Assembly: GCF_011762125.1 (NCBI RefSeq)
Contig: NZ_JAASQN010000010.1
Span: 1-64,000, forward strand
DNA: 64,000 nucleotides
Direction of reading: 5' to 3'
From: Sphingopyxis panaciterrae
GTDB lineage: Bacteria; Pseudomonadota; Alphaproteobacteria; Sphingomonadales; Sphingomonadaceae
A model generated the notes under the pieces. The model was not told the DNA's origin. It searched no databases and was given only the letters and a program-made list of their open reading frames with translations. Shown in pieces: positions 1 to 64,000 of this stretch. Position 1 is the stretch's first letter; the number at the start of each line of letters is the position of its first letter. A program made the position numbers and the translations under genes.

Positions 1-288
1 GAGACATTCCCCTCCCTTTTTGGGTGGGGTTTGGGGTGGGCCGCGAGCGCAGCGAGCAAGAGGAAGAGCGCCGCCTTCGGCGGCTACCCACCCCCGGCCC
101 CTCCCTAAAAGGGAGGGGAGAAGAACGGCAGCTTCCGGCCCCGCAAGCGGTCAATTCGTCTTGGGTTGCAAAGGATATCGCCGCCAAAGGAGATCACCCG
201 GCCGCCCAAGGTGGGGACGGGCGACCGGGTGGTTGCAAGGGGACGGACCAGAGTCCCCTATTCAAACTGGAATCTTGTCCGCAGCGGG
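1..288. other. Intergenic stretch with hairpins, no gene seen
   Basis: No convincing coding sequence; the open frames here are low-complexity and lack ribosome binding sites. It holds a short hairpin at about 71-84 (GCCGCC / GGCGGC around TTC), a perfect hairpin at 98-118 (CCCCTCCC / GGGAGGGG around TAAAA), and an imperfect GC-rich inverted repeat at about 196-233. The last lies just past the stop codon of the activator gene on the minus strand and could end its transcription. The CCCTCCC-type palindrome resembles the one at 23.0-23.1 kb, so this is probably a dispersed intergenic repeat. Confidence 0.5.
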
Positions 289-1350
289 TCAGGCCGCTTG
301 CTGGACGCCATATTTGCGCATCTTCTCGATCAGCGTCGTGCGCTTGAGCGTGAGCAGGCGCGCCGCTTCGGAAATAATGCCGTCGGCCAGGTCGAGCGCG
401 ACGTGGATCTGTTCGAGTTCGATCGTTTCGATCTCGCGTTTCAGATCGATCGGGCGGCCGGGCGCCGGCGTCTTGGCGTGCGCCGCCGGGGCAGCATGTT
501 CTTCCGCGCTGGTCTGCACCAGGACGGGGCTGCCGGGAACAGCCCGTACGGGCGTAAAGGCAGCGGTGGGGTTCAAAAGCATGATGACGTCTTCGACGCC
601 AAGCGTCTCGCCGCCGTGAAGAACGCTGGCGCGCTCGACGAAATTGCGCAGTTCGCGCACATTGCCCGGCCAGCCATGCTGCATCAGCAGCGCCATCGCC
701 GCATCGTCATAACGGCACTTGGCGTCGGCCGGCATCTGGCGTTGGAAGTGGCGGATCAGCGCCGGAATATCCTCGACGCGGCTGGCGAGGCTGGGGACCT
801 GCAACACAACCACGCCGAGCCGGAAGAACAGGTCTTCGCGGAATTTGCCGTCGGCGATCGCGGCATCGAGATCCTGATGCGTCGCCGAGATAACCCGAAC
901 ATCGACGCTGCGGACATCGCTGCTGCCGACGCGGACGATCGTCCGGTCTTCGAGCACACGGAGCAGCTTGACCTGCATGTCGAACCGCATGTCGCCGATT
1001 TCGTCGAGAAAGACGGTGCCGCCTTCACTCGCCTCGAAATGACCGAGGCGGCGGGCGGTGGCGCCGGTGAACGAGCCTTTTTCATGGCCGAACAATTCGG
1101 ATTCGATGAGTTCGCCGGGGATGGCGCCGCAGTTGATCGCGGCAAAGGGCTTGCCCGAACGGACGCCCTCGTCGTGGATGGCACGGGCGACGAGTTCCTT
1201 GCCCGAACCCGACGGGCCGCACAGCATGACCGATGCGTTCGACCGTGCGACGCGGCGGATCATTTCGCGCAGCCGCTGCGTCGCCGGGCTGGTCCCGATG
1301 ATCAGCGTTTCAAGCGCCCCCGCGCCGCCGTTGTTCTGCCCCACGTTCAT
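289..1350 (-). CDS. Sigma-54-dependent activator, flagellar (FlbD/FleQ-like), no receiver domain
   Basis: Probable enhancer-binding protein that activates sigma-54 flagellar promoters. The 353-residue product has a very short N-terminal segment, then an AAA+ domain: Walker A GPSGSGKE, the sigma-54 contact loop as GSFTGA (usual form GAFTGA) and Walker [13 protein letters not shown]-terminal Fis-type helix-turn-helix follows (around [17 protein letters not shown]). I chose ATG at 1350 because a GGAG lies about 7 nt upstream and alignable sequence starts there; an in-frame ATG at 1446 would add an implausible leader. There is no receiver domain, so control must come from protein partners, as for FlbD/FliX or FleQ/FleN (inference). 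It lies downstream of motAB and close to three sigma-54-type promoters. It could equally be called FleQ, FlbD or LafK-like. Confidence 0.85.
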
Positions 1351-1528
1351 TACCGTCTCCACCGCGCCCCCCAATCGGCGCCTTCCATGGATCCAGAGAT
1401 TGACGAAAATGGTAAACAAAAGCTTATTCACTTTGCCATAACCCATTCAAAACAAAGGGTTATTGCTAAGTTGGCAGCAATGCTCCCGCGATTGCGTCGT
1501 TAAGCAATTCAACGCTGCCAGATTGGCA

Positions 1529-2389
1529 CTAATTGTTTCCGGCACCGCCCCAGCCGAGCGTGATCGAAATGCGCCGGTTGCGCGGATCGAATCGATCCGA
1601 CGGCAGATAAGGCTCACGATCGGCCACACCTTCGATACGCGAGAAGCGCTCGGTGCCGATGCCGCGAAACTCAAGATAGTGGCGAACCACCTCGGCACGG
1701 TCGACCGACAGGCGCCAGTTGTTGGTCCCCGATTTGGCCGACCAGGGCGCAGCGTCGGTGTGGCCGCGGATCATCAGCCGGTTGGGAACGTGCGCGATCG
1801 GTTCCGCGATTTCCCGGAACAGCCGCGCGCCGTCGGGGGTCAACTGGCTGGTGCCGCTGGCGAACATCGAAAAATCGGCATCGTCGATGACGTCGATGCG
1901 CAGCCCTTCGGTGGTTTCGGTAAAACGCAGGTTGCGCGCGAGGCGCTTGAGATCGCCCTTTTTCTGCACGCGCTCGATCAGCGATTTCGCGACCTGCTGG
2001 AACTTCATCCGCTCGCTCTCGCGGCCCGACGCCTCCTTGGGCCCGCCCACGGCGTCCTTGGGGATGGTGATCGAGCGCGACCCGGTCTGGCCGGCCGCGT
2101 GCGGATAATCGTCGGCCGAGACGATCGAATCGCCGCCGAACATGCCGTTTGAGCCCGCGCTTTCCTGTTTCGTCTTGACGAGCGTCGGCGCGAAATAGTC
2201 GGCAAGCGCCTTGCGCTGCTTCTCGGTCGTCGCGCCAAGCAGCCACATCAAGAGGAAGAAGGCCATCATCGCGGTAACGAAGTCGGCATAGGCGACCTTC
2301 CACGCACCGCCATGGTGCGCGGCGTGCGGTGCCTCGATGATCTTCTTGACGATGATCGGGCGAACCGGGGTGTTCGGACGCGCGGCCAT
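1529..2389 (-). CDS. motB: Flagellar motor stator protein MotB
   Basis: Stator subunit that anchors the proton channel to peptidoglycan. The product has 286 residues: a cytoplasmic N-terminus, one membrane helix beginning YADFVTAMMAFFLLMWLLG, in which Asp36 is the expected proton carrier, a linker, and a C-terminal OmpA-like domain (MIRGHTDAAPW, NWRLSVDRAEVVRHYL). The start codon overlaps the motA stop by one base (shared A), so the two are translationally coupled. The N-terminus is longer than in E. coli and His-rich (HAAHHGG). Confidence 0.95.
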   Translation of the reverse strand: MAARPNTPVRPIIVKKIIEAPHAAHHGGAWKVAYADFVTAMMAFFLLMWLLGATTEKQRKALADYFAPTLVKTKQESAGSNGMFGGDSIVSADDYPHAAGQTGSRSITIPKDAVGGPKEASGRESERMKFQQVAKSLIERVQKKGDLKRLARNLRFTETTEGLRIDVIDDADFSMFASGTSQLTPDGARLFREIAEPIAHVPNRLMIRGHTDAAPWSAKSGTNNWRLSVDRAEVVRHYLEFRGIGTERFSRIEGVADREPYLPSDRFDPRNRRISITLGWGGAGNN

Positions 2390-3252
2390 CAGCGACCGCG
2401 CATTCCGTCAAAGACTTCGGCGAAGCTCGGCTGGTTCGCATGGTCGACGCCCGAACGGGCCGCTTCGATCACCAGCGGCTGCGGATGGCCGTGCAGCGAG
2501 GCGATGATCAGCTGCTTTACCGTATGATAGATGGCGGCATCGCTTTCGATCACCGTGCGCGCACGCGTCGCGAACGGGCCGACCAGGCCATAGGCGAGCA
2601 GCACGCCAAGAAATGTCCCGACGAGCGCCGACCCGATCATCGCGCCGAGGACCTCGGGCGGTTTGTCGATCGACCCCATCGTCTTCACGACGCCGAGCAC
2701 CGCGGCGACAATGCCGAGCGCCGGGAGCGCGTCGGCGAGGCTCTGCAGCCCGTCGGCGGGCTTGATCGCATGGTGGTGATGGCTTTTCAGCGCACTGTCC
2801 ATGACCTCCTCGACCGCATGCGGGTCGAGCGTCCCCGACGACACGACGACCAGGCGCAGCGTATCGCAGATCAGGTGGACGAGCGTCTGGTCCTTCAGAA
2901 GCTTGGGATATTGCTGGAAGAGCGGCGAGCTGGCCGGATCCTCGATATGCGGCTCGACCGCGACGGGCCCCTCGGTGCGCATCATCTTCATCAGCGTCGA
3001 GACGAGCAGGATGCAGTCGAGATAATCGGCCTTCTGGTAGGTCGGGCCCTTGAACACCTTGCCGAGCCCGCCGCCGAGCGCTTTCAGTTCCTTGCCCGAA
3101 TTGCCGATGATCAGCGAGCCGATCGCGGCGCCGCCGATGATCAGCATTTCGTGCGGCAGCGCATGAAGCACGGGTTCGAGATTGCCGCCGGTCAGCGCGA
3201 AGCCCCCGAACACCAGCAGGATCAATACGATGATGCCGACAACGGGAAACAT
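2389..3252 (-). CDS. motA: Flagellar motor stator protein MotA
   Basis: Stator subunit that forms the proton channel with MotB and contacts the rotor. The 287-residue product shows four hydrophobic segments (two near the N-terminus, two around residues 165-215) with a large cytoplasmic loop between them containing LISTLMKMM-like and HHHHAIKP segments. It starts at ATG 3252 after a TGGAG motif. A sigma-28-like promoter lies about 60-80 nt upstream, and a perfect 8-bp hairpin (3270-3287, CGGGGGTT / AACCCCCG) sits in the leader near the ribosome binding site. The hairpin may influence translation or may be the tail of the flgL transcript. Confidence 0.95.
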   Translation of the reverse strand: MFPVVGIIVLILLVFGGFALTGGNLEPVLHALPHEMLIIGGAAIGSLIIGNSGKELKALGGGLGKVFKGPTYQKADYLDCILLVSTLMKMMRTEGPVAVEPHIEDPASSPLFQQYPKLLKDQTLVHLICDTLRLVVVSSGTLDPHAVEEVMDSALKSHHHHAIKPADGLQSLADALPALGIVAAVLGVVKTMGSIDKPPEVLGAMIGSALVGTFLGVLLAYGLVGPFATRARTVIESDAAIYHTVKQLIIASLHGHPQPLVIEAARSGVDHANQPSFAEVFDGMRGR

Positions 3253-3309
3253 GCGGAATCTACTCCAGTCGGGGGTTCAAACCCCCGGCAAAACGGGACG
3301 TCTTGATGA

Positions 3310-3336
3310 TTAACGGCAGCGGGCGCGAAAGATTGA
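3310..3336 (-). promoter_or_regulatory. Sigma-28 (FliA)-like promoter for motAB
   Basis: Read on the minus strand, the site is TCAA, a 15-nt spacer, then GCCGTTAA. The usual flagellar sigma-28 pattern is TAAA-N15-GCCGATAA, so spacing is exact and 7 of 8 positions of the -10 element match. It lies just upstream of motA and downstream of flgL. A fliA gene is in this window, so a cognate sigma factor is available. Confidence 0.6.
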
Positions 3337-3342
3337 GCCTGA

Positions 3343-4173
3343 TCAGCTCAAAATATCGAACAAGCTCTGCCGGTTGATGCGCGCGAAGGCCGATTGCGCC
3401 GCCTCGAGCGTCAGATTCTGTGCGTTGAGCTGGGCGATCGCGACCGCCAGGTCGGTGTCCTCGAGCCCCGACCGTTCATCCGCAAGCGTGATGCTGCGGC
3501 TCGCGAGGCTGTCGCCGATGCGTTCGAGGCGACCGGCCGCGAGCCCCATCGTCGCGCGCTGGTCGGCGACGTGCGAAATGCCGGCGGCGAGCGTGTCGAG
3601 CGAGGCGCCGATGATGGCGGTGTCGCCGCCGCCCACCGCCGCCGCCGCATCGCGCAGCATTGTCGAAACCGGATTGCCGTCGACCACGAAAGCGTCGGCG
3701 GCCGTCGGCACGGGCGCGAAGCTGGTGTCGGTGTCGAAGCGCATCGTCCGCGCGCTGCTCGCGGCGAACAGCGGCTCGCCATTGACGTCGCGCGTTGCCG
3801 CAAGGCTGTCGATCTCGTCGGCGATCGCCGTCAGTTCGGCGGCGACGCTCGCCCGGTCGGCGGGATTCATCGACCCGTTCGCCGCCGACAGCGTCAGTTC
3901 GCGCGCCCGAGAAAGCAGGTTGCCCGCCGTGCCGAGCGCGGTGTCGGCCTGCGCAACCATCGCCTCGGCGCTCTTGACATTGCGCGCCCAGGTCTCGGTG
4001 CTCGCCTGCGCGGTGCCGATCGTCGCAATGCGATGCGAGGCAACGCTATCGTCCGACCCGCGCAGCAATTTCTTCTGGGTCGAGATCTGCGTCTGGCTGC
4101 GCTCGATCTGGTCGGCGATGCTGCGCTGGCGCGCGATTTCGCGCGTCATGCGATTGCCCACGGCGTTGATCAT
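3343..4173 (-). CDS. flgL: Flagellar hook-filament junction protein FlgL
   Basis: Second hook-filament junction protein (HAP3), last gene of the flgB-L run. The 276-residue product is flagellin-like: an N-terminal coiled-coil region (MINAVGNRMTREIARQRSI) and a C-terminal one ending in INRQSLFDILS. I chose ATG 4173 because AGGAAAGG precedes it and the flagellin-like N-terminus begins there; the frame stays open to 4419 but that extension lies inside flgK and is Arg/Gly-rich noise. It is shorter than E. coli FlgL (317 residues), mainly in the central domain. Confidence 0.9.
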   Translation of the reverse strand: MINAVGNRMTREIARQRSIADQIERSQTQISTQKKLLRGSDDSVASHRIATIGTAQASTETWARNVKSAEAMVAQADTALGTAGNLLSRARELTLSAANGSMNPADRASVAAELTAIADEIDSLAATRDVNGEPLFAASSARTMRFDTDTSFAPVPTAADAFVVDGNPVSTMLRDAAAAVGGGDTAIIGASLDTLAAGISHVADQRATMGLAAGRLERIGDSLASRSITLADERSGLEDTDLAVAIAQLNAQNLTLEAAQSAFARINRQSLFDILS

Positions 4174-4187
4174 GATGGTCGCCTTTC

Positions 4188-5519
4188 CTAGACCGCGCTG
4201 AGCAGCGCTTGCATCGTTTCGCGCGCGACCTGGATCGTCCGCGCCGCAGCCGAATAGGCCTGCTGGAAGCGCATCAGGTCGGCCGCCTCGCGGTCGAGAT
4301 CGACTTCGCTGACCTCGCCGCGCGCCGCTGCCGCGGCATCGGCGCGTGTCGTCGCGGCCGCATCCTGCGCGCGCGCCGAGGCGGTCGCCTGCGCCTGGGT
4401 CGCGATGTGGCCCGACCATTGCGATTCGGGATCGTTCGCACCGCGCATCGCGCCGAGTGCGAGCATATTGCCATTGGCGCCGCTCGCATCGGCGGCGGCG
4501 ACCTGATCGGCGGTGAGCGGCGCGGCGGTCAGTGTCGCGGCGCTGGCGGTGCCGGTAAAGAGCGCGGCGCCGGGGTTGCCATTGGCGTCGGTGCCCGCCT
4601 GATGCGCGGCGTTGAGCTGCGCGGCAAAGTCGCTCGCCTTCGTGTCGAGCGCGGCGCGTTGGCCGGCGATATGGTTCGACGCTTCCGAAAGCCCGGCGAG
4701 CGAGCCCGTAGACGTCGTAAACGGCGCCCCGCCGGCAATCGAAAAGGAGACGCGGCCGTCGGCGGCCGTCGTCACCGCGATCGGTGTGACCACGCCGCCG
4801 CCGACGAGGACGTCGCCGCTCGCCGTCGCACGCAGCGTCGCCGCGCCGCGGTCGTCAAAGCTGGCGGTCACCCCGCCCTGCGCCGACAGCACATCGATCA
4901 GCCGGTCGCGCTCGTCGAGCAGCGAGGCTTCGCCGGTCGAGCCGGGGCGCGCCTTGCGCAGGCCGGCATTAATCTGTTCGAGTGCATTCAGATCGGCATT
5001 GAACTGGTCGACCGCACTGGTCGCGGCGGCCGACACACCCTCGGCCATATCCGAAAGCTGGCCCGCCGCGGTGCGGAAGCCCGATGCGACGTCATCGACC
5101 GCCTGCAGGAACTGGCTCCGCAACGTCCGGTTCGACGGATCGGCGGTGAGCTGGTCGGCGGTGGTGAAGACTTTGGTGAGCCCGGTCTTGATGCCGTTGC
5201 TTTCATTGCTGAGTGCGGTTTCGACGCGGTCCAGCCAGGCCAGTTTGGTGCCCGAACGCTCGGCATCGCCCGATGAGATGCGCGCATCGGCCGTCAGCCA
5301 GGCGTCGACCGCGCGGCTGACGCCGCGAATGTCGACCCCGCCCGGGCGCACGTTGGCGCGGACCAGCGAACTATCCCCCGCCCCCAGCGCCTCGCGAAGT
5401 TCAAGCGTGCGCCGCGCATAGCCCGGCGTCTGCGCATTGGCGATATTATCGCCAATGGTCGACAGCGCGCGCGAATAGGCGCGCAGCCCGCTCGCCCCGA
5501 TGTTCAGCAGGTCGCTCAT
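4188..5519 (-). CDS. flgK: Flagellar hook-associated protein FlgK
   Basis: First hook-filament junction protein (HAP1). The 443-residue product has the rod/hook-family N-terminus (MSDLLNIGASGLRAYSRAL, DNIANAQTPGYARR) and a C-terminal helix (DLMRFQQAYSAAARTIQVA) that match across the FlgK family. The start overlaps the flgJ stop by 4 nt (ATGA). FlgL begins 15 nt after its stop. The protein is about 100 residues shorter than the enteric FlgK. Confidence 0.93.
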   Translation of the reverse strand: MSDLLNIGASGLRAYSRALSTIGDNIANAQTPGYARRTLELREALGAGDSSLVRANVRPGGVDIRGVSRAVDAWLTADARISSGDAERSGTKLAWLDRVETALSNESNGIKTGLTKVFTTADQLTADPSNRTLRSQFLQAVDDVASGFRTAAGQLSDMAEGVSAAATSAVDQFNADLNALEQINAGLRKARPGSTGEASLLDERDRLIDVLSAQGGVTASFDDRGAATLRATASGDVLVGGGVVTPIAVTTAADGRVSFSIAGGAPFTTSTGSLAGLSEASNHIAGQRAALDTKASDFAAQLNAAHQAGTDANGNPGAALFTGTASAATLTAAPLTADQVAAADASGANGNMLALGAMRGANDPESQWSGHIATQAQATASARAQDAAATTRADAAAAARGEVSEVDLDREAADLMRFQQAYSAAARTIQVARETMQALLSAV

Positions 5520-5827
5520 TGCGTGGCTCCCGTCGCGGCCGCGGCGGCGCGGCCGCGGAACTGCGCCTCGACCATGTCGGCGATACCGAACTGGCGCATC
5601 GCGGCGATGCTGTCGGCGGTCTTGGCGTCGGCCATCTCGCGGAAATTGTCGGTCGCGCTCGACCCGAAGATATCGTCGCCGAGCTTGGCCTGCCGCATCG
5701 ATGCCATCAGCTGGCGCAGGATCACGGCCTCGAAAGCTTCGGCCGCCTTGCGCAGCCCGCCGTCGCCCCCGCCGCCAGCGGCGGCAGGCGCCGGGGTCGC
5801 ACCAACAGAAGAAATGGGCATCGTCAT
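5516..5827 (-). CDS. flgJ: Rod-binding protein, FlgJ N-terminal domain only (CheL-like)
   Basis: Probably caps the growing flagellar rod in the periplasm. The 103-residue product covers only the rod-binding half of enteric FlgJ (KAAEAFEAVILRQLMASMR, then DIFGSSATDNFREMADAKTA). The peptidoglycan hydrolase half is absent. A separate lytic transglycosylase gene at 12.9 kb, under its own sigma-54-type promoter, probably supplies that activity, the usual split in alphaproteobacteria. It overlaps flgI upstream and flgK downstream by 4 nt each (ATGA). Confidence 0.88.
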   Translation of the reverse strand: MTMPISSVGATPAPAAAGGGGDGGLRKAAEAFEAVILRQLMASMRQAKLGDDIFGSSATDNFREMADAKTADSIAAMRQFGIADMVEAQFRGRAAAAATGATQ

Positions 5828-6933
5828 ATGATCACCAGTTCCGCAGTGAGGGCGCCGGCCTGGCTCAGCGCCTCGAGGATGGCGACAAGGTCGCCGGGAG
5901 CGACGCCAAGCCGGTTGATCGAATCGACCAGTTCGGCCAGCGAGGCGCTCGGCTTCATCATGAAGACGGGACGCGCCTCTTCGGTCACCTTGATATCGCT
6001 CGATTGTTCGACCGCAGTCTCGCCGCGGCTGAACGGCGCCGGCTGGACGACCATCGGCGATTCCTTGATCGACACGGTCAGCTTGCCCTGCGTGATCGCG
6101 GCGGTGCCGACGCGGACCGCGCCATTGATCACCACCGTGCCGGTGCGCGCGTTGACGATCACCTTGGCCGGCGGGTCAGCGCGTTCTACGCCCAGATTCT
6201 CGATCCGTGACATCAGCCGCATGCGGTCGTCGCCATTGCCCGCCGCGCGGATCGCGATGCTGGCGCCGTCGATCATCGATGCGCTGCCCGGGATCGAGGC
6301 GTTAATCGCGTCGGCGACGCGCTTGGCATTGGTCGCGTCGAACTGGTGGAGGTTGAAGGTCAGCCAGTCGCCCGCCGCAAAGCCGGTGTCGACCGAACGC
6401 TCGACCGTCGCGCCGCTGGCGATCCGGCCGCTCGACGGCACATTGACCGTCAGCTTCGACCCGTCGGCCGCGTCGACGCCAAGCCCGCCGATGACAAGAT
6501 TGCCCTGCACCATCGCGTAGATCTGACCGTCGGCGCCATAGAGCGGCGCGAGGACGAGCGTGCCGCCGCGCAGGCTTTTCGCCTTGCCGATCGCCGAGAC
6601 GGTGACGTCGAGGCGCTGGCCGGGTTTGGCGAAGGGCGGCAGTTCGGCGGTGATCATCACCGCCGCGGCGTTCTTGAGCGCCGGGTTCAGTCCGGGCGGC
6701 AAGGTCAGCCCGAAGCGCGAAATCGCACCCTTCATGCCGAGCGTCGAATAATCGAGGCTGTCATCGCCGGTCCCTGCGAGACCGACGACGATGCCGTAAC
6801 CGGTCAGCTGGTTGGCGCGGAGGCCCTGGAACTGGCCCATGTCCTTGATCCGTTCGGCGTGCGCCGGCGCGGAGAAGCTCAGCCCCGCGAGGAGCAGCAT
6901 CAGGAAGGCGATGAAGGCGGGACGCTGGGTCAC
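5824..6933 (-). CDS. flgI: Flagellar P-ring protein FlgI
   Basis: Builds the P-ring around the rod in the peptidoglycan layer, with FlgA as chaperone. The 369-residue product has a Sec signal peptide (LMLLLAGLSFSAPAHA, cleavage before ERIKDMG) and the conserved start RIKDMGQFQGLRANQLTGYG, ending in ALTAELVII. I chose the GTG at 6933: an AAGGA overlapping the flgH stop lies 7 nt upstream and the signal peptide begins there. The frame continues upstream to 7038 inside flgH, without a usable start. Confidence 0.93.
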   Translation of the reverse strand: MTQRPAFIAFLMLLLAGLSFSAPAHAERIKDMGQFQGLRANQLTGYGIVVGLAGTGDDSLDYSTLGMKGAISRFGLTLPPGLNPALKNAAAVMITAELPPFAKPGQRLDVTVSAIGKAKSLRGGTLVLAPLYGADGQIYAMVQGNLVIGGLGVDAADGSKLTVNVPSSGRIASGATVERSVDTGFAAGDWLTFNLHQFDATNAKRVADAINASIPGSASMIDGASIAIRAAGNGDDRMRLMSRIENLGVERADPPAKVIVNARTGTVVINGAVRVGTAAITQGKLTVSIKESPMVVQPAPFSRGETAVEQSSDIKVTEEARPVFMMKPSASLAELVDSINRLGVAPGDLVAILEALSQAGALTAELVII

Positions 6934-6943
6934 TTCAAATTCC

Positions 6944-7603
6944 TTAGAAGGGGCTGATGATCGAGAAGAAGCGCTGCAGCCAGCCCTGCTGGCTGGCGCG
7001 GGCGATCTCGCCCTTGCCGACATAACGGATGTTCGCATTGGCGACGCGGGTCGACAGGATGCGGTTGTCGGGGCTGATGTCGATCGCGCGGACGATCCCG
7101 GCGATCTGGACGCGCTCGTCGCCGCGATTGAGGGTGAGCAGCTTCTCGCCCTTCACCAGCATCGTCCCGTTCGGATAGACGGCGGCGACGGTCACGCTGA
7201 CCTCGCCCGACAGCGCGTTCGATTGCGACGCGTCGCCCTTGCCCTTGAACTGCTGGCCGCCACCCATCGCGACGTCGCTGGGGTTGAACAGCGACAGCGG
7301 GCCGGTCGACGGCGGCGTCAGGCCGATATTGCCGTCGCGCTGCGTCCCCGCGGCGTTGCTTTTCGTCGCAGCGGTGCGCTCGACAAGCTGGATGGTGATG
7401 ATGTCGCCGACCTGGCCCGCCCGGCCGCCCGAGGTGAGCGGCACATAGGCACCCTGGAAGATCGAGCCATTCGCCGGCGGCGCCGGCGGCGGCGCGGGCA
7501 TGGTGACCGCAAAGGTATCGGGCGCGACCTTCTCCTTCGCCTGCGCCGTCAGGGGCGCAAACGTGAGGAGCAGAAGCAGGCCCTTAGAGAGTCTGGGTCG
7601 CAT
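6944..7603 (-). CDS. flgH: Flagellar L-ring protein FlgH without lipobox cysteine
   Basis: Forms the outer-membrane L-ring. The 219-residue product has the family core (NGSIFQG, GDIITIQLVE, GEKLLTLNRG, the C-terminal GWLQRFFSIISPF). Known FlgH proteins are usually lipoproteins with a Cys after the signal peptide. Here the signal (LLLLLTFAPLTAQA-KEK) looks like a signal peptidase I substrate and the whole protein contains no cysteine. The start at 7603 overlaps the end of flgG by 20 nt and has only a weak upstream purine run. No in-frame alternative start would restore a lipobox. Confidence 0.92.
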   Translation of the reverse strand: MRPRLSKGLLLLLTFAPLTAQAKEKVAPDTFAVTMPAPPPAPPANGSIFQGAYVPLTSGGRAGQVGDIITIQLVERTAATKSNAAGTQRDGNIGLTPPSTGPLSLFNPSDVAMGGGQQFKGKGDASQSNALSGEVSVTVAAVYPNGTMLVKGEKLLTLNRGDERVQIAGIVRAIDISPDNRILSTRVANANIRYVGKGEIARASQQGWLQRFFSIISPF

Positions 7604-8372
7604 TTTTCATCATCTCGTCGGTCGCCTGGATCATCTTCGAATTGACCTCATAGGCGCGCTGCGTCTCGATCATGTCGACGAGTTCCTCGACGACATTGAC
7701 GTTCGATCCCTCGAGCATCCCGCCGCGCAGCGTCCCGCGGCCTTCGATGCCGGCGGCACCGACCTGCGGCGCCCCCGAGGCGGCGGTTTCGAGGAGCATA
7801 TTGTCACCGATCGCCTGCAGCCCCGCCGGGTTGGCGAAGCGCGCGATCTCGATCTTGCCGAGTTCGGTGGTTTCGGCATCGCCCTGCAACTGCGCCGACA
7901 CGGTGCCATCGGCGCCGATCGTGATGCCGGTCGCGCCGTCGGGGATCTGGATCGCCGGCTGGACCGGCTTGCCGTCGGAGGTCACGATCGTGCCTTCGGG
8001 CGACGTCGTGAAATTGCCGGCGCGGGTATAGCCGGTCCGCCCGTCGGGCATCTGGATCTGAAAGAAACCCGCGCCGTCGATCGCGACGTCGAGCCCGTTG
8101 CCGGTGGTCGAGAAACTGCCCTGCGTGTCGATACGCGCGGTGCCGGCGAGCGACACGCCGGTGCCGAGGTTGAGCCCGGTCGCATAACGGTTTTCGGCCG
8201 ACGACGGCGCGCCGGGCTGGGTCATCATCTGATAGCTCAGGGTTTCGAAATTGGCGCGGTCGCGCTTGAAACCGGTGGTGTTGACGTTGGCCAGATTGTT
8301 GGCGATCACCTGCATCCGGAAGCCTTGGGCATCCAGACCGGTTCGCGCGACGTGCAAGGCACCGAAGCTCAT
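7584..8372 (-). CDS. flgG: Flagellar distal rod protein FlgG
   Basis: Distal rod subunit. It has 262 residues, the usual length, with the N-terminal family motif NNLANVNTTGFKRDRANFE and the C-terminal VNVVEELVDMIETQRAYEVN signature that identifies FlgG. It lies between flgF (24-nt gap upstream) and flgH (20-nt overlap downstream). Confidence 0.95.
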   Translation of the reverse strand: MSFGALHVARTGLDAQGFRMQVIANNLANVNTTGFKRDRANFETLSYQMMTQPGAPSSAENRYATGLNLGTGVSLAGTARIDTQGSFSTTGNGLDVAIDGAGFFQIQMPDGRTGYTRAGNFTTSPEGTIVTSDGKPVQPAIQIPDGATGITIGADGTVSAQLQGDAETTELGKIEIARFANPAGLQAIGDNMLLETAASGAPQVGAAGIEGRGTLRGGMLEGSNVNVVEELVDMIETQRAYEVNSKMIQATDEMMKNATQTL

Positions 8373-8396
8373 GTCATTATCTCCTGTGGACGTGCT

Positions 8397-9140
8397 CTAA
8401 CGGGGCAGCTGCATCAGATTGGCGGTCGCGCTGTCCATGTCGCGCGCGTCGCTGATCAGCTTGAGTTGTGAATCCCAGCTCTTGCTCGCCTCGATCATCT
8501 CGACGAGCGCACTGGTCGCGGCGACGTTCGATCCCTCGATCGAACGGGTGATGACCCGCGCCTCGGGATCGTCGGGCAGGATGCCGCCGCCCTTGACGCG
8601 GAACAGATTGTCGAGGCCCTTGACGATGTCCGATCCGGTCGGGGTGGCGAGCCGCAGCCGGTCGACCTCGACCGGGTTTTCGGGATCGCCGCCGGCCGGG
8701 ACAACGAAAACCCGGCCTTCGTCGTCGATCGTCACCGCATCGGCGGGCGGGATCGTCACCGGTCCTTGCGTTCCCTGCACCGGATGCCCGTCGCCGGTCG
8801 ACAGCAGCCCGCTCGGCGCGACCATCAGGTCGCCGCGGCGCGTATAGGCTTCTTCGCCGTCCGCCGCCTGCACGACGAGCATCGCGTCGCCCTGCATCGC
8901 GATGTCGAGGTCGCGGCCGGTCGCGGTGATGGTGCCGGCGCGCATGTCGGCGCCGATCACTTCCTCCGACGAGACGGCACGGGCATTCACGCCGCTGCCG
9001 TTCAGCCACAAGGTCTGGGCTTCGGCCATGTCGGCGCGAAAGCCGGGCGTCTGCGCATTGGCGAGATTGTTTGCGATCGCCGTCTGCCGGGCCATGCTGC
9101 CCCGCATCGCGGTAAGGCTGGTGTAGATGAGGCGGTCCAT
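8397..9140 (-). CDS. flgF: Flagellar proximal rod protein FlgF
   Basis: Rod subunit of 247 residues. The N-terminus MDRLIYTSLTAMRGSMARQ with NNLANAQTPGFRADM and the C-terminus SNVAATSALVEMIEASKSWD fit FlgF rather than FlgG or FlgE. Order E-F-G is conserved. The gap to flgE upstream is 49 nt, the largest inside this part of the operon, with no obvious promoter or terminator. Confidence 0.93.
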   Translation of the reverse strand: MDRLIYTSLTAMRGSMARQTAIANNLANAQTPGFRADMAEAQTLWLNGSGVNARAVSSEEVIGADMRAGTITATGRDLDIAMQGDAMLVVQAADGEEAYTRRGDLMVAPSGLLSTGDGHPVQGTQGPVTIPPADAVTIDDEGRVFVVPAGGDPENPVEVDRLRLATPTGSDIVKGLDNLFRVKGGGILPDDPEARVITRSIEGSNVAATSALVEMIEASKSWDSQLKLISDARDMDSATANLMQLPR

Positions 9141-9189
9141 GCGGAAGCTCCCGGCAAGCGGCGATCAGTCGTCGTTGGTTGGTGGGGGG

Positions 9190-10017
9190 TCAGCGCATGC
9201 CGATGATCGTCTGGGTCAGCGACGACGCGCCCTCGATCGCCTTGGCATTCGCCTGGAAATTGCGCTGCGCCGCGATCAGCAGCACCAGCTCTTCGGTGAT
9301 GTCGACGTTCGACCGTTCGAGCGCGCCCGAACGGACCGCGCCCATCGCGCCGCTGCCCGGGGCATCGATGACGGGCTGGCCGCTGTCGCCCGTCGACTGC
9401 CAGTGCGAATCGCCGACCGGACGCAGCCCGTCCATCGCGGGGAAGGTTGCCATCGCGACCTTGCCGAGCTTCTGAGCCGACCCGTCGGCGAAGGTCGCGG
9501 TGACGAGGCCGTCGGTGCCGATCGAAACATTGACCAGCGCGGCATCGGCATTGCCCGCCGCATGTTTGGGCAGGATGAAATCCTGCGCGCCGGCCAGCGT
9601 GCGGTTGGTGACATTGCCGTCGGCGTCGACCGGCAGCAGCTGCATCGTCGCGCCCGTCGAATCAACGACGCGGCCGTCCTCGAGCGGCGAGAAGGCGCCG
9701 TTGCGCGAATAGGTGACGGCGTTGGTCGGCGGCGCGCCCTTGACGACGAACAGGCCTTCGCCGACGATCGCCATGTCGAGCGTCTTGTCGCTCGTTTCAT
9801 ACGACCCTTGCGTGAACTGCTGGGTGATGCCGTTGAGCTGCGCGCCCTGGCCCGCGATCATCTTCGTCGACTGGCTCGGCGACGCGGCGAAGATGTCGCC
9901 GAACTGCGCGGTGCTGCGCTTGAAGCCGATCGAACCGGCGTTGGCGATATTGTTCGAGATGACCGACATGTCGGTCTGCGCGCCCTTGAGGCCCGAAAGT
10001 GACGTATAGAATGACAT
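9190..10017 (-). CDS. flgE: Flagellar hook protein FlgE, short form
   Basis: Subunit of the flexible hook. The N-terminus (MSFYTSLSGLKGAQTDMSV, NNIANAGSIGFKRSTAQFGD) and C-terminus (SNVDITEELVLLIAAQRNFQ) are FlgE-like. At 275 residues it is far below the roughly 400 of enteric FlgE, so the outer domains must be reduced to a single small insert. I chose ATG 10017, preceded by GGAAGGAT that overlaps the flgD stop; the frame is open to 10143 but that part overlaps flgD. The short FlgD next to it suggests co-evolved reduction of hook and hook cap. Confidence 0.9.
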   Translation of the reverse strand: MSFYTSLSGLKGAQTDMSVISNNIANAGSIGFKRSTAQFGDIFAASPSQSTKMIAGQGAQLNGITQQFTQGSYETSDKTLDMAIVGEGLFVVKGAPPTNAVTYSRNGAFSPLEDGRVVDSTGATMQLLPVDADGNVTNRTLAGAQDFILPKHAAGNADAALVNVSIGTDGLVTATFADGSAQKLGKVAMATFPAMDGLRPVGDSHWQSTGDSGQPVIDAPGSGAMGAVRSGALERSNVDITEELVLLIAAQRNFQANAKAIEGASSLTQTIIGMR

Positions 10018-10021
10018 GGAC

Positions 10022-10321
10022 TTATCCTTCCTCGGTGGTGGGGGTCTTCGACGCGGCCTTGATGTCCTGCAGCAGCGCGGTTTGCGATTTGAGCTGGTCG
10101 GAAATCTGCTGCAGCGTCGTGTTGGTTTCGGTGATCCCGGCAAGGCTGGAAAATTGCGCCATCTGCGCCACCATCTGCTGGTTATCGACCGGGTTGAACG
10201 GATCCTGCTGGCTAAGCTGCGCGGTCATCAGGCGCAGGAAATCGCTCTGTCCCATCTGCTGGCCGCTGCCCTTGGGCTGGAGCACGGGATTATTGTTGCT
10301 GGTGATGCTGTTGACGGCCAT
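10022..10321 (-). CDS. flgD: Flagellar hook-assembly protein FlgD, N-terminal region only
   Basis: Hook cap that allows FlgE to polymerise. The 99-residue product contains the conserved N-terminal block (QSDFLRLMTAQLSQQDPFNP, DNQQMVAQMAQFSSL), then stops after a Lys/Thr tail. The C-terminal Tudor/fibronectin-like domains of typical FlgD (about 220 residues) are absent. The flgE ribosome binding site overlaps its stop codon, and no remnant of the missing domain is visible in other frames, so this looks like a stable short form rather than a recent truncation. Confidence 0.9.
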   Translation of the reverse strand: MAVNSITSNNNPVLQPKGSGQQMGQSDFLRLMTAQLSQQDPFNPVDNQQMVAQMAQFSSLAGITETNTTLQQISDQLKSQTALLQDIKAASKTPTTEEG

Positions 10322-10322
10322 T

Positions 10323-10733
10323 TTATTGTCCCATCCTGAGAGTTTCGTTGATCAGGCCCTTGGCGGTTTCGAGGACCTGGACATTGTTCTGATACTGGCG
10401 TGCGGTCTCGACCATCTCGACCAGCTCGGCGGCGCTATCGACCGCGGCTTCCCAGACGTTGCCGTCCTTGTCGGCGAGCGGGTTCGACGGGTCGTGCCGT
10501 TTCGACGGCGCCATCTTGCCCACCGTGACCTGGTCGACCTGCACCGTCGCGCGGCCATGGTCGTCCATCACGGTGCGGAACACCGGCTTCATCGAGCGGA
10601 AGGCGCCTGCCTCGCTGCCCGCGACCGTCCCCGCGTTGGCAAGGTTCGATGCGGTGGTGTTCAGGCGGACGAGTTGCGCCGACATGGCGCGGCCGCTGAT
10701 GTCGAAGACCGAGAAATTGCCGTTCATCGTCAT
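10323..10733 (-). CDS. flgC: Flagellar proximal rod protein FlgC
   Basis: Rod subunit of 136 residues, the usual size. It shows the N-terminal motif TTASNLANAGT and the C-terminal AAELVEMVETARQYQNNVQV typical of FlgC. Its start overlaps the flgB stop by 4 nt and its stop lies one base before flgD, consistent with tight co-translation. Confidence 0.93.
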   Translation of the reverse strand: MTMNGNFSVFDISGRAMSAQLVRLNTTASNLANAGTVAGSEAGAFRSMKPVFRTVMDDHGRATVQVDQVTVGKMAPSKRHDPSNPLADKDGNVWEAAVDSAAELVEMVETARQYQNNVQVLETAKGLINETLRMGQ

Positions 10734-11080
10734 TCGCCCTTGATCGCGCGGGTCAGCGTGTTGACGCGGCCCGAAAGGAAGGCGAGGCTCGACCGGTAGG
10801 CGAGCGCGTTTTCGGCGAAGGCCGTCTGTTCGGTCGCCATTTCGACGGTGTTGCCGTCGAGCGAGGCCTGGACCGGAACGCGATAGGCCATCGCGCCCTC
10901 CATCGCATCGGCGGCCGAACCGCCCTGCTGCGCAAGGTCGAGCGCTTTCGAGAAATCGAGGTCGCGCGCCTTGTAACCCGGCGTCGCGGCGTTGGCGATG
11001 TTCGACGCGAGCAGCATCATGCGCTGGCTGCGCAGCTGAAGCGCCGTCGCGTGCAGGCCAAAGAGCTTTTCGGATGCCAT
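10730..11080 (-). CDS. flgB: Flagellar proximal rod protein FlgB
   Basis: First gene of the rod/hook operon. The 116-residue product has ASNIANAATPGYKARDLDF and a C-terminal helical region. I chose ATG 11080 because GGAAGGAA precedes it; the open frame to 11146 would add a Pro/Arg leader overlapping the probable transcription start. A near-perfect sigma-54 promoter sits about 77 nt upstream. Confidence 0.92.
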   Translation of the reverse strand: MASEKLFGLHATALQLRSQRMMLLASNIANAATPGYKARDLDFSKALDLAQQGGSAADAMEGAMAYRVPVQASLDGNTVEMATEQTAFAENALAYRSSLAFLSGRVNTLTRAIKGE

Positions 11081-11156
11081 CGTACCATTCCTTCCTTCAC
11101 CGCGGTTCCCGTCCGGCGGTGGCCGGCGCGGGTGCGCGGAAGACACAAGGCGTGAT

Positions 11157-11171
11157 GCAATGGCCGTGCCA
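11157..11171 (-). promoter_or_regulatory. Sigma-54 promoter for the flgB operon
   Basis: On the minus strand the sequence is TGGCACGGCCATTGC, a full match to TGGCACG-N4-TTGC with -24 GG and -12 GC at the right distance. Transcription would begin near 11145, about 65 nt before flgB. An AT-rich tract follows at 11171-11215, a possible IHF or activator region. Confidence 0.85.
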
Positions 11172-11302
11172 AAATATATTTATTGCTATTTTTCAATAGG
11201 TTATATTAAATATGCCAAGGGCAGCACCGTCTTGCCGCGCTGCCAGTCAAAAGTTTGACGTCGGCCCCTTTTGCGCGGCGCAACGCCGCCGCAAAGCGCG
11301 AC

Positions 11303-11317
11303 TGGCACGCTTCCTGC
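11303..11317 (+). promoter_or_regulatory. Sigma-54 promoter for flgA
   Basis: TGGCACGCTTCCTGC matches the -24/-12 consensus except one base of the -12 element. It lies 41 nt upstream of the flgA start, divergent from the flgB promoter, so one activator region between them (11172-11302) could serve both. Confidence 0.8.
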
Positions 11318-11358
11318 TTGACGGTCCGCGACCATTTTGGACCTGAAGGAGATGGATC

Positions 11359-11868
11359 ATGGTTCGCAAGACAAGCCTGTGCCTGATTGCCGGCATCATC
11401 GCCTGCACTCCCGCCGCCAACGCCCAGCAAGCCAGCGAGGACTGGCAGACGATCGACGTGCTCACCGCGATGGTGGCGAATGCGATGGGCCGTTCGGCGA
11501 CCCCGATCGATCGCCGCATCAAGCTGGCGCGCTGTCCCGAGCAGGCATCGATCACCGCGATCGACGCCCAGACGCTCGCGGTGCGCTGTCCCTCGCTCGG
11601 CTGGCGCCTGCGGGTGCCGATGACCGGTCCCGCCGGGGTGACGCCGACGCAGGCGAGTTACGCCCGCCCGGCTGCGGCGGCACCGGTGATCCGCCGCGGC
11701 GACAATGTCCGCGTGACGATCGACACCGAAAGCTACTCGATCAGCTATGCCGCGATCGCTTCCGAAGACGGGCGCGTCGGCGAGACGATCGCGCTGCGCG
11801 GCAACGACGCCAAAAGCACGCTCAGCGCCACCGTCACCGGCCCGGGCCGCGCCCGCCTCCAGGACTGA
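11359..11868 (+). CDS. flgA: Flagellar P-ring assembly chaperone FlgA
   Basis: Periplasmic chaperone that helps FlgI form the P-ring. The 169-residue product has a signal peptide (LCLIAGIIACTPAANAQ) and a C-terminal SAF-like segment (VIRRGDNVRVTID, GRVGETIALRGND) that is diagnostic. The start follows a strong AAGGAGA. It is transcribed away from the flgB operon and has its own sigma-54-type promoter and terminator, so it is a single-gene unit. The N-terminal domain is shorter than in enteric FlgA. Confidence 0.85.
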   Translation: MVRKTSLCLIAGIIACTPAANAQQASEDWQTIDVLTAMVANAMGRSATPIDRRIKLARCPEQASITAIDAQTLAVRCPSLGWRLRVPMTGPAGVTPTQASYARPAAAAPVIRRGDNVRVTIDTESYSISYAAIASEDGRVGETIALRGNDAKSTLSATVTGPGRARLQD

Positions 11869-11894
11869 ACCCTCTGCCCTCTGGGTCGCACCAG

Positions 11895-11933
11895 CCCGGC
11901 GGCTGTCGATTTTCCGACGCCGCCGGGTTTTTC
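11895..11933 (+). terminator. Rho-independent terminator after flgA
   Basis: CCCGGCGGC (11895-11903) pairs with GCCGCCGGG (11919-11927) and is followed at once by TTTTTCTTTG. It lies 27 nt past the flgA stop. Confidence 0.8.
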
Positions 11934-11954
11934 TTTGTTTCCTGCTACCCCTTT

Positions 11955-12043
11955 CGTCATCCCGGGCTTGACCCGGGATCCCGCTTTTTGAAGGTAGCGC
12001 AGGTTCGACGTCCAGCGGGACCCCGGATCAAGTCCGGGGTGAC
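11955..12043. repeat. Intergenic palindromic repeat, family A, copy 1
   Basis: The left end reads CGTCATCCCGGGCTTGACCC and the right end is its near reverse complement, ending CAAGTCCGGGGTGACG, with GATCCCGC / GCGGGACC inside and a variable centre. Related copies are at 31996-32080, 43131-43210 and 63071-63140, always between genes. The architecture is that of a REP/BIME-like element. Confidence 0.85.
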
Positions 12044-12154
12044 GAAGAAGGAAATGTCCGCAACCGGCCGCTATCCGCCGCATCGCCCAACCTGAACATC
12101 GGGCCCATGTCATTTTTCCGGCACCCCGGCTTAATCCCCCCGACCATCGGCCGT

Positions 12155-12181
12155 TAAAGACTTCGATAGCGGCGCCGTCAC
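12155..12181 (+). promoter_or_regulatory. Possible sigma-28 promoter for flgM
   Basis: TAAA, a 15-nt spacer, then GCCGTCAC, compared with TAAA-N15-GCCGATAA. The spacing is exact and the -10 element matches at 6 of 8 positions. It lies 30 nt before flgM. FliA-dependent flgM expression is common in other flagellar systems, so the assignment is plausible but moderate. Confidence 0.4.
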
Positions 12182-12210
12182 TTTTCTGACGGACGCCCGA
12201 GGAGGCGGAA

Positions 12211-12513
12211 ATGTCGGGTGACAGCAAGATCGGGCTGCAAGCCATCGGCGGCATCGTCCGCGCGGGCGCCGCGCGCAAGATCGCGGGCGAGGCCAACGCA
12301 GCGGTGCGGGCGCCGGTCCGCGCGTCAGCGCAGGACCCCCTCCCCGCCGCGCGGCTGATCACCATGGCCGGCGAACTCGCCGATCGGGGCCCGACGGTCG
12401 ATGTGTCGCGCGTCGCGACGCTGCGCACCGCTATCGCCAATGGAAGCTATGCTCCCGATTCCACGGTCATCGCAAAAGCCATGCTGCGATTTCAGCAAGG
12501 CGGCGCAGCCTGA
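12211..12513 (+). CDS. flgM: Anti-sigma-28 factor FlgM
   Basis: Likely binds FliA until the hook is finished and is then exported. The 100-residue product has a disordered Ala-rich N-terminal half and a C-terminal helical half (RVATLRTAIANGSYAPDSTV, AKAMLRFQ) that is the FlgM sigma-binding signature. The start follows GAGGAGGCGGAA. The next gene overlaps its stop (TGATG), and fliA lies 3.3 kb downstream. Confidence 0.88.
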   Translation: MSGDSKIGLQAIGGIVRAGAARKIAGEANAAVRAPVRASAQDPLPAARLITMAGELADRGPTVDVSRVATLRTAIANGSYAPDSTVIAKAMLRFQQGGAA

Positions 12514-12818
12514 TGCTGGCGCAGATGGAAGAGGTGCAGGCGCAGCTCGATACGCTGGTCGGCGCACTCGACGGGCATGATGCCGGGGCAATCATCGCCG
12601 CGACCGAAGCCTTGGCGACCGCAGTGATCCTGTTTCGCGGCGCGCCCGTCGCCGAAGGCGGCGAAAGCCGCGCCAAGGTGCTGATCGAGCAGGTCCTCGG
12701 CCAGCTCGAAGCCGCGGCAATTCGCATCAACATATTGAAGAACTGGACGCGTCAGAGGATTGACAACAACCATCAGGTCCGCGGCATCCAGACCCGTGGA
12801 ACGGCCCTAACCTATTGA
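12513..12818 (+). CDS. Small helical protein, probable FlgN-type chaperone
   Basis: This 101-residue product is predicted to be largely alpha-helical (MEEVQAQLDTLVGALDGHD, EQVLGQLEAAAIRINILKNW). Size, helix content and coupling to flgM (start codon overlaps the flgM stop) fit a FlgN-like export chaperone for FlgK and FlgL, but I recognise no unambiguous motif. The call rests mainly on context. Confidence 0.5.
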   Translation: MLAQMEEVQAQLDTLVGALDGHDAGAIIAATEALATAVILFRGAPVAEGGESRAKVLIEQVLGQLEAAAIRINILKNWTRQRIDNNHQVRGIQTRGTALTY

Positions 12819-12850
12819 ACATCCTTCGTTTCAATACGGAATTTTAGAAA

Positions 12851-12865
12851 TGGCACGATGATTGC
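12851..12865 (+). promoter_or_regulatory. Sigma-54 promoter for transglycosylase-flhA-fliA
   Basis: TGGCACGATGATTGC is a full match to TGGCACG-N4-TTGC. It lies 32 nt before the start of the transglycosylase gene and so would drive flhA and fliA, placing the sigma-28 gene under sigma-54 control. Confidence 0.85.
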
Positions 12866-12897
12866 TTTTGGTCTGCTGAACCAGCGGAACCAAAGCC

Positions 12898-13713
12898 ATG
12901 AATGCGATCAACAACCCCCAAGCCCCGCGCGTCGCCGCACCCGTCATGGATGCGGTGCAGAACGCGTCGGCGCGGACGGGGATTGATTTCGACTATCTGT
13001 TCGACGTCGCCCGGGTCGAAAGCGCGTTCAACCCGACCGCCAAGGCAACGACCTCGTCGGCACGCGGGCTGTTCCAGTTTACCCGCCAGACCTGGCTTGC
13101 CACGCTGAAGCGGCACGGCACCGACCATGGTCTCGGCTGGGCGGCGAACGCGATCGGCCGCGACGCGTCGGGGCGCCTGTCGATCAGCGATCCCGCACTC
13201 CGCGAGCAGATTTTCGACCTGCGCGACGATCCCGCCGCCGCGTCGAGCATGGCGGCCGCGCTGACGTCGGACAATCGCGACTATCTGGAAAGCCGGATCG
13301 GCCGCAGCGCCGAACCCGTCGACCTGTATCTCGCGCATTTCCTCGGCAGCGGCGGCGCCGCGAAATTCCTGTCGGCGTGGGAAAGCAATCCCGACCAAGC
13401 GGGCGCGACGATGATGCCCGACGCCGCCGCCGCGAACCGCTCGATCTTCTATGCCGCCGACGGCAGCATGCGCAGCCTCGGCGAAATCCGCGACCGATTC
13501 CGTGCCAAGCTCGACGATGGCGAGGCGCCCGTGATGGCACCCGGCCAAAGCCTTGCCCCCGCATGGCGCATGCAGATGGCGAGCTCCAGCGGCGAAGCCG
13601 CCGGCCGGCCGCCGCTCCCGATGATGGATATTCAGCCCATGCCCAGGAAACTCTCGATGGGCTTCGCCGCCCAGGCCTATCAGCGGCTCGCGTCGCTCGG
13701 AGGCGCCGCATGA
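12898..13713 (+). CDS. Lytic transglycosylase, flagellum-associated (SLT domain)
   Basis: Probably cuts peptidoglycan so that the rod can pass. The 271-residue product has an N-terminal SLT-like domain: DYLFDVARVESAFNPTAKA contains the catalytic Glu, followed by ARGLFQFTRQTWL and, near residue 145, DLYLAHFLGSGGAAKFL. No signal peptide is visible, so export may go through the flagellar apparatus (inference). It is translationally coupled to flhA (ATGA overlap). Together with the hydrolase-free FlgJ it accounts for the full FlgJ function. Confidence 0.82.
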   Translation: MNAINNPQAPRVAAPVMDAVQNASARTGIDFDYLFDVARVESAFNPTAKATTSSARGLFQFTRQTWLATLKRHGTDHGLGWAANAIGRDASGRLSISDPALREQIFDLRDDPAAASSMAAALTSDNRDYLESRIGRSAEPVDLYLAHFLGSGGAAKFLSAWESNPDQAGATMMPDAAAANRSIFYAADGSMRSLGEIRDRFRAKLDDGEAPVMAPGQSLAPAWRMQMASSSGEAAGRPPLPMMDIQPMPRKLSMGFAAQAYQRLASLGGAA

Positions 13714-15833
13714 CCGGGGGCTTCAGCCTCGGCCAGGCCGGCCGCATGGCGGGCGCTGCCGCGCTGCCGGCGGGGATGCTGATCCTCGTCGCGCTGATGG
13801 TGATCCCGGTTTCGCCACTGATCCTCGACTTGAGCTTCGTCGCCAATATCATGATCAGCCTGCTGATCCTGATGGTCGCGCTGCAAGCGTCGAAACCGCT
13901 CGATTTCTCGGCCTTTCCGACCGTGCTGCTGCTCGCGACATTGTTCCGGCTCGCGCTCAACGTCGCCTCGACGCGCGTCGTGCTCGTCCACGGGCACGAA
14001 GGCACGGCATCGGCGGGCCATGTCATCGAGGCGTTCGGCCAGGTGCTGATCGGCGGCGATTATGTCGTCGGCATTTTCGTGTTCGTCGTGCTGATGATCA
14101 TCAACCTCGTCGTCATCACCAAGGGCGCGGGGCGCGTGTCCGAAGTGTCGGCGCGCTTCACGCTCGACGCGCTGCCCGGCAAGCAGATGGCGATCGACGC
14201 CGACCTGAACGCCGGCCTGCTCACCCCCGACGAAGCCAAGGCGCGCCGCCAGGAGGTCGCCACCGAAGCCGATTTCTACGGCTCGATGGACGGTGCGTCG
14301 AAGTTCGTGAAGGGCGACGCGGTCGCCGGCCTGCTGATCCTGTTCGTCAACATCGTCGGCGGCCTGATCCTCGGCATCTTCAGCCACGGACTTTCCTTCT
14401 CCGAAGCCGGCAGCACCTATGTCACGCTCGCGATCGGCGATGCGCTCGTCGCGCAGATCCCGGCGCTGCTGCTCTCGATCGCCGCCGCCGCGATCGTCAC
14501 CCGCGTCAATTCGCCGCTCGACCTCAGCGGCCAGATCGGCAGCCAGTTCGCGTCGCCGACGATCTGGATGGCGGTCGGCGGCATCCTGTTCATTCTCGGC
14601 ATGGTCCCGGCGATGCCGCAAATGCTGATCCTGCCCGCCGCCGCGCTGGCCGGCGCGATCGGCTGGCAGTTGCGCCGTTCGGCCGCCGACCTGGCCGCGG
14701 CGCCCGAACCCGCCGCGCCCGCCGCCGATCCGCATCACATCGACTGGGCCGACGTCAGCGCCTCAAGCGCGTGCCAGCTCGAGATCGGCTATGCGCTCGT
14801 CGCCATGGTCGACGACCGCAAGGGTGCGCCGCTGATGACGCGGATCACCGGCATCCGCCGCCAATTGTCGAAGGAGCTCGGCTTCGTCGTCCCCCCGGTC
14901 AAGGTCAGCGACGACCTGTCGCTGCCCGGCAACGTCTATCGCATCTCGGTCGCCGGGGTGATCGTCGGCGAGGACGAGGTGTTTCCGAATGAAATGCTCG
15001 CGCTCGATTCGGGCGACCTTGTCAGCAAGGTCACCGGCCGGCCGTGCAAGGATCCGACCTTCGGCCTCGACGCACTGTGGATCCCCAAGGCGATCCAGAA
15101 TGACGCGATCGCCGCCGGCTATACGGTGGTCGACCCGGCAACCGTCGTCGCCACGCACCTCAACAACAGCATCATCGCCTCGGCGGCCGAGCTGTTCGGC
15201 ATCGACGATGCGCAGGCACTGATCGACAATCTGAAGATCCACTATCCGCAGCTCGCGCAGAATCTCAGCCCGCAGGGCTATACGCTGCCGCGCGTCGCGA
15301 GCCTGTGCAAGGCGCTGCTGATCGAACGCGTTCCGCTGCGCGATTTCCGCAAGATCGCCGAAGCGCTCGTCGCACTGTCGGCGCAGCAGCTCGGCGAGAG
15401 CGACCTGATCGAAGCGGTGCGCCAGCGCATCGGGGCGCTGATCGTCCAGACCATCGTGCCAAGCCGCATGCCGCTGCCCGTCGTCACCTTCAGCCCCGAG
15501 ATCGAAGTGCTGCTCAACCAGGCGGTGCGCGCCAATCCCGGTGCCGAATGGCCGTTCGAACATGGGATGGCGATGAAGATCGTCGAGCAGATCGGCGCCG
15601 CAGTCGAACCCCTGCTGTTATCGACGCGCAGCTTCGCGCTCGTCGCATCGCCGATCTGCCGCCCGGCGCTGTCCCGGCTCGTGCGCGCGACGTTCCCCGA
15701 CGTCGCCGTCATCTCCTACCTCGAAATCCCTGCGAACAAGCAGACCGAAATCGTCGCCACCATCGGAGCGGAAATCCCGCGCCTCGGCAGCGCCCGGGAT
15801 GCGCAGATGAAGGACGAATATCATGAGAATTGA
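13710..15833 (+). CDS. flhA: Flagellar export gate protein FlhA
   Basis: Core membrane component of the flagellar type III export gate. The 707-residue product has about eight N-terminal membrane helices (residues 1-320), including the FHIPEP-type region around RFTLDALPGKQMAIDADLNAG, and a C-terminal cytoplasmic domain from about residue 340. I chose ATG 13710, which overlaps the upstream stop; the frame is open to 13377 but that part overlaps the transglycosylase. No flhB or flhF is adjacent. Confidence 0.96.
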   Translation: MTGGFSLGQAGRMAGAAALPAGMLILVALMVIPVSPLILDLSFVANIMISLLILMVALQASKPLDFSAFPTVLLLATLFRLALNVASTRVVLVHGHEGTASAGHVIEAFGQVLIGGDYVVGIFVFVVLMIINLVVITKGAGRVSEVSARFTLDALPGKQMAIDADLNAGLLTPDEAKARRQEVATEADFYGSMDGASKFVKGDAVAGLLILFVNIVGGLILGIFSHGLSFSEAGSTYVTLAIGDALVAQIPALLLSIAAAAIVTRVNSPLDLSGQIGSQFASPTIWMAVGGILFILGMVPAMPQMLILPAAALAGAIGWQLRRSAADLAAAPEPAAPAADPHHIDWADVSASSACQLEIGYALVAMVDDRKGAPLMTRITGIRRQLSKELGFVVPPVKVSDDLSLPGNVYRISVAGVIVGEDEVFPNEMLALDSGDLVSKVTGRPCKDPTFGLDALWIPKAIQNDAIAAGYTVVDPATVVATHLNNSIIASAAELFGIDDAQALIDNLKIHYPQLAQNLSPQGYTLPRVASLCKALLIERVPLRDFRKIAEALVALSAQQLGESDLIEAVRQRIGALIVQTIVPSRMPLPVVTFSPEIEVLLNQAVRANPGAEWPFEHGMAMKIVEQIGAAVEPLLLSTRSFALVASPICRPALSRLVRATFPDVAVISYLEIPANKQTEIVATIGAEIPRLGSARDAQMKDEYHEN

Positions 15834-16587
15834 GTCCGCCGACCAGTTCGCCGGCGCCCCACAGCTGGCCGGCACCGCCGGCGGGGCACTGCGCCCGCGC
15901 GGCTATTCGGGCAGCGTCGAAATGCTGGTCGACGAATATGCCCCGCTGGTGCGCAAGATCGCCTGGCAAGTCTATTCGCGCGTGTCGCGGACGAGCGAGC
16001 TCGACGACCTCATTCAGACCGGGCTGATCGCGCTGATCGAGGCGAGCCGCCATTATGAGGAGCGCGGCTTTGCCTTTGCCACCTATGCCTCGACCCGCAT
16101 CCGCGGCGCGATGATCGACCAGCTGCGCCGCGAGGCCGACGCCGGACGGTCGGCGATGGTCGCGACCAAGCAGATCAGGACCGTTCGCGGCACCCTCGAG
16201 CAGCATCTGATGCGCGCGCCGACGGCGGCCGAAATGGCCGAGGCCTTCGACATGTCGGCGGAGGAATATTTCGCGCTCGAACGCAGCGCGATGCACGGCC
16301 GCTCGACCTCGCTCGACGAACTGACCGAGAGCGGAAATTTTCTGATCGCCGACGAACGGCCGGGCGCCGACGCGCTGTATGAGGAGGAGAATGCGCTGGA
16401 CGCGCTGCGTCAGTGCATCGACCGCCTGTCCGATCGCGAACAAATGGTGCTGCAGCTCTATTTCTTCGAAGAGCTTAATCTGCAGGAAATCGGCCTGACC
16501 CTCGACGTCAGCGCGGCGCGCATCTGCCAGATCAAGCGCGACGCGATGGCAAGGATCAACGCGATGATGCGCGAAATGATCGAATGA
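15823..16587 (+). CDS. fliA: Flagellar RNA polymerase sigma factor FliA (sigma-28)
   Basis: Directs late flagellar transcription. The 254-residue product has sigma region 2 (LIQTGLIALIEASRHYEERG, FATYASTRIRGAMIDQLRRE), region 3 and region 4 (LSDREQMVLQLYFFEELNLQ, then a helix-turn-helix). It overlaps the end of flhA by 11 nt. FliA with FlgM is unusual for Alphaproteobacteria, many of which lack both. Likely targets here are motAB and flgM. Confidence 0.93.
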   Translation: MRIESADQFAGAPQLAGTAGGALRPRGYSGSVEMLVDEYAPLVRKIAWQVYSRVSRTSELDDLIQTGLIALIEASRHYEERGFAFATYASTRIRGAMIDQLRREADAGRSAMVATKQIRTVRGTLEQHLMRAPTAAEMAEAFDMSAEEYFALERSAMHGRSTSLDELTESGNFLIADERPGADALYEEENALDALRQCIDRLSDREQMVLQLYFFEELNLQEIGLTLDVSAARICQIKRDAMARINAMMREMIE

Positions 16588-16623
16588 CCGGCGATTCGGA
16601 CGTGGCCCCACGCCGCTCGGCGA

Positions 16624-17121
16624 TCACGCCGCGATCCGGCCGTCCTGCCACGCCGCGCCGATCGTTTCGAAATAGCTCGCCATGCGCTCGGCACCGCGGT
16701 CGGTCAGCTGGACAAGCGAACGGCGGCGGTCGCGTTCGTCGATGAAACGCCGGACGAGCCCGAGATCTTCGAGCGCGGCGATCATCCGCAGGCCCGACGA
16801 CAAGGGCACGCCGGCACCGGTCGCCAGATCGCTCGCGCCAAGCTCGCGGCCATTCGACGCGGCCAGCATCAGGTCGAGCATCATGTCCCAGACCGGCCCG
16901 GAAAGCTGCGCGCTGCCAAAGTGGCTCTTGCGCAGCCGGCGCATCTGGATGTTGAATGAGAGCTGATTGACCAGAATCGCTTTGGGCGCATCGATCGCCT
17001 CTACCGAAGCAGCCTTTGCCAAGGTTGCTGGTTCGTCGCCCCCGCGCGTCGCCAGCAATTCGTGGATTTGATCAATACGCGTCTTGAGCTCGGCAATTTC
17101 TTGGTTCGAAAATTGCTGCAT
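16624..17121 (-). CDS. MarR-family transcriptional regulator
   Basis: The 165-residue product has a helical N-terminus and a winged helix with the typical MarR pattern (LGASDLATGAGVPLSSGLRM, then LVRRFIDERDRRRSLVQLTDRG). The wing contains the DxR motif. It faces fliA across a 36-nt gap and is not in an obvious operon. The target is unknown. Confidence 0.8.
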   Translation of the reverse strand: MQQFSNQEIAELKTRIDQIHELLATRGGDEPATLAKAASVEAIDAPKAILVNQLSFNIQMRRLRKSHFGSAQLSGPVWDMMLDLMLAASNGRELGASDLATGAGVPLSSGLRMIAALEDLGLVRRFIDERDRRRSLVQLTDRGAERMASYFETIGAAWQDGRIAA

Positions 17122-17151
17122 GTGATGAGAACCCCCCCGGGCATTTCCATG

Positions 17152-17568
17152 TTACGCCCCAACATCACCCCGCCGTCCGGCCGACCCCGATGCGTAAAGA
17201 ATTACGAACAGGATCGGATATGAAATATACATCGAAAGCAGCGCATAAGGGCGCTCCAATATCTCCGAAAACATCATCTTCTGGATATGTCCGAAAATCG
17301 CGATCAGCTGCCACCCGGTGATCCAATATGGCCAGAAACGCTGAGTTTTCAGGGAAATAAGCCAGAAACTCGCCAGCACGGCGATGTCCACGACGAAGAT
17401 GTTGATCTCGATGTCGGTCCATTCCGGATTAGGTGCCAATATCGTTGTGGAGACCGAGGCGATCAATGCGGTGTACGCCGCCCATCGTTCCAGACGGCCG
17501 CCGCGCAGCAGCGCGACGGTCACGGTGACAAGCAATACGCCGTAATATAACGCCACGGTCCACAACAT
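17152..17568 (-). CDS. Four-helix integral membrane protein of unknown function
   Basis: The 138-residue product shows about four hydrophobic segments (LYYGVLLVTVTVALL, YTALIASVSTTILA, FVVDIAVLASFWLIS, LLSMYISYPILFVILYA) with a charged C-terminus. I recognise no catalytic motif. Small proteins of this kind are common beside sphingomonad regulators. It lies between the MarR and LuxR-type genes and no function is offered. Confidence 0.6.
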   Translation of the reverse strand: MLWTVALYYGVLLVTVTVALLRGGRLERWAAYTALIASVSTTILAPNPEWTDIEINIFVVDIAVLASFWLISLKTQRFWPYWITGWQLIAIFGHIQKMMFSEILERPYALLSMYISYPILFVILYASGSAGRRGDVGA

Positions 17569-17592
17569 GTGGCTCGTCGACCTTCCTGTCGG

Positions 17593-17973
17593 TTACGAAG
17601 CCCTGGCGAACGAAAGGTCGGCCACTTCAGCCGCATGATCGTTGCTGCCTTCGTCGGCCAGCGCCGCGCCCGAAGGCGGCTTGACGCCAGCGCCGAACAT
17701 GCGCGTGCCGAGGCCCACCTCCTTTTGCGTCACCGTCAGCGCGAGATGCGCGTCGGTGAGCAGCTGACGAACCTCGCCCGCCGCAGCGAGAGCGTGCGCG
17801 ACTTTCGACATCGCTTCCTGGCCGACGATCGCGGACATGTTGGTTTCACGGCGCGCGGTCGGCAAGGTTGCCGCAAGCTGGGCGATCCGGATCATCAACT
17901 CATCGACGGCATCTTCGGCACGATGCAGCTCGGTGGCGATCCTCTTCGCTGCGGAAACTCTTTCGTTCAGCAT
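17593..17973 (-). CDS. Small helical protein of unknown function beside a membrane-bound LuxR regulator
   Basis: The 126-residue product is helical and soluble (RIATELHRAEDAVDELMIRI, VAHALAAAGEVRQLLTDAHL). I chose ATG 17973, preceded by AAGGGA; the frame remains open to 18027. It lies 63 nt downstream of the LuxR-type gene on the same strand and is probably co-transcribed. It may be the product through which the regulator acts, or its partner (inference). Confidence 0.55.
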   Translation of the reverse strand: MLNERVSAAKRIATELHRAEDAVDELMIRIAQLAATLPTARRETNMSAIVGQEAMSKVAHALAAAGEVRQLLTDAHLALTVTQKEVGLGTRMFGAGVKPPSGAALADEGSNDHAAEVADLSFARAS

Positions 17974-18036
17974 ATGATGGTCCCTTGAAATAAGGGAATG
18001 CCAACGGTCCCCCCCGCAGCATTCCAAATCGAACGT

Positions 18037-18528
18037 TCAGGTCAAAACACGACCTAGTCCGACAAGGATCGAATAGAGGGCGGAAAAAGCCAAAATGGTC
18101 GCGAAGGCGATCAGGATCGGCCAGATTATCCTTTCCATCAACCCGTGCCGGTTGGACGGCTGGGACGCGGTCGGAAATGGCGAACCGATATCAAAAACCC
18201 GCCCCGCCGTACTGCGCCCCGGATCGCCATCGTTGGCGGGTGGAGGGCCGCCTAGGTCGATCAGTTGATATGTCAAAGGCTGATAAGGAGTAACATGATC
18301 GAAGACACCGTTACGCGCCAATATACGTGCGGCCTCTATCCTGTTCGAAACATTTAACTTTCTCAAGGACCGCCGAACGCGTTCATCAACCGTATGCGGC
18401 GAAACGCCCATCAGGCGCGCGATCTCCTTGGAATTTTTATGCTCGAAAACATGCCGCAACGTCTCGATTTGCGCGGCCGAAAGGAGACTGATGTAATTGT
18501 CGGGGTCACCTTGCACGCGCCCCCGCAT
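18037..18528 (-). CDS. LuxR-type DNA-binding protein with C-terminal membrane anchor
   Basis: The 163-residue product has a LuxR/NarL helix-turn-helix at residues 15-75 (LSAAQIETLRHVFEHKNSKE, then IARLMGVSPHTVDERVRRSL), a Pro/Gly-rich linker, and a single hydrophobic helix near the C-terminus (IWPILIAFATILAFSALYSI). There is no sensory or receiver domain, so it resembles an inner-membrane-tethered transcription factor. The layout DNA-binding, linker, membrane helix is directly visible; the regulatory consequence is inference. Confidence 0.75.
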   Translation of the reverse strand: MRGRVQGDPDNYISLLSAAQIETLRHVFEHKNSKEIARLMGVSPHTVDERVRRSLRKLNVSNRIEAARILARNGVFDHVTPYQPLTYQLIDLGGPPPANDGDPGRSTAGRVFDIGSPFPTASQPSNRHGLMERIIWPILIAFATILAFSALYSILVGLGRVLT

Positions 18529-18638
18529 AGAGCATCACGAGTCGAAATCAAGTTAGGCAGACACATGTGTCACCTATTCGTTACCTCTGGGTTAACGTTA
18601 CATTGACGAAAAACGCCGGCGGCATGGCGGGCGTTTCC

Positions 18639-19397
18639 CTATCCCTTCGGATCCGGCAAAAAATGCTCTCCGGCCCCCGGCCCACTCCGTTCCCCTGCCG
18701 CCTGCAGGGCCCGGTAGCGCGCCATCGACCTTTCGATATGGCGCCGGGCGGCCCGGCGCGCCGCGGCCGCATCGCCCGCCTCGATCGCGGCATAGATCGC
18801 CTGATGATCGCGGTTGATCGTCCGCGCATAGCGTTGATGCTGGGATGCGTCGCTGCCCTGCAAATAGAGCTGGCGCGACGGAACCAACCTGACCCCCAGG
18901 AACTGCGTGAAGCGGATGAAATAGGGGTTGGCGGTGGCACGCGCGATCGCCGCGTGAAATTCGGTGTCCGCGGCGACCGAGCGATCGACGTCGGTGCTTT
19001 CGTCCATCGCCGTCAACGCGGCCCGGATGGCGGCCAAATCCGGCGCGGTGCGCCGCTGCGCCGCGAGCTCGGCCATTTCGACTTCAAATCCCATGCGCAT
19101 CTCGAGGAGTTGCAGGACGTCGCCGATATTGCCGATCTCGTCGGGCGTCACCTGAAAGGCACGATATTGCGCACCGTCGGCGACATAAGCGCCCGACCCT
19201 CGCCGCGACACGAGCAGGCCGCGCGCGGCAAGCCGTGAATAGGCTTCGCGGACGACCGTCCGGCTGACGCCGAAATCCTCGGTGATCGCCTTTTCGGTCG
19301 GAAAGCGCGATCCCGGCGGCATGTCCCCCGTTTCGATCTGTTCCTCGAAGCGCTGGACAAGATCGTCCGCGAGAGAAGCCGCCTTGGTTACCGCCAT
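18639..19397 (-). CDS. FadR-subfamily GntR regulator, probably of uronate catabolism
   Basis: Likely repressor of the adjacent polyuronide genes. The 252-residue product has an N-terminal winged helix (PGSRFPTEKAITEDFGVSRT, VVREAYSRLAARGLLVSRRG) and a C-terminal FCD-type all-helical effector domain with metal-binding His candidates (DTEFHAAIARA, RDHQAIYAAIEAGD). FadR-type proteins such as UxuR and ExuR bind palindromes like TTGTCTGACAA, and GTTGTCTGACAAC occurs at 21570-21582 between manD and the glycosidase gene. It is 32 nt upstream of nothing but the DUF4861 gene end, so it is transcribed with or after that operon. Confidence 0.82.
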   Translation of the reverse strand: MAVTKAASLADDLVQRFEEQIETGDMPPGSRFPTEKAITEDFGVSRTVVREAYSRLAARGLLVSRRGSGAYVADGAQYRAFQVTPDEIGNIGDVLQLLEMRMGFEVEMAELAAQRRTAPDLAAIRAALTAMDESTDVDRSVAADTEFHAAIARATANPYFIRFTQFLGVRLVPSRQLYLQGSDASQHQRYARTINRDHQAIYAAIEAGDAAAARRAARRHIERSMARYRALQAAGERSGPGAGEHFLPDPKG

Positions 19398-19429
19398 GGG
19401 CCAGCGTTATCACCGCGCCACGATGCTGG

Positions 19430-20332
19430 CTAGGGTCCGTGCGGCGGCCGGAAATCGGGGCGCTGGGCGTCGACATAAGCCTGCCACGCTGACCTGGTGG
19501 CGAAGTCGCCGCCGCGATCCCACGCCGCGCCGCTGTAATAGACGAACGGCGTTCCCGGCCGGACGCGGGCAAGGATCAGATAATTGTCGGCGTCTTCGGC
19601 AAAGCCGGCGAACGATGCCGGATCGACGATCACGGCCGCGGCCATCCGGCCCTTGTTACCGTCCGCCGGACCCCACCATGTCAAGCGGGCCGCGGCGCCG
19701 TCCTGCTTCACTTCGCCGGGCTGGTTTCCATTGATCGGCCGCTTCGCAATGCCGATGCCGACGATCAATTCGCCCTCACTATTCGATGCGATCGTCGACA
19801 CCAGCCGGGTGAAGTTCGTTCCCGCCGGCAAAGTGAAACGCCGCGTCTCGCGGACGGTGCGGAGCGTGTCGACCGGCCATGGTTCATAATCGACGGTGAA
19901 GTCGGCGACACCGGGTCCCGATTTCAGGATGCGCGGCCGGACATAATTGCGCGACGTCCACAGCTTGTTGTCGTACCAGATGCCAAGCCCGCCAGCCCCG
20001 CGCCCGGTCCCGACATTATAGAAGTCCAGCCCTTCGCCATGGTCGGCGTGCTGGTCACCGGTGCGGAGCTGCCGGTCCATATAGGGCCAGCGCACCCGCT
20101 TTCCCCATGCATCGATTCCCGACGACGACGGCGGCTCGGCCCGTTCGAGCGCGCGGCCGTAGATGCGATAGGCGATCCGGTCATTCTCCCATAACAGGTC
20201 ATCATATCGATAGTCGGCGATCAGCGCCGCGGCCCGCGCTTTCTGCTCTGCGGCTGTCGCCGGCCGCAGCGGTTTGTGATCCGCCGCCGCAGCCGGAACC
20301 GACAGCAGGGCCAGGGAGAGCAGTGCGCGCAT
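19430..20332 (-). CDS. DUF4861-family secreted protein
   Basis: The 300-residue product begins with a signal peptide ([17 protein letters not shown]) and carries the DUF4861 pattern YDDLLWENDRIAYRIYG, followed by WDNKLW-like and YVDAQRP segments of a predicted beta-sandwich fold. DUF4861 proteins are repeatedly found in pectin and polyuronide utilisation loci, but their reaction is not established as far as I know. The start at 20332 overlaps the manD stop (TGATG), so it is translationally coupled to manD. Confidence 0.75.
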   Translation of the reverse strand: MRALLSLALLSVPAAAADHKPLRPATAAEQKARAAALIADYRYDDLLWENDRIAYRIYGRALERAEPPSSSGIDAWGKRVRWPYMDRQLRTGDQHADHGEGLDFYNVGTGRGAGGLGIWYDNKLWTSRNYVRPRILKSGPGVADFTVDYEPWPVDTLRTVRETRRFTLPAGTNFTRLVSTIASNSEGELIVGIGIAKRPINGNQPGEVKQDGAAARLTWWGPADGNKGRMAAAVIVDPASFAGFAEDADNYLILARVRPGTPFVYYSGAAWDRGGDFATRSAWQAYVDAQRPDFRPPHGP

Positions 20333-21543
20333 CACCAGCTCCACATCGTCCCGTCCTCGAGCCGGTTCACCGGCAGATAGGCGCGCGCATAAGGAAAGGT
20401 TCCGGCCAGCGCCTCATCGATATCGACCCCCAGCCCGGGCGCCTCGCCGGGATGGAGCATGCCGTCGGCAAAGCGCCAGGCATGCGGAAAGACCGCGTCG
20501 GTTTCGGCCGTGTGGCGCATATATTCCTGGATACCGAAATTGGGGATCGCGAGGCCGAGGTGCAGCGCCGCCGCCATCGTCACCGGCGACAGGTCGGTGG
20601 CGCCATGGCAACCGGTGCGGATCTGATGGAGATCAGCGAGCGAGGCGATCTGGCGCATATGCGTGATCCCGCCCGCGTGGAGCACGGTGGCGCGAATATA
20701 GTCGATCAGCCGGTTCTCGATCAGCGCCTTGCAATCCCAGACCGAGGAGAAAATCTCGCCGACCGCCAAGGGTGTCGTCGTGTGCTGGCGGATCAGGCGG
20801 AACGCGTCCTGATCCTCGGCCGGGGTCGCATCCTCGATCCAGAAGGGACGGTAGGGCTCGAGATCCTTGCCAAGCCGCGCCGCCTCGATCGGGGTCAGCC
20901 GATGGTGAACGTCGTGGAGCAGATGGACGTCCCAGCCCAGCGCCGCGCGCGCCGCCGCGAACAATTCGGGGACGACGCGCAGATATTTCGCCGTCGACCA
21001 GCTATTCTCGCTCGGCAGGTCATTGTCGGCGGGCTCGTAGAAATAGCGGTCCTTGCTGACGCCATAGGTCGACGCCATCCCCGGCACGCCGCACTGCAGG
21101 CGAATCGCCTTGTAACCCTGGCGCTGGTAATCGAGCGCCGCTTCGATGGTGTCGGCAATGCTTGTTCCATTGGCATGGCCATAGACCATGCAGCCTTCCC
21201 GGCTTGCACCACCGAGCAACTGATAGACGGGCAAACCCGCAACCTTGCCCTTGATGTCCCACAGCGCCATGTCGACCGCCGCGATCGCCGCCATCGTCAC
21301 CGGACCGCGCCGCCAATAGGCGCCTTTGTACAGATATTGCCAGATATCCTCGATCCGGTGCGCGTCGCGGCCGATCAGGCAGGGGGCGACATGGTCGGCG
21401 AGATAGCTGACCACCGCGAGCTCGCGGCCGTTCAGCGTCGCGTCGCCGACGCCGGTCGTGCCGTCGTCGCATGCGACCTTCAGCGTCACGAAATTGCGCC
21501 CCGGGCTTGTCACGATAACGCGTGCTGACACGATCTTCGGCAT
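20332..21543 (-). CDS. manD: D-mannonate dehydratase, enolase superfamily (ManD)
   Basis: Converts D-mannonate to 2-keto-3-deoxy-D-gluconate in glucuronate catabolism. The 403-residue product shows the enolase-superfamily layout: capping domain, then a barrel with [20 protein letters not shown], the ManD loop [15 protein letters not shown], metal ligands in [21 protein letters not shown] and AVGEIFSS, and a C-terminal His in [11 protein letters not shown]. The C-terminus DGTMWSW is typical. These features match the ManD group first described from Novosphingobium; some close relatives have low activity, so the exact rate is open. Confidence 0.9.
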
Positions 21544-21569
21544 GGTCTTCCCCTCGGTCCAAAATCAAA

Positions 21570-21582
21570 GTTGTCTGACAAC
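21570..21582. promoter_or_regulatory. Probable operator of the FadR-type regulator
   Basis: GTTGTCTGACAAC is a perfect 13-bp palindrome with an odd centre in the 118-nt divergent gap between manD and the GH105-like gene. It closely resembles known FadR-family UxuR/ExuR-type sites, and a FadR-type gene lies 2 kb away. Confidence 0.6.
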
Positions 21583-21661
21583 CTTATTGACAGGGCCGGA
21601 CGAAAAGGGAAAGAGATATGTCAACGCCATCGGCCGCTCCGGCCCCCGCAAAGGATGTGAC

Positions 21662-22816
21662 ATGTCGCTGAGCCTGCTTGCCCCGCTCATGCTGATCAGC
21701 GCCTCGGCGGCGGCCCCGGCCGAACCCGTCATGCCGCAGCCCGCCGATATCCTCGTCGAAACGCGCCGCGTCGCCGACTGGCAGCTCGCGCACCGAGCGG
21801 CGTGGGACAAGATGCCGGCAGCGCGGCCGAGCGTGCGCAACCCGCGCGACTGGCAACAGGCAACCTTCTGGGTCGCGCTCACCGACCTTGCCGAACGCGA
21901 CATACGCTACCGCGACCCGGTCATCGAACTGGGCCGCGCCGAGGCATGGCAACTCGGCAAGCTCGCCTTCCACGCCGACGACCAGTTGATTGCGCAGGCG
22001 TGGGAATGGGCGGCGCGCAACGGCGCCGGCGACGCGCTCGCCCCGTCGCGGGCCTATTTCGACAATGTCCTGACCAACCGCCGGACCAACAGCCTGGAAT
22101 TCACCCCCACCCGGCCCGGCGGCGGCTATTCGCTGTGCACCGAACGCTGGTGCTGGTGCGACGCCTTGTTCATGGCACCGCCGACGATGCTGCGCATCGG
22201 AATAGCGACCGGCGATCCGCGCTACGCCGCCTTTGTTCACGCGGAATGGAAAGCGACGACCGACTATCTCTATGATCCGGGCGAAGACCTGTATTTCCGC
22301 GACAGCCGCTTTTTCGGCCAGCGCGATGCCAAGGGACGCAAGCTGTTCTGGAGCCGCGGCAATGGCTGGGTGATGGGCGGCCTCGTCCGCGTGCTGCAGG
22401 TGCTCGGCGACGACGACCCGCAGCGCCCCTATTATGAGGGGCGGTTCAGAAAGATGGCGGCGAAGCTGGTGACGCTGCAAAAGGCCGATGGCTATTGGCC
22501 CGCGTCGCTGCTCGATCAGGATCCGGGCACGCCGCCCGAAGCGAGCGGCACCGCCTTCTTCACCTATGCCTTTGCATGGGGCGTCGACAACGGGCTGCTC
22601 GACCGCAAGGTCTATGAACCTGCGGCAGTGCGCGGATGGACGGCGCTCGGCCAGGCGGTCCAGCCCGACGGGATGCTCGGCTGGGTCCAGCAGGTCGGCG
22701 ACCGGCCCGACAGCGTTTCGGCGCACGAAACGCAATTCTACGGCACCGGCGCCTTCATCCTCGCGGGGACGGCGATGTACGATCTGGCGCAGAGAGGCCG
22801 TCGGCACGCCAGGTAA
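21662..22816 (+). CDS. GH105/GH88-like unsaturated uronyl hydrolase
   Basis: Likely removes the unsaturated uronic acid left at oligosaccharide ends by a lyase. The 384-residue product starts with a signal peptide (SLLAPLMLISASAAAPAEP) and has the (alpha/alpha)6-barrel motifs WCWCDALFMAPP (a candidate catalytic Asp), SRGNGWVMGGLVRVL and SGTAFFTYAFAWGVDNG. These fit GH105/YteR-like enzymes better than GH88. I chose ATG 21662, after which the signal peptide begins; the frame is open upstream to 21458 across the operator. Confidence 0.85.
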   Translation: MSLSLLAPLMLISASAAAPAEPVMPQPADILVETRRVADWQLAHRAAWDKMPAARPSVRNPRDWQQATFWVALTDLAERDIRYRDPVIELGRAEAWQLGKLAFHADDQLIAQAWEWAARNGAGDALAPSRAYFDNVLTNRRTNSLEFTPTRPGGGYSLCTERWCWCDALFMAPPTMLRIGIATGDPRYAAFVHAEWKATTDYLYDPGEDLYFRDSRFFGQRDAKGRKLFWSRGNGWVMGGLVRVLQVLGDDDPQRPYYEGRFRKMAAKLVTLQKADGYWPASLLDQDPGTPPEASGTAFFTYAFAWGVDNGLLDRKVYEPAAVRGWTALGQAVQPDGMLGWVQQVGDRPDSVSAHETQFYGTGAFILAGTAMYDLAQRGRRHAR

Positions 22817-22821
22817 TCCCA

Positions 22822-22888
22822 CTTCTTCGTGGCTTTGGCCTTTGTGCGAATCAAAAAATCTCGCACAAAGGCCGAAGCCACGAAGAAG
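22822..22888. repeat. Inverted repeat, family C copy 1, possible terminator
   Basis: A 28-bp left arm (22822-22849, starting CTTCTTCGTGGC) pairs with the right arm (22861-22888, ending GCCACGAAGAAG) with one mismatch; the loop is 11 nt and A-rich. It starts 6 nt after the GH105-like stop codon. A related element with CTTCTTTGCGCC arms is at 47930-47999, and both are followed by a GCGGGAATGA segment. Confidence 0.7.
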
Positions 22889-22958
22889 GAAAAAAGGAAG
22901 GCAGCGGGATTCCCACCCTTGCGGGAATGATAGGAATTATATGTGCGAATCTTAGGTC

Positions 22959-23185
22959 GCGTGGACAAATTCGCTCGTCGAACGTCGGCTTTGGGGTGGG
23001 GAGCGGACATATAGCCCTCTCCCCTTCAGGGGAGAGGGTTGGGAGAGGGGGACGCGTAAAAGCCCCTCTCAACTGCGGCTAGCCGGTAAACCGGCAAGCC
23101 TCCGTATCTCTCCCCTAAAGGGGAGAGAGCAAGCCTCCCAAACGTCCGCTCCCAGCCGATAACGGACATTCGAATTTGTCCACGC
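22959..23185. repeat. 227-bp nested palindromic element
   Basis: The outer 15-bp arms GCGTGGACAAATTCG (22959-22973) and CGAATTTGTCCACGC (23171-23185) are perfect. Inside them, GGGAGCGGAC pairs with GTCCGCTCCC, and two internal hairpins (CTCTCCCC / GGGGAGAG) face each other around a centre with no coding potential. Part of the left half (GGCTTTGGGGTGGGGAGCGG) recurs in degraded form at about 63025-63052. This, with the preceding inverted repeat, fills the 526-nt gap between the glycosidase and the receptor gene. Confidence 0.7.
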
Positions 23186-23280
23186 AGCCTAGCCAGCGCC
23201 GTGCTGGCAACCGCCGCCCATCGTGCCCCAGCCGGCCAAGAGATGGATTGACGAAAAGGGCAAAGTTGTACTACATCTGA

Positions 23281-23300
23281 AATTGACACCGGTATCAATT
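23281..23300. promoter_or_regulatory. LacI-type operator-like palindrome upstream of TonB receptor
   Basis: AATTGACACCGGTATCAATT is a 20-bp palindrome with one mismatched pair, centred on CCGG, 43 nt before the receptor start. LacI-family sites typically have a central CG and this symmetry. It differs from the sites assigned to the LacI gene at 49.5 kb, so a regulator outside the window is more likely. Confidence 0.5.
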
Positions 23301-23342
23301 TACCGCGCTGGCGCGTAGACCGGCGGAACTGGGAGAGAGACA

Positions 23343-26207
23343 ATGACATCACGATCGGCCCTGATCGCCCGCGCTTCGCTGCTTGCGCCGGCGACGCTGC
23401 TCGCCGCCGCCCCCGCGTGGAGCCAGGACAGCGTCGCCGCAGCTGCAGATACGGCCGATACGGCCGCCGGCGACGAAATCATCGTCACCGGCGCGCGCGC
23501 GACCCAGCGGTCGTCGATCGAGTATAAGCGCGCCGCCGACGTCGTCGTCGACGGCCTCGTCAGCGACGAGATCGGCGCGACACCCGACAATTCGATCGGC
23601 GACACGCTCGAGCGCATCGTCGGCGTTTCGGCCGACCGCTTCAAGGGCAATGCCAACGAACTGTCGGTGCGCGGCCTCGGCCCGACACTCAGCTTTTCGA
23701 CCTTCAACGGCCGCGAGGTGTCGACCGCGGGCCCCGACCGTTCGGTCGCTTTCCAGCAATTCCCGTCCGAACTGGTCAACGGCGTCCTCGTCTACAAGAC
23801 GCAGCGCGCCGACTTTCTGGAAGGCGGCGTCGGCGGGGTGATCGAACTCAAGTCGATGAAGCCGCTCGACTATGGCAAGCGCCGCATCCAGTTCGAGTTG
23901 CGCGGCGATTTCCAGCCGCAGGACGATGACGTCTATCAGCATGACGGCCTCGGCTATCGCGGCAACATCTCCTACGTCGACCAGTTTTCGACCGCGATCG
24001 GCGATATCGGCATTTCGATCGGCTATCAGCGGCAGGATACGACCGCGCCCGAGGATTATTACAACGGCAACTCGACCTTCCAGCTATGCAACACCGCCGC
24101 GACCAACGGCGCGACGAACAGCCTGAATTGCGCCTTCACTCCAGCCGCGCGCAACGCGAACGAGACGATCGTCGATCCCTATTTCGCCAATTCGTCGCGC
24201 AGTTTCCGCACCCAGAAGACATCCGAAGTGCGCGATGCGATCATCGGCGCGATCCAGTGGCGCCCCACCCCGGATTTCGAGATTTCGATCGACGGCCAAT
24301 ATTCGAAGCGCAACAGCCGCGAGGAGCGCAACGTGCTGGGGATCACCGAGGGGCTGCGCGGGGTTCAGCCACTGATCGTCGGGACCGGCAGCAACGGCTA
24401 TTCGCCGCATTCGCTGATCAGCTATCGCGGCAATTCGAACCTCGAAAACCAGCTCGAAACGCGCCAGCGCAACGAGGAATATCTGGGCGGCGGGCTCAGC
24501 CTCATCTGGTCGCCCGAGCGGTGGAACGTCGCGTTCGACGCCTCCTATTCGAACAGCCACCGCACCGAGACGCAGAAGCAGACGCGCATGCGGTCGAACC
24601 GCCGCGTCGGTTATACGCTGAGCTATGAGGACGATAATGTCGTGCCGGTCGTCGCGTTCGACGATTTCGACATCACCGATCCCGACCTGTTCGTGACCAC
24701 CGCGCCCAATTCGGTTTATGCGCGGCGCCGCTTCGTCACCGATCGCGAGGATCGCATCTGGGCGGCAAAGCTCGACATCGAACGCGAACTCGACGGCTTC
24801 CTCACCGGCGTGAAGTTCGGCGGCCGTTTTTCCGACCACCACCGCACCAACGACAATGCCCGCAACAATGATCTCAACACATTGGCGGCGATCGACGGGG
24901 TCAGCCCGGCCGAGCTGATCGCGCAGGCAAACCGGCAGTGCCGCACGCCCTTCACCACCTCCTCCTATATGCGCGGCATGGGGACCAACGTCACCCGCTG
25001 GGCCAGCTTCGACAATGACTGCCTGTTCCGGACCTTCACCGGCAGCGACGATGCGCTGCCGACCCCGGCCGACGGCCGCGATCCCAGCGACATCGACGTG
25101 CGCGAGCGCATCTACGCCGCCTATGCGATGGCCAATTTCGAATCGGACCTCGGCAATGTGCCGGTCAGCGGCAATATCGGCCTGCGCTGGGTGAAGACCG
25201 ACATCACGTCAAAGGGGTATCGCCAGCCCTATATCCTGACGATCGAAAGCGCCGGCGACACTTATAGCATCGACGTCGATCCGAACGGCGAACTCGTGTC
25301 GAACATCACCAAGGGCAGCTATAATTATTTCCTGCCGAGCGCGAACATCGCCTTCGACCTGTCGCAGCAGGTCAAGCTGCGCCTGGCCGCCTATCGCGCC
25401 ATCGCCCGGTCGGGGATCGAAAGCTTCGGCGCCGGGATCAACCTCAACCCGTCCGAAGGAACCGGGACCGGCAACATCATCTTCGATGCGACGACCGGCA
25501 ATCCGAACCTGAAACCGCTGCGCGCGTGGAACGTCGATGCCAGCCTCGAACTTTATGCCTCGCAGGACACGCTCGTCTCAATCGCCGGCTATTATAAATG
25601 GGCCAAGGGCACGGTGATCAGCGCCGAGGAATCGATTCCGACCGACATCACCGTCACGACGATCCGCGACGGCGGCGCGCCGGTCACCGAAACGATCATA
25701 ATCAACCCCGTCGCCCCCGCGAACGACGATGAAACGCGCCATCTTTACGGGGTCGAGGCGACCGCGAGCCATGCCTTCACCTGGCTGCCCGATCCGCTCG
25801 ACGGGCTGGGCATCCAGGGTTCGGTCAATCGCGCTTTCGCCAATTTCGAATATCCCGACACCTCCCCGATCGCGGGCTATGTCGACCCGGCGAACCTGAT
25901 CGGGCTGTCGAAATGGACCGCGAGCGGATCGGTGTGGTTCGAAAAATGGGGCCTCTCGCTGCGCGCCAATCTTCGTTACCGGTCGGGCTATTACAAGCCC
26001 AACGGCGGCACCAACCGCGAAATTCGCGGCGGCACCTATCTCAACCTGTCGGCACAATATGACGTCATGCCGAACGTCCAGCTGAAGCTGCAGGCGCTCA
26101 ACGTCACCGGGACCAACGACATCATGGTCAAGGGCGGCTACGACAGCATCGCCGAGGTGTCGCGCAGCGGGACGCAATATTTCTTCGGCGTCCGCGTCCG
26201 CCTGTGA
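23343..26207 (+). CDS. TonB-dependent receptor, polyuronide locus
   Basis: Outer-membrane active transporter, probably for oligo-uronides. The 954-residue product has a signal peptide (LIARASLLAPATLLAAAPAW), a TonB-box-like EIIVTGARA, a plug domain (DTLERIVGVSADR, ELSVRGLGPTLSFSTFNGRE, GGVGGVIELKS) and a 22-strand-type barrel ending in the aromatic/Leu pattern YFFGVRVRL. GGGAGAGAGACA precedes the ATG. The lyase gene overlaps its stop (GTGA), so receptor and lyases form one operon. Confidence 0.92.
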   Translation: MTSRSALIARASLLAPATLLAAAPAWSQDSVAAAADTADTAAGDEIIVTGARATQRSSIEYKRAADVVVDGLVSDEIGATPDNSIGDTLERIVGVSADRFKGNANELSVRGLGPTLSFSTFNGREVSTAGPDRSVAFQQFPSELVNGVLVYKTQRADFLEGGVGGVIELKSMKPLDYGKRRIQFELRGDFQPQDDDVYQHDGLGYRGNISYVDQFSTAIGDIGISIGYQRQDTTAPEDYYNGNSTFQLCNTAATNGATNSLNCAFTPAARNANETIVDPYFANSSRSFRTQKTSEVRDAIIGAIQWRPTPDFEISIDGQYSKRNSREERNVLGITEGLRGVQPLIVGTGSNGYSPHSLISYRGNSNLENQLETRQRNEEYLGGGLSLIWSPERWNVAFDASYSNSHRTETQKQTRMRSNRRVGYTLSYEDDNVVPVVAFDDFDITDPDLFVTTAPNSVYARRRFVTDREDRIWAAKLDIERELDGFLTGVKFGGRFSDHHRTNDNARNNDLNTLAAIDGVSPAELIAQANRQCRTPFTTSSYMRGMGTNVTRWASFDNDCLFRTFTGSDDALPTPADGRDPSDIDVRERIYAAYAMANFESDLGNVPVSGNIGLRWVKTDITSKGYRQPYILTIESAGDTYSIDVDPNGELVSNITKGSYNYFLPSANIAFDLSQQVKLRLAAYRAIARSGIESFGAGINLNPSEGTGTGNIIFDATTGNPNLKPLRAWNVDASLELYASQDTLVSIAGYYKWAKGTVISAEESIPTDITVTTIRDGGAPVTETIIINPVAPANDDETRHLYGVEATASHAFTWLPDPLDGLGIQGSVNRAFANFEYPDTSPIAGYVDPANLIGLSKWTASGSVWFEKWGLSLRANLRYRSGYYKPNGGTNREIRGGTYLNLSAQYDVMPNVQLKLQALNVTGTNDIMVKGGYDSIAEVSRSGTQYFFGVRVRL

Positions 26208-27457
26208 CGCGCGGCGCCGCCCTCCTCCCCCTAGCCCTTGCCGCCGCGGCGATTCCGTCCGCGGCGGCAGCTTTTTCGGCCCCGGCCAATGAAGCGGTCT
26301 GCCGCGGCAGCGAAGGCTATGCCGCCAGTTTCGGGGGGCGCCGCACCTTCACGCTGCGCCCTGCCGACTTGACGGCGATCAAGGCGGCGCTGTCCGCCGA
26401 TCCGGCGATCGCCGCCGCCTATCGCGACCTGATCGCGCGCGCCGACCGGGCGCTCGCCGGCAAGCCCGGCTCGGTCATGGACAAGCGCAGCCTTCCCGTT
26501 TCGAGGGACAAGCATGATTATGTCAGCCTTGCCCGCTATTGGTGGCCCGTTCCCGCCAACCCCAAGGGCGCCTATGTGCGCCGCGACGGCCAGACGAACC
26601 CCGAGATCGAAAGCGACCGCTTCGACCGTAGTGCGCTGAGCCGCATGGCGCGGAGCGCCGATGTGCTGGCGCTGGCTTATTATTACAGCGGCGAAGCGAA
26701 ATATGCCGACGGCGCGGCGGCGGTGATCCGGGCCTGGTTCCTCGACCCCGCCACCGCAATGAACCCGAATATGAACCATGCGCAGGCGGTGCCCGGCGTC
26801 GCCGACGGGCGGCCCGAAGGGGTGCTCGACGGGGCAAGCTTCATCGCGGCGATCGATGCCGCCGGACTGATCGCGCCGTCGGGGGCGCTGACCCCCGCCG
26901 AGACGCGGGGGCTGGAAGGCTGGTTCTCGCGCTATGTCGACTGGATGCTGACCAGCCCGAACGGCCGGGGCGAACGGGCGGCCAAGAATAACCACGGCCT
27001 GTGGTACGACGCCCAGATCGCGCGCTTCGCGCTGTTCGCCCGCCGCACCGATGTCGCGGCCCGCGTCGCCGCCGCCTTTCCCAAGGCCCGCATCGACCGG
27101 CAGATCGATCCTTCGGGGGCGCTGCCCGCCGAACTGACGCGCACCCGCAGCTTCCATTATTCGCTCTATGCACTCGCCGCCGCCTATGACGTCGCCGACA
27201 GCGCCGCCTGCTTGGGCATCGACCTCTATGATCACGAGGGCGCCAAAGGGCGCTCGCTGCGCAAGGCGACCGACCATGTCGCCGCCTATCGGAACCGCGC
27301 CGCCGACTGGCCGTATCCGGAAATGCACTGGCCCGCCGGAACACTCGACGAACTGTTGGTCCGCGCCGATATCGCCTGGGGTCCGGGCACCTATCCGCGC
27401 ACCGCGCACGACGACTTCGCACTACGTTACCGCATCGTCCCGGGAGCCCGCCGATGA
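26204..27457 (+). CDS. Alginate-lyase-fold polysaccharide lyase (PL5/PL38-like), copy 1
   Basis: Likely cleaves a polyuronide by beta-elimination. The 417-residue product has a signal peptide (LPLALAAAAIPSAAAA) and the alginate_lyase superfamily pattern: YWWPVPANPKGAYVRRDGQT, MNPNMNHAQAVPG, the catalytic-type Asn-His in AKNNHGLWYDAQ, and RTRSFHYSLYAL, which carries Arg, His and Tyr. It starts with GTG overlapping the receptor stop. Substrate (alginate, glucuronan or another uronan) cannot be told from sequence; ManD and the GH105-like enzyme next to it favour a glucuronate-containing polymer. Confidence 0.82.
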   Translation: MTRGAALLPLALAAAAIPSAAAAFSAPANEAVCRGSEGYAASFGGRRTFTLRPADLTAIKAALSADPAIAAAYRDLIARADRALAGKPGSVMDKRSLPVSRDKHDYVSLARYWWPVPANPKGAYVRRDGQTNPEIESDRFDRSALSRMARSADVLALAYYYSGEAKYADGAAAVIRAWFLDPATAMNPNMNHAQAVPGVADGRPEGVLDGASFIAAIDAAGLIAPSGALTPAETRGLEGWFSRYVDWMLTSPNGRGERAAKNNHGLWYDAQIARFALFARRTDVAARVAAAFPKARIDRQIDPSGALPAELTRTRSFHYSLYALAAAYDVADSAACLGIDLYDHEGAKGRSLRKATDHVAAYRNRAADWPYPEMHWPAGTLDELLVRADIAWGPGTYPRTAHDDFALRYRIVPGARR

Positions 27458-28632
27458 TCGCGCGGCGCACGCTGCTCCTCGCCGCGCTGCTCGCCGGACC
27501 TGCCGCCTATGCCCGGCCCGGCGTCCGGCCATATCCGGATATTCGCGCGATCGAGCGCCGCCGCCTGCTGCCGCGTGCGACCGCGTTGCTGGACGGCGCG
27601 CCGCGCACGATCGCCGCGATCAACGCGCCGCGCAGCCCGGCGGGACCGCAGGACTATTATTCCGAGGGCGATTATTGGTGGCCCGATCCTGCCAACCCCG
27701 GCGGTGCCTATATACGCCGCGACGGCCGCTCGAACCCCGACAAGTTCGACGGTCACCGCGACGCATTGATCGCCTTCGGCCGCGATGTGCCGACGCTTGC
27801 GGCGGCGTGGGACCTGACCGGCGATCCGCGCTTCGCCCGCGCCGCGATGCGCCATCTGGACGCGTGGTTCGTCGATCCGGCGACGCGGATGAACCCGGAC
27901 CTCGCCCATGCGCAGGCGATCATCGGGGTGAACAGCGGCCGCGCGATCGGGGTGATCGACACGCTGCAGATCGTCGAGGTCGCGCGCGCCGCGACGCTGT
28001 TCGCGGCGCGCCAGGCGCCGGGCTATGCGGCGATCCGCGTCGGCGTCGAGCGCTGGTTCACCGACTATCTCGACTGGCTGACGACATCCCCGTTCGGGAT
28101 CGAAGAACGCGACCAGCAGAATAACCATGGCACCTGCTGGCTGTTGCAGGCGGCCGCCTTTGCCACCCTGCTCGATCGGAAGCCGGTACTTGATGCCGCG
28201 CGCGCGCGGCTGCAAACCGTGATCATCCCTAGCCAGATCGAACCCGATGGGCGTCAGCCGCTCGAACTCGCGCGCACCAAGCCTTACGCCTATTCGCTGT
28301 TCAACCTCGACGTGCTCGCCGCCGCGGCATGGCTGCTTGCCGAGCGGTCCGGCGCGCTTATCGCGTGGCAGACGTCCGACGGCCGGTCGATCGGCGGCGC
28401 GATCGCGTGGATGGCGCCCTTCATCGCCGACAAGCGCCAATGGCCGCTCGCCCCCGACATCGAATATTGGGACGGGTTTCCGGTCCGCCAGCCGAGCCTG
28501 TTGTTCGGCGCCCTGGCGCTGGATCGCCCCGGCTGGCTCGAGCTGTGGCAACGGCTCGACCCCGATCCGAAGATCGGCGAGGTCTTGCGCAATTTCCCGG
28601 TCCGCCAGCCACTGCTGTGGCTGAAGGATTGA
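27454..28632 (+). CDS. Alginate-lyase-fold polysaccharide lyase, divergent copy 2
   Basis: Paralogue of the preceding gene, translationally coupled to it (ATGA). The 392-residue product has a signal peptide (RTLLLAALLAGPAAYA), DYWWPDPANPGGAYIRRDGR, MNPDLAHAQAIIG and QQNNHGTCW. Where copy 1 reads RTRSFHYSLY, this one reads RTKPYAYSLF: an Arg becomes Lys, the His becomes Ala and the last Tyr becomes Phe. It may have another substrate specificity or reduced activity. Fold assignment is firm; activity is uncertain. Confidence 0.78.
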   Translation: MIARRTLLLAALLAGPAAYARPGVRPYPDIRAIERRRLLPRATALLDGAPRTIAAINAPRSPAGPQDYYSEGDYWWPDPANPGGAYIRRDGRSNPDKFDGHRDALIAFGRDVPTLAAAWDLTGDPRFARAAMRHLDAWFVDPATRMNPDLAHAQAIIGVNSGRAIGVIDTLQIVEVARAATLFAARQAPGYAAIRVGVERWFTDYLDWLTTSPFGIEERDQQNNHGTCWLLQAAAFATLLDRKPVLDAARARLQTVIIPSQIEPDGRQPLELARTKPYAYSLFNLDVLAAAAWLLAERSGALIAWQTSDGRSIGGAIAWMAPFIADKRQWPLAPDIEYWDGFPVRQPSLLFGALALDRPGWLELWQRLDPDPKIGEVLRNFPVRQPLLWLKD

Positions 28633-28643
28633 GCGGGCTAGGT

Positions 28644-28666
28644 CTGTTTCAGTTGCACTGAAACAG
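28644..28666. terminator. Short palindrome after the lyase operon
   Basis: CTGTTTCAGT and ACTGAAACAG form perfect 10-bp arms around TGC, 12 nt past the stop codon. There is no U-tract next to it; it may act with the larger repeat that follows. Confidence 0.4.
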
Positions 28667-28669
28667 GCT

Positions 28670-28750
28670 CGGCACCGGCCCGCTCCCCCGCCCGGCCTCC
28701 CTGACGATAGTAACCTATGGGAGGCCGGGCGGGGGAGCGGGCCGGTGCCG
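28670..28750. terminator. Perfect 32-bp inverted repeat, probable bidirectional terminator
   Basis: The left arm 28670-28701 (starting CGGCACCGGCCCGC) and right arm 28719-28750 are exact reverse complements with a 17-nt loop. TTTT follows on the plus strand. It separates the convergent lyase and PilZ genes. The GC-rich arms are longer than needed for termination. Confidence 0.6.
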
Positions 28751-28774
28751 TTTTCACGTCAGTGGATAAAGACG

Positions 28775-29404
28775 TCAGCCTTCGAGGCGGCGGATGCTTT
28801 CGAGGTCGGTGCGGTCGAGCGGCGCGGTGAGCCACAGCCCCCCGCGGCCGCCGCGCGACCAGCGGACGACCGCCTGGCGCTTGATGCCGCCTTCGAGGAT
28901 CAGCTTGAGCACCATGCCCGCCTCGAAGCGGCCGTCGTGGATGAAGCCCGCACCCGATTGCGAGACGTCGACGAGGTCGATCGGGACCGTCGCGTCGTCG
29001 GTCGCCGCGGTCGCCTTGACCCGCACGGGCAGGCGCGGTGCGCGATAGCCGCCCTCGCGCTGTTCGGCGGCGAGCTGTTTGAGCAGGCCGACACCGTCGA
29101 TCTCCTTATCGAACGCAACGCCGCAGCGGCCCTTTTCGGCCCAGACGACCCGCCCGGTCAGCACGACATTTTCCGACAGCGCAATCTCCAGCCGTTCGCC
29201 CGTTTCGACGGGAACGTCGGCCGACAGCATCATGCCGCGATCGGATATATTGCGCACCCGCCACAGGCCGGCGTCATCCTCGCGTTCGATCTTCGCGATT
29301 CGGCAGACCGTGCAGAAGCGGTCGGCGGCGCGGCGATCGGTTTCGCTTTCAATCTGGTTCGATGGATCGTCCATCGGGCTGGGAAAACCCCCCATATCCT
29401 TCAT
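28775..29404 (-). CDS. Protein with two PilZ domains (c-di-GMP binding)
   Basis: Probable c-di-GMP effector. The roughly 209-residue product has two tandem PilZ domains. The first has RRAADR and NISDRG, the second RAPRLPVR and DVSQSGAG, that is the RxxxR and D/NxSxxG elements needed for c-di-GMP binding. The start is uncertain: ATG at 29404, 29395 and 29374 are possible, and 29395 has GAGG about 9 nt upstream. There is no membrane segment. A link to motility control is reasonable because flagellar genes are in the same window, but nothing here proves it. Confidence 0.82.
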   Translation of the reverse strand: MKDMGGFPSPMDDPSNQIESETDRRAADRFCTVCRIAKIEREDDAGLWRVRNISDRGMMLSADVPVETGERLEIALSENVVLTGRVVWAEKGRCGVAFDKEIDGVGLLKQLAAEQREGGYRAPRLPVRVKATAATDDATVPIDLVDVSQSGAGFIHDGRFEAGMVLKLILEGGIKRQAVVRWSRGGRGGLWLTAPLDRTDLESIRRLEG

Positions 29405-29523
29405 CCTCGCTTGCAGCACCCGAGGTCAGCGGGCGAGTGAAATTTTGGTGGCGCGCGCCCATTTTTATGAAGGATGTCCCCACAGCATCCATCCTGATTG
29501 CTGCGTATTATTCCTTAGCAATG

Positions 29524-29540
29524 GTTAGGGATTCCCTAAC
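29524..29540. promoter_or_regulatory. Perfect 17-bp palindrome of unknown role
   Basis: GTTAGGGATTCCCTAAC has perfect 8-bp arms around one base. It lies about 120 nt upstream of the PilZ start and 24 nt past the FMN reductase stop, so it could be a terminator stem or an operator. A second weak inverted repeat (ATTGCT / AGCAAT) lies just before it. Confidence 0.35.
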
Positions 29541-29563
29541 GGCAACCTGCAAATGCGAGGAGT

Positions 29564-30190
29564 TCAGGCGGAGGCGGCGGGCAGCGCTTCGCGCATCGCG
29601 GCGCGGTGCCGTTGCTGCATGTCGGCAAAGATCATGACCTGCCGCGCCATCAGGTCGAGTTGCGCCGCGATTCCCGGGTCGGCAACCGCGCCATCATCGC
29701 CGAAAACCGGCTGCGCCGAATTGACCGTAACCGCCATCGGCGTCGGCCAGCCGCGCAGGGCATGGGTGATCGAGCGCAGGGTGGCCAGCGTGCTGCCCGT
29801 CGCCTGCCAGCCGCCGGCAACCGCGATCAGCCCGACCGCACGGCCATCGAAATAGGCGGCGGAATCGCCCGCCATGTCCTGCACATAATCGAGCGCATTC
29901 TTGACCAGCCCCGACACGGTGCCGTGATAACCGGGCGAGGCGATGACGACGCCGTCGGCCTGGCGCAGCGCCGCGATCATCGCCTGCGCCTTCGGACAGC
30001 GCTCGCTCCGGTGCGGCGCATACATCGGCAGGTCGATCGCCGGACCGGCGAACAGCGCCGTCGTCGCCCCCTGCGCGGCGCAGTGCGCCAGCGCGTGGGC
30101 GAGCAGCCGCTCGGCCGAGCCGCCGGGGGTCGCATTGCCGCCGAGGCCGACGATATGCGGGCAGCGGGCTGTGATGCGGCGCTCGATCAT
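29564..30190 (-). CDS. NAD(P)H-dependent FMN reductase-like flavoprotein
   Basis: The 208-residue product has the flavodoxin-like fold of this family: GLGGNATPGGSAERLL (phosphate-binding loop), ASPGYHGTVSGLVKNALDYV (flavin-binding motif) and GGWQATGSTLATLRSI. Such enzymes supply reduced FMN to two-component monooxygenases. It overlaps the dioxygenase gene by one base and is co-transcribed with it. It is also the only flavin reductase seen in the window, so it is a candidate partner for the SsuD-like monooxygenase at 46 kb (inference, 16 kb away). Confidence 0.8.
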   Translation of the reverse strand: MIERRITARCPHIVGLGGNATPGGSAERLLAHALAHCAAQGATTALFAGPAIDLPMYAPHRSERCPKAQAMIAALRQADGVVIASPGYHGTVSGLVKNALDYVQDMAGDSAAYFDGRAVGLIAVAGGWQATGSTLATLRSITHALRGWPTPMAVTVNSAQPVFGDDGAVADPGIAAQLDLMARQVMIFADMQQRHRAAMREALPAASA

Positions 30191-30954
30191 CAGTTGAAGG
30201 TGACCTGCAAACCGCCGCGCAGAAAGGCGATCGCATTGCGGCGCAGATGGCTGGTGCCCGGGTTGAGGATCGGTTCGGGTGAATATTGCGCCAGATAGAC
30301 GCGGCGCATGGTCGGGGTCGAATTGGATCCCGTCGCGTGGAGCGCGAGACTGGAGAAAGCGACGATGCTGCCCGCCGGAACCTCGAGCGTCACCCCCTCG
30401 CTGTCGCCGGTGTAGCCGACAAGGTCATTGCTGCCCGGCTGGCGGACATGCGGGACGATCCCCTCGCGCGTATCGGGCGCCTGCGAAAAGGGCAGGATCC
30501 GCACGGTGCCGTTGGCCACCGTCGTGTCGTCGAGCGTGCACCAGCAGGTGAGATAGGGCTTGTGATCGGCGGGACCGCCATTGCCGACGACATAACCCGA
30601 ATCCTGGTGCCAGCTGAACGGCATGCCCTCGCTGGCGCCCTTCACGACATATTGGTCGTAGAAGAAATAGGCGTCGTCGCCGAGCGTCGCGCGGCAGACA
30701 TCAGCCATCGTTTCGCTGAACAGCATGTCGCGGAGCGCGGGCTGGCGGCGCTGGCATTCGCCGGCGAAATAGCGCTTGCCCTTGTGACTGATGCCATCGA
30801 CTTCGACCCCGAGCGCGTCCAGGCGCGCGTCCTCGCGGTCGATCACGCGGCCGCATTCGGCTCGGAGCAGGTCGAGCAGCTCGCCTTCGAGGATGCGTTC
30901 GAAGACCGCATAGCCTTCGCTGGCGAACTGGTCGCGCTGCGCCGAGAAATCCAT
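30190..30954 (-). CDS. PhyH-family Fe(II)/2-oxoglutarate dioxygenase
   Basis: The 254-residue product has the iron triad HxD (PFSWHQDSGYV) and the distal His (SSLALHATGSNST) with the 2-oxoglutarate-binding Arg nearby (MRRVYLAQY). I chose ATG 30954, preceded by GGGAGA; the frame is open to 31032 across the promoter. It faces a LysR gene with a LysR-type box between them. The substrate is unknown. Because some bacteria remove sulfite from sulfoquinovose with an Fe/2-oxoglutarate dioxygenase, a role in the neighbouring sulfosugar cluster deserves a test. Confidence 0.82.
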   Translation of the reverse strand: MDFSAQRDQFASEGYAVFERILEGELLDLLRAECGRVIDREDARLDALGVEVDGISHKGKRYFAGECQRRQPALRDMLFSETMADVCRATLGDDAYFFYDQYVVKGASEGMPFSWHQDSGYVVGNGGPADHKPYLTCWCTLDDTTVANGTVRILPFSQAPDTREGIVPHVRQPGSNDLVGYTGDSEGVTLEVPAGSIVAFSSLALHATGSNSTPTMRRVYLAQYSPEPILNPGTSHLRRNAIAFLRGGLQVTFN

Positions 30955-31018
30955 CTTCACTCTCCCGATGTTATCTAAAGTGCCACGTAGCGCAGCATCA
31001 GCCATCGCATCCAATCGA

Positions 31019-31033
31019 ATTGCATCGAGCAAT
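31019..31033. promoter_or_regulatory. LysR-type binding box
   Basis: ATTGCATCGAGCAAT has perfect arms ATTGC / GCAAT around 5 nt and so contains the T-N11-A pattern. It lies between the divergent dioxygenase and LysR genes, 22 nt before the LysR start. Confidence 0.5.
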
Positions 31034-31054
31034 CATACGTCTATACTATGGCTC

Positions 31055-31975
31055 ATGCGAATGAGACAGGTCGAGGCGTTTCGCGCCGTGATGATGAGCG
31101 GGGGCATCACCGCCGCCGCAACGATGCTCAACATCAGCCAGCCATCGGTGAGCCGGCTGATCGCCGATATGGAACGCGCGGTGGGCTTTCGCCTGTTCGA
31201 CCGGCGCGGCGCGCGGGTGCATCCGACCGCGCAGGCGCAGGCGCTGTATGAAGCGGTGCGGCGCAGCTACGCCGGGCTCGACCTGCTCGACCAGGCGGCG
31301 CGGCGCATTCGCGCGCATCCGGTGGGCACGGTGCGGATCGCGGCGCTCGCCGCGATTGCGATGGCAATCCTGCCCGCGGTGATCGCGCGGTTCCGTATCC
31401 TGTATCCCGACATCAAGATCATCGTCGAATCGCTGGGCCAGCGTGCGATCGAGGAGCGGGTGTTCCTGGGTCAGGCCGATCTCGGCGTCGGGGTCGATAT
31501 GCAGGGACGCGAGGGCATCCGGTCGACGCCGCTCGCGCGCGCCGAATATGTCTGTATCCTGCCCGCCCACCACCCGCTCGCGGCGCGCGCGCGGTTGAAG
31601 ATATCCGATCTGGCAGGCGAGGAGTTCGTCGGCCCGATGCACGAAGCCGATGCGCTGTGGACGGGGATCGACACCGCACTGGAAACATCGGGCATCACCG
31701 TATCGCGGCGTCTGGAGACGCAGCATTCGCAAATATTATATGCCTTCGTCGAGGCCGGGCTGGGCGTGACGATCGCCGAACCGTTCAGCGCACCGCGCTT
31801 TCACCGGCTGGGGGTCGCGGTCCGCCCGATCTCGCCGCCCATATATCTGGATTTCGCGTTGCTCGAGCCCGATATCGGACCGACGCCCGAGATCGTCGCG
31901 TGGCTGAACGCCGATGTGCAGCGCGAGACGGCGGCGTGCCTGGCGCATGTGCAGCAGGTGGTGGCTTCGCGATAG
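31055..31975 (+). CDS. LysR-family regulator of the dioxygenase/FMN reductase operon
   Basis: The 306-residue product has the LysR helix-turn-helix (QVEAFRAVMMSGGITAAATM, LNISQPSVSRLIADME) and a periplasmic-binding-like effector domain (VGTVRIAALAAIAMAILPAV onward). The start is ATG 31055 or 31061; the frame remains open to 30968. The divergent position points to control of the dioxygenase and FMN reductase genes. Confidence 0.85.
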   Translation: MRMRQVEAFRAVMMSGGITAAATMLNISQPSVSRLIADMERAVGFRLFDRRGARVHPTAQAQALYEAVRRSYAGLDLLDQAARRIRAHPVGTVRIAALAAIAMAILPAVIARFRILYPDIKIIVESLGQRAIEERVFLGQADLGVGVDMQGREGIRSTPLARAEYVCILPAHHPLAARARLKISDLAGEEFVGPMHEADALWTGIDTALETSGITVSRRLETQHSQILYAFVEAGLGVTIAEPFSAPRFHRLGVAVRPISPPIYLDFALLEPDIGPTPEIVAWLNADVQRETAACLAHVQQVVASR

Positions 31976-31995
31976 AATTCCCGCTCCCTATCGTG

Positions 31996-32080
31996 GTCAT
32001 CCCGGGCTCGACCCCGGATCCCGTTTTTCGGATACCGGCAGTAGCCATGCAGCGGGACCCCGGATCGAGCCCGGGGTGAC
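31996..32080. repeat. Intergenic palindromic repeat, family A, copy 2
   Basis: GTCATCCCGGGCTCGACCCC at the left and GGATCGAGCCCGGGGTGAC at the right form the arms, with CCCGTTTTTCGG and CAGCGGGACCC inside. It is the same element as at 11955. It takes up part of the 343-nt gap before the second TonB receptor; in the rest (32085-32318) I see only AT-richer promoter-like sequence. Confidence 0.85.
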
Positions 32081-32318
32081 GATAAGGGGAACGGCGGCTT
32101 CCGGCCAAAAGCGGCCGTCAACCCAAGCCATAGCATTTGGACATAATCTACCGATATTTCTCGATTGGACTGATATGATTTTGACGCGCATCCCACTGCG
32201 TGGCGGGTTGGCCCTTTTGCCGACCGGACGATATCTGGCCGCGCACCGCGGTCTCGCCGATGGTTCCTGATCCAGGCGGGCGCATGATCCGCCGGAGGCG
32301 AATGGGGAGAGGTTTTCG

Positions 32319-34649
32319 ATGACGATGACGAAATACAGGCTGGCGCTGGCGCTTTCGACGGCCGGGGCGGCGATGCTCGCGGCCCCCGCCCATGCGCAGG
32401 AGACGGCGCCGCAGGATAGCGCCGAAACCAACGGGAGCGCCTTTGGCGGCGCCGAAATCATCGTCACGGCGCAAAAGCGCGCGCAGAATCTGCAGGATGT
32501 GCCGGTCGCCATCTCGGTGGTGTCGGGCGACCAGCTCGAGCGCGCGAACGTCAATTCGGCCGAGCAATTGTTCCAGCGTGTTCCGACGCTGACCTTTCGC
32601 AAGGGCAATACGAACAAGGATTCGGCGCTGTCGATCCGCGGCGTCGGCACGATCAGCTTCTCTTCCGGCGTCGAACCGTCGGTGTCGACGGTGATCGACG
32701 GCGTCGTTTATGCGCGCACCGGCCAGCAGACGTCGGACTTCCTGGATGTCGAGCGGATCGAAGTGCTGCGCGGCCCGCAGGGCAGCCTGTTCGGCAAGAA
32801 TGCCAGCGCCGGGGTGATCAACATCGTGTCGCGCGAACCCGGCGATACGCTGGGCGGCTATGTCGACGCCGCCTGGTACGAGGGCAATGAAATGCGGCTG
32901 CGCGCCAGCGTCGGCGGCCCGCTCGGCGAGGGCCTCAAGGCCTCGCTCACCGGTTTCTGGTCGCAATATGACGGCAATGCCCGCAACGTCTTCAACGGCC
33001 GCAAGGTCAATGGATATGAGCATTGGGGCGTGCGCGGGAAATTGATCGCCGAGCCGGTCGACGCGGTAAAGGTGACGCTGATCGCCGATTATTCGAAGAA
33101 TAGCGACAATGGCTATGCCGACAGCATCGGCACCGTCTTTTCTTCACCCTTCAACAATGCGGTGTTCATCCCCAGCCTCGCGCCGCTGACGCTAGACGGC
33201 AAGAACAAGGATATCGACAACGACCTCGATCCGTACACGAAGGACAAGAATAGCGGCGTGTCGGCGCAGATCGACGTCGACCTGGGCGCCGCAACGCTGA
33301 CGTCGATCACCGCCTATCGCCACTGGTACAACTACCAGCAGCGCGACGGCGATTTCCGGTCGGATGCCCCCAAATATGTCAACACCGGCACCGCGTCGGG
33401 CGACGTGCTGTCGCACGATCGCGGCGACCTGAAATTCGACCAGTTCACGCAGGAATTGCGCATCGCGTCGTCGAACCCGCAGTTCCTCGAATATGTCGCG
33501 GGACTTTATTTCTACAAGACGAAGGAAGTCGACTATTTCAACCGCACGGTGACATCGTGCACCGCGTCGACCTTGCCGACCGTCGGCGGGCTGACCCCGT
33601 GCGCGCCGGGATCGTCGACCTATGTCACCAACCAGGGCGACGCCGACTTCACGACCCGGCTGACGAGCTATTCGGCGTTCGGGCAGCTGACCGCCAATTT
33701 CACCGACGCGTTCCGCGGCATCGTCGGCCTGCGCTATACCGAGGACAAGGTGTCATACGACTTCGTCCGCGATTCGAGTTCGCTGACGGCGTTCCCGGGT
33801 GTGAACCCCGACTTCGCCGCCGAGGGGTCGATCAAGGAAAATGGCTGGTCGGGCAATGCCGGGCTGCAATATGACCTCAGCGATGACGTCATGGCGTACG
33901 GCATGTACACGCGCGGCTACAAGGGTCCGGCGCTCAATGTCTTCTTCAACATGCAGGCGCGCGACACTGGCCGCATCGATCCCGAAAAGTCGAATGCCTA
34001 TGAACTCGGGCTCAAGACGCGGCTGTTCGATCGCCGCGTCACGCTGAACATCGCCGCCTTTTATGCGAAATACGACAATTATCAGGCGAATTTCCTCGAT
34101 CTTGTCGCGGGGCAGGTGGTGACCCGCCTGACCAACGCCGGCACCGTGTCGACGCGCGGGATCGAGGTCGATTTCAACGCCGCATTGACCGACGATTTCT
34201 CGCTCGGCGGCGGGTTCAACTATACCGACGCGCATATCAACCAGTTCATCTGCCCGCCCGGTGCCGCGGTGACCTGCGCCGATGCAATCAACGGCAAGCC
34301 TCTGCCCTTCGCGCCCAAATATAAGGGCACGGTGACGATGGACTGGCGCCTGCCGCTCAATATCGAAGGCTTCCACGTCGATCTCAACAGCTCGCTCGTC
34401 TATCAGAGCCGCACCCAGTTCGACATCAACCAGAATCCCAACGCCTTCCAGAAAGGCTATGCGATCTGGGACGCCGGGCTGACGGTGAGCACCGCCGACG
34501 ACAAATACAGCCTGTCGCTGATCGTCAAGAATCTGACCGACAAGCATTTCGTGATCCAGCGCATCCCGAACGGCACATCGTTCATGCGCCAGATCACGCC
34601 GCGCGATGCCGAGCGTTATGCCGGGGTGACGGCGCGGATGAACTTCTGA
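32319..34649 (+). CDS. TonB-dependent receptor beside the sulfoquinovosidase gene
   Basis: Outer-membrane transporter. The 776-residue product has a signal peptide (LALALSTAGAAMLAAPAHA), a TonB box (AEIIVTAQKRAQNLQDVPVA), plug motifs (SIRGVGTISFSSGVEPSVST, VERIEVLRGPQGSLFGKNAS) and the barrel end RYAGVTARMNF. This is the siderophore/CirA-like size class rather than the larger oligosaccharide class. A terminator follows. Adjacency to the GH31 gene suggests uptake of sulfoquinovosyl glycerol or a related glycoside, but the two are not in one transcript. Confidence 0.9.
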   Translation: MTMTKYRLALALSTAGAAMLAAPAHAQETAPQDSAETNGSAFGGAEIIVTAQKRAQNLQDVPVAISVVSGDQLERANVNSAEQLFQRVPTLTFRKGNTNKDSALSIRGVGTISFSSGVEPSVSTVIDGVVYARTGQQTSDFLDVERIEVLRGPQGSLFGKNASAGVINIVSREPGDTLGGYVDAAWYEGNEMRLRASVGGPLGEGLKASLTGFWSQYDGNARNVFNGRKVNGYEHWGVRGKLIAEPVDAVKVTLIADYSKNSDNGYADSIGTVFSSPFNNAVFIPSLAPLTLDGKNKDIDNDLDPYTKDKNSGVSAQIDVDLGAATLTSITAYRHWYNYQQRDGDFRSDAPKYVNTGTASGDVLSHDRGDLKFDQFTQELRIASSNPQFLEYVAGLYFYKTKEVDYFNRTVTSCTASTLPTVGGLTPCAPGSSTYVTNQGDADFTTRLTSYSAFGQLTANFTDAFRGIVGLRYTEDKVSYDFVRDSSSLTAFPGVNPDFAAEGSIKENGWSGNAGLQYDLSDDVMAYGMYTRGYKGPALNVFFNMQARDTGRIDPEKSNAYELGLKTRLFDRRVTLNIAAFYAKYDNYQANFLDLVAGQVVTRLTNAGTVSTRGIEVDFNAALTDDFSLGGGFNYTDAHINQFICPPGAAVTCADAINGKPLPFAPKYKGTVTMDWRLPLNIEGFHVDLNSSLVYQSRTQFDINQNPNAFQKGYAIWDAGLTVSTADDKYSLSLIVKNLTDKHFVIQRIPNGTSFMRQITPRDAERYAGVTARMNF

Positions 34650-34660
34650 AGAACCCCCTG

Positions 34661-34691
34661 CCCCGCCGCGTCCGTCCACGATGCGGCGGGG
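34661..34691 (+). terminator. Terminator-like hairpin after the second TonB receptor
   Basis: CCCCGCCGC (34661-34669) pairs with GCGGCGGGG (34683-34691), followed by ATAAATTTG. It lies 12 nt past the stop codon. The following run is A/T-rich but not a pure T-tract. Confidence 0.6.
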
Positions 34692-34732
34692 ATAAATTTG
34701 TCCGATAGGTTATAGTCAGCGGCGACCTGCTG

Positions 34733-34763
34733 TCGTCGCCCCCGCCTGCGCGGGGGGCGACGA
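34733..34763. repeat. Family B palindrome in the leader of the GH31 gene
   Basis: TCGTCGCCCCCGC and its complement (with one extra G) flank CTG. It is a short relative of the repeats at 42107 and 49380. It ends about 20 nt before the GH31 start codon, so a stem here could affect translation. Confidence 0.55.
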
Positions 34764-34783
34764 CGATGGAAAGGATCCTCCCC

Positions 34784-36793
34784 ATGGCGCTTGACGCGCT
34801 CGACACCGGCTTTGCACTCCGCCTTGGCGGACAGGTGATCCTTTCGCATCGCGACGGCGCGCCCTGTTTCTTTGTCGGACGCGGCGAAGCGCATGTGCAT
34901 TCGAAGCTCGGGCATTTCGATGTTTCGCAGACGGTGATCGAGCGGATCGCGCTCGGGCATGTCGAGGCCGATGGTCCGGTCGTGCGTTTTGCCGAAGCCG
35001 CCGGTTCGCCCTGGCTGCTCGAAGCGCGCGTTTCGGGCGATGGGGACGACGCGACGATCGCGCTGACCGCGCTCGACCCGGCGCTCAACCGGTTGTGGCT
35101 GCGCGTGGCGGCCGAGGCCGGCGAGCATGTGTGGGGCGGCGGCGAGCAACTCTCCTATTTCGACTTGCGCGGTCGGTATTTCCCGCTGTGGTCGAGCGAA
35201 CCCGGCGTCGGCCGCGATCCCTCGTCGGAGCTGTTCCAGCAGGTCGAAGCGCACCGCAAGGGCGGCGGCGGCAGCTATGCCCACACCAATTATCCGCAGC
35301 CGACCTATGTGAGTTCGCGGCGCTATGCGTTGCACGTCGACAGCTTTGCCTATGCGGCGTTCGATTTTCGCGCCGAGGATTATCACGAGGTCGAGGTCTG
35401 GGAGATCCCGGCGAAGATCGACTTATGGGCGCGGCCGCGTTTCACCGATCTGGTGTCGGCATTGTCGGCGCGCTTCGGACGCCAGCCGCCGCTGCCCGAA
35501 TGGCTGCTGAAGGGCGCCGTCATCGGCCTGAAGGATGGCGACAACAGCTTTGCGCGCCTCAAGGCCTATGAGGACGCCGGGGTCGCGGTATCGGGGCTGT
35601 GGTGCGAGGATTGGGTCGGGCTGCGCATCACCAGCTTCGGCAACCGCCTGTTCTGGGACTGGCAATGGAATGCCGAACGTTACCCAAACCTGCCGGCGCG
35701 GATTGCCGAACTGCGCGAACGCGGTATTCGCTTCCTCGGCTATGTGAACCCCTATCTGGCGGTCGACGGCCCGCTTTATGCCGAAGCAGCGACAGAGGGC
35801 TATATGGTCATGCACCCCGAGCGCGACGAGCCTTATGTGATCGACTTCGGCGAGTTCGATTGCGGGCATGTCGATTTCACCAATCCGGCGGCGGCGGCGT
35901 GGTTCGCCGACACGATCATCGGCGAAAAGATGGTCGATTTCGGGCTGTCGGGCTGGATGGCTGACTTCGGCGAATATCTGCCCGTCGATGTGCGGCTGGC
36001 GAACGGCGAAAGCGGGATGACCGCGCATAATCGCTGGCCGGCGCTGTGGGGCGAAGTGAACGCCAGGGGTATCGCCGGGCGCGGCCAGACGGGCGAGATG
36101 ATGGTGTTCATGCGCTCGGGCGCCGCCGGCGTGCAGGGGCATTGCCCGATGCTTTGGGCGGGCGACCAGGCGGTCGATTTCAGCCGCCATGACGGGATCG
36201 GCACGGTGATCTGCGCCGCGCTGTCGGCGGGAATGCTCGGCAACGCGCATCATCATAGCGACTGCGGCGGTTATACCAGCCTGTTCGACACCACGCGCGA
36301 TGCCGAACTGGCGATGCGCTGGGCCGAGATGTCGGCGTTCACGTCGATGATGCGCACGCATGAGGGCAACCGGCCGCGGCAGAATGTGCAATATGACGAC
36401 GATCCCGAATTGCTCGCGCATTTTGCCAAGATGACGCGGATCTACGCGCATCTCGCGCCCTATCTGCGGCGCTTGTCGAAGGAGGCGTCGGAAACTGGCC
36501 TGCCGGTGCAGCGCCCGCTGTTCCTGCATTTCGAGGAGGATGCGGAGACCTATGCGATCCAGACCAGCTATCTGCTCGGCCCCGACCTGCTCGTCGCGCC
36601 GGTGATCGCGGCGGGGAAAAGCGAATGGACGACCTATCTGCCCGCGGGCGCCGAATGGGTGCATCTGTGGTCGAGCAAGAGCTACGCGGGCGGCAGCGAC
36701 GCGACCGTCGCGGCGCCGTTCGGAGAGCCGCCGGTCTTCTATCGCGCCGGGTCGGCGGATGCGGCGCTGTTCGACGGGATCGTTTCGGCCTGA
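34784..36793 (+). CDS. GH31 sulfoquinovosidase (KERWY type)
   Basis: Predicted to hydrolyse alpha-sulfoquinovosides such as sulfoquinovosyl glycerol. The 669-residue product follows E. coli YihQ along its length: nucleophile Asp394 in GWMADFGEYLP and acid/base Asp461 in WAGDQ. The sulfonate-recognition set is complete: Lys250 (GLKDG), Glu275 (WCEDW), Arg288 and Trp291 (NRLFW), Tyr497 (GGYTSL). In known enzymes this set is QQRWY (E. coli) or KERWY (Agrobacterium), and ordinary GH31 glucosidases lack it. No signal peptide, so it acts in the cytoplasm. Start 34784 has AAGGA 9 nt upstream; 34766 is possible. Its 3' end overlaps the convergent LysR gene by 55 nt. Confidence 0.9.
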   Translation: MALDALDTGFALRLGGQVILSHRDGAPCFFVGRGEAHVHSKLGHFDVSQTVIERIALGHVEADGPVVRFAEAAGSPWLLEARVSGDGDDATIALTALDPALNRLWLRVAAEAGEHVWGGGEQLSYFDLRGRYFPLWSSEPGVGRDPSSELFQQVEAHRKGGGGSYAHTNYPQPTYVSSRRYALHVDSFAYAAFDFRAEDYHEVEVWEIPAKIDLWARPRFTDLVSALSARFGRQPPLPEWLLKGAVIGLKDGDNSFARLKAYEDAGVAVSGLWCEDWVGLRITSFGNRLFWDWQWNAERYPNLPARIAELRERGIRFLGYVNPYLAVDGPLYAEAATEGYMVMHPERDEPYVIDFGEFDCGHVDFTNPAAAAWFADTIIGEKMVDFGLSGWMADFGEYLPVDVRLANGESGMTAHNRWPALWGEVNARGIAGRGQTGEMMVFMRSGAAGVQGHCPMLWAGDQAVDFSRHDGIGTVICAALSAGMLGNAHHHSDCGGYTSLFDTTRDAELAMRWAEMSAFTSMMRTHEGNRPRQNVQYDDDPELLAHFAKMTRIYAHLAPYLRRLSKEASETGLPVQRPLFLHFEEDAETYAIQTSYLLGPDLLVAPVIAAGKSEWTTYLPAGAEWVHLWSSKSYAGGSDATVAAPFGEPPVFYRAGSADAALFDGIVSA

Positions 36794-37668
36794 GCGACAT
36801 CCTTCAATATCCCGACGAAGGCGGCGACAAGCGCGCTGCGGCTGCGGTTGCGGAGGAGATGGATCGCGTCGCGAGTGACTTCGGATGGCGGGAGCGCAAT
36901 CATGTGCAGGCCCGAGCGGAGCGCGAGCGCGCGCGGAACGACGGTAATGGCGCGGCCGCTCCTCGCCATGTCGAGGCAGGCGGCGGTGGAGTCGAGTTCA
37001 TAGTCGGGAAATTGCCCGGCAGCGAAGCGGGCGCGGAGGGCGCGCGGCAGGTTGCTGCCCGGTGCGGGACGCGGCAGCGCCCAGGGAAAATCGGCGCTGT
37101 CGCCCTGCCCCTTCGCGAGCGGGTGACCGGAGGAGCAGACGAGCATCAAAGGTTCGGGCGGCAGCGGGATGCAAAGCACCTCGTCGGCGTGGGCGGACGT
37201 GGCGAACTTCGCGCGGTTGCACACGACGAGGTCGAGGCGGCGGTCGACAAGGGTTTCGAGGAGTTGCTGCGACGGTCCGCCAGTAACGGTGACGCGCACG
37301 CCCGGATGCGCCCCGGCGAAACGCGCGATCGCATCGGTGAGCAGGGGTTGCAGCGGATAGGGCCCGCTGCCGACCGCGACGGTGCCGCTGCTCGGCTGGC
37401 CGAGGCCGCGCGCTTCCTGTTCGAGGTTCGCCGAGGCGGCGATGACGTCGCGCGCCGAACGGATCAGGCGATCGGCGTCGCTCGTCGGGCGGACATAATG
37501 GGTGGTGCGGTCGAAGAGCGTGGCGCCGAGTTCCTCCTCGAGCTTCTGGATCGAGCGGGTGAGCGCCGATTGGGTGAGGCCGAGTTCGCCGGCGGCGCGC
37601 GCGTAGCTGCCGAGGCGATAGAGGGTGTCGAAATGGCGCAGGCGGCGGAGGTTCATGGCGCGCAGCAT
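36739..37668 (-). CDS. LysR-family regulator, divergent from glpD operon
   Basis: The 309-residue product has the LysR helix-turn-helix (RLRHFDTLYRLGSYARAAGE, LGLTQSALTRSIQKLEEELG) and effector domain. I chose ATG 37668, with AGGA just upstream; 37656 is also possible. The gene ends inside the 3' end of the GH31 gene. A TGCATT-ACC-AATGCA box lies between it and glpD, which points to control of the glpD operon. Confidence 0.85.
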   Translation of the reverse strand: MLRAMNLRRLRHFDTLYRLGSYARAAGELGLTQSALTRSIQKLEEELGATLFDRTTHYVRPTSDADRLIRSARDVIAASANLEQEARGLGQPSSGTVAVGSGPYPLQPLLTDAIARFAGAHPGVRVTVTGGPSQQLLETLVDRRLDLVVCNRAKFATSAHADEVLCIPLPPEPLMLVCSSGHPLAKGQGDSADFPWALPRPAPGSNLPRALRARFAAGQFPDYELDSTAACLDMARSGRAITVVPRALALRSGLHMIALPPSEVTRDAIHLLRNRSRSALVAAFVGILKDVAQAETIPSNSAASADPAR

Positions 37669-37681
37669 ATCATTCCTGTTT

Positions 37682-37696
37682 TGCATTACCAATGCA
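37682..37696. promoter_or_regulatory. LysR-type binding box between LysR gene and glpD
   Basis: TGCATTACCAATGCA has perfect 6-bp arms around ACC and contains T-N11-A spacing. It sits in the 53-nt divergent gap, 26 nt before glpD. Confidence 0.5.
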
Positions 37697-37721
37697 TCTG
37701 TGATGTGCTTAGCGTGAGAGC

Positions 37722-39275
37722 ATGAGCAGCACCTCTCTCGATGCGCGGCGGCGCGCGCAGGTCTTTGCCGAACTGGAATCGCGGACGTTCGACCTTGCGG
37801 TGATCGGCGGCGGGATCACCGGCGCGGGGATCGCGCGCGATGCGGCGATGCGCGGGCTGTCGGTTGCGCTGGTCGAGGCGCGCGACTATGCAAGCGGGAC
37901 GAGCAGCCGTTCGTCGAAGATGATCCACGGCGGGCTGCGCTATCTGGCGCAGGGTGATATTGCGCTGGTCAAGGAAGCGGCATCGGAGCGGCAGATCCTG
38001 CGACGGATCGCGCCGCACCTGACGCGGCTGTCGCCCTTTCTGATCCCGACGACGAACATGGCGATGACCGCGAAGCTGCGCACGGGGCTGTGGGCGTTCG
38101 AGAAACTCGGCGGAGTGCCCGAAGCAGAAAAGCACGAGGTGATCGGGCTGGGCGAGCTTCAACGGCGCGAGCCGCTGATGCGGACCGGCGGGCTGAACGG
38201 CGCGGTGCTCTATCCCGAGTTTCTGACCGACGATGCGCGGTTGGTACTCGCCAATGTGCGGAGCGCGCGGGGCGCGGGTGCGGTGGTGGTTAATCATGCG
38301 GCGGCGTCGGAACTGACGGGCGACGGGCTGGTCGCGACGTCAACGCTGGACGATGGCCGGGGGGCGCGGATCCGGGCGAAACTGGTGGTAAACGCCGCGG
38401 GCGCGTGGGTCGACAAGGTGCGCGGGCTGGAGGCGGGTGAAACCGACACGCGCATGTCGATGAGCCGCGGTATCCACCTTGTCCTGCCGCGCGCGCGGCT
38501 GCCGGTCAATTCGACGATCATCATTCGTGCCCCGGACAAGCGCAGCGTCTTCGCGGTCCCGCGCGGCGCCTTCACCTATATCGGCACGACCGATGTATTC
38601 CACGACGGCGCCGTCTACTGGCCCGCGCCGACGCGCGACGACATCGACTATCTGCTGCGCGCGGCCGAGGCGGCGCTGCGCGTCGACCCGATCAGGGACG
38701 GCGAGATCGTCTCGCTGTGGTCGGGGGTGCGGCCGCTGATCGCGCAGCCGGGGAAGAAGGCGAACGAAATATCGCGCAAGGACGAGATATGGACCTCGCC
38801 TAGCGGACTGGTGTCGATCGCAGGGGGCAAGCTCAGCGCCTATCGCGCGATGGCCGGGCGGGTGGTCGACCTGGTCCTCGAACGGCTGGGCAAGAGCGCC
38901 CCGCCCTGTTCGAGCGCTCACACGCCGCTGCCCGGCGGATCGCGCGAAGTGCGGCTCGCCGGGCTCGATCCGCTGGCGGCCGAACGGCTGGCAGGACTCT
39001 ATGGCGACGAGGCGAACGAGATCGTGATTGCAGGCGGCGATATCGCCGCCGAGGCGGCGCGCGCGGTGACGCACGAGGGTGCGTCGACGCTGGAGGATTA
39101 TTGGGTGCGGCGGAGTGCACGCGCGTGGTTCGACGAGGGCGCGGGCCTTGGTGCGCTCGCGCCAGCCGCCGAGGCGATGGGCGCGCTGCTCGGCTGGGAT
39201 GACGCGATGAAGGCGGCGCAAATCGCGCATTGCCGAGCGATCAACGATGAGAGCCGCAGGCTTTTGGGAGAATGA
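37722..39275 (+). CDS. glpD: Glycerol-3-phosphate dehydrogenase (FAD-dependent, GlpD family)
   Basis: Oxidises glycerol-3-phosphate to dihydroxyacetone phosphate and feeds electrons to quinone at the inner membrane. The 517-residue product has the FAD-binding motif LAVIGGGITGAGIARDAAMR, the GlpD signature SGTSSRSSKMIHGGLRYLAQ and a C-terminal domain (VTHEGASTLEDYWVRRSARA). It is the first gene of a three-gene operon with an AGPS-like flavoprotein (1-nt gap) and a glycerol-kinase-like protein. A second GlpD elsewhere in the genome is likely, so this one is probably pathway-specific. Confidence 0.9.
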   Translation: MSSTSLDARRRAQVFAELESRTFDLAVIGGGITGAGIARDAAMRGLSVALVEARDYASGTSSRSSKMIHGGLRYLAQGDIALVKEAASERQILRRIAPHLTRLSPFLIPTTNMAMTAKLRTGLWAFEKLGGVPEAEKHEVIGLGELQRREPLMRTGGLNGAVLYPEFLTDDARLVLANVRSARGAGAVVVNHAAASELTGDGLVATSTLDDGRGARIRAKLVVNAAGAWVDKVRGLEAGETDTRMSMSRGIHLVLPRARLPVNSTIIIRAPDKRSVFAVPRGAFTYIGTTDVFHDGAVYWPAPTRDDIDYLLRAAEAALRVDPIRDGEIVSLWSGVRPLIAQPGKKANEISRKDEIWTSPSGLVSIAGGKLSAYRAMAGRVVDLVLERLGKSAPPCSSAHTPLPGGSREVRLAGLDPLAAERLAGLYGDEANEIVIAGGDIAAEAARAVTHEGASTLEDYWVRRSARAWFDEGAGLGALAPAAEAMGALLGWDDAMKAAQIAHCRAINDESRRLLGE

Positions 39276-39276
39276 A

Positions 39277-40680
39277 ATGAGTTCGATTGCCGAAGCCCTT
39301 GCCAACGTCATCGGCGCCGACCGCGTCGCGAGCGATGCCGACGCGCGACAAGCGCGGCGCTATGACCAGTGGGCGGTCAAGCACTTGCGCGACTGGCGCG
39401 GCGAAACGGTGCCCGCACCGGGATGCGTCGTGCGGCCGCAGTCGGTCGAGGATGTGCAGAGGGTCGTGCGGCTGGCTGCGGAGAAGCGCGTGCCGCTGAT
39501 CCCCTATGGCCTTGGCAGCGGAGTGTGCGGCGGGATCGAGCCCACGCCCGATGCGATCCTGCTCGACATGAGCAGCATGAACCGCGTGCGCACCATCGAC
39601 GGCGACGATTTGCTCGCGAGCTTCGATGCCGGTTTGAACGGCATGGAAGCCGAGGAAGCGGTCGCGGCGCACGGGCTGACGATCGGTCACTGGCCGCAGT
39701 CGATCGCGATCAGCAGTGTCGGCGGCTGGGTCGCGACGCGCGCGTCGGGGCAGTTTTCGACCGCTTACGGCAATATCGAGGATATCATCCATTCGATCGA
39801 GGCGGTGCTGCCGAACGGCGAACTGGTAACGCTGGGCAAGGCGGTGCGCGCCGCCGCTGGGCCGGATTTGCGGCATCTGCTGATGGGCGCCGAAGGGACG
39901 ATGGGGGTAATCACCGGCGTGACCTTCTCGCTGCGCGCCAAGGCGCCGCACCGCGACTACAGCATCTTCTATGCGAACGATATGCGCGCCGGGTTCGAGG
40001 CGCAGCGGCAGATCGTGCGCGCCGATTGGCGCCCGCCGGTGATGCGCCAGTATGACGGGCGCGAGGTGCGGCGGCTGTTCCGCGACTATGAGCAGGGCGG
40101 CAAGGCGATGCTGCTGATGGTCCACGAGGGACCGAAAGCTCGAGTCGATGCCGAGCTGGCGGCGGTGCACGAAATCTGCGCGAGCGCGGGGCTCGAAGCG
40201 GGCGATCCGATGGCGGCGAAGCAGTGGATCGAAAAGCGCAATCATGTGCCGAGCTGGCGCGACATGTTCGAGCGCGGTTATGTCGCCGACACAGTCGAGA
40301 TTTCGGGGCGCTGGAGCGAGATCGGCGCGATCTATGACGCCAGCATCGCGGCGCTCAACGAAATTCCCGGCGTGATCAACGCGTCGGCGCACAGCAGCCA
40401 TGTCTATCGGTCGGGCATCAACCTCTATTTCAGCTTCGCGGCGACGTTCGAGGACAGCGCGAAGATGGAGCCCGCCTATTTCGCCGGCTGGCGCGCGATC
40501 ATGGAAGCGACCGCGAAGCATGGTGGCGGGGTCGCGCACCATCATGGCGCGGGGCGGCTGAGGAAGCCGTATCTGCACCATGATCTGGGCGAGAGCGGCG
40601 TTGCGTTGCTGCGGCGGGTGAAGGATTGCCTCGATCCGGAAGGGATCATGAACCCGGGCAATCTGATACCCGATGCCTGA
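39277..40680 (+). CDS. FAD-binding oxidase, alkylglycerone-phosphate synthase-like
   Basis: The 467-residue product has the FAD-binding-4 domain (VPLIPYGLGSGVCGG, SSVGGWVATRASGQFS, LLMGAEGTMGVITGVTF) and the C-terminal GVAHHHGAGRLRKPYL, which matches the His-rich active-site loop of alkyl-dihydroxyacetonephosphate synthase (AGPS) rather than of lactate or glycolate oxidases. ATG 39277 follows GGGAGAATGAA. Its place between GlpD and a glycerol kinase suggests chemistry on a glycerone-phosphate-like compound, for example opening or forming an ether at C1. The reaction is unknown. Confidence 0.8.
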   Translation: MSSIAEALANVIGADRVASDADARQARRYDQWAVKHLRDWRGETVPAPGCVVRPQSVEDVQRVVRLAAEKRVPLIPYGLGSGVCGGIEPTPDAILLDMSSMNRVRTIDGDDLLASFDAGLNGMEAEEAVAAHGLTIGHWPQSIAISSVGGWVATRASGQFSTAYGNIEDIIHSIEAVLPNGELVTLGKAVRAAAGPDLRHLLMGAEGTMGVITGVTFSLRAKAPHRDYSIFYANDMRAGFEAQRQIVRADWRPPVMRQYDGREVRRLFRDYEQGGKAMLLMVHEGPKARVDAELAAVHEICASAGLEAGDPMAAKQWIEKRNHVPSWRDMFERGYVADTVEISGRWSEIGAIYDASIAALNEIPGVINASAHSSHVYRSGINLYFSFAATFEDSAKMEPAYFAGWRAIMEATAKHGGGVAHHHGAGRLRKPYLHHDLGESGVALLRRVKDCLDPEGIMNPGNLIPDA

Positions 40681-42091
40681 GTTGTTGCTCGCGCTCGACG
40701 CGGGCACGACGGGCGCCCGCGCCATGCTGGTCGACCCGGCGGGCGCGGTGCTGGGCGTCGATAAATGGCCGATCGCGAGCCATTTCCCTGCCCCCGGGCT
40801 GGTCGAGCAGGACGCGGCCGGGGTCTGGACTATCTGCCGGGCGGTGATCGACGGCGCGCTGGCGGCGGCGGGACGCAGCATCGCCGATGTTGCCGCGATC
40901 GGCGTGACGACACAGCGCGCAAGCATCGTGCTGTGGGATCGCGCCACCGGCGAGCCGGTCGCACCGATGCTCGTGTGGAGCGACCTGCGCGGAATGGACG
41001 AATATAAGCGTCTTCGCGCGGCGGGCTTCGCTGGATGGCCGCAGGTGCCTTCGGCAAAGTTGCCCGCAGCGATTGCGCTGTCGGGGTGCGATCCCGGCGG
41101 GCTGCAATGGGGAACGCTCGATAGCTGGCTGACTTACAAGCTTAGCGGCGCGCATGTCACCGATGCCTCGGCGGCCTGGCTGACGGGCTATTATGATTAT
41201 GCGAATGGCGCCGGATGGGATGCTGCCTTGGTCGCCCACCAGAAGCTGCCTGCAGCCATGTTCCCGGCGCAGGTCGAAAGCTGGGGCGCGATTGCGACAA
41301 GCGATCCGGCGGTACTCGGCGCGCGGGTGCCGATCACCGCGCTGATCGCCGACCAGGAGGCCGCGATGGTCGCGCATGGCGCGCTGGAGCGCGGCGACTG
41401 GAAGGCGACCTATGGCACGTCGGGGGTGCTGATGGCGGGGACGGGCGCGGTGCCCGAGACGATCCACAGCAGCATGCCCGCCGAGGCGCTGGCCTTTGCG
41501 GGCGGGAAGCCGCGGTTTTGCGTTGAGGGGATGGTGATCACCACCGGATCGATGATCGAGTGGCTGTGCGGCGGGCTGGGGCTGTTTGCATCGCCCGCTG
41601 CGATGGAAGCGGCGGCAGCTTCGGTGAGCGATGCGGGAAAAGTCGTGGTGCGACCGTCGCTTGCGGGGATGGGCGCGCCGCATGGCAAGTTCGAGGCGCG
41701 CGGGTTGATCGCCGGGCTGAGCTTTGCCGACGGACCGGGGCAGGTCGCGCGCGCGGCGTTGCAAGGGATCGCGTTCCGCTTTCGCGAGATTGCGGACGTG
41801 ATTGCGACGGCGCTGCCGGTGCCCGAGGCGCTGCCCGTCGCGGGCGGGCTGTCGGCGAGCGAGACGCTGATGCAGTTGCAGGCCGACGCCTTGCAGCGGC
41901 CGGTGCGGCGCCATGCGGTACGCGAGGCGAGCGCCTATGGCGCCGCACTCGCGGCGGGGATGGGTGCGGGCCTGTTCGGGACAGGCGATCTGAAGCGGCT
42001 GGCGCAATACGATGCCGAGTTTTTGCCGAAGGTCGGTCGCGATGAGGCCGATACTGCGTTTGCGCGCTGGCGGGATGCGGTGGCGGTGTGA
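40673..42091 (+). CDS. FGGY-family carbohydrate kinase, glycerol-kinase-like
   Basis: Likely phosphorylates glycerol or a close polyol. The 472-residue product has the actin-like ATPase pattern: LLALDAGTTGARAMLVDPAG, IGVTTQRASIVLWDRATG, LIADQEAAMVAHGALERGDW and a C-terminal ALPVAGGLSASETLMQLQAD. It overlaps the AGPS-like gene by 8 nt. Sequence features resemble GlpK more than xylulokinase, but several glycerol-contact residues differ from E. coli GlpK as far as I can judge, so other triols or tetritols are possible. Confidence 0.82.
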   Translation: MPELLLALDAGTTGARAMLVDPAGAVLGVDKWPIASHFPAPGLVEQDAAGVWTICRAVIDGALAAAGRSIADVAAIGVTTQRASIVLWDRATGEPVAPMLVWSDLRGMDEYKRLRAAGFAGWPQVPSAKLPAAIALSGCDPGGLQWGTLDSWLTYKLSGAHVTDASAAWLTGYYDYANGAGWDAALVAHQKLPAAMFPAQVESWGAIATSDPAVLGARVPITALIADQEAAMVAHGALERGDWKATYGTSGVLMAGTGAVPETIHSSMPAEALAFAGGKPRFCVEGMVITTGSMIEWLCGGLGLFASPAAMEAAAASVSDAGKVVVRPSLAGMGAPHGKFEARGLIAGLSFADGPGQVARAALQGIAFRFREIADVIATALPVPEALPVAGGLSASETLMQLQADALQRPVRRHAVREASAYGAALAAGMGAGLFGTGDLKRLAQYDAEFLPKVGRDEADTAFARWRDAVAV

Positions 42092-42106
42092 TGATTCCGC
42101 TCTCCC

Positions 42107-42212
42107 GTGCCCCTGCGAAGGCAGGGGCCCGTTTCCGGACCTCTGGTTGTCGAGCAGCCGGTAATGGGGAACGGATAGGTTTGGTGATGGGCCCCTGCCT
42201 TCGCAGGGGCAC
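42107..42212. repeat. Perfect 24-bp inverted repeat, family B, between convergent genes
   Basis: GTGCCCCTGCGAAGGCAGGG starts the left arm (42107-42130); the right arm (42189-42212) is its exact reverse complement. Each arm is itself a small hairpin (CCCCTGC / GCAGGGG). It lies between the convergent kinase and TIM-barrel genes and may terminate both. Confidence 0.75.
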
Positions 42213-42216
42213 AGAG

Positions 42217-43053
42217 TTATATCCCCCCCACCTCGCGCCACAGCCCCCGCACGATGTCGCGCATACGCTGTGCTTCGTCCCAGCGGTTCGTCAGTTCGCT
42301 GCCGTCGGGCGCAGTGATCGCGTAAGGGGGAGGCCCGAGTTCGCACATGAAGGTCAGCGCATCATCTGCGCGCGCCTGCTCGAGCCAGAGTTCGAGACCG
42401 CGGCGCCACCAAGCGATATGCTGGTCGAGCCAGCCCCGATGTTGCGGCGCATCGAGAGCGACCTGCACCTGATGCGTCGTAGACACGCGGCCATGGAAAT
42501 TATGGCTCCCCTGCAGGATCGTCTCGATCGCGGCGAGCTGGTCGTCGCGGAGCGGCAGTTCCATCTCGCCCGCGACCGGATAGTGCGACAGGTCGGCGGT
42601 GAGCGGAAATCCGGGGCGTTCCTCGAGCAGTTCCAGCGTGAAGAGCAGATCGTTGGTGAGGCGGCCGCGGTGGGTTTCGAACCAGACGGGGAGCGGCGCG
42701 TCCTTCGCCGCGGCGACGAGACTGTCGATCAGGCGCAGCGCGGCGCGGAAATCGGCGGTCGGGCCGGCGATCTGGACGTTGAGATGATGCGCGCCGAGCC
42801 GCTGCGCCTCGCCGATCCAGTGGGTGAGCTGGTCCGCGTCGTGGACGAGCACCTGCCCTTCCCATGCAAGGCCGAGCGGGTTCATCACGCGCGCGACCCC
42901 ATCGGTGCGCGCGGTGCGTGCGAGGTTGACGCCGACGCCGTCGAAGCCCGCGGCGACGACCTGGCCGAGCGCTTCGTCGAGGCGGTTTTCGATGTCGAAA
43001 CCGGGGCATTTGTCGAGGCCCCAGACCGATTGAAGAACGAGCAATTCGGGCAT
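42217..43053 (-). CDS. Sugar phosphate isomerase/epimerase-like TIM-barrel protein
   Basis: The 278-residue product has the AP-endonuclease-2-like barrel pattern: GLDKCPGFDIENRLDEALGQ, HHLNVQIAGPTADF, PVWFETHRGRLTND (candidate metal-binding Glu and His), FPLTADLSHYPVAGE (Asp, His) and FMCELGPPPYAI (Glu). This fits xylose-isomerase-like enzymes acting on free sugars or keto-sugars. I chose ATG 43053, with GGGAAG upstream; the frame is open to 43197 across an operator and a repeat. An operator-like palindrome lies 13 nt upstream, so it likely belongs to the LacI regulon. The substrate is unknown. Confidence 0.75.
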   Translation of the reverse strand: MPELLVLQSVWGLDKCPGFDIENRLDEALGQVVAAGFDGVGVNLARTARTDGVARVMNPLGLAWEGQVLVHDADQLTHWIGEAQRLGAHHLNVQIAGPTADFRAALRLIDSLVAAAKDAPLPVWFETHRGRLTNDLLFTLELLEERPGFPLTADLSHYPVAGEMELPLRDDQLAAIETILQGSHNFHGRVSTTHQVQVALDAPQHRGWLDQHIAWWRRGLELWLEQARADDALTFMCELGPPPYAITAPDGSELTNRWDEAQRMRDIVRGLWREVGGI

Positions 43054-43065
43054 GTCTTCCCTTTC

Positions 43066-43079
43066 AGACAGCGCTGTCA
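43066..43079. promoter_or_regulatory. LacI operator O1
   Basis: AGACAGCGCTGTCA contains a perfect 12-bp palindrome (GACAGCGCTGTC) and is followed by TATCG. It lies between the divergent TIM-barrel and MFS genes. The half CGCTGTCATATCG recurs with one or two changes at O2 and O3. Confidence 0.7.
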
Positions 43080-43130
43080 TATCGTGTCGGGCGGGGGAGT
43101 CAATTGGCGGCCGAACAAATAGAAAGACCC

Positions 43131-43210
43131 CGTCATGCCGGGCTTGACCCGGCATCCCGCTTGTCGCGGCGAATGACAGGGCGGGACCCCGGATCAAGTC
43201 CGGGGTGACG
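43131..43210. repeat. Intergenic palindromic repeat, family A, copy 3
   Basis: CGTCATGCCGGGCTTGACCC at the left and GGATCAAGTCCGGGGTGACG at the right form the arms; CATCCCGC / GCGGGACC lie inside. It ends 18 nt before the MFS start and so lies in the transcribed leader if transcription begins near O1. Confidence 0.85.
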
Positions 43211-43227
43211 AATAGAGAGAGGATGAG

Positions 43228-44562
43228 ATGACAACCGAAGCCGCTACTCCGCCCGCCTTGCCGCCAGTGTCATCGGCGTACCGCCGCTATGCGCTGACGG
43301 TGCTGCTGATCATCTATATCCTGAACTTCCTCGACCGGCAGATCGTCTCGATCCTCGCCGAGCCGATCAAGAATGAGCTGCACCTCGCCGACTGGCAGCT
43401 CGGGGTGATGACGGGGCTGGCCTTTGCGCTTTTCTATACCGTGCTCGGGATTCCGATCGCGCGCTTTGCCGAGACGGGCGACCGGCCGCGGATCATCGCG
43501 GTCGCGGCGGGGCTGTGGAGCATCTTCACCGTCACCTGCGGCTTTGCGCAGAATTTCGTCCAGCTCGTGCTGTGCCGTATCGGCGTCGGCATCGGCGAGG
43601 CGGGGTGCACGCCGCCAGCGCATTCGCTGATCACCGACTATACGCCGAAGGAGAAGCGCGCGTCGGCGCTCGCCTTCTATTCGCTCGGCATCCCGCTCGG
43701 CGGGCTGCTCGGGCTGGCCTTGGGCGGGTTGATTGCCGATGCGTACGGCTGGCGGGCGGCCTTCCTGTTCGCGGGCGCTCCCGGCGTGCTGATGGCGCTG
43801 ATCGCGTGGACGACCCTGAAGGAACCGCGACGGCAGATGCATGGCGATCTGGCAAGGTTGAAGGCGTCTAGGCCCGACTTCAAAACCGCGATGGCAGAGA
43901 TCCGCGGCAAGCGGACCTTCTGGCTGATCGCCTTTGCCGCAGCGATCAAGGCGTTCATCGGCTATGGCGCCGCGGCGTTCCTCGCACCCTTCTTCTTTCG
44001 CAACCATGCCGCGGAACTGACGCTGATCGCGGGCGATTTCGGGCTGGGGCTGACGGGCTTTCTCGGCGTCGCGCTGGGCGTCGTGCTCGGGCTGACGGGG
44101 GCGCTCGGCACATGGATGGGCGGGCAGCTTGCCGACAAATATGGTGCGCGCGATCTGCGCGCCTATGTCGCGATCCCGGCGGTTTCGACCTTCCTCGGCA
44201 TCCCCTTCTATATCGCGGGACTGATGGCGGATTCGGCAGTGTTCGCGCTGACCATGTTCGCCTTTCCGCCGGTGCTCAACACGCTGTGGTACGGGCCGGG
44301 TTTCGCCGCCGTGCAGGGGTTGGTGCGGCCGCAGACGCGCGCGACGGCGTCGGCGGTGCTGCTGTTCATCATCAACCTGCTCGGGCTCGGGCTCGGGCCG
44401 CTCGGCGTGGGCGCGGTCAGCGATTTCCTCTCGGGCCCGATGGGGCTAGGGTCGGCGGAAGGCGTGCGCTGGTCGCTGATGATTTTCATCCTCTTCGGCG
44501 CGCTCGCCTCGGCGCTGTTCTGGATGGCGCGCCGTTCGATTCGCGAGGAGATGGTGAGTTGA
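43228..44562 (+). CDS. MFS transporter, spinster-like
   Basis: The 444-residue product has 12 predicted membrane helices with the MFS motifs ILNFLDRQIVSILAEPIKNE in helix 1 and RFAETGDRPRIIAVAAGLW in loop 2-3. The DRQI pattern is frequent in sphingomonad sugar and acid transporters. It ends in EEMVS, and the TTG of the alcohol dehydrogenase gene overlaps the stop (TTGA). GAGAGAGGATGAG precedes the start. It is probably the inner-membrane importer for a product or substrate of this cluster; which one is not known. Confidence 0.85.
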   Translation: MTTEAATPPALPPVSSAYRRYALTVLLIIYILNFLDRQIVSILAEPIKNELHLADWQLGVMTGLAFALFYTVLGIPIARFAETGDRPRIIAVAAGLWSIFTVTCGFAQNFVQLVLCRIGVGIGEAGCTPPAHSLITDYTPKEKRASALAFYSLGIPLGGLLGLALGGLIADAYGWRAAFLFAGAPGVLMALIAWTTLKEPRRQMHGDLARLKASRPDFKTAMAEIRGKRTFWLIAFAAAIKAFIGYGAAAFLAPFFFRNHAAELTLIAGDFGLGLTGFLGVALGVVLGLTGALGTWMGGQLADKYGARDLRAYVAIPAVSTFLGIPFYIAGLMADSAVFALTMFAFPPVLNTLWYGPGFAAVQGLVRPQTRATASAVLLFIINLLGLGLGPLGVGAVSDFLSGPMGLGSAEGVRWSLMIFILFGALASALFWMARRSIREEMVS

Positions 44563-45725
44563 GTATCGCGAGTATCGCCCTGCCCCGCATCCTGCGCATC
44601 GGCGGCGGCGCGTCGAAGCAATTGGCCGAGGTGCTTGGCGCGCTGGGTCTGGCGCGGCCGTTGATCGTGACCGATAGCTGGCTGGTGAGCAGCGGGCGCG
44701 TGGCCGAGCTGGTCGATGGGCTGACGGCGGCGGGCATCGCTTCGCGCGTGTTTGCCGAAACGGTGCCCGACCCCACGGTGGCGTCGATCGACGCGGGGGT
44801 GGCGTATCGGCTGGAGGGCGACCACGACTGCGTCGTCGGATTTGGCGGCGGCAGCCCGCTCGACAGCGCGAAGGCGATTGCGGTGCTCGGCGAGTTCGGC
44901 GGCGCGATGGCCGATTACAAGGCACCGCATGTTCAGGACGCGCCGGGGCTGCCGGTGATCGCGATCCCGACCACCGCCGGCACGGGGTCGGAGGCGACGC
45001 GTTTCACGATCATCACCGACGAGACGACCGACGAGAAGATGCTGTGCCCGGGGCTCGCCTATCTGCCCGTCGCGGCGCTGGTCGATTATGCGCTGACCTT
45101 TACCAAGCCGGTGCGGCTGACCGCCGATACGGGGATCGATTCGCTGACGCACGCGATCGAGGCTTATGTGTCGAAGCGCGCGAACCCGTTCAGCGACGGC
45201 ATGGCCTTGCTCGCGATGCGGGCGATTGCGCCGAATTTGCGCCGCGTGTGCAGCGACCCGATGGACGCCGCGGCGCGCGAGGCAATGATGCTGGGCGCGA
45301 CACAGGCGGGGATCGCTTTTTCGAACAGTTCGGTCGCGCTGGTGCACGGGATGAGCCGGCCGATCGGCGCGCATTTCCATGTGCCGCACGGGCTGTCGAA
45401 CGCGATGCTGCTGCCCGCGGTCACCGCTTGGTCGGCGCCCGCGGCGCTGCATCGCTATGCCGATTGCGCGCGGGCGATGGGGGTGGCCGACGAAGCCGAG
45501 GGCGACCAGTCGGCGGTGGCGCGGTTGCTCGATGAGCTGGCGGCATTGAACCGCGAACTCGCGGTGCCGGGCCCCGCGGCATGGGGCATCGACGCGGCGC
45601 GCTGGGACGCGCTGGTCCCGACGATGTGTGCGCAGGCGGCGGCGTCGGGCTCACCGGCGAACAATCCGCGGGTGCCCGATGCGGAGGAGATGGCGATGCT
45701 CTATGCGCAGGTGTGGGCTGGATAA
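44559..45725 (+). CDS. Iron-containing alcohol dehydrogenase
   Basis: The 388-residue product has the group III ADH pattern: NAD-binding GFGGGSPLDSAKAI, IPTTAGTGSEATRFTI and metal ligands in DSLTHAIEAY and VHGMSRPIGAHFHVPHG. I chose TTG 44559: it overlaps the MFS stop, has GAGGAG upstream, and gives the usual family length; no ATG fits. Coupling to the MFS gene and an operator upstream place it in the LacI regulon. It may reduce an aldehyde of the sulfosugar route or oxidise a polyol; sequence does not decide. Confidence 0.82.
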   Translation: MSIASIALPRILRIGGGASKQLAEVLGALGLARPLIVTDSWLVSSGRVAELVDGLTAAGIASRVFAETVPDPTVASIDAGVAYRLEGDHDCVVGFGGGSPLDSAKAIAVLGEFGGAMADYKAPHVQDAPGLPVIAIPTTAGTGSEATRFTIITDETTDEKMLCPGLAYLPVAALVDYALTFTKPVRLTADTGIDSLTHAIEAYVSKRANPFSDGMALLAMRAIAPNLRRVCSDPMDAAAREAMMLGATQAGIAFSNSSVALVHGMSRPIGAHFHVPHGLSNAMLLPAVTAWSAPAALHRYADCARAMGVADEAEGDQSAVARLLDELAALNRELAVPGPAAWGIDAARWDALVPTMCAQAAASGSPANNPRVPDAEEMAMLYAQVWAG

Positions 45726-45836
45726 TATCTTTTGTTCATCAACAGGTAAGCCGCACGCTGCTTAAGGGCGCGTGCCCCGTCTCCTTCTCTCCTACGTCTC
45801 AAACGTGGAGGCGGGGTATCCCCTTCCACAACCATC

Positions 45837-45864
45837 GTCATTGCGAGCGAAGCGAAGCAATGAC
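45837..45864. repeat. GTCATTGC palindrome between convergent genes
   Basis: GTCATTGC (45837-45844) and GCAATGAC (45857-45864) flank GAGCGAAGCGAA. This resembles a REP-like sequence seen in many proteobacteria. It lies between the alcohol dehydrogenase and monooxygenase genes. The remaining part of the 147-nt gap has a GGGCGCG / CCCCG-type stem but no clear T-tract. Confidence 0.65.
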
Positions 45865-45872
45865 GAAGAGGG

Positions 45873-46940
45873 TCAGAGTATCAACGGCCCGTGCTTCATC
45901 TTCGGCAGCACATGGCGCGCGAAGAGGTCGGCTTCGGCCGCGTGCGGGTAGCCCGAGAGGATGAAGGCTTCGATGCCCAGGTCCTGATAGCGGTTCAGCT
46001 TCGCGAGCACCTGATCGGGATCGCCGACGATCGCGGCGCCGCAGCCCGAGCGGGCGCGGCCGACGCCGGTCCAGAGATTATCCTCGACATAGCCGTCGTC
46101 GGAGGCGGCTTCGCGCAAGGCGACCTGCGCGTTGACCCCGAACGACTGCGAGTCGAGCGACTTGGCCTTGATCTCGGCACCTTTCGCGGCGTCGAGTTTC
46201 GAGAGCAGGCGGTCGGCGGCGGTGCGCGCTTCGCTTTCGGTGTCGCGGACGATCATATGCGCGCGATAGCCGAATTTGAGCGTGCGGCCGTAGGCGGCGG
46301 CCCGCTTGGTCATATCCGCGATGATCTCCTTCACCACCTCTTCGCGGTCGGGCCACATCAGGAAGACGTCGCAGCCCTTTGCGGCGGCGTCGCGCGCGGC
46401 GGGCGAGAGGCCGCCGAAATAGAGCGGCGGCGCCTTGCCCGACACCATGCCGACGCGCGGCGGTTCGAGCTTCAGCTGCCAGAACTCGCCGTCATGGTCG
46501 AGCGCCTCGCCATTGAGCAAAGTCTTCAGGATATGCATCGCCTCGACCGTGCGGCGATAGCGCGGTTCGGAGTCCATCGTCTCGCCCGGCATGTCGGAGG
46601 AGATGATGTTGACCGTCAGCCGGCCGCCGAGGATCTGGTCGATCGTCGCGATCTGGCGCGCGAGCTGCGGCGGCCAGCTTTCGCCGATGCGCACCGCCAT
46701 CAGCAAGCGGATGTTCTTGACCATCGTCGCGATCGCCGCGGCGAAGGCGGTGGTGTCGATGCCGAGCACATAGCCCGACGGCAGCAGGATATTGTCGAAC
46801 CCCAAGGTATCGGCCTGCACCACGATGTCGCGGCAATGTTCCCAGCTCGACTTGAGCATCGGGTCGGGAACCCCCAGAAATTCATAGTCGTCGTCGCAGA
46901 GCGCCGAAAACCAGCTGACTTCGCACGAGCGGTCGGTCAT
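45873..46940 (-). CDS. SsuD/SmoC-like FMNH2-dependent sulfonate monooxygenase
   Basis: Predicted to split the C-S bond of a sulfonate, releasing sulfite and an aldehyde. The 355-residue luciferase-like product follows SsuD closely: MAVRIGESWPPQLARQIATI, NIISSDMPGE, PPLYFGGLSPAARDAAAKGC, LKFGYRAHMIVRDTESEA and NLWTGVGRARSGCGAAIVGD, then LGIEAFILSGYPH. Sulfoquinovose monooxygenase SmoC belongs to this group. I chose ATG 46940, which overlaps the aldo/keto reductase stop (ATGA) and has GGGGGAG upstream. The coupled reductase, repressor site and exporter favour a sulfo-sugar over simple alkanesulfonates. It needs a flavin reductase, absent from this operon. Confidence 0.85.
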   Translation of the reverse strand: MTDRSCEVSWFSALCDDDYEFLGVPDPMLKSSWEHCRDIVVQADTLGFDNILLPSGYVLGIDTTAFAAAIATMVKNIRLLMAVRIGESWPPQLARQIATIDQILGGRLTVNIISSDMPGETMDSEPRYRRTVEAMHILKTLLNGEALDHDGEFWQLKLEPPRVGMVSGKAPPLYFGGLSPAARDAAAKGCDVFLMWPDREEVVKEIIADMTKRAAAYGRTLKFGYRAHMIVRDTESEARTAADRLLSKLDAAKGAEIKAKSLDSQSFGVNAQVALREAASDDGYVEDNLWTGVGRARSGCGAAIVGDPDQVLAKLNRYQDLGIEAFILSGYPHAAEADLFARHVLPKMKHGPLIL

Positions 46941-47848
46941 GGCAGATTCTCCCCCATCGATACCTGCAGCACCGCATACCATTCGGCGCGCGTCCAGCGC
47001 GGCGCCAAGGCCTGCGGAATTTCACGGATACGTTCGACATTCTGTGTGCCGACGATCGGGATCGGGCGCGCGGGATGCGCCATCACCCAGCTGTAGGTCG
47101 CGGCGGCGCGCGAGACGCCATATTCGGCGGCTTTCGCGTCGAGCAGTCCGGCGACTGCGCGCGTGCGCTCGTCGGCCGGATCGCCAAGCCGGCCGCCGCC
47201 GAGCGGCGACCAGGCGAGGAAACGCATCCCCTCCGCCATCGACTGGTCGAAGATGCCGTCGAACAGCGGGGCGAGGTGAAGCGGCGAAAATTCGCTCTGA
47301 TGGCTGACCACCGGAACGGGCAGGAATTTGGCGAGCGCCGCGGTTTGTGCGGGCGTGAAGTTAGAGACGCCGATCGCGCCGATCTTGCCCGCCCGGTGGG
47401 CATCCTCGAGCGTCCGCGCGCTTTCCTGCGGGTGGGTGAGCAGGTCGGGACGGTGGATCTGCCACAGCTCGACATGGTCGGTGCGCAGGCGCCGGAGCGA
47501 GATGTCGATCGCCGAGGTCAGGTAGGCTGCGCTGCTGTCATAAGGTACGCCGAGGATGATCCCGCCCTTGGTCGCGAGGACCATCTTGTCACGCAGGCCG
47601 GGCGCCTCGGCGAAGACGTCGCCGAGCAGCGCCTCGGCCGAGCCGAAGCCGCCGGGGGTGTCGCAGCCATAGATGTCGGCGGTGTCGAACAGCGCGACGC
47701 CCGCCTCGAACGCCGCGTCTATCCGGGCGCGTGCCATGGCGACGTCGATGCCGGCGAAGCGCCACATGCCCCAGGCGATGGGCAAAACCTCATGACCGGC
47801 GAGGGTCATATGGGCGGGAGCGGGTAGAAAATCTGACATCGCTGTCAT
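46937..47848 (-). CDS. Aldo/keto reductase, SmoB-like candidate
   Basis: Candidate for reducing 6-oxo-glucose to glucose after desulfonation. The roughly 303-residue product shows the AKR tetrad: Asp and Tyr in LFDTADIYG, Lys in LATKGG, His in LWQIHRPD, plus a C-terminal NAD(P) site (PIPIVGTQNVERI). In the known Agrobacterium pathway the SmoB reductase has this role. The start is uncertain: ATG 47848 or 47839, and the operator O2 overlaps both, so the repressor would block initiation directly. It is translationally coupled to the monooxygenase. Confidence 0.82.
   Translation of the reverse strand: MTAMSDFLPAPAHMTLAGHEVLPIAWGMWRFAGIDVAMARARIDAAFEAGVALFDTADIYGCDTPGGFGSAEALLGDVFAEAPGLRDKMVLATKGGIILGVPYDSSAAYLTSAIDISLRRLRTDHVELWQIHRPDLLTHPQESARTLEDAHRAGKIGAIGVSNFTPAQTAALAKFLPVPVVSHQSEFSPLHLAPLFDGIFDQSMAEGMRFLAWSPLGGGRLGDPADERTRAVAGLLDAKAAEYGVSRAAATYSWVMAHPARPIPIVGTQNVERIREIPQALAPRWTRAEWYAVLQVSMGENLP
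47834..47847. promoter_or_regulatory. LacI operator O2
   Basis: TGACATCGCTGTCA is a palindrome with 5-bp arms TGACA / TGTCA and is followed by TATAC. It covers the start region of the aldo/keto reductase gene. Confidence 0.7.
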
Positions 47849-47929
47849 ATACTCCAATTGTTGGCTGAATGGAAGCGAGTTTGTTCCGGTTGTGCAAAGT
47901 TTAGGATGCCTGGAGGGCTATTATTTCGT

Positions 47930-47999
47930 CTTCTTTGCGCCTTCGCGCCTTTGCGTGAGATTTCGATATTTCACGCAACGCCGCGAAGGCGCAAAGAAG
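47930..47999. repeat. Inverted repeat, family C copy 2
   Basis: The 29-bp arms (47930-47958 starting CTTCTTTGCGCC; 47971-47999 ending GGCGCAAAGAAG) pair with two mismatches around a 12-nt AT-rich loop. A GGATCCCCGCTTTCGCGGGA segment follows at about 48012. It separates the second MFS gene from the reductase operon and could terminate the MFS transcript. Confidence 0.7.
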
Positions 48000-48054
48000 G
48001 TCGAAAAGGCTGGATCCCCGCTTTCGCGGGAATGACAAAGGGTAGGTGTCGGCT

Positions 48055-49305
48055 TCAATGCGCCAGCACCTGCACGTCGCCATCCTCCCCCTCATCGACC
48101 GCGACGATGCGCGGCAGGATGAGGTGGATCGCGGCGAGCGCGACGAGATAGGTGACGGCGCAGACGAGGAACATCGGCAGATATCCCCGGCCCGTATCGA
48201 GCGACCAGCCCGCGAACTCGATCATCGCCATGCCCGACAGATTGCCGGCGAAGGCGCCGATGCCGATCGCCGAACCGACGATGCGCGCGGGGAAGACGTC
48301 GGTGGTGAGGCCGAAGAGATTGGTCGAAAAGCCCTGATGCGCGAACAGCGCAAGGCCGAGGATCATCGCGGCGGTCCAGGCGCTGTCGACGCCGACGAGC
48401 AGGGGCACGGGCAGGATGAGCAGCGCGTAGATCAGCATCGTCGTCTTGCGCGCGGCGTTCACGCTCCAGCCGCGGCGGCCCATCAGATAGGACGGCAGAT
48501 AACCACCGGTGATGCCGCCCAATGCCGCCATGAAATAGACGAAGGCGACGGGCAAGCCCAGCGTGCCCTGCGTCAGCCCGAAGACGCGGTGGAACAGATC
48601 GGGCATGAAGAAGAGCAGGAACCACCACACCTGATCGGTGAGCGCCTTGCCGAGGATCACCGCCCATTGGCGGCGGTCGCGGAGCAGGCTGCTCCACGCG
48701 ATCTTCGGCGCGGCGGCATCGCGCGCGGCGTTGGGCTGTTCGGGAATGCGGACCGCGAGCCAGACGACCACCCAGACGAGCCCGAGGCCGCCGGCGATCA
48801 GGAAGGTCGCCTGCCAGCCCCACATCAGCGCCATCAAGGGGATGAGCAAGGGCGTCAGGATCGCGCCGACGTTCGGCGCGATGCCGCCGAGGCCGAGGAC
48901 GAAGCTGCGTTCCTTGGCGTTGAAATAGGTCGCGGCGGTCTTCACCGCGGCCGGGGTACCAATCGATTCGGCGGCACCGAGGACCGCCCGCGAGGTGACG
49001 AAGCCGGCGACGGTCGAGGCGAAGGCATGCGCCATGCCCGCGAGGCTCCACACGCCAACGCCGATCGCAAAGCCCCAGCGCAGCCCGACCTTGTCGATGA
49101 ACCAGCCGGTGCCGAGGAACGCCAGCGCGGCGGCAAACTGGAAAGCCGAGGCCATATGGCTGTAATCGCGATCGGTCCAGTCGAACTCGGCCTGCAGGGT
49201 CGGCTTCAGCAGCGCGAGAATCTGGCGGTCGACATAGTTGAGGACGATCGCGATGAAGACGAGCCCCACCAAAAGCCAGCGGCGTCTGTCGGCGATTTGC
49301 GCCAA
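48055..49305 (-). CDS. MFS transporter of the anion:cation symporter type (ExuT-like)
   Basis: The 416-residue product has 12 predicted membrane helices, starting IAIVLNYVDRQILALLKPTL, the pattern of hexuronate and other acid-sugar symporters, with SRAVLGAAESIGTPAAVKTA in helix 4-5. An anionic substrate such as sulfoquinovose or a uronate fits. Operator O3 lies 37-50 nt upstream, so it is probably controlled by the adjacent LacI protein. A family B repeat separates it from lacI. Confidence 0.85.
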   Translation of the reverse strand: MAQIADRRRWLLVGLVFIAIVLNYVDRQILALLKPTLQAEFDWTDRDYSHMASAFQFAAALAFLGTGWFIDKVGLRWGFAIGVGVWSLAGMAHAFASTVAGFVTSRAVLGAAESIGTPAAVKTAATYFNAKERSFVLGLGGIAPNVGAILTPLLIPLMALMWGWQATFLIAGGLGLVWVVVWLAVRIPEQPNAARDAAAPKIAWSSLLRDRRQWAVILGKALTDQVWWFLLFFMPDLFHRVFGLTQGTLGLPVAFVYFMAALGGITGGYLPSYLMGRRGWSVNAARKTTMLIYALLILPVPLLVGVDSAWTAAMILGLALFAHQGFSTNLFGLTTDVFPARIVGSAIGIGAFAGNLSGMAMIEFAGWSLDTGRGYLPMFLVCAVTYLVALAAIHLILPRIVAVDEGEDGDVQVLAH

Positions 49306-49341
49306 GATCGTCTCTCCCCGAATCTATCTGTCGTGTGGATA

Positions 49342-49355
49342 AGATAACGTTGTCA
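49342..49355. promoter_or_regulatory. LacI operator O3
   Basis: AGATAACGTTGTCA matches O1 at 11 of 14 positions and is followed by TATCG exactly as in O1. It lies upstream of the ExuT-like gene. Confidence 0.65.
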
Positions 49356-49379
49356 TATCGGAATGGACAGCGAAATCTT

Positions 49380-49469
49380 CGTCGCCCCCGCGAAGGCGGG
49401 GGCCGCTGGAGGAATTGTCCAGCATCGCTGCGTCAACCGACAACGGCCCCCGCCTTCGCGGGGGCGACG
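49380..49469. repeat. Perfect 26-bp inverted repeat, family B, after lacI
   Basis: Arms 49380-49405 (starting CGTCGCCCCCGCGAAGG) and 49444-49469 are exact reverse complements around 38 nt. Each arm can also fold on itself. It begins one base past the lacI stop on the minus strand and may terminate lacI before the MFS promoter. Confidence 0.75.
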
Positions 49470-49470
49470 A

Positions 49471-50475
49471 CTATGCGCGCGGCCCCGCCGTCGACCCCCG
49501 TACGATCAGTTCATGCGGAAGCTGCCGCCGCTCGATCGTCTCGCCGAATTCGAGCAACAGGTCGGCGGCAGCATAGCCGAGGTCGCGGATCGGCTGGCGG
49601 ATCGTCGTCAGCGACGGCCAGACGACCTGCGCCAGATCGGTGTCGTCGAAACCCGCGACCGAAAGCTGGCCCGGCACCGATATGCCCTTGCGGTGCGCCG
49701 CGGCCAGCACCCCCGCAGCCATTTCGTCACTGCTCGCGAAGATTGCGGTCGGCGGTTCGGGCAGCGCGAGCAGCGCCTCGGCGGCGGCAGTGCCCGACTG
49801 GAAATCGAACTGGCCGGGGTGAACGAGCGCCGCGTCAAAGCCGATGCCCGCGCGCTGGAGCGCTTGCCGGTAACCGGTCAGGCGCTGGCCGCTGGCGAAA
49901 TAATTGGCGTGGCCGGTGACCAGCCCGATCCGGCGATGGCCGAGCGAGATGAGGTAGGCCGTCATGTCGTCGGCGGCCTGGACATTGTCGATGTAAACCG
50001 CCGAGGTTGCGGTGAGATCGGTGCCCGGCTGGACACGCACGACGGGAATCTTGCGGCGGAACAGCTCGGCAAGCGCGGTGCCGACGTCGGTGACCGGGGG
50101 GGTCATGATGATCCCGTCGAGCTGCGCCTGATCGATCAGCGCCCCGATGTCATCGACGAGGCCGGGCGAGTTGATGTCGCACGGCTGGACGATCATGCGA
50201 AAGTCCGCCTCGCGGCAGCGCTGCCCGACGCCGGCCTGCATGTTGAAGATGTAATAGGGGCTGGGATTGTCGTGGATCAGCCCGATCTGGAACGACCGCC
50301 GCCCGGCGAGCGTGCGCGCGGCGAGGCTCGGGTGATAGTTGAGGCGCGCGACCGCTTCCTCGACCTTTTGCCGCATGTCGTCACTGACATAACGTTCCTT
50401 GTTGAGCACGCGCGACACGGTCTTGATCGACACGCCGGCGACGCGCGAGACATCCTTGATCGTCGCCCGGGTCAT
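49471..50475 (-). CDS. LacI-family repressor of the sulfosugar cluster
   Basis: The 334-residue product has the LacI helix-turn-helix (ATIKDVSRVAGVSIKTVSRV, LNKERYVSDDMRQKVEEAVA) with the hinge helix SLAARTLAGRR, and a sugar-binding core (IGLIHDNPSPYYIFNMQAGV; ASSDEMAAGVLAAAHRKGIS). ATG 50475 follows GGAG. Four similar palindromes in this window, near the isomerase/MFS, reductase, second MFS and exporter genes, have the central CG and half-site size expected for LacI proteins. Inducer is unknown; the sulfosugar or its product is the obvious candidate. Confidence 0.85.
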   Translation of the reverse strand: MTRATIKDVSRVAGVSIKTVSRVLNKERYVSDDMRQKVEEAVARLNYHPSLAARTLAGRRSFQIGLIHDNPSPYYIFNMQAGVGQRCREADFRMIVQPCDINSPGLVDDIGALIDQAQLDGIIMTPPVTDVGTALAELFRRKIPVVRVQPGTDLTATSAVYIDNVQAADDMTAYLISLGHRRIGLVTGHANYFASGQRLTGYRQALQRAGIGFDAALVHPGQFDFQSGTAAAEALLALPEPPTAIFASSDEMAAGVLAAAHRKGISVPGQLSVAGFDDTDLAQVVWPSLTTIRQPIRDLGYAAADLLLEFGETIERRQLPHELIVRGSTAGPRA

Positions 50476-50633
50476 GCGCGCAAACGCTCCGCACCCGGCT
50501 GGCAAATCCCTGTCACGGCTGTATATCTCCCCGCTCGGCCTGCTGACCACGCTGTCTGCTTTGGCCCGTCGCGCACTGCACCGCAAGAGAAGCCTTGCGC
50601 GTTCGCCCCGCTTGACGATATGGCGCGATCTTA

Positions 50634-50647
50634 TGACAGCGCTGGAC
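50634..50647. promoter_or_regulatory. LacI operator O4 (one strong half-site)
   Basis: TGACAGCGCTGGAC keeps the left half TGACAGCG of O1 and O2, preceded by TTA (compare ATA in the others, read in reverse). The right half is degenerate. It lies 19 nt before the exporter start. Confidence 0.5.
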
Positions 50648-50665
50648 AGAAATGACGGGACCTCG

Positions 50666-51730
50666 ATGCGCCACGCGCATTGGAACAATCTGCCGAGCGG
50701 CGGTGATCTGTTCGGCGAACTGCATCTGGCCCGGACGGCGGCGGGGACGGCGCCGAAAGGCAGCTTGTTTCCCGGGCTTGCCGCCTGCGCCGCGGGATCG
50801 GCGGCGGCGGCGTGGCTGTCCGACCATTATGGCGTGCCGATCATCCTGCTCGGCCTGCTCGTCGGGCTGGCGCTCAATTTCATCTCGGCCGACGAACGTA
50901 CGCACCGGGGCCTCGACTTCGCATCGCGCAGCTTCCTGCGGACCGGCATCGTCGTGCTCGGGCTGCAGGTGACCTTCGCGCAGATCGTCGTGCTCGGCCC
51001 GGTGCCTTTTGCCTGCCTGCTTGTCGTGATGGCGGTGACGATGGCGGCGGGGCTGGCGGGGGCGCGTGTCGCCGGACAGTCGCCCTATGCCGGATTGCTC
51101 GCGGGCGGCGCGACGGCAATCTGCGGCGCGAGCGCGGCGCTGGCGCTTTATGGCGTGATCGGGCGGCAGCGGCTGCCGCAGGCGCAGTTCGCGCTGACCC
51201 TCGTCGGCATTTCTCTCGCCAGCGCGCTCGCGATGACGATCTATCCGATGCTCGCCGTCCATTTCGGGCTCAGCGACGCGCAGGCGGGGTTCCTGATCGG
51301 CGCGTCGATCCATGACGTGGCGCAGGCGATCGGCGGCGGCTATGCCTTTTCGGACGCGGCGGGCGCGGGCGCGACGATCGTCAAGCTGGCGCGCGTCGCG
51401 CTGCTCGCCCCCGTCGTCGCGCTGGTGAGCCTGCTGCTGAAGCCCGAGGGTGGCGACGCCCGGATCTGGCGCCGCCTCGCGCTGCCCTGGTTCATCCTCG
51501 CCTTCCTGGCGATGGTCACGCTGAACAGCGTCGTCGCGATGCCGGCGGTCGTGCAGGGCTGGGCCCTGACGGCGTCGAAGGCGCTGCTGCTGCTCGCGGT
51601 CACCGCAACCGCGATGCGCACCAACCTTGGCCTGCTGATCGGCATGGGCTGGCGCGCCGGGGTTCCTGTCGTCGTCGCGACGCTCGCCAGCTTCGCCGCG
51701 TCGCTGCTCTTCGCGCTGCTGGTCGTCTAG
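50666..51730 (+). CDS. YeiH-family putative sulfate/sulfite exporter
   Basis: The 354-residue product has about ten membrane helices and the YeiH/UPF0324 signatures GGATAICGASAALALYGVIG and IGASIHDVAQAIGGGYAFSD. The family is annotated as putative sulfate exporters; the substrate is not firmly proven. Beside a C-S-cleaving monooxygenase, export of toxic sulfite or its oxidation product is a natural role. I chose ATG 50666, giving the usual family length; the frame is open to 50399 across the lacI promoter. O4 lies just upstream. Confidence 0.82.
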   Translation: MRHAHWNNLPSGGDLFGELHLARTAAGTAPKGSLFPGLAACAAGSAAAAWLSDHYGVPIILLGLLVGLALNFISADERTHRGLDFASRSFLRTGIVVLGLQVTFAQIVVLGPVPFACLLVVMAVTMAAGLAGARVAGQSPYAGLLAGGATAICGASAALALYGVIGRQRLPQAQFALTLVGISLASALAMTIYPMLAVHFGLSDAQAGFLIGASIHDVAQAIGGGYAFSDAAGAGATIVKLARVALLAPVVALVSLLLKPEGGDARIWRRLALPWFILAFLAMVTLNSVVAMPAVVQGWALTASKALLLLAVTATAMRTNLGLLIGMGWRAGVPVVVATLASFAASLLFALLVV

Positions 51731-51756
51731 GGTCAGGACGCTGGTGGAAATGCGAA

Positions 51757-51788
51757 GGGGCCGGAACGACGCGTGTCGTTCCGGCCCC
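51757..51788. terminator. Bidirectional terminator between exporter and autotransporter genes
   Basis: GGGGCCGGAACGAC and GTCGTTCCGGCCCC are perfect 14-bp arms around GCGT. It lies 27 nt past the exporter stop and 37 nt past the autotransporter stop on the other strand. Confidence 0.75.
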
Positions 51789-51824
51789 GGCTGCACGATC
51801 CGCCCCTGATAGGGTCGCTTCTGG

Positions 51825-54800
51825 TCAGAAAGCGATTCGAGCAGTGACGCGGACGCCGTGGCTGTTGCGGTCCGACGCCAGCGTGCCGGTGTAGGCGGCA
51901 CCGATGTTGAAGGCGCCGGCGCTGTAATCGAACCCGGCCTCGACCTCCGCCGAATTTTTCGGGATCGGCGAGCCGATGATGCCGAAGGGTGTGCCGCCCG
52001 CCGCGAAGCGCGACACCATGATTGCGCCGCGATCGTCGAACGCCCGGTTCCACGCCGCCGAGAGATAGGGCTGGAAGCCCGTTTCGCCGGCGTTGAAGCG
52101 CGCTCGCGCGCCGAGGCTGAGGAAGGTGGTCTTCTGGTCGATGTCGGCGACCACCAGCGCGGCGTTGCCGCCCGCTTCGGTGAAGGCTTCGCTGTCGGTC
52201 TTGACGTGCGCGAGGCGGGCGAAGGGGGTGATCAATGCCTTGCCCGTCGTCAGGTCGTAGCCGATTTCGCCGAAGATCTGCAGCGTGCTCGCGTCATATT
52301 TCGACGTCAGCGTCTGCGCGAACGGCGCCACCGTCACCGCCCGGCTGGTGTCGACGTCGTGCCACGCATAGGTCACCCCGATCGTGCCGCGGAAGCCGCC
52401 TTCGGGAGCGCCATAGGTCGCGTGCGCCGCCAGATATTTGCTTTCGACATCGGCGCTGTCACCCCGGCCCTTCGCCTTGAAGTCCGACCCGCCGATCCCC
52501 GCCGAGAGCGCCGCGGCAAAGCCGTTGCCGCCATAGCCGATACCGGCGACCAGCCCCTTGTGGTCGGTGTCCATCGCGAGACCGCCGGGCCGCGCGTCGA
52601 ACTTGCCCCAGCCGCCGAAGGCCGAGCCCCAGACAAAGGCGCCGCTTGCTTCCGGCGCGCGCATGCCCAGCAGCGCGTTCCGAAGGTGGCGGCTGTCGTC
52701 GGTAAGGCCGCTGATCGCATTGGCATGGATCTCGCCCGACAGGTCGCCGAAGCTCGTCTGCGCGGTCGCGGCATTCTGGACGAGCACCGCTTCGAACAGC
52801 GGATTGTCGATGCCGAGCGACTGGACCGCCCCCGCGACGCTCGCCTGGTTGAAGCCGAGCGCGACGTCGGCGAAATCGATGTCGTTGCGATAAAGCGACA
52901 GGGTGACGCTGTTGGCACCGTAACGGAGCAGCGGATCGAGGAACGCAAGGTCGGTGGTCACCGAACCGAAGGTGCCGGTGACGCCCGCCACGCCGGTCAG
53001 GATCACATAGTCGGTGCGCGGGTTGTAATCGCCGTCTTCGGCGAGCACCGAAACGCCCGCCGTGGCGGCGATCGTCACCGCGCCCGTCGCGTCGAGCCGG
53101 TCGCCCTGCCCCGCGGCGTTGACCTCGACCTCATAGGTCGAGCCCGCGGCGAAGGCGAGGTCGCCGTTCACCGTGAGTCGGCCGATCGAATTGCCCGGTG
53201 CGATCGTGCCGCCCGCGGCGACCACCGTCGACCCGACGGTGCCGTTGCCGCCCAGCGTCCCGCCGTCGTTGACGGTGACGTCGGAGACGATCGAGCCGTT
53301 GACCGCCAGCTTGCCGCCGTTGACCGCCGTCGGCCCGCTATAGTCGCTATCGCCGGTCAGGTTGAGCGTCCCGTCGCCCGATTTGGTGAACGAGCCGCTG
53401 CCCGAGATGGTGCCGCCGAACTGGCTGTCGCCCGCCTGCGCGACGGTCAGGTTGTTTTCGCCCATCTCGACGTTCGAGCCTGCGGCGCCCGCGAGGCCGC
53501 CGATCGTCTGGTCCTTGCCGGTGATGTCGAGCGTGCCGCCTTCGCCGAGGTTGAAGTCGGTCGCCGGATCGATCGTGCCGCCGATGCGCACCGCGCCGCC
53601 GAGGATGTTGGTGACGCCTTCGAACGCATAGTCGCCCATGAAGGTCAGGACGCTGTCGCCCATCTTGTCGAGCGTGCCGTTGCCCGAGAAGCCGCCGAGG
53701 AAGTCATAATCGTCCGAGCGGTTGAAGATGAAGCGGCCGTTGTTGACGAGGTCGCCCGCGAAATTGCCCTCGGTCCCGCCCGCGCCGAGCTGGAAGAAGC
53801 CGTCGCCCTCGGTGGTCACGCCGCCAAGCAGCGTGCCGGTGAGGATGAGGCCGCCGTTCGAGACGGTGGTGCCGCCCAGATGCGCGAAGCTGTCGGTGTC
53901 GAGCGTGAAGACGCCCTCGCCGATCAGCTGGACCGCGCCGGTGCCGGTGACCGACAGCTGGCCGAGCCCCGAAACGACGTCGCTCTCGTCGAAATTGACC
54001 ACCAGCAGGCCATCGTTGGCGATCGCCGGGGTGAAGATCGGGGTCGAGAACAGCCCCTCGTCATATTCGATCTCGTTGACCTGCAACGCGCCGCCCTCGG
54101 CAATCGCAACATGGTTGAATTCGCCGACATAGCTTGCGGTCGACCAATAGCCCGCCGCGACGGTCAGCTCCTCGAAACCGACCGCGGCCCCGACCTGCTG
54201 CGCCGCGGTGAGGTCCAGAATGTCGCCGTCGAGGATCAGGCTGTCGTTGCCGTCGCCGGCCACCATCGCACCATTGATGACGCTGCCGGTCTGGAGCGTG
54301 ACGACATCGTCGAAGGCGCCGAGCACGAAGGCGGCGCGTTCGCCTTCGGGGCTGGCGGTCATGCCCGAGATCGTCCCCGAATTGACGAGCGTCGTCGGGC
54401 CGGCCGAGAAGATGCCGATGCTGTTGGTGCCCGTGATCGTACCCGCGTTGGTCAGGCTGAGCACGCCGCTTTGGCCGATGACGCCAATGTTGGTGCCGGC
54501 GATCGTGCCGCCCGCGGCGTTGACGATCGTCGAACTCGCCGCATTCACGATGACGCTGTTGGTGCCCGCGATGCTGCCGCTGTTTTCGAGCGATGCTTCG
54601 GCAAGCGCGCCCTGAAGCGCGACGCCGAAGCCCTGGACGCTGGTGATGCTGCCCGAATTGAGGACCGACGCGGTCGTCACCTCCCCTTCGTCGCCGCTCT
54701 GGATCAGCACCCCGCCGGCGAAGCCCGCGATCGCGCCGGCATTGGCGACGCTGCCGCCCCCGCCGCCCGCGACGATCCCGTAACGGGTGCCGGTGACCGT

Positions 54801-57182
54801 GCCGCCCGCTTCGTTGGCGACCTCCGCCGCGAAGTCGTCGAGCGCCACATCGCCGCGAACGATCTGGATCCCGTCGCCGCCCAGCGATTTGACCGTGCCG
54901 CTGTTCGCGACGGTGCCGCCGCCCAGCAGGCGCACGCCGGCGGCGCTTTCGCCGGTGATCGTGCCGCTGTTGACGATGCTGGTCCCGGTCGCTCCGATGA
55001 CATTCTGGCCAAGCTCCTCATCGAACACCGCAAAGGTGGCGATGCCGGCCGCCGCGCCTGAAATCGTGCCGCTGTTCGTGACGATCGTATCGGCATGGCC
55101 GATCGAAATACCGGCATCGAACTGCGTGAAGGTCGCGGCCGTGCCATTGCCGCGGATCGTCCCGGCATTGTCGACCGTCAAGGCGCCGCTGCCGCCGCCA
55201 TAGATGCCCGAGATCGCACCCTCGATAACGCCGCCGTCTTCGTTGGTCACCAAAAGGTCGGCGAAGGAATTGTGGCCGACCGCGTCGGAGAAATCGCTGG
55301 TGATCGTCCCGCTGTTGGTGAGCGTCGCCGCCGCCATGTCGCTGCCGAACCCGACGCCGAAACCATTGTCGTGGCTGCCGCCGAAATCGCCGATGCCCTG
55401 GATCGTGCCGGTGTTGACGATATTCGCCGTCAGGCCGCTGCGTTCCTCGCCCGGATCGGTGTTGAGCGCGGTACCCTGAATATAGACGCCGCCCGCGGCG
55501 CCGAGGATGGTGCCGTCGTTGACGACGTCGCCGCCCCCCGACAGCACGACACCGAAGCGGCTGCCGATGATCCGACCGTCGGCTTCGTTGGTGACGAGCG
55601 CGCTATAATCCTCGCTCGCCTGATCGGGATAGGCGAACATCGACACGCCGTCGGCGCCCGCACCGATCTGGCCGCCGATTTCGCCGCTGTTGGTGACGCT
55701 GCCGCCGCCGATCAGGCGGACGCCGTCGTCCGAAAAGCCATAGATGGTGCCGCTGTTGACGACCGTCGTGCCGGTGGCGCGGCCTTCGAGCTGGCCGGTC
55801 GCGGGATTATAATAGCTGGCGGTGGTGATCCCGAACCGTTCGCCGGTGATCGTGCCGCTGTTGGTGATCGTGCTGGCACCGCCCGAAATGGTGACCCCGC
55901 CGTCGGGCGGCGCGTCGAAACCATCGTACAGGCCGCCGCCATAAATCTCGCCGGCGTTGGTCAGCGTGACACTGCCCAGTTCGACATGGACGCCCGATTG
56001 CGCCCCGGTGATCAGGCTGCCTTCGGCATTGTCGATCACCGTCCCGTCGGCCGCCCCCGCCGCATGGACGCCGTCGGCCCCTTGACCGTTGATGACGCCG
56101 CTGTTGGTGATCACCGCGCCGGCGGTCAGGATATTGATGCCGTTCTGCGACTGGCTGCGGATCGTTCCGGCATTGTTGACCGTCAGTTTGCTGCTATTCG
56201 CCGCGATGGCGTTGCCGCCCGAAGCGATTTCGGCGCCTTCGGCATTGTTGATGACAAGATCGCCGGTCGACTGGCCGATGATACCGATCGCATTGCCGTT
56301 GATGATCCCGTCATTGTCGATCGTCGTCGTTTCGAGCGATCCGCCCGCCAGGACGCCGAGGAAGCCGAGGACGACGCCGTCGTTGTCGAGCGTCGCGCTG
56401 CGCCCTTGCTGCGCGTCGGTCGCGCCCATGACGATCCCGATGGGGGTGATCCCGGGGGTCGCCGGGTTAAAGCCGCCGGTGCTGCGGATCATGCCTTCGT
56501 TCGTGATCGTCCCGCCGCCCTGCAGCACGACGCCGAAGGTCTGGCCTTCGATCAGCCCGTCATCGTTGACGATCGACCCCACCCCCGTCGCGTCCGAAGC
56601 GATCGCATCGGGGAATTCGGTGATCGCGACGCCGATGCCCGCGGTGCCGGTGATCGCATTGTTATAGCCCTGGATCACGCCGCCGTCGTTGGTGACGCTG
56701 CCGCCGCCGGTCAGTCCGACACCCGCGCCGCCCTCGCCGACGATCTGCCCGCTGTTGACGACCACCGTGCCGGCGGCAAGCGGCTGCGGCGGCAGATTTT
56801 CGCCGTCCTCATCCTCGCTGAAGAAATAGGAGGTCGCGATGCCGTTCGAACCGCCCGATATGGTGCCGCCGTTGGTGATGCTCGACCCCGCCTGCGCGAT
56901 CACCACGCCGCCGCTTGGCCGGCTGTCGGGGCCACCGGGCATGGTGCCGTCGCCGCGGATTTCACCCTGGTTGTCGACGATCACCGGGCCGTTGTCGGCG
57001 TAGACGCCGATATCGCCGCCGACGATCACTTCATCCTCGGCCACCGTGATTTCCAGCGGCTCGGGCTGGTCGTTGTGGATACCGAAACTGTCCTGCGCCA
57101 AAGCAGCGGGCGCCAGCTGGAGCATCGACAGGCCGGCGATCGCGCTGGTCGCGAGCAGGCGGGATTTGGAAATATTCGTCAT
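51825..57182 (-). CDS. Large autotransporter (type Va secretion) with beta-helix passenger
   Basis: The 1785-residue product has a signal peptide (LLATSAIAGLSMLQLAPAAL-AQ), a passenger of roughly 1450 residues, and a C-terminal 12-stranded barrel of about 270 residues (from around GAFVWGSAFGGWGKFDARPG to the final RITARIAF). The first 1000 residues are made of many units like VTNSGTITG and VNNAGTIRG, typical of a right-handed beta-helix, with a region of autotransporter-associated strand repeats after residue 1100 (GGTLDITGKDQTIGGLAG, FTKSGDGTLNLTGDSDYSG). There is no protease or adhesin motif that I recognise. ATG 57182 begins the signal peptide; the frame continues 29 codons upstream without need. 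Confidence 0.9.
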   Translation of the reverse strand: MTNISKSRLLATSAIAGLSMLQLAPAALAQDSFGIHNDQPEPLEITVAEDEVIVGGDIGVYADNGPVIVDNQGEIRGDGTMPGGPDSRPSGGVVIAQAGSSITNGGTISGGSNGIATSYFFSEDEDGENLPPQPLAAGTVVVNSGQIVGEGGAGVGLTGGGSVTNDGGVIQGYNNAITGTAGIGVAITEFPDAIASDATGVGSIVNDDGLIEGQTFGVVLQGGGTITNEGMIRSTGGFNPATPGITPIGIVMGATDAQQGRSATLDNDGVVLGFLGVLAGGSLETTTIDNDGIINGNAIGIIGQSTGDLVINNAEGAEIASGGNAIAANSSKLTVNNAGTIRSQSQNGINILTAGAVITNSGVINGQGADGVHAAGAADGTVIDNAEGSLITGAQSGVHVELGSVTLTNAGEIYGGGLYDGFDAPPDGGVTISGGASTITNSGTITGERFGITTASYYNPATGQLEGRATGTTVVNSGTIYGFSDDGVRLIGGGSVTNSGEIGGQIGAGADGVSMFAYPDQASEDYSALVTNEADGRIIGSRFGVVLSGGGDVVNDGTILGAAGGVYIQGTALNTDPGEERSGLTANIVNTGTIQGIGDFGGSHDNGFGVGFGSDMAAATLTNSGTITSDFSDAVGHNSFADLLVTNEDGGVIEGAISGIYGGGSGALTVDNAGTIRGNGTAATFTQFDAGISIGHADTIVTNSGTISGAAAGIATFAVFDEELGQNVIGATGTSIVNSGTITGESAAGVRLLGGGTVANSGTVKSLGGDGIQIVRGDVALDDFAAEVANEAGGTVTGTRYGIVAGGGGGSVANAGAIAGFAGGVLIQSGDEGEVTTASVLNSGSITSVQGFGVALQGALAEASLENSGSIAGTNSVIVNAASSTIVNAAGGTIAGTNIGVIGQSGVLSLTNAGTITGTNSIGIFSAGPTTLVNSGTISGMTASPEGERAAFVLGAFDDVVTLQTGSVINGAMVAGDGNDSLILDGDILDLTAAQQVGAAVGFEELTVAAGYWSTASYVGEFNHVAIAEGGALQVNEIEYDEGLFSTPIFTPAIANDGLLVVNFDESDVVSGLGQLSVTGTGAVQLIGEGVFTLDTDSFAHLGGTTVSNGGLILTGTLLGGVTTEGDGFFQLGAGGTEGNFAGDLVNNGRFIFNRSDDYDFLGGFSGNGTLDKMGDSVLTFMGDYAFEGVTNILGGAVRIGGTIDPATDFNLGEGGTLDITGKDQTIGGLAGAAGSNVEMGENNLTVAQAGDSQFGGTISGSGSFTKSGDGTLNLTGDSDYSGPTAVNGGKLAVNGSIVSDVTVNDGGTLGGNGTVGSTVVAAGGTIAPGNSIGRLTVNGDLAFAAGSTYEVEVNAAGQGDRLDATGAVTIAATAGVSVLAEDGDYNPRTDYVILTGVAGVTGTFGSVTTDLAFLDPLLRYGANSVTLSLYRNDIDFADVALGFNQASVAGAVQSLGIDNPLFEAVLVQNAATAQTSFGDLSGEIHANAISGLTDDSRHLRNALLGMRAPEASGAFVWGSAFGGWGKFDARPGGLAMDTDHKGLVAGIGYGGNGFAAALSAGIGGSDFKAKGRGDSADVESKYLAAHATYGAPEGGFRGTIGVTYAWHDVDTSRAVTVAPFAQTLTSKYDASTLQIFGEIGYDLTTGKALITPFARLAHVKTDSEAFTEAGGNAALVVADIDQKTTFLSLGARARFNAGETGFQPYLSAAWNRAFDDRGAIMVSRFAAGGTPFGIIGSPIPKNSAEVEAGFDYSAGAFNIGAAYTGTLASDRNSHGVRVTARIAF

Positions 57183-57523
57183 GGCTGGATGATCCCCTAG
57201 ATTCTGCAGACACAGGCAGGGGTTCGCCGGAAAACGCATCAGCGCTTTCCGGCTGGGTACCCCCCACACCCGAATTCAGCGTCCCGTCAACTGTTTGGAT
57301 GCCCCCGCATCTTTCAGTTTTGTATCGACGGAATAATTGCCGGCACCTCCAACCGTCTACCCAATGTTTTTTAGGGTAATCCCCGATTCACCCGAAAGCG
57401 GGGGTTTCGGGTGCGGCGCCTTGCGGCGCGGCCCGGGTCGACGACCGGCCGCGGCGACACCCGATGCTCATCGCGATTGACCTTCGCGGCAGGGTGGGCA
57501 AAGCCGTCTGCGGGGCGGGGAAT
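57183..57523. other. Divergent intergenic region, autotransporter / histidine kinase
   Basis: This 341-nt gap holds the promoters of two divergent genes. I see a perfect hairpin at 57389-57413 (CACCCGAAA / TTTCGGGTG around GCGGGGG) and GC-rich repeats near 57415-57460, but no clear promoter motif and no coding sequence. An open frame upstream of the kinase start (57464) lacks a ribosome binding site. Confidence 0.5.
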
Positions 57524-59773
57524 ATGCGATACTGGATTGTCTTTCTGGCATTTGTCATCGCGGCGATCGGATCGCCGGCGAAGGCGTCGGCGACGGACAT
57601 ACCCGCGTTCGAACTTCACGCGGGCCGGGATCCGGCACCGGTCGCGCCCTATATCCGCTATTCGAAAGACGTTCCCGATTTCGCGGGGCTGCGGCCCGGT
57701 GACCTGGTGGACCGGCCGCTCGAACGCATCAAGGGCGAGACGATCCATTTCGGCCCGCCGGGGGTCAGGACTGCACTGTTTTTGAAGGTCCGGAACGCCG
57801 GATCGACGCAAGGCAGCTGGATATTGACGACCGGGCGCGGGTCGCTGAAATTCTTCCGGCTTTACGAGGCGGCGGGCGACCGGTTCGACCTTCGCGTCGA
57901 CGGCACCGATCCGGAGACGGCGCGGCGCAATCTGGGCACCTATCAGGCGTTCAGTTCCGAACTCGTGCTCGACCCGGGACAGGAGAAGCTGATCCTGATC
58001 GAATTCCTGTCCGAAAATTCGACCTATATGCCGCTGAAGATCAGCACCTACGGCACCTTCTTCAAGGAACGGCGATCGAATATTTCGATGGTGTCGGGCG
58101 TCGTCATCGGCGCCTTCATCCTGCTGCTGCTCAACTTCCTCTTCTTCTCGATCACCGGGCATCGCGAATTTCTGTGGCTCGCGGTCGCCGAGGGTTTCTT
58201 CGCGCTCAACACCGTCCATTCGGAAGGCTATTTCACCATCTTCTTCCTCTACGACAAACCGCTGGTCGGGGTCGCGGTCGAGGATTTCTTCAAATGCGGC
58301 TTCGCGGGGGCGATGGCACAATTCTGCCGCGTCTTCGTCAACACCCGGACCAATTTCCCGAAGCGCGACATCGCGCTGAAAGTGCTGATCTTCTGCTCGC
58401 TCGCGGTGATGATCCTCCAGCCGGGCCTGTCGCTTTATCCGCCCGGATTGCGCTTTGCGCTCCACGTCGGCGGCTGGCTCGTCGCGATCGCCGTCGCGCT
58501 TTTCCTGCCCTTCGTCGGCTTCGCGGCGATGAAGCAGCTTGGCTATCAGCTGTGGCCGCTGTTCGTCGGCTGGGCCAGCCTGGCGCTGTTCATCATCTAC
58601 GCCGCGATCGCATCGATGGGCTTTTTCACCTGGCTGCCGATCAACTGGCATCTGTCGGGGCCCATCGGGCTGTTCGAATCGGTGATGGTCACCCTCGCGC
58701 TGGGGCTCAACCTCAAGAAGATCCAGCGCGACAAGGTCGCTGCGGATTTCAACTATGCCCGGTCGCTGTCGGAACGGCTGGCGATCAGCGAGCGCGCGGC
58801 GCGGCTGGCCGAGGAAAAGGCGTTCGCGCTCGCCACCGTCAACAGCCAGAACGCGCTGCTCCACGCGTCGGGGCATGACAGCAAGCAGGTGATCCTGGCG
58901 CTCAACACCGCGGTCGACGTGCTCAGGCGCAGCGCCGAACCGGCGGACAATGGCGAGCTGATCGGCATGCTGCAAAGTTCGGCCACCTATTTGAACGAGA
59001 TCGTATCGACGACGATGTCGGGGGCCAATATCGTCGGCAGCGATTCCGGTTTCGTGGCGCTGAGCAGCTTCAAGGGGCAGGCGCTGGTCGAGCCGCTGAT
59101 GATGATGTTCCGCACCCCGTTCGCGCGCAAGAATCTGGTGCTCGAAACCGAGGGCGCCGACGATATCACCATCGTCTCGGACAAGCCGCTGTTGATGCGC
59201 GCGCTCGCGAACCTGCTCAGCAACAGCTATCAATACAGCGACACCGGCGGCGCCAAGCTGTCGCTGGCGCGCGACGGCGACAGCGCGCTGATCACCATCG
59301 CCGATACCGGACGCGGCATGTCCGACGCGGTGCGCAAGGCCCTGAACGCGAGCGAGGCCGCCCGGCTGCGCGCCGACGAGGGGGGCGAGGGGACGGGGTC
59401 GGGATTCCATGCGGCGCGGCGGCTGGTCGAAAGCCTGTCGGGAAGGCTGGAAATCCTGTCATCGACGGCGGCGGGCACCATCGTCCGCGTCACTGTCCCG
59501 TGCGCCTTCGACAATGTCGCGCCCTGCCAGCCGGAAGAGCTTCAGGCGGCGCTACCGGACTGGGTGATCGTCGATTTCGACCAGCGCCAGACATTCGAGG
59601 CCGCGCTTGCGGCCGCCACCCGCCCAGCGGAACGGATCATCGCGCTGACCTATGACGACACCACCGTCACGCGCGGGCGGCTGAGCGAGGTGACCGGGAT
59701 GATGATGATCAAGCCGCCGTGCCGCGAGCTGATCGGCCATCCGCTGCTGCGCCGTGCATCAGAGCAGGTTTAA
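57524..59773 (+). CDS. 7TM-DISM sensor histidine kinase with degenerate receiver-like tail
   Basis: The 749-residue product has a signal peptide (IVFLAFVIAAIGSPAKASA), a periplasmic 7TMR-DISMED2-type domain (about residues 25-185), seven membrane helices (190-400), a coiled linker, an H-box-like segment SGHDSKQVILALNTAVDVL with candidate phospho-acceptor His451, and an ATPase domain (NLLSNSYQYSD, IADTGRGMSD, GTGSGFHAARRLVE). After about residue 660 there is a short receiver-like piece (WVIVDFDQRQ, IIALTYDD, MMMIKPPCRE) that seems to lack the phospho-Asp strand. I chose ATG 57524, preceded by GGGGCGGGGAAT. It faces the response regulator gene and overlaps it by 15 nt. Confidence 0.85.
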   Translation: MRYWIVFLAFVIAAIGSPAKASATDIPAFELHAGRDPAPVAPYIRYSKDVPDFAGLRPGDLVDRPLERIKGETIHFGPPGVRTALFLKVRNAGSTQGSWILTTGRGSLKFFRLYEAAGDRFDLRVDGTDPETARRNLGTYQAFSSELVLDPGQEKLILIEFLSENSTYMPLKISTYGTFFKERRSNISMVSGVVIGAFILLLLNFLFFSITGHREFLWLAVAEGFFALNTVHSEGYFTIFFLYDKPLVGVAVEDFFKCGFAGAMAQFCRVFVNTRTNFPKRDIALKVLIFCSLAVMILQPGLSLYPPGLRFALHVGGWLVAIAVALFLPFVGFAAMKQLGYQLWPLFVGWASLALFIIYAAIASMGFFTWLPINWHLSGPIGLFESVMVTLALGLNLKKIQRDKVAADFNYARSLSERLAISERAARLAEEKAFALATVNSQNALLHASGHDSKQVILALNTAVDVLRRSAEPADNGELIGMLQSSATYLNEIVSTTMSGANIVGSDSGFVALSSFKGQALVEPLMMMFRTPFARKNLVLETEGADDITIVSDKPLLMRALANLLSNSYQYSDTGGAKLSLARDGDSALITIADTGRGMSDAVRKALNASEAARLRADEGGEGTGSGFHAARRLVESLSGRLEILSSTAAGTIVRVTVPCAFDNVAPCQPEELQAALPDWVIVDFDQRQTFEAALAAATRPAERIIALTYDDTTVTRGRLSEVTGMMMIKPPCRELIGHPLLRRASEQV

Positions 59774-60376
59774 TTCCTGCGCGCGTTCGACGATCTTGCG
59801 GTTGTTGGACACATCGAGCTTGCGCCTGAGTTCGGCGATATGGAACGACACCGTCGGCTGGGCGATCGACAGGCGATAGGAGATTTCCTTGTTGCTTTCC
59901 CCCTGCGCCAGATAGTGCAGGATCGCCATCTGGCGCGACGAGAGCGCGACCGGCGGCTGCTGGAACCGGCCCAGCGCCTCGCCGATGAAGGGCGAGATAT
60001 AGATGTCGCCGGCGAGCGCCGCGTCGCACGCCGCGATGATCTGATCCGACGGATCGGACTTGCTGACGACGGCGCGCGCGCCAAGTTTCAGCGCATAGTC
60101 GATTTCGCCGAGGTTGGTCTCGCCGGTCAGGATGATCACCGTCATGTCGCGCGACCCGACGATTTCGGCGAGGATGTTGATCCCGCGCACGTCGGGCATG
60201 TTGAGGTCGAGGAGGACGAGATCGACCGGCTGTGACTGGACGAAGGCGCCGACGGTGGCGCCGCGATCGAGCGCGCCGACGACGGTGAAACGCTCATGCG
60301 CCGCGAACAGGAGGCGGAGGCCGTTCTGCGTGATCGGATGATCGTCGACGATCAGGATATTGTGCGTCAGACTCAT
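59759..60376 (-). CDS. NarL/FixJ-type response regulator
   Basis: The 205-residue product has a receiver domain (acidic pair in ILIVDDHPI, phospho-Asp in LVLLDLNMP, Thr in VIILTGET, Lys in AVVSKSDPSD) and a LuxR-type helix-turn-helix (LSSRQMAILHYLAQGESNKE, then ISYRLSIAQPTVSFHIAELR). Start ATG 60376. It is convergent with the 7TM-DISM kinase and their 3' ends overlap, an unusual layout for a cognate pair; pairing is likely but not certain. Confidence 0.88.
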   Translation of the reverse strand: MSLTHNILIVDDHPITQNGLRLLFAAHERFTVVGALDRGATVGAFVQSQPVDLVLLDLNMPDVRGINILAEIVGSRDMTVIILTGETNLGEIDYALKLGARAVVSKSDPSDQIIAACDAALAGDIYISPFIGEALGRFQQPPVALSSRQMAILHYLAQGESNKEISYRLSIAQPTVSFHIAELRRKLDVSNNRKIVERAQELNLL

Positions 60377-60488
60377 ATCGGCGTGCGCTGCCCCCCGGTT
60401 GCGACACGGCGGACAATGGATCAGCCCGATCCCATTTTACAACCCGAATAAATCTGGGGTTCCCTTGCCCCGCCAATGCGGTTCGGAC

Positions 60489-61139
60489 TCAGCCTTTCTG
60501 CTGTTCACGCACGATCTCAGCGAGCGGATTCGGCCCCGCTTCGCCCACTTTGACCAGATGGTTGCGATCGCGGTGGAGGAAGGGTTCGCTCTGCCCGCGC
60601 ACCGTCAGCACGGTGTCGGAGACATAGCTCCACGACCCGTCGTCGTGGAAATCGACGGTGATCGTATAGCTGTCGGTGCGGAACGCCTGTTCGAGGAAGG
60701 TCGTCGAGCAGATGCCATATTCGCTGGTGCCGCGCGTCGCCTTCAGCTCCAGCCGCATGTCCCCCGCGGCAGCATGGCCGGCGGCGATCGCGACCTGCCC
60801 GCGCGGGATCGCGACCGTCTGCAGGACCAGCCCGGTGGCGGGCTCCCACAGCCAGTATCCGACCTGATCGTGGAAGGCGATATCCTCTTCGGGGGTGTTG
60901 ACATGGACATGATAACGCAGCCCGTAGAAAAGCTGCGGCCCGTTCGCCTGCGGGTCGATCGGGTGCATTTCGATCCGCTCATAATAGGCGCGCTGTTCGG
61001 GACCGTCGGCCTTGGGATTGATATCGACGCCGCGATGGCCCTCCCAAATCCCCGCGAGCCGGCTGAGCGGCCCGAGATTGGCGAGCGTATCGGGGGCGAC
61101 GTCGTCGGGTTCGGTGAAGATATCGTCCGGAATGTCCAT
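60489..61139 (-). CDS. Nitrobindin-like heme-binding beta-barrel protein
   Basis: The 216-residue product has the FABP/nitrobindin pattern: LSRLAGIWEGHRGVDINPKA at residues 25-45, QLFYGLRYHVHV, HDQVGYWLWEPATGLVLQTV and a late His in FLHRDRNHLVKVG that could be the heme ligand. This family includes nitric-oxide-reactive heme proteins and proteins of unknown role. ATG 61139 follows GGAGACAGC; the frame remains open to 61412 but that overlaps the divergent amidohydrolase promoter. No signal peptide. Confidence 0.75.
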   Translation of the reverse strand: MDIPDDIFTEPDDVAPDTLANLGPLSRLAGIWEGHRGVDINPKADGPEQRAYYERIEMHPIDPQANGPQLFYGLRYHVHVNTPEEDIAFHDQVGYWLWEPATGLVLQTVAIPRGQVAIAAGHAAAGDMRLELKATRGTSEYGICSTTFLEQAFRTDSYTITVDFHDDGSWSYVSDTVLTVRGQSEPFLHRDRNHLVKVGEAGPNPLAEIVREQQKG

Positions 61140-61296
61140 GCTGTCTCCGCGCGCAGATTGTGCCCGGCGCCCGCCATAGCAAATTTGGCGTCGCGCAAAA
61201 GAGCGTGACGCGCGCCACGACAGGAAGCGCTTGTGATTTTTCGAAAATTCGGATGAAATCGCGGGAACCGCAGGCAGGCAGGCAACAGGGAGACGG

Positions 61297-62991
<1,695 letters not shown>

Positions 62992-63070
62992 CCCGGGACG
63001 GAGCGATGGATTTGAATTGCCCGGATGGCGGCTTTGGGATGGGGAGCTGCCACTCGCTCACCCTCACTTC

Positions 63071-63140
63071 GTCATCCCGGACTTGATCCGGGATCCACGG
63101 CGGCGCTGAATAAATGGACCCCGGATCAAGTCGGGGTGAC
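63071..63140. repeat. Intergenic palindromic repeat, family A, copy 4
   Basis: GTCATCCCGGACTTGATCCG on the left and GGATCAAGTCGGGGTGAC on the right form the arms around a shortened, divergent centre. A degraded copy of part of the 22959 element (GGCTTTGGGATGGGGAGC) lies just before it. Confidence 0.8.
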
Positions 63141-63214
63141 GATGATCGAGATGTCCGCGAACAGCCGGGTTCCCGGCATTCCACGGCGCCGCCCAGCCCA
63201 TTGCAACGCCCGGC

Positions 63215-63865
63215 CTAATCCCGGTCATCCCGTTGCCCATATTGCCGGAAGGCGCCGAGAATCCGTTCCATTTCGGCGGGATCGAGCAGCTTCGGGCCGC
63301 CGATCGCGAGCGTACCGCAATAGATCGCCGCCTGTTCCTCGATCTCCTCGGCGATCGCCATCGCGGTCGCGAGGCGGGGGCCGAGCGCGATCAGGCCGTG
63401 GTTCGCCATCAGGCAGGCGAGGCGGCCGTCGAGCGTCTCGACGACACCCGCCGCCAGTTCCTCGCTGCCGAAGGTGGCATAGGGCGCGACGGGGACGCTC
63501 GCGCCGCCGCTGACCGCGACCATATAATGAAGCGGCGGAATCTCGCGGTGCGCGCAGGCGAGGATCGTCGCATGGCGCGCGTGGCAATGAACGATGGCGT
63601 TCGCGTCGGCGCGCCGCCGGTACAGGCCCATATGCATCCGCCACTCGCTCGACGGGCGCGCCGCGCCCGCCGCGACGCTGCCGTCACCGCCGACGAACAC
63701 CATCGCTTCGGGGGTCAGCCGATCGGGGGTCACGCCCGACGGCGTCACGAACATGCCGGCGCCGAAACGGAGCGACAGATTGCCCGACGTCCCGCGATTG
63801 AGCCCGCGTGCATCGAGCGCGCGCATCGCATCGACCAGCTGCTGCCGGGCTTCGTCTTCGGTCAT
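63215..63865 (-). CDS. Class II aldolase, L-fuculose-phosphate-aldolase-like
   Basis: The 216-residue product closely follows FucA: LNRGTSGNLSLRF (phosphate-binding), ITP-like FVTPSGVTPDRLT, catalytic Glu in SSEWRMH, zinc ligands His-x-His in VHCHARH and His in NHGLIA, and APYATFGSEELA. It cleaves or forms a dihydroxyacetone-phosphate-type aldol product. The start (63865) overlaps the upstream gene's stop (ATGA). Substrates other than fuculose-1-phosphate, such as 5-deoxyribulose-1-phosphate, are possible. Confidence 0.85.
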   Translation of the reverse strand: MTEDEARQQLVDAMRALDARGLNRGTSGNLSLRFGAGMFVTPSGVTPDRLTPEAMVFVGGDGSVAAGAARPSSEWRMHMGLYRRRADANAIVHCHARHATILACAHREIPPLHYMVAVSGGASVPVAPYATFGSEELAAGVVETLDGRLACLMANHGLIALGPRLATAMAIAEEIEEQAAIYCGTLAIGGPKLLDPAEMERILGAFRQYGQRDDRD

Positions 63866-64000
63866 CGCGCCTCTTCCCTTACCGGCGTATCGCGCATGAA
63901 CGCGAGCGTCGCATCATAGCTTTCGAGTGTGCCCAGCGTCCCGACCCCGAGCGCGACCTGCGCCGCGGTGGCGACCCCGAAACGCAGCGCGTCGGCGGGA
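63862..64000 (-). CDS. C-terminal end of an unidentified gene, cut by window edge
   Basis: Only the last 45 residues are in the window (beginning PADALRFGVATAAQVALGVG, ending DTPVREEAR). Its stop overlaps the aldolase start by 4 nt (ATGA), so the two are coupled. The DALRFGVATAA pattern resembles the C-terminal helix of PfkB-type sugar kinases, which would suit an aldolase partner, but the fragment is too short to be sure. Confidence 0.6.
   Translation of the reverse strand, partial: PADALRFGVATAAQVALGVGTLGTLESYDATLAFMRDTPVREEAR

Follow-up and report, generated by a model that had tools for sequence, protein, structure and literature searches.

The closest described relatives of the region studied here are sulfoquinovose (SQ) monooxygenase systems from Agrobacterium and Novosphingobium. 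The Agrobacterium SMO operon combines ABC import with SmoA, and in 2022 Sharma et al. reportedly described a sulfo-SMO cluster there consisting of SmoI, SmoC, SmoB and SmoA. According to two review accounts, the sulfo-ASMO pathway has been shown in Novosphingobium aromaticivorans, where the cluster of strain DSM 12444 includes SquD and SquF (Liu et al. 2021, via PMC9594981 and PMC12890257). That bacterium belongs to the same order as our genome and follows the same monooxygenase, aldo/keto reductase (AKR) and sulfoquinovosidase logic; as described in review, it also lacks SsuE (PMC9594981/PMC12890257).

Here we analysed a 64,000-nucleotide stretch of Sphingopyxis panaciterrae DNA (hereafter the window), the relevant features of which are presented in Table 1. 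All genes that the initial annotation had named between 34.8 and 51.7 kb were present where it had placed them or close by. Two LysR genes (30968, plus strand; 36739, minus strand) and a PhyH–FMN reductase pair (29564–31032) were absent from its list. Drawing on gene content, key residues, conserved neighbourhood and palindrome enrichment, we read the region as a sulfo-SMO (sulfo-ASMO) cluster encoding the core pathway (probability roughly 0.85), with the individual reaction and transport steps predicted. The original proposal of an SQ monooxygenase cluster in a sphingomonad was well supported, whilst three of its points, the novelty of the rearrangement, the flavin reductase and the added genes, required correction. 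Its description as a rearranged pathway is not new as such, given the N. aromaticivorans precedent in the reviews; relative to their descriptions, the window differs in having the upstream FMN reductase/PhyH pair and an inserted module containing a flavoenzyme similar to alkyl-DHAP synthase (AGPS).

Table 1 Features of the predicted SQ cluster in the window
Feature	Position	Strand	Basis
NAD(P)H-dependent FMN reductase, candidate monooxygenase partner	29564..30190	-	PF03358, 83 bits
PhyH-family dioxygenase, probable Fe/2-oxoglutarate, recurrent in SQ clusters	30190..31032	-	PF05721, 81 bits
LysR regulator, divergent from PhyH	30968..31975	+	PF00126/PF03466
TonB-dependent receptor (TBDR), probable outer-membrane SQ-glycerol uptake	32319..34649	+	PF00593/PF07715
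GH31 sulfoquinovosidase (SQase), SmoI/YihQ type, KERWY	34766..36793	+	profile and PDB matches
LysR regulator heading the inner module	36739..37692	-	profile match
GlpD-like FAD dehydrogenase (module)	37722..39275	+	PF01266/PF16901
AGPS-like FAD enzyme (module)	39247..40680	+	PDB match, motifs
FGGY kinase, GlpK-like, without glycerol-site Glu84 (module)	40673..42091	+	profile, alignment
Xylose-isomerase-like TIM-barrel protein (isomerase, epimerase or lyase)	42217..43053	-	
LacI-type operator-like site, isomerase/MFS1 promoter	43066..43079	+	1 mismatch
MFS transporter 1 (MFS1, module)	43228..44562	+	PF07690
Iron-containing alcohol dehydrogenase (Fe-ADH), TTG start	44559..45725	+	PF00465/PF25137
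SquD/SmoC-type SQ monooxygenase (LLM family)	45873..46982, start probably 46940	-	PDB and profile matches
SquF/SmoB-type AKR, probable 6-dehydroglucose reductase	46937..47857, start probably 47848 or 47839	-	PDB match, neighbourhood
LacI-type operator-like site over the AKR–SquD start	47834..47847	.	TGACATCGCTGTCA, 0 mismatches
MFS transporter 2 (MFS2), probable SQ/SQ-glycerol uptake	48055..49305	-	PF07690
Operator-like site before MFS2	49342..49355	.	2 mismatches
LacI repressor	49471..50475	-	PF00356/PF13377; start checked
YeiH-family exporter, probable sulfite/sulfate disposal	50633..51730, start 50633 or 50666	+	PF03601

Core enzymes of the SQ pathway

The GH31 protein scored 873 bits against the NCBIfam equivalog PRK10426 (cut-off 553), which we take to be YihQ, and its best PDB match was 5ohy/5ohs (935 bits). 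In the alignment with 5ohy, K245, E270, R283, W286 and the Tyr of GGYTSLF, presumably the KERWY sulfonate-binding residues, were identical, as was the Asp of GDQ, presumably catalytic. For the LLM-family monooxygenase, the scores were 389 and 385 bits to 7olf and 7oh2 (which we take to be SmoC), 226 bits to 7jv3 and 201 bits to the SsuD chains 1nqk/1m41. That this enzyme is instead a general alkanesulfonate monooxygenase (SsuD/MsuD) for sulfur scavenging is highly improbable: it belongs to the same superfamily and scores 260 bits against the SsuD equivalog TIGR03565, but this is half of the cut-off (518), the SmoC-type chains are far nearer (389 versus 201–226 bits) and the gene is linked to SQase and reductase genes. 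The AKR matched 7bbz/7bby best (158 bits), chains presumed to be SmoB, and its stop overlaps the probable start of SquD by four bases. The window thus resembles the Agrobacterium sulfo-SMO cluster in its GH31 with KERWY and its SmoC-like and SmoB-like enzymes, whereas it carries a TonB receptor, an MFS carrier and a PF03358 reductase rather than the combination of ABC import and SmoA.

Conservation of the cluster across Sphingomonadales

A wider search of the order, as the initial annotation had proposed, identified a SquD homologue in 56/296 genomes. Neighbours were counted within 9 kb of SquD in 80 named loci that were fetched. The AKR adjoined SquD in 77/80 of these, as in the window, demonstrating that the gene set is not a chance assembly. 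LacI occurred near SquD in 55 loci, MFS2 homologues (identity from 39% up) in 62, TBDR homologues (mostly 40–49% identity) in 51, YeiH in 41 and Fe-ADH in 11. MFS and TonB transport genes, listed by the initial annotation as a departure from the Agrobacterium pathway, are therefore common near SquD in this clade. A close LacI homologue was found in 53/296 genomes, 46 of which also had SquD. GH31 was near SquD in only 18/80 loci (15/52 of those with full flanks), so the SquD–AKR pair is not always accompanied by an SQase of the window type; two plasmid clusters had a Gfo/Idh/MocA gene in its place.

The flavin reductase had been reported as missing from the core. However, some 4.6 kb beyond the left edge of the region first annotated there is an FMN_red gene, whose homologue is found 300 bp or less from SquD in 16/80 loci. 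This protein is only distantly SsuE-like (22 bits to SsuE). Genome-wide, there were ten PF03358 and four PF01613 matches, providing candidates for the flavin reductase of a sulfo-SMO system. The adjoining PhyH gene was near SquD in 9/80 loci. It lies close to AKR–SquD in EMRT-2 and Sphingobium yanoikuyae, and a homologue (83%) of the divergent LysR lies beside PhyH in EMRT-2. Considered as a possible counterpart of SqoD, the dioxygenase of the sulfo-ASDO pathway, PhyH gave matches in 3/398 genomes of the phylum, comprising the window's own and two others of the same class. Because it is conserved, we consider the PhyH–FMN reductase pair part of the cluster.

In the predicted pathway, SQ-glycerol would enter via the TonB receptor and then the MFS carrier, and the GH31 SQase would split it into SQ and glycerol. 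SquD, using O2 and FMNH2, the latter from the 29.6-kb FMN reductase or from a different reductase of the cell, would cleave the C–S bond of SQ, releasing sulfite and 6-dehydroglucose. The latter would be reduced to glucose by the AKR, and sulfite would be handled by YeiH or a sulfite oxidase.

A shared operator-like palindrome

The palindrome TGACAnCGnTGTCA marks SQ clusters in related bacteria, and the site over the AKR–SquD start is its only perfect copy in the genome. Enrichment was assessed in 70 loci, leaving out the ten closest, against 59 permuted palindromes. Sites with at most 1 mismatch numbered 92, and 73 of them fell within the start windows of cluster genes (controls: mean 0.17, maximum 3). 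With AKR sites removed, 26 sites in 19/70 loci remained (controls: mean 0.10, maximum 3). The TBDR and GH31 genes of the window had no site within 2 mismatches. A similar palindrome precedes a receptor gene at 23343, in another locus, and LacI-family operators generally resemble one another.

The palindrome was also located 18–20 bp from the start of the module isomerase in 9/9 named module loci (1 mismatch in eight, 2 mismatches in L044) and in G268 (L119); L117 and L127, two free-standing modules, carry it at the same promoter. Both the site and LacI accompany the module rather than SquD in EMRT-2 and G179. This common operator-like palindrome ties the module to the SQ genes. LacI appears to control both through TGACAnCGnTGTCA operators that it is predicted to bind, and the inner module (LysR, GlpD-like enzyme, AGPS-like enzyme, FGGY kinase, isomerase and MFS) is apparently under the same control.

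An inner module with its own distribution

The GlpD, AGPS-like, kinase and isomerase genes had been treated as additions with open roles. All are present; together with the MFS they form a module that is separable from the SQ genes, has a distribution of its own and shares their palindrome. The module was present in 9/80 named SquD loci and free-standing on a Novosphingobium plasmid, whereas L033 and L036, two closely related clusters, lacked it. Free-standing modules lay ~185 kb (EMRT-2) and ~261 kb (G179) from SquD, which both replicons or contigs also carry, and in both cases a homologue of the 36739 LysR heads the module. The AGPS-like gene was found in 3/296 genomes, all three SquD-positive.

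The GlpD-like enzyme retained the SGVRPL and GGK motifs and scored 285 bits, below the GlpD equivalog cut-off (360). The FGGY kinase scored 321 bits against a GlpK equivalog cut-off of 590; in its alignment Glu84 is replaced by Ala, the Tyr135 column holds Gln and the Phe270 position is changed. Glu84 and Tyr135 are, we assume, glycerol-site residues of GlpK. Of the solved structures, AGPS was closest in sequence to the AGPS-like enzyme (alkyl-DHAP synthase 2uuu, 198 bits; D-lactate dehydrogenase, 110 bits), which contained both HxSHxYxxG and HHHG. AGPS is a eukaryotic ether-lipid synthase. The resemblance to it (2uuu, 4bby) covers the sequence as a whole as well as the Tyr and HHH motifs, whereas the window cluster showed no genes of the fatty-alcohol or acyl-DHAP kind.

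Similar kinase–dehydrogenase–AGPS sets occur in distant bacteria. E. coli ygcU-ygcW-yqcE-ygcE likewise groups an AGPS-like flavoenzyme, a dehydrogenase, an MFS and an FGGY kinase, but has an SDR for GlpD and a distant kinase (21% identity), and the stretch shown lacks SQ genes; a brief literature search found no function for it. As described in the available account, the Pseudomonas aeruginosa PA3026–PA3024 operon, with its regulator GliR/PA3027, combines an AGPS-like FAD oxidoreductase, a GlpD homologue and an FGGY kinase; it differs in its AraC regulator and its link to lipid genes, and that account does not mention SQ genes (PMC8151288). Its authors guessed at a role in alkyl-DHAP/glycerolipid synthesis, and its deletion gave no phenotype there (PMC8151288). 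Nearer to the window, the genes on plasmid pLA3 of N. pentaromativorans US6-1 run TBDR-GH31-LacI-AKR-SquD-GlpD-GlpK in a single row, an order shared by G186; in US6-1, GlpD/GlpK (Glu84 kept) occupy the place that the AGPS module takes in the window.

Possible roles of the inner module

At roughly even odds, our leading reading is that the module handles, in some way, the glyceryl half of SQ-glycerol or related glyceryl compounds. It may be plain salvage of glycerol derived from SQ-glycerol: the FGGY protein would be a glycerol kinase that has diverged, DHAP would come from the GlpD-like enzyme and the AGPS-like protein would act as a side oxidase. We regard this as possible, if rather doubtful. 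GlpK and GlpD genes follow AKR–SquD in US6-1 and, by homology, in G186, and GlpK-like or GlpD-like homologues (32–37% identity) lie near SquD in L066, L072, L074, L075, L079 and L093; the Pseudomonas kinase has also been assigned to glycerol, as a prediction in the account consulted (PMC8151288). However, the altered glycerol site and the sub-cut-off scores of both kinase and GlpD-like protein argue against salvage, a GlpK bearing the NQRET and DPYFSGTK motifs is already encoded at C4 in the genome, and salvage leaves the AGPS-like protein unexplained. A more tentative suggestion, which we consider unlikely, is that 1-O-substituted glycerols (glyceryl ethers, SQ-glycerol or other glycosylglycerols) would be split in three steps without hydrolysis. 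Here the kinase would phosphorylate the free glyceryl hydroxyl, the GlpD-like enzyme would oxidise C2, and the AGPS-like flavoenzyme, via an FAD adduct, would yield DHAP and the sugar or alcohol, i.e., AGPS chemistry in the cleavage direction. The sequence match to AGPS and the palindrome shared with the SQ genes are consistent with such a route. HxSHxYxxG and HHHG were conserved in 16/16 aligned AGPS-like proteins (the window's included), and neither occurs in E. coli GlcD; Glu84 was absent from 13/13 aligned AGPS-linked kinases and kept in 3/3 comparison GlpKs, with Asp245 conserved in 16/16 aligned kinases. Among 15 hand-picked AGPS-like loci (14 of 82 plasmid records plus E. coli K-12), 14 had an FGGY kinase within the cluster, usually with a GlpD, SDR or GldA-type dehydrogenase, and G3P-responsive antiterminator genes adjoin the set in Enterococcus and Streptomyces. 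In five further genome loci with flanks of ~1.5 kb or less, however, FGGY and GlpD occurred together in one, GlpD only in two and neither in two, and in Methylobacterium a four-carbon acid kinase and PdxA are found instead. Tyr135 and Phe270 are retained in the kinases of Burkholderia and Cupriavidus, and the structure model was of low quality (pLDDT 49). The AGPS-like enzyme may simply be a conventional oxidase, and SQ-glycerol would already be split by the GH31 of the same cluster. Deletion of PA3026–PA3024 left growth on glycerol unaffected, which fits a non-glycerol substrate but also simple redundancy; as far as that account reports, the BIOLOG plates used likewise revealed no phenotype (PMC8151288).

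The module could also be a pathway for a polyol or sugar with no relation to SQ, its position in the cluster and its palindrome being shared by accident. This would agree with the free-standing modules in EMRT-2 and G179 and with the absence from L033 and L036; the same kind of LacI and palindrome as in SQ clusters, the presence of SquD on both replicons or contigs with a free-standing module and the restriction of the AGPS-like gene to SquD-positive genomes make it improbable. Synthesis of alkyl-DHAP (ether lipid) from glycerol, the role predicted for PA3026–PA3024, is very improbable, even though the three gene kinds are the same and the AGPS motifs are present (PMC8151288, as described there). 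Neither the window cluster nor the surroundings of the free-standing EMRT-2 module showed acyl-DHAP or fatty-alcohol genes, the glycerol site of the kinase is altered, and the transporters, LacI/LysR regulators and isomerase suggest a module for uptake and breakdown.

Overall, the window holds a predicted sulfo-SMO cluster, the known oxygen-dependent gene set for conversion of the plant sulfosugar sulfoquinovose to glucose and sulfite, and nested within it a little-understood glycerol-type module with a control site of matching kind.

Core pathway and composite architecture

The Sphingopyxis cluster is a composite in which a known sulfoquinovose (SQ) pathway is accompanied by an apparently co-regulated AGPS-type module, and this combination is what is new here. 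All genes on which the initial annotation had built, encoding the GH31 enzyme, the flavin monooxygenase (SquD), the aldo/keto reductase (AKR), MFS transport, the LacI repressor and YeiH, were found in the window, which is part of contig C10 of a 4.84 Mb assembly. The reading frames of the GlpD-like, AGPS-like and FGGY kinase genes overlap end to end, whilst the overlap between AKR and SquD is four bases long.

Features of the window, in order along the contig
Feature	Position	Strand
TonB receptor, then two alginate-lyase-family proteins; LacI-like palindrome TGACACCGGTATCA before them (a separate polysaccharide locus)	23284-28632	
FMN reductase and PhyH	29.6-31.0 kb	minus
PhyH-family dioxygenase	30190-31032	minus
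LysR		
TonB receptor (TBDR)	32319-34649	plus
GH31		
Module (LysR2 to MFS1)	36739-44562	
LysR2	36739-37692	minus
GlpD-like		
AGPS-like		
FGGY kinase		
Isomerase-like		minus
MFS1	43228-44562	plus
Fe-ADH		
SquD	45873-46982	minus
AKR	46937-47857	minus
MFS2	48055-49305	minus
LacI		minus
YeiH		plus
Repetitive protein next to the cluster, 1814 aa, autotransporter-like C-terminal end (by eye only)	51825-57269	minus
Membrane sensor kinase-like protein and convergent NarL-type response regulator (by eye only)	57464-60376	

The GH31 protein scored 873 bits against the PRK10426 (YihQ) equivalog (cut-off 553). Its best solved relative was 5ohs/5ohy, which we take to be the Agrobacterium sulfoquinovosidase (SQase), and the printed alignment conserved K245, E270, R283, W286, the Tyr of GGYTSLF and the acid/base Asp. 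SquD gave 389 bits to the 7olf/7oh2 chains versus 226 to 7jv3 and 201 to SsuD, and remained under the SsuD equivalog cut-off. The best match of AKR was 7bbz/7bby. The PDB names are themselves generic; we take 7olf/7oh2 to be SmoC and 7bbz/7bby to be SmoB. Among the matches listed, the nearest named relatives of SquD were mostly from Sphingopyxis (94–97%), making this the probable genus of the host. YeiH is predicted, from its family and position, to dispose of sulfite, although either of two Oxidored_molyb-type proteins in the genome could oxidise sulfite instead.

According to two reports, sulfo-ASMO has been characterised in Agrobacterium and Novosphingobium aromaticivorans, glucose and sulfite are the products of SquD plus SquF, and where a cluster lacks SsuE, as in N. 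aromaticivorans, a different flavin reductase may take its place (PMC9594981, PMC12890257). A third describes assimilation of 13C-SQ by Novosphingobium, with sulfo-SMO clusters predicted for numerous taxa (PMC13372026). The core thus adds a member to an established kind. The gene cluster described in the initial annotation is confirmed and its interpretation partly supported; the novelty lies in the union of the core with the AGPS-type module. The open-access literature yielded no paper joining SQ with Sphingopyxis, which is weak evidence, and the genus is probably new for this pathway. Of 296 Sphingomonadales genomes, 56 encode a homologue of SquD (E <= 1e-60).

Gene neighbourhoods of SquD

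We compared the best 80 of at least 577 named SquD loci, and 52 of the 80 had both flanks complete; this sample is therefore skewed to near relatives. AKR occurred less than 9 kb from SquD in 77/80 and was adjacent every time. Within the same distance were MFS2 (62/80), LacI (55/80), TBDR (51/80), YeiH (41/80), GH31 (18/80), an FMN reductase (17/80, 16 adjacent) and PhyH (9/80). Matches to MFS2 and TBDR went as low as ~40% identity, so not all need be orthologues.

Plasmids gave further examples. That of N. pentaromativorans US6-1 carried TBDR-GH31-LacI-AKR-SquD-GlpD-GlpK, and that of Novosphingobium sp. EMRT-2 carried GH31, acyl-CoA ligase, TBDR, LysR, PhyH, AKR and SquD. A Gfo/Idh/MocA gene adjoined AKR in Sphingobium yanoikuyae, with PhyH behind SquD, and adjoined LacI in Sphingomonas paeninsulae; we take these to be possibly the GH188 kind of SQase. 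The PhyH-family dioxygenase recurred in SQ clusters of sphingomonads, whether or not these contained GH31 (L033, L053, L054, L058, L071, L081, L094, L099, L104, L142 and L144), and may either be another oxygenase that cleaves the C-S bond or act in a lipid step. The EMRT-2 ligase, a long-chain fatty acid-CoA ligase (L142:7830-9473), lies between GH31 and the TonB receptor, a position that suggests use of the whole sulfolipid. A further locus from the same genus (L183, G291:C1:400000-419999) retained LacI, AKR and Fe-ADH alongside short partial matches only for SquD, MFS1, MFS2, GH31, YeiH and the FMN reductase, an apparent case of pathway decay.

The module was variable. The AGPS-like gene was near SquD in 9 of these best 80 loci and was absent from L033 and L036, which otherwise match the window cluster. 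The corresponding locus of Sphingopyxis sp. Root154 carries no module. Counting the window's own genome, it occurred in 3/296 Sphingomonadales genomes (E <= 1e-60) and 6/398 genomes of the phylum. In genome G179 and on the EMRT-2 plasmid the module was free-standing, together with MFS2 and LacI (79–81% to those of the window), sharing its contig or plasmid with SquD at a distance of ~261 kb and ~185 kb, respectively. Given this variability and free-standing occurrence, two units make up the composite cluster of the window.

A shared palindrome and apparent co-regulation

Comparison of promoters within the window identified the palindrome TGACAnCGnTGTCA, which has a perfect copy at the start of AKR (47834), one mismatch at the isomerase/MFS1 promoter (43066) and two before MFS2 (49342). 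As it was derived from the window, the test excluded the ten nearest loci (L032-L041) and used the 70 loci L042-L111. In these, 73 of the 92 sites that had one mismatch or none fell inside 180-bp windows at cluster-gene starts, compared with a mean of 0.17 (maximum 3) for 59 permuted palindromes. Sites were found in the windows, which may overlap, of AKR (46/65), MFS2 (15/50), YeiH (11/33) and TBDR (8/50). The AKR-site DNA mostly overlaps the start codon; a second count excluding AKR sites still gave 26 sites in 19 loci (control mean 0.10, maximum 3). In all nine named module loci a site lay 18–20 bp from the isomerase start (one mismatch in eight, two in one), and the free-standing modules carried it at the same promoter.

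By raw counts that ignore kinship, a LacI homologue (>=349 bits) was present in 53/296 genomes, 46 of them SquD-positive, whilst 10 SquD-positive genomes had none. Thirteen places in the window's genome matched with at most one mismatch, one perfectly, and the reversed pattern gave none; 10 of the 13 were on other contigs and may be sites of other LacI regulators. Together, the promoter sites suggest that the module and SQ genes are apparently co-regulated. However, TBDR and GH31 of the window had no such site, and in EMRT-2 and G179 LacI and the site accompany the module rather than SquD.

Relatives and possible function of the module

The AGPS-like flavoenzyme scored 198 bits to alkyl-DHAP synthase (AGPS), versus 110 for D-lactate dehydrogenase. 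HxSHxYxxG and HHHG were present in 16/16 AGPS-like proteins including the window's, and neither in E. coli GlcD. Among 15 loci hand-picked for taxon spread (14 of 82 plasmid records plus E. coli K-12), 14 had an FGGY kinase within the cluster, the exception being Methylobacterium, with another kinase and PdxA. A GlpD-like dehydrogenase occurred in the Novosphingobium, Microbacterium, Burkholderia and Cupriavidus loci, and an SDR or GldA-type dehydrogenase in most others. Five further loci, found by searching the phylum and bounded by short flanks, had FGGY and GlpD (one), GlpD alone (two) or neither (two). Glu84 of GlpK was missing from 13/13 AGPS-linked kinases aligned but kept in three GlpKs (E. 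coli, contig C4 of the window's genome, US6-1), and Asp245 was kept in 16/16. Tyr135 and Phe270 were kept in the Burkholderia and Cupriavidus kinases, and Phe270 in that of Microbacterium, so the pocket is not altered everywhere.

E. coli K-12 ygcU-ygcW-yqcE-ygcE (L134:12965-18375), of putative function, likewise combines an AGPS-like enzyme, FGGY kinase, dehydrogenase and MFS; the open-access literature found on these genes appears to concern promoters and regulation. The module's gene set is not itself undescribed, the same three genes being in print for Pseudomonas aeruginosa (PA3026-PA3024; PMC8151288).

The boldest reading, to which we assign a probability of roughly one in five, is that the module represents a catabolic strategy not previously described as such, whose logic is common to E. 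coli ygcU/ygcE and operons of Actinomycetota, Bacillota and Fusobacteriota, namely the non-hydrolytic splitting of a substituted glycerol. Here the substrate would be SQ-glycerol or a similar head group from thylakoid lipids. The FGGY kinase, with its altered glycerol pocket, would phosphorylate it, oxidation at C2 would follow, and the AGPS-like flavoenzyme would then cleave without hydrolysis, releasing DHAP and the free sugar.

The more general proposal, that the module splits 1-O-substituted glycerols non-hydrolytically, is also doubtful, if somewhat easier to credit. An altered-site kinase, a G3P-dehydrogenase-like enzyme and DHAP-C1 chemistry would form a coherent sequence for such compounds, and the transport and regulatory genes that surround the module in the window point to degradation rather than to synthesis, but the AGPS-like fold model is of poor quality. 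The synthesis direction, glycerol to alkyl-DHAP, is what PMC8151288 predicts for PA3026-PA3024; deletion of that set left growth on glycerol and the BIOLOG plates used unaltered there, and this lack of a phenotype counts against the cleavage reading. Plain glycerol salvage, which we rank slightly above cleavage, is still improbable. Open-access searches found no paper on AGPS with glycerol kinase in bacterial catabolism, and nothing related on glyceryl ethers; both are weak evidence.

With the core, a known pathway of the sulfur cycle reaches what is probably a further genus, its frequency reflected in the SquD-positive share of Sphingomonadales genomes, and TGACAnCGnTGTCA offers a straightforward, inexpensive way into the SQ regulon of sphingomonads and neighbouring bacteria. 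If the boldest reading is true, one sphingomonad SQ cluster would hold two parallel openings of SQ-glycerol, both under one LacI. The kinase-dehydrogenase-AGPS-like set ties operons without an assigned substrate, E. coli ygcU/ygcE and Pseudomonas PA3026-PA3024, to a testable class: the substituted glycerols of plant membrane lipids.
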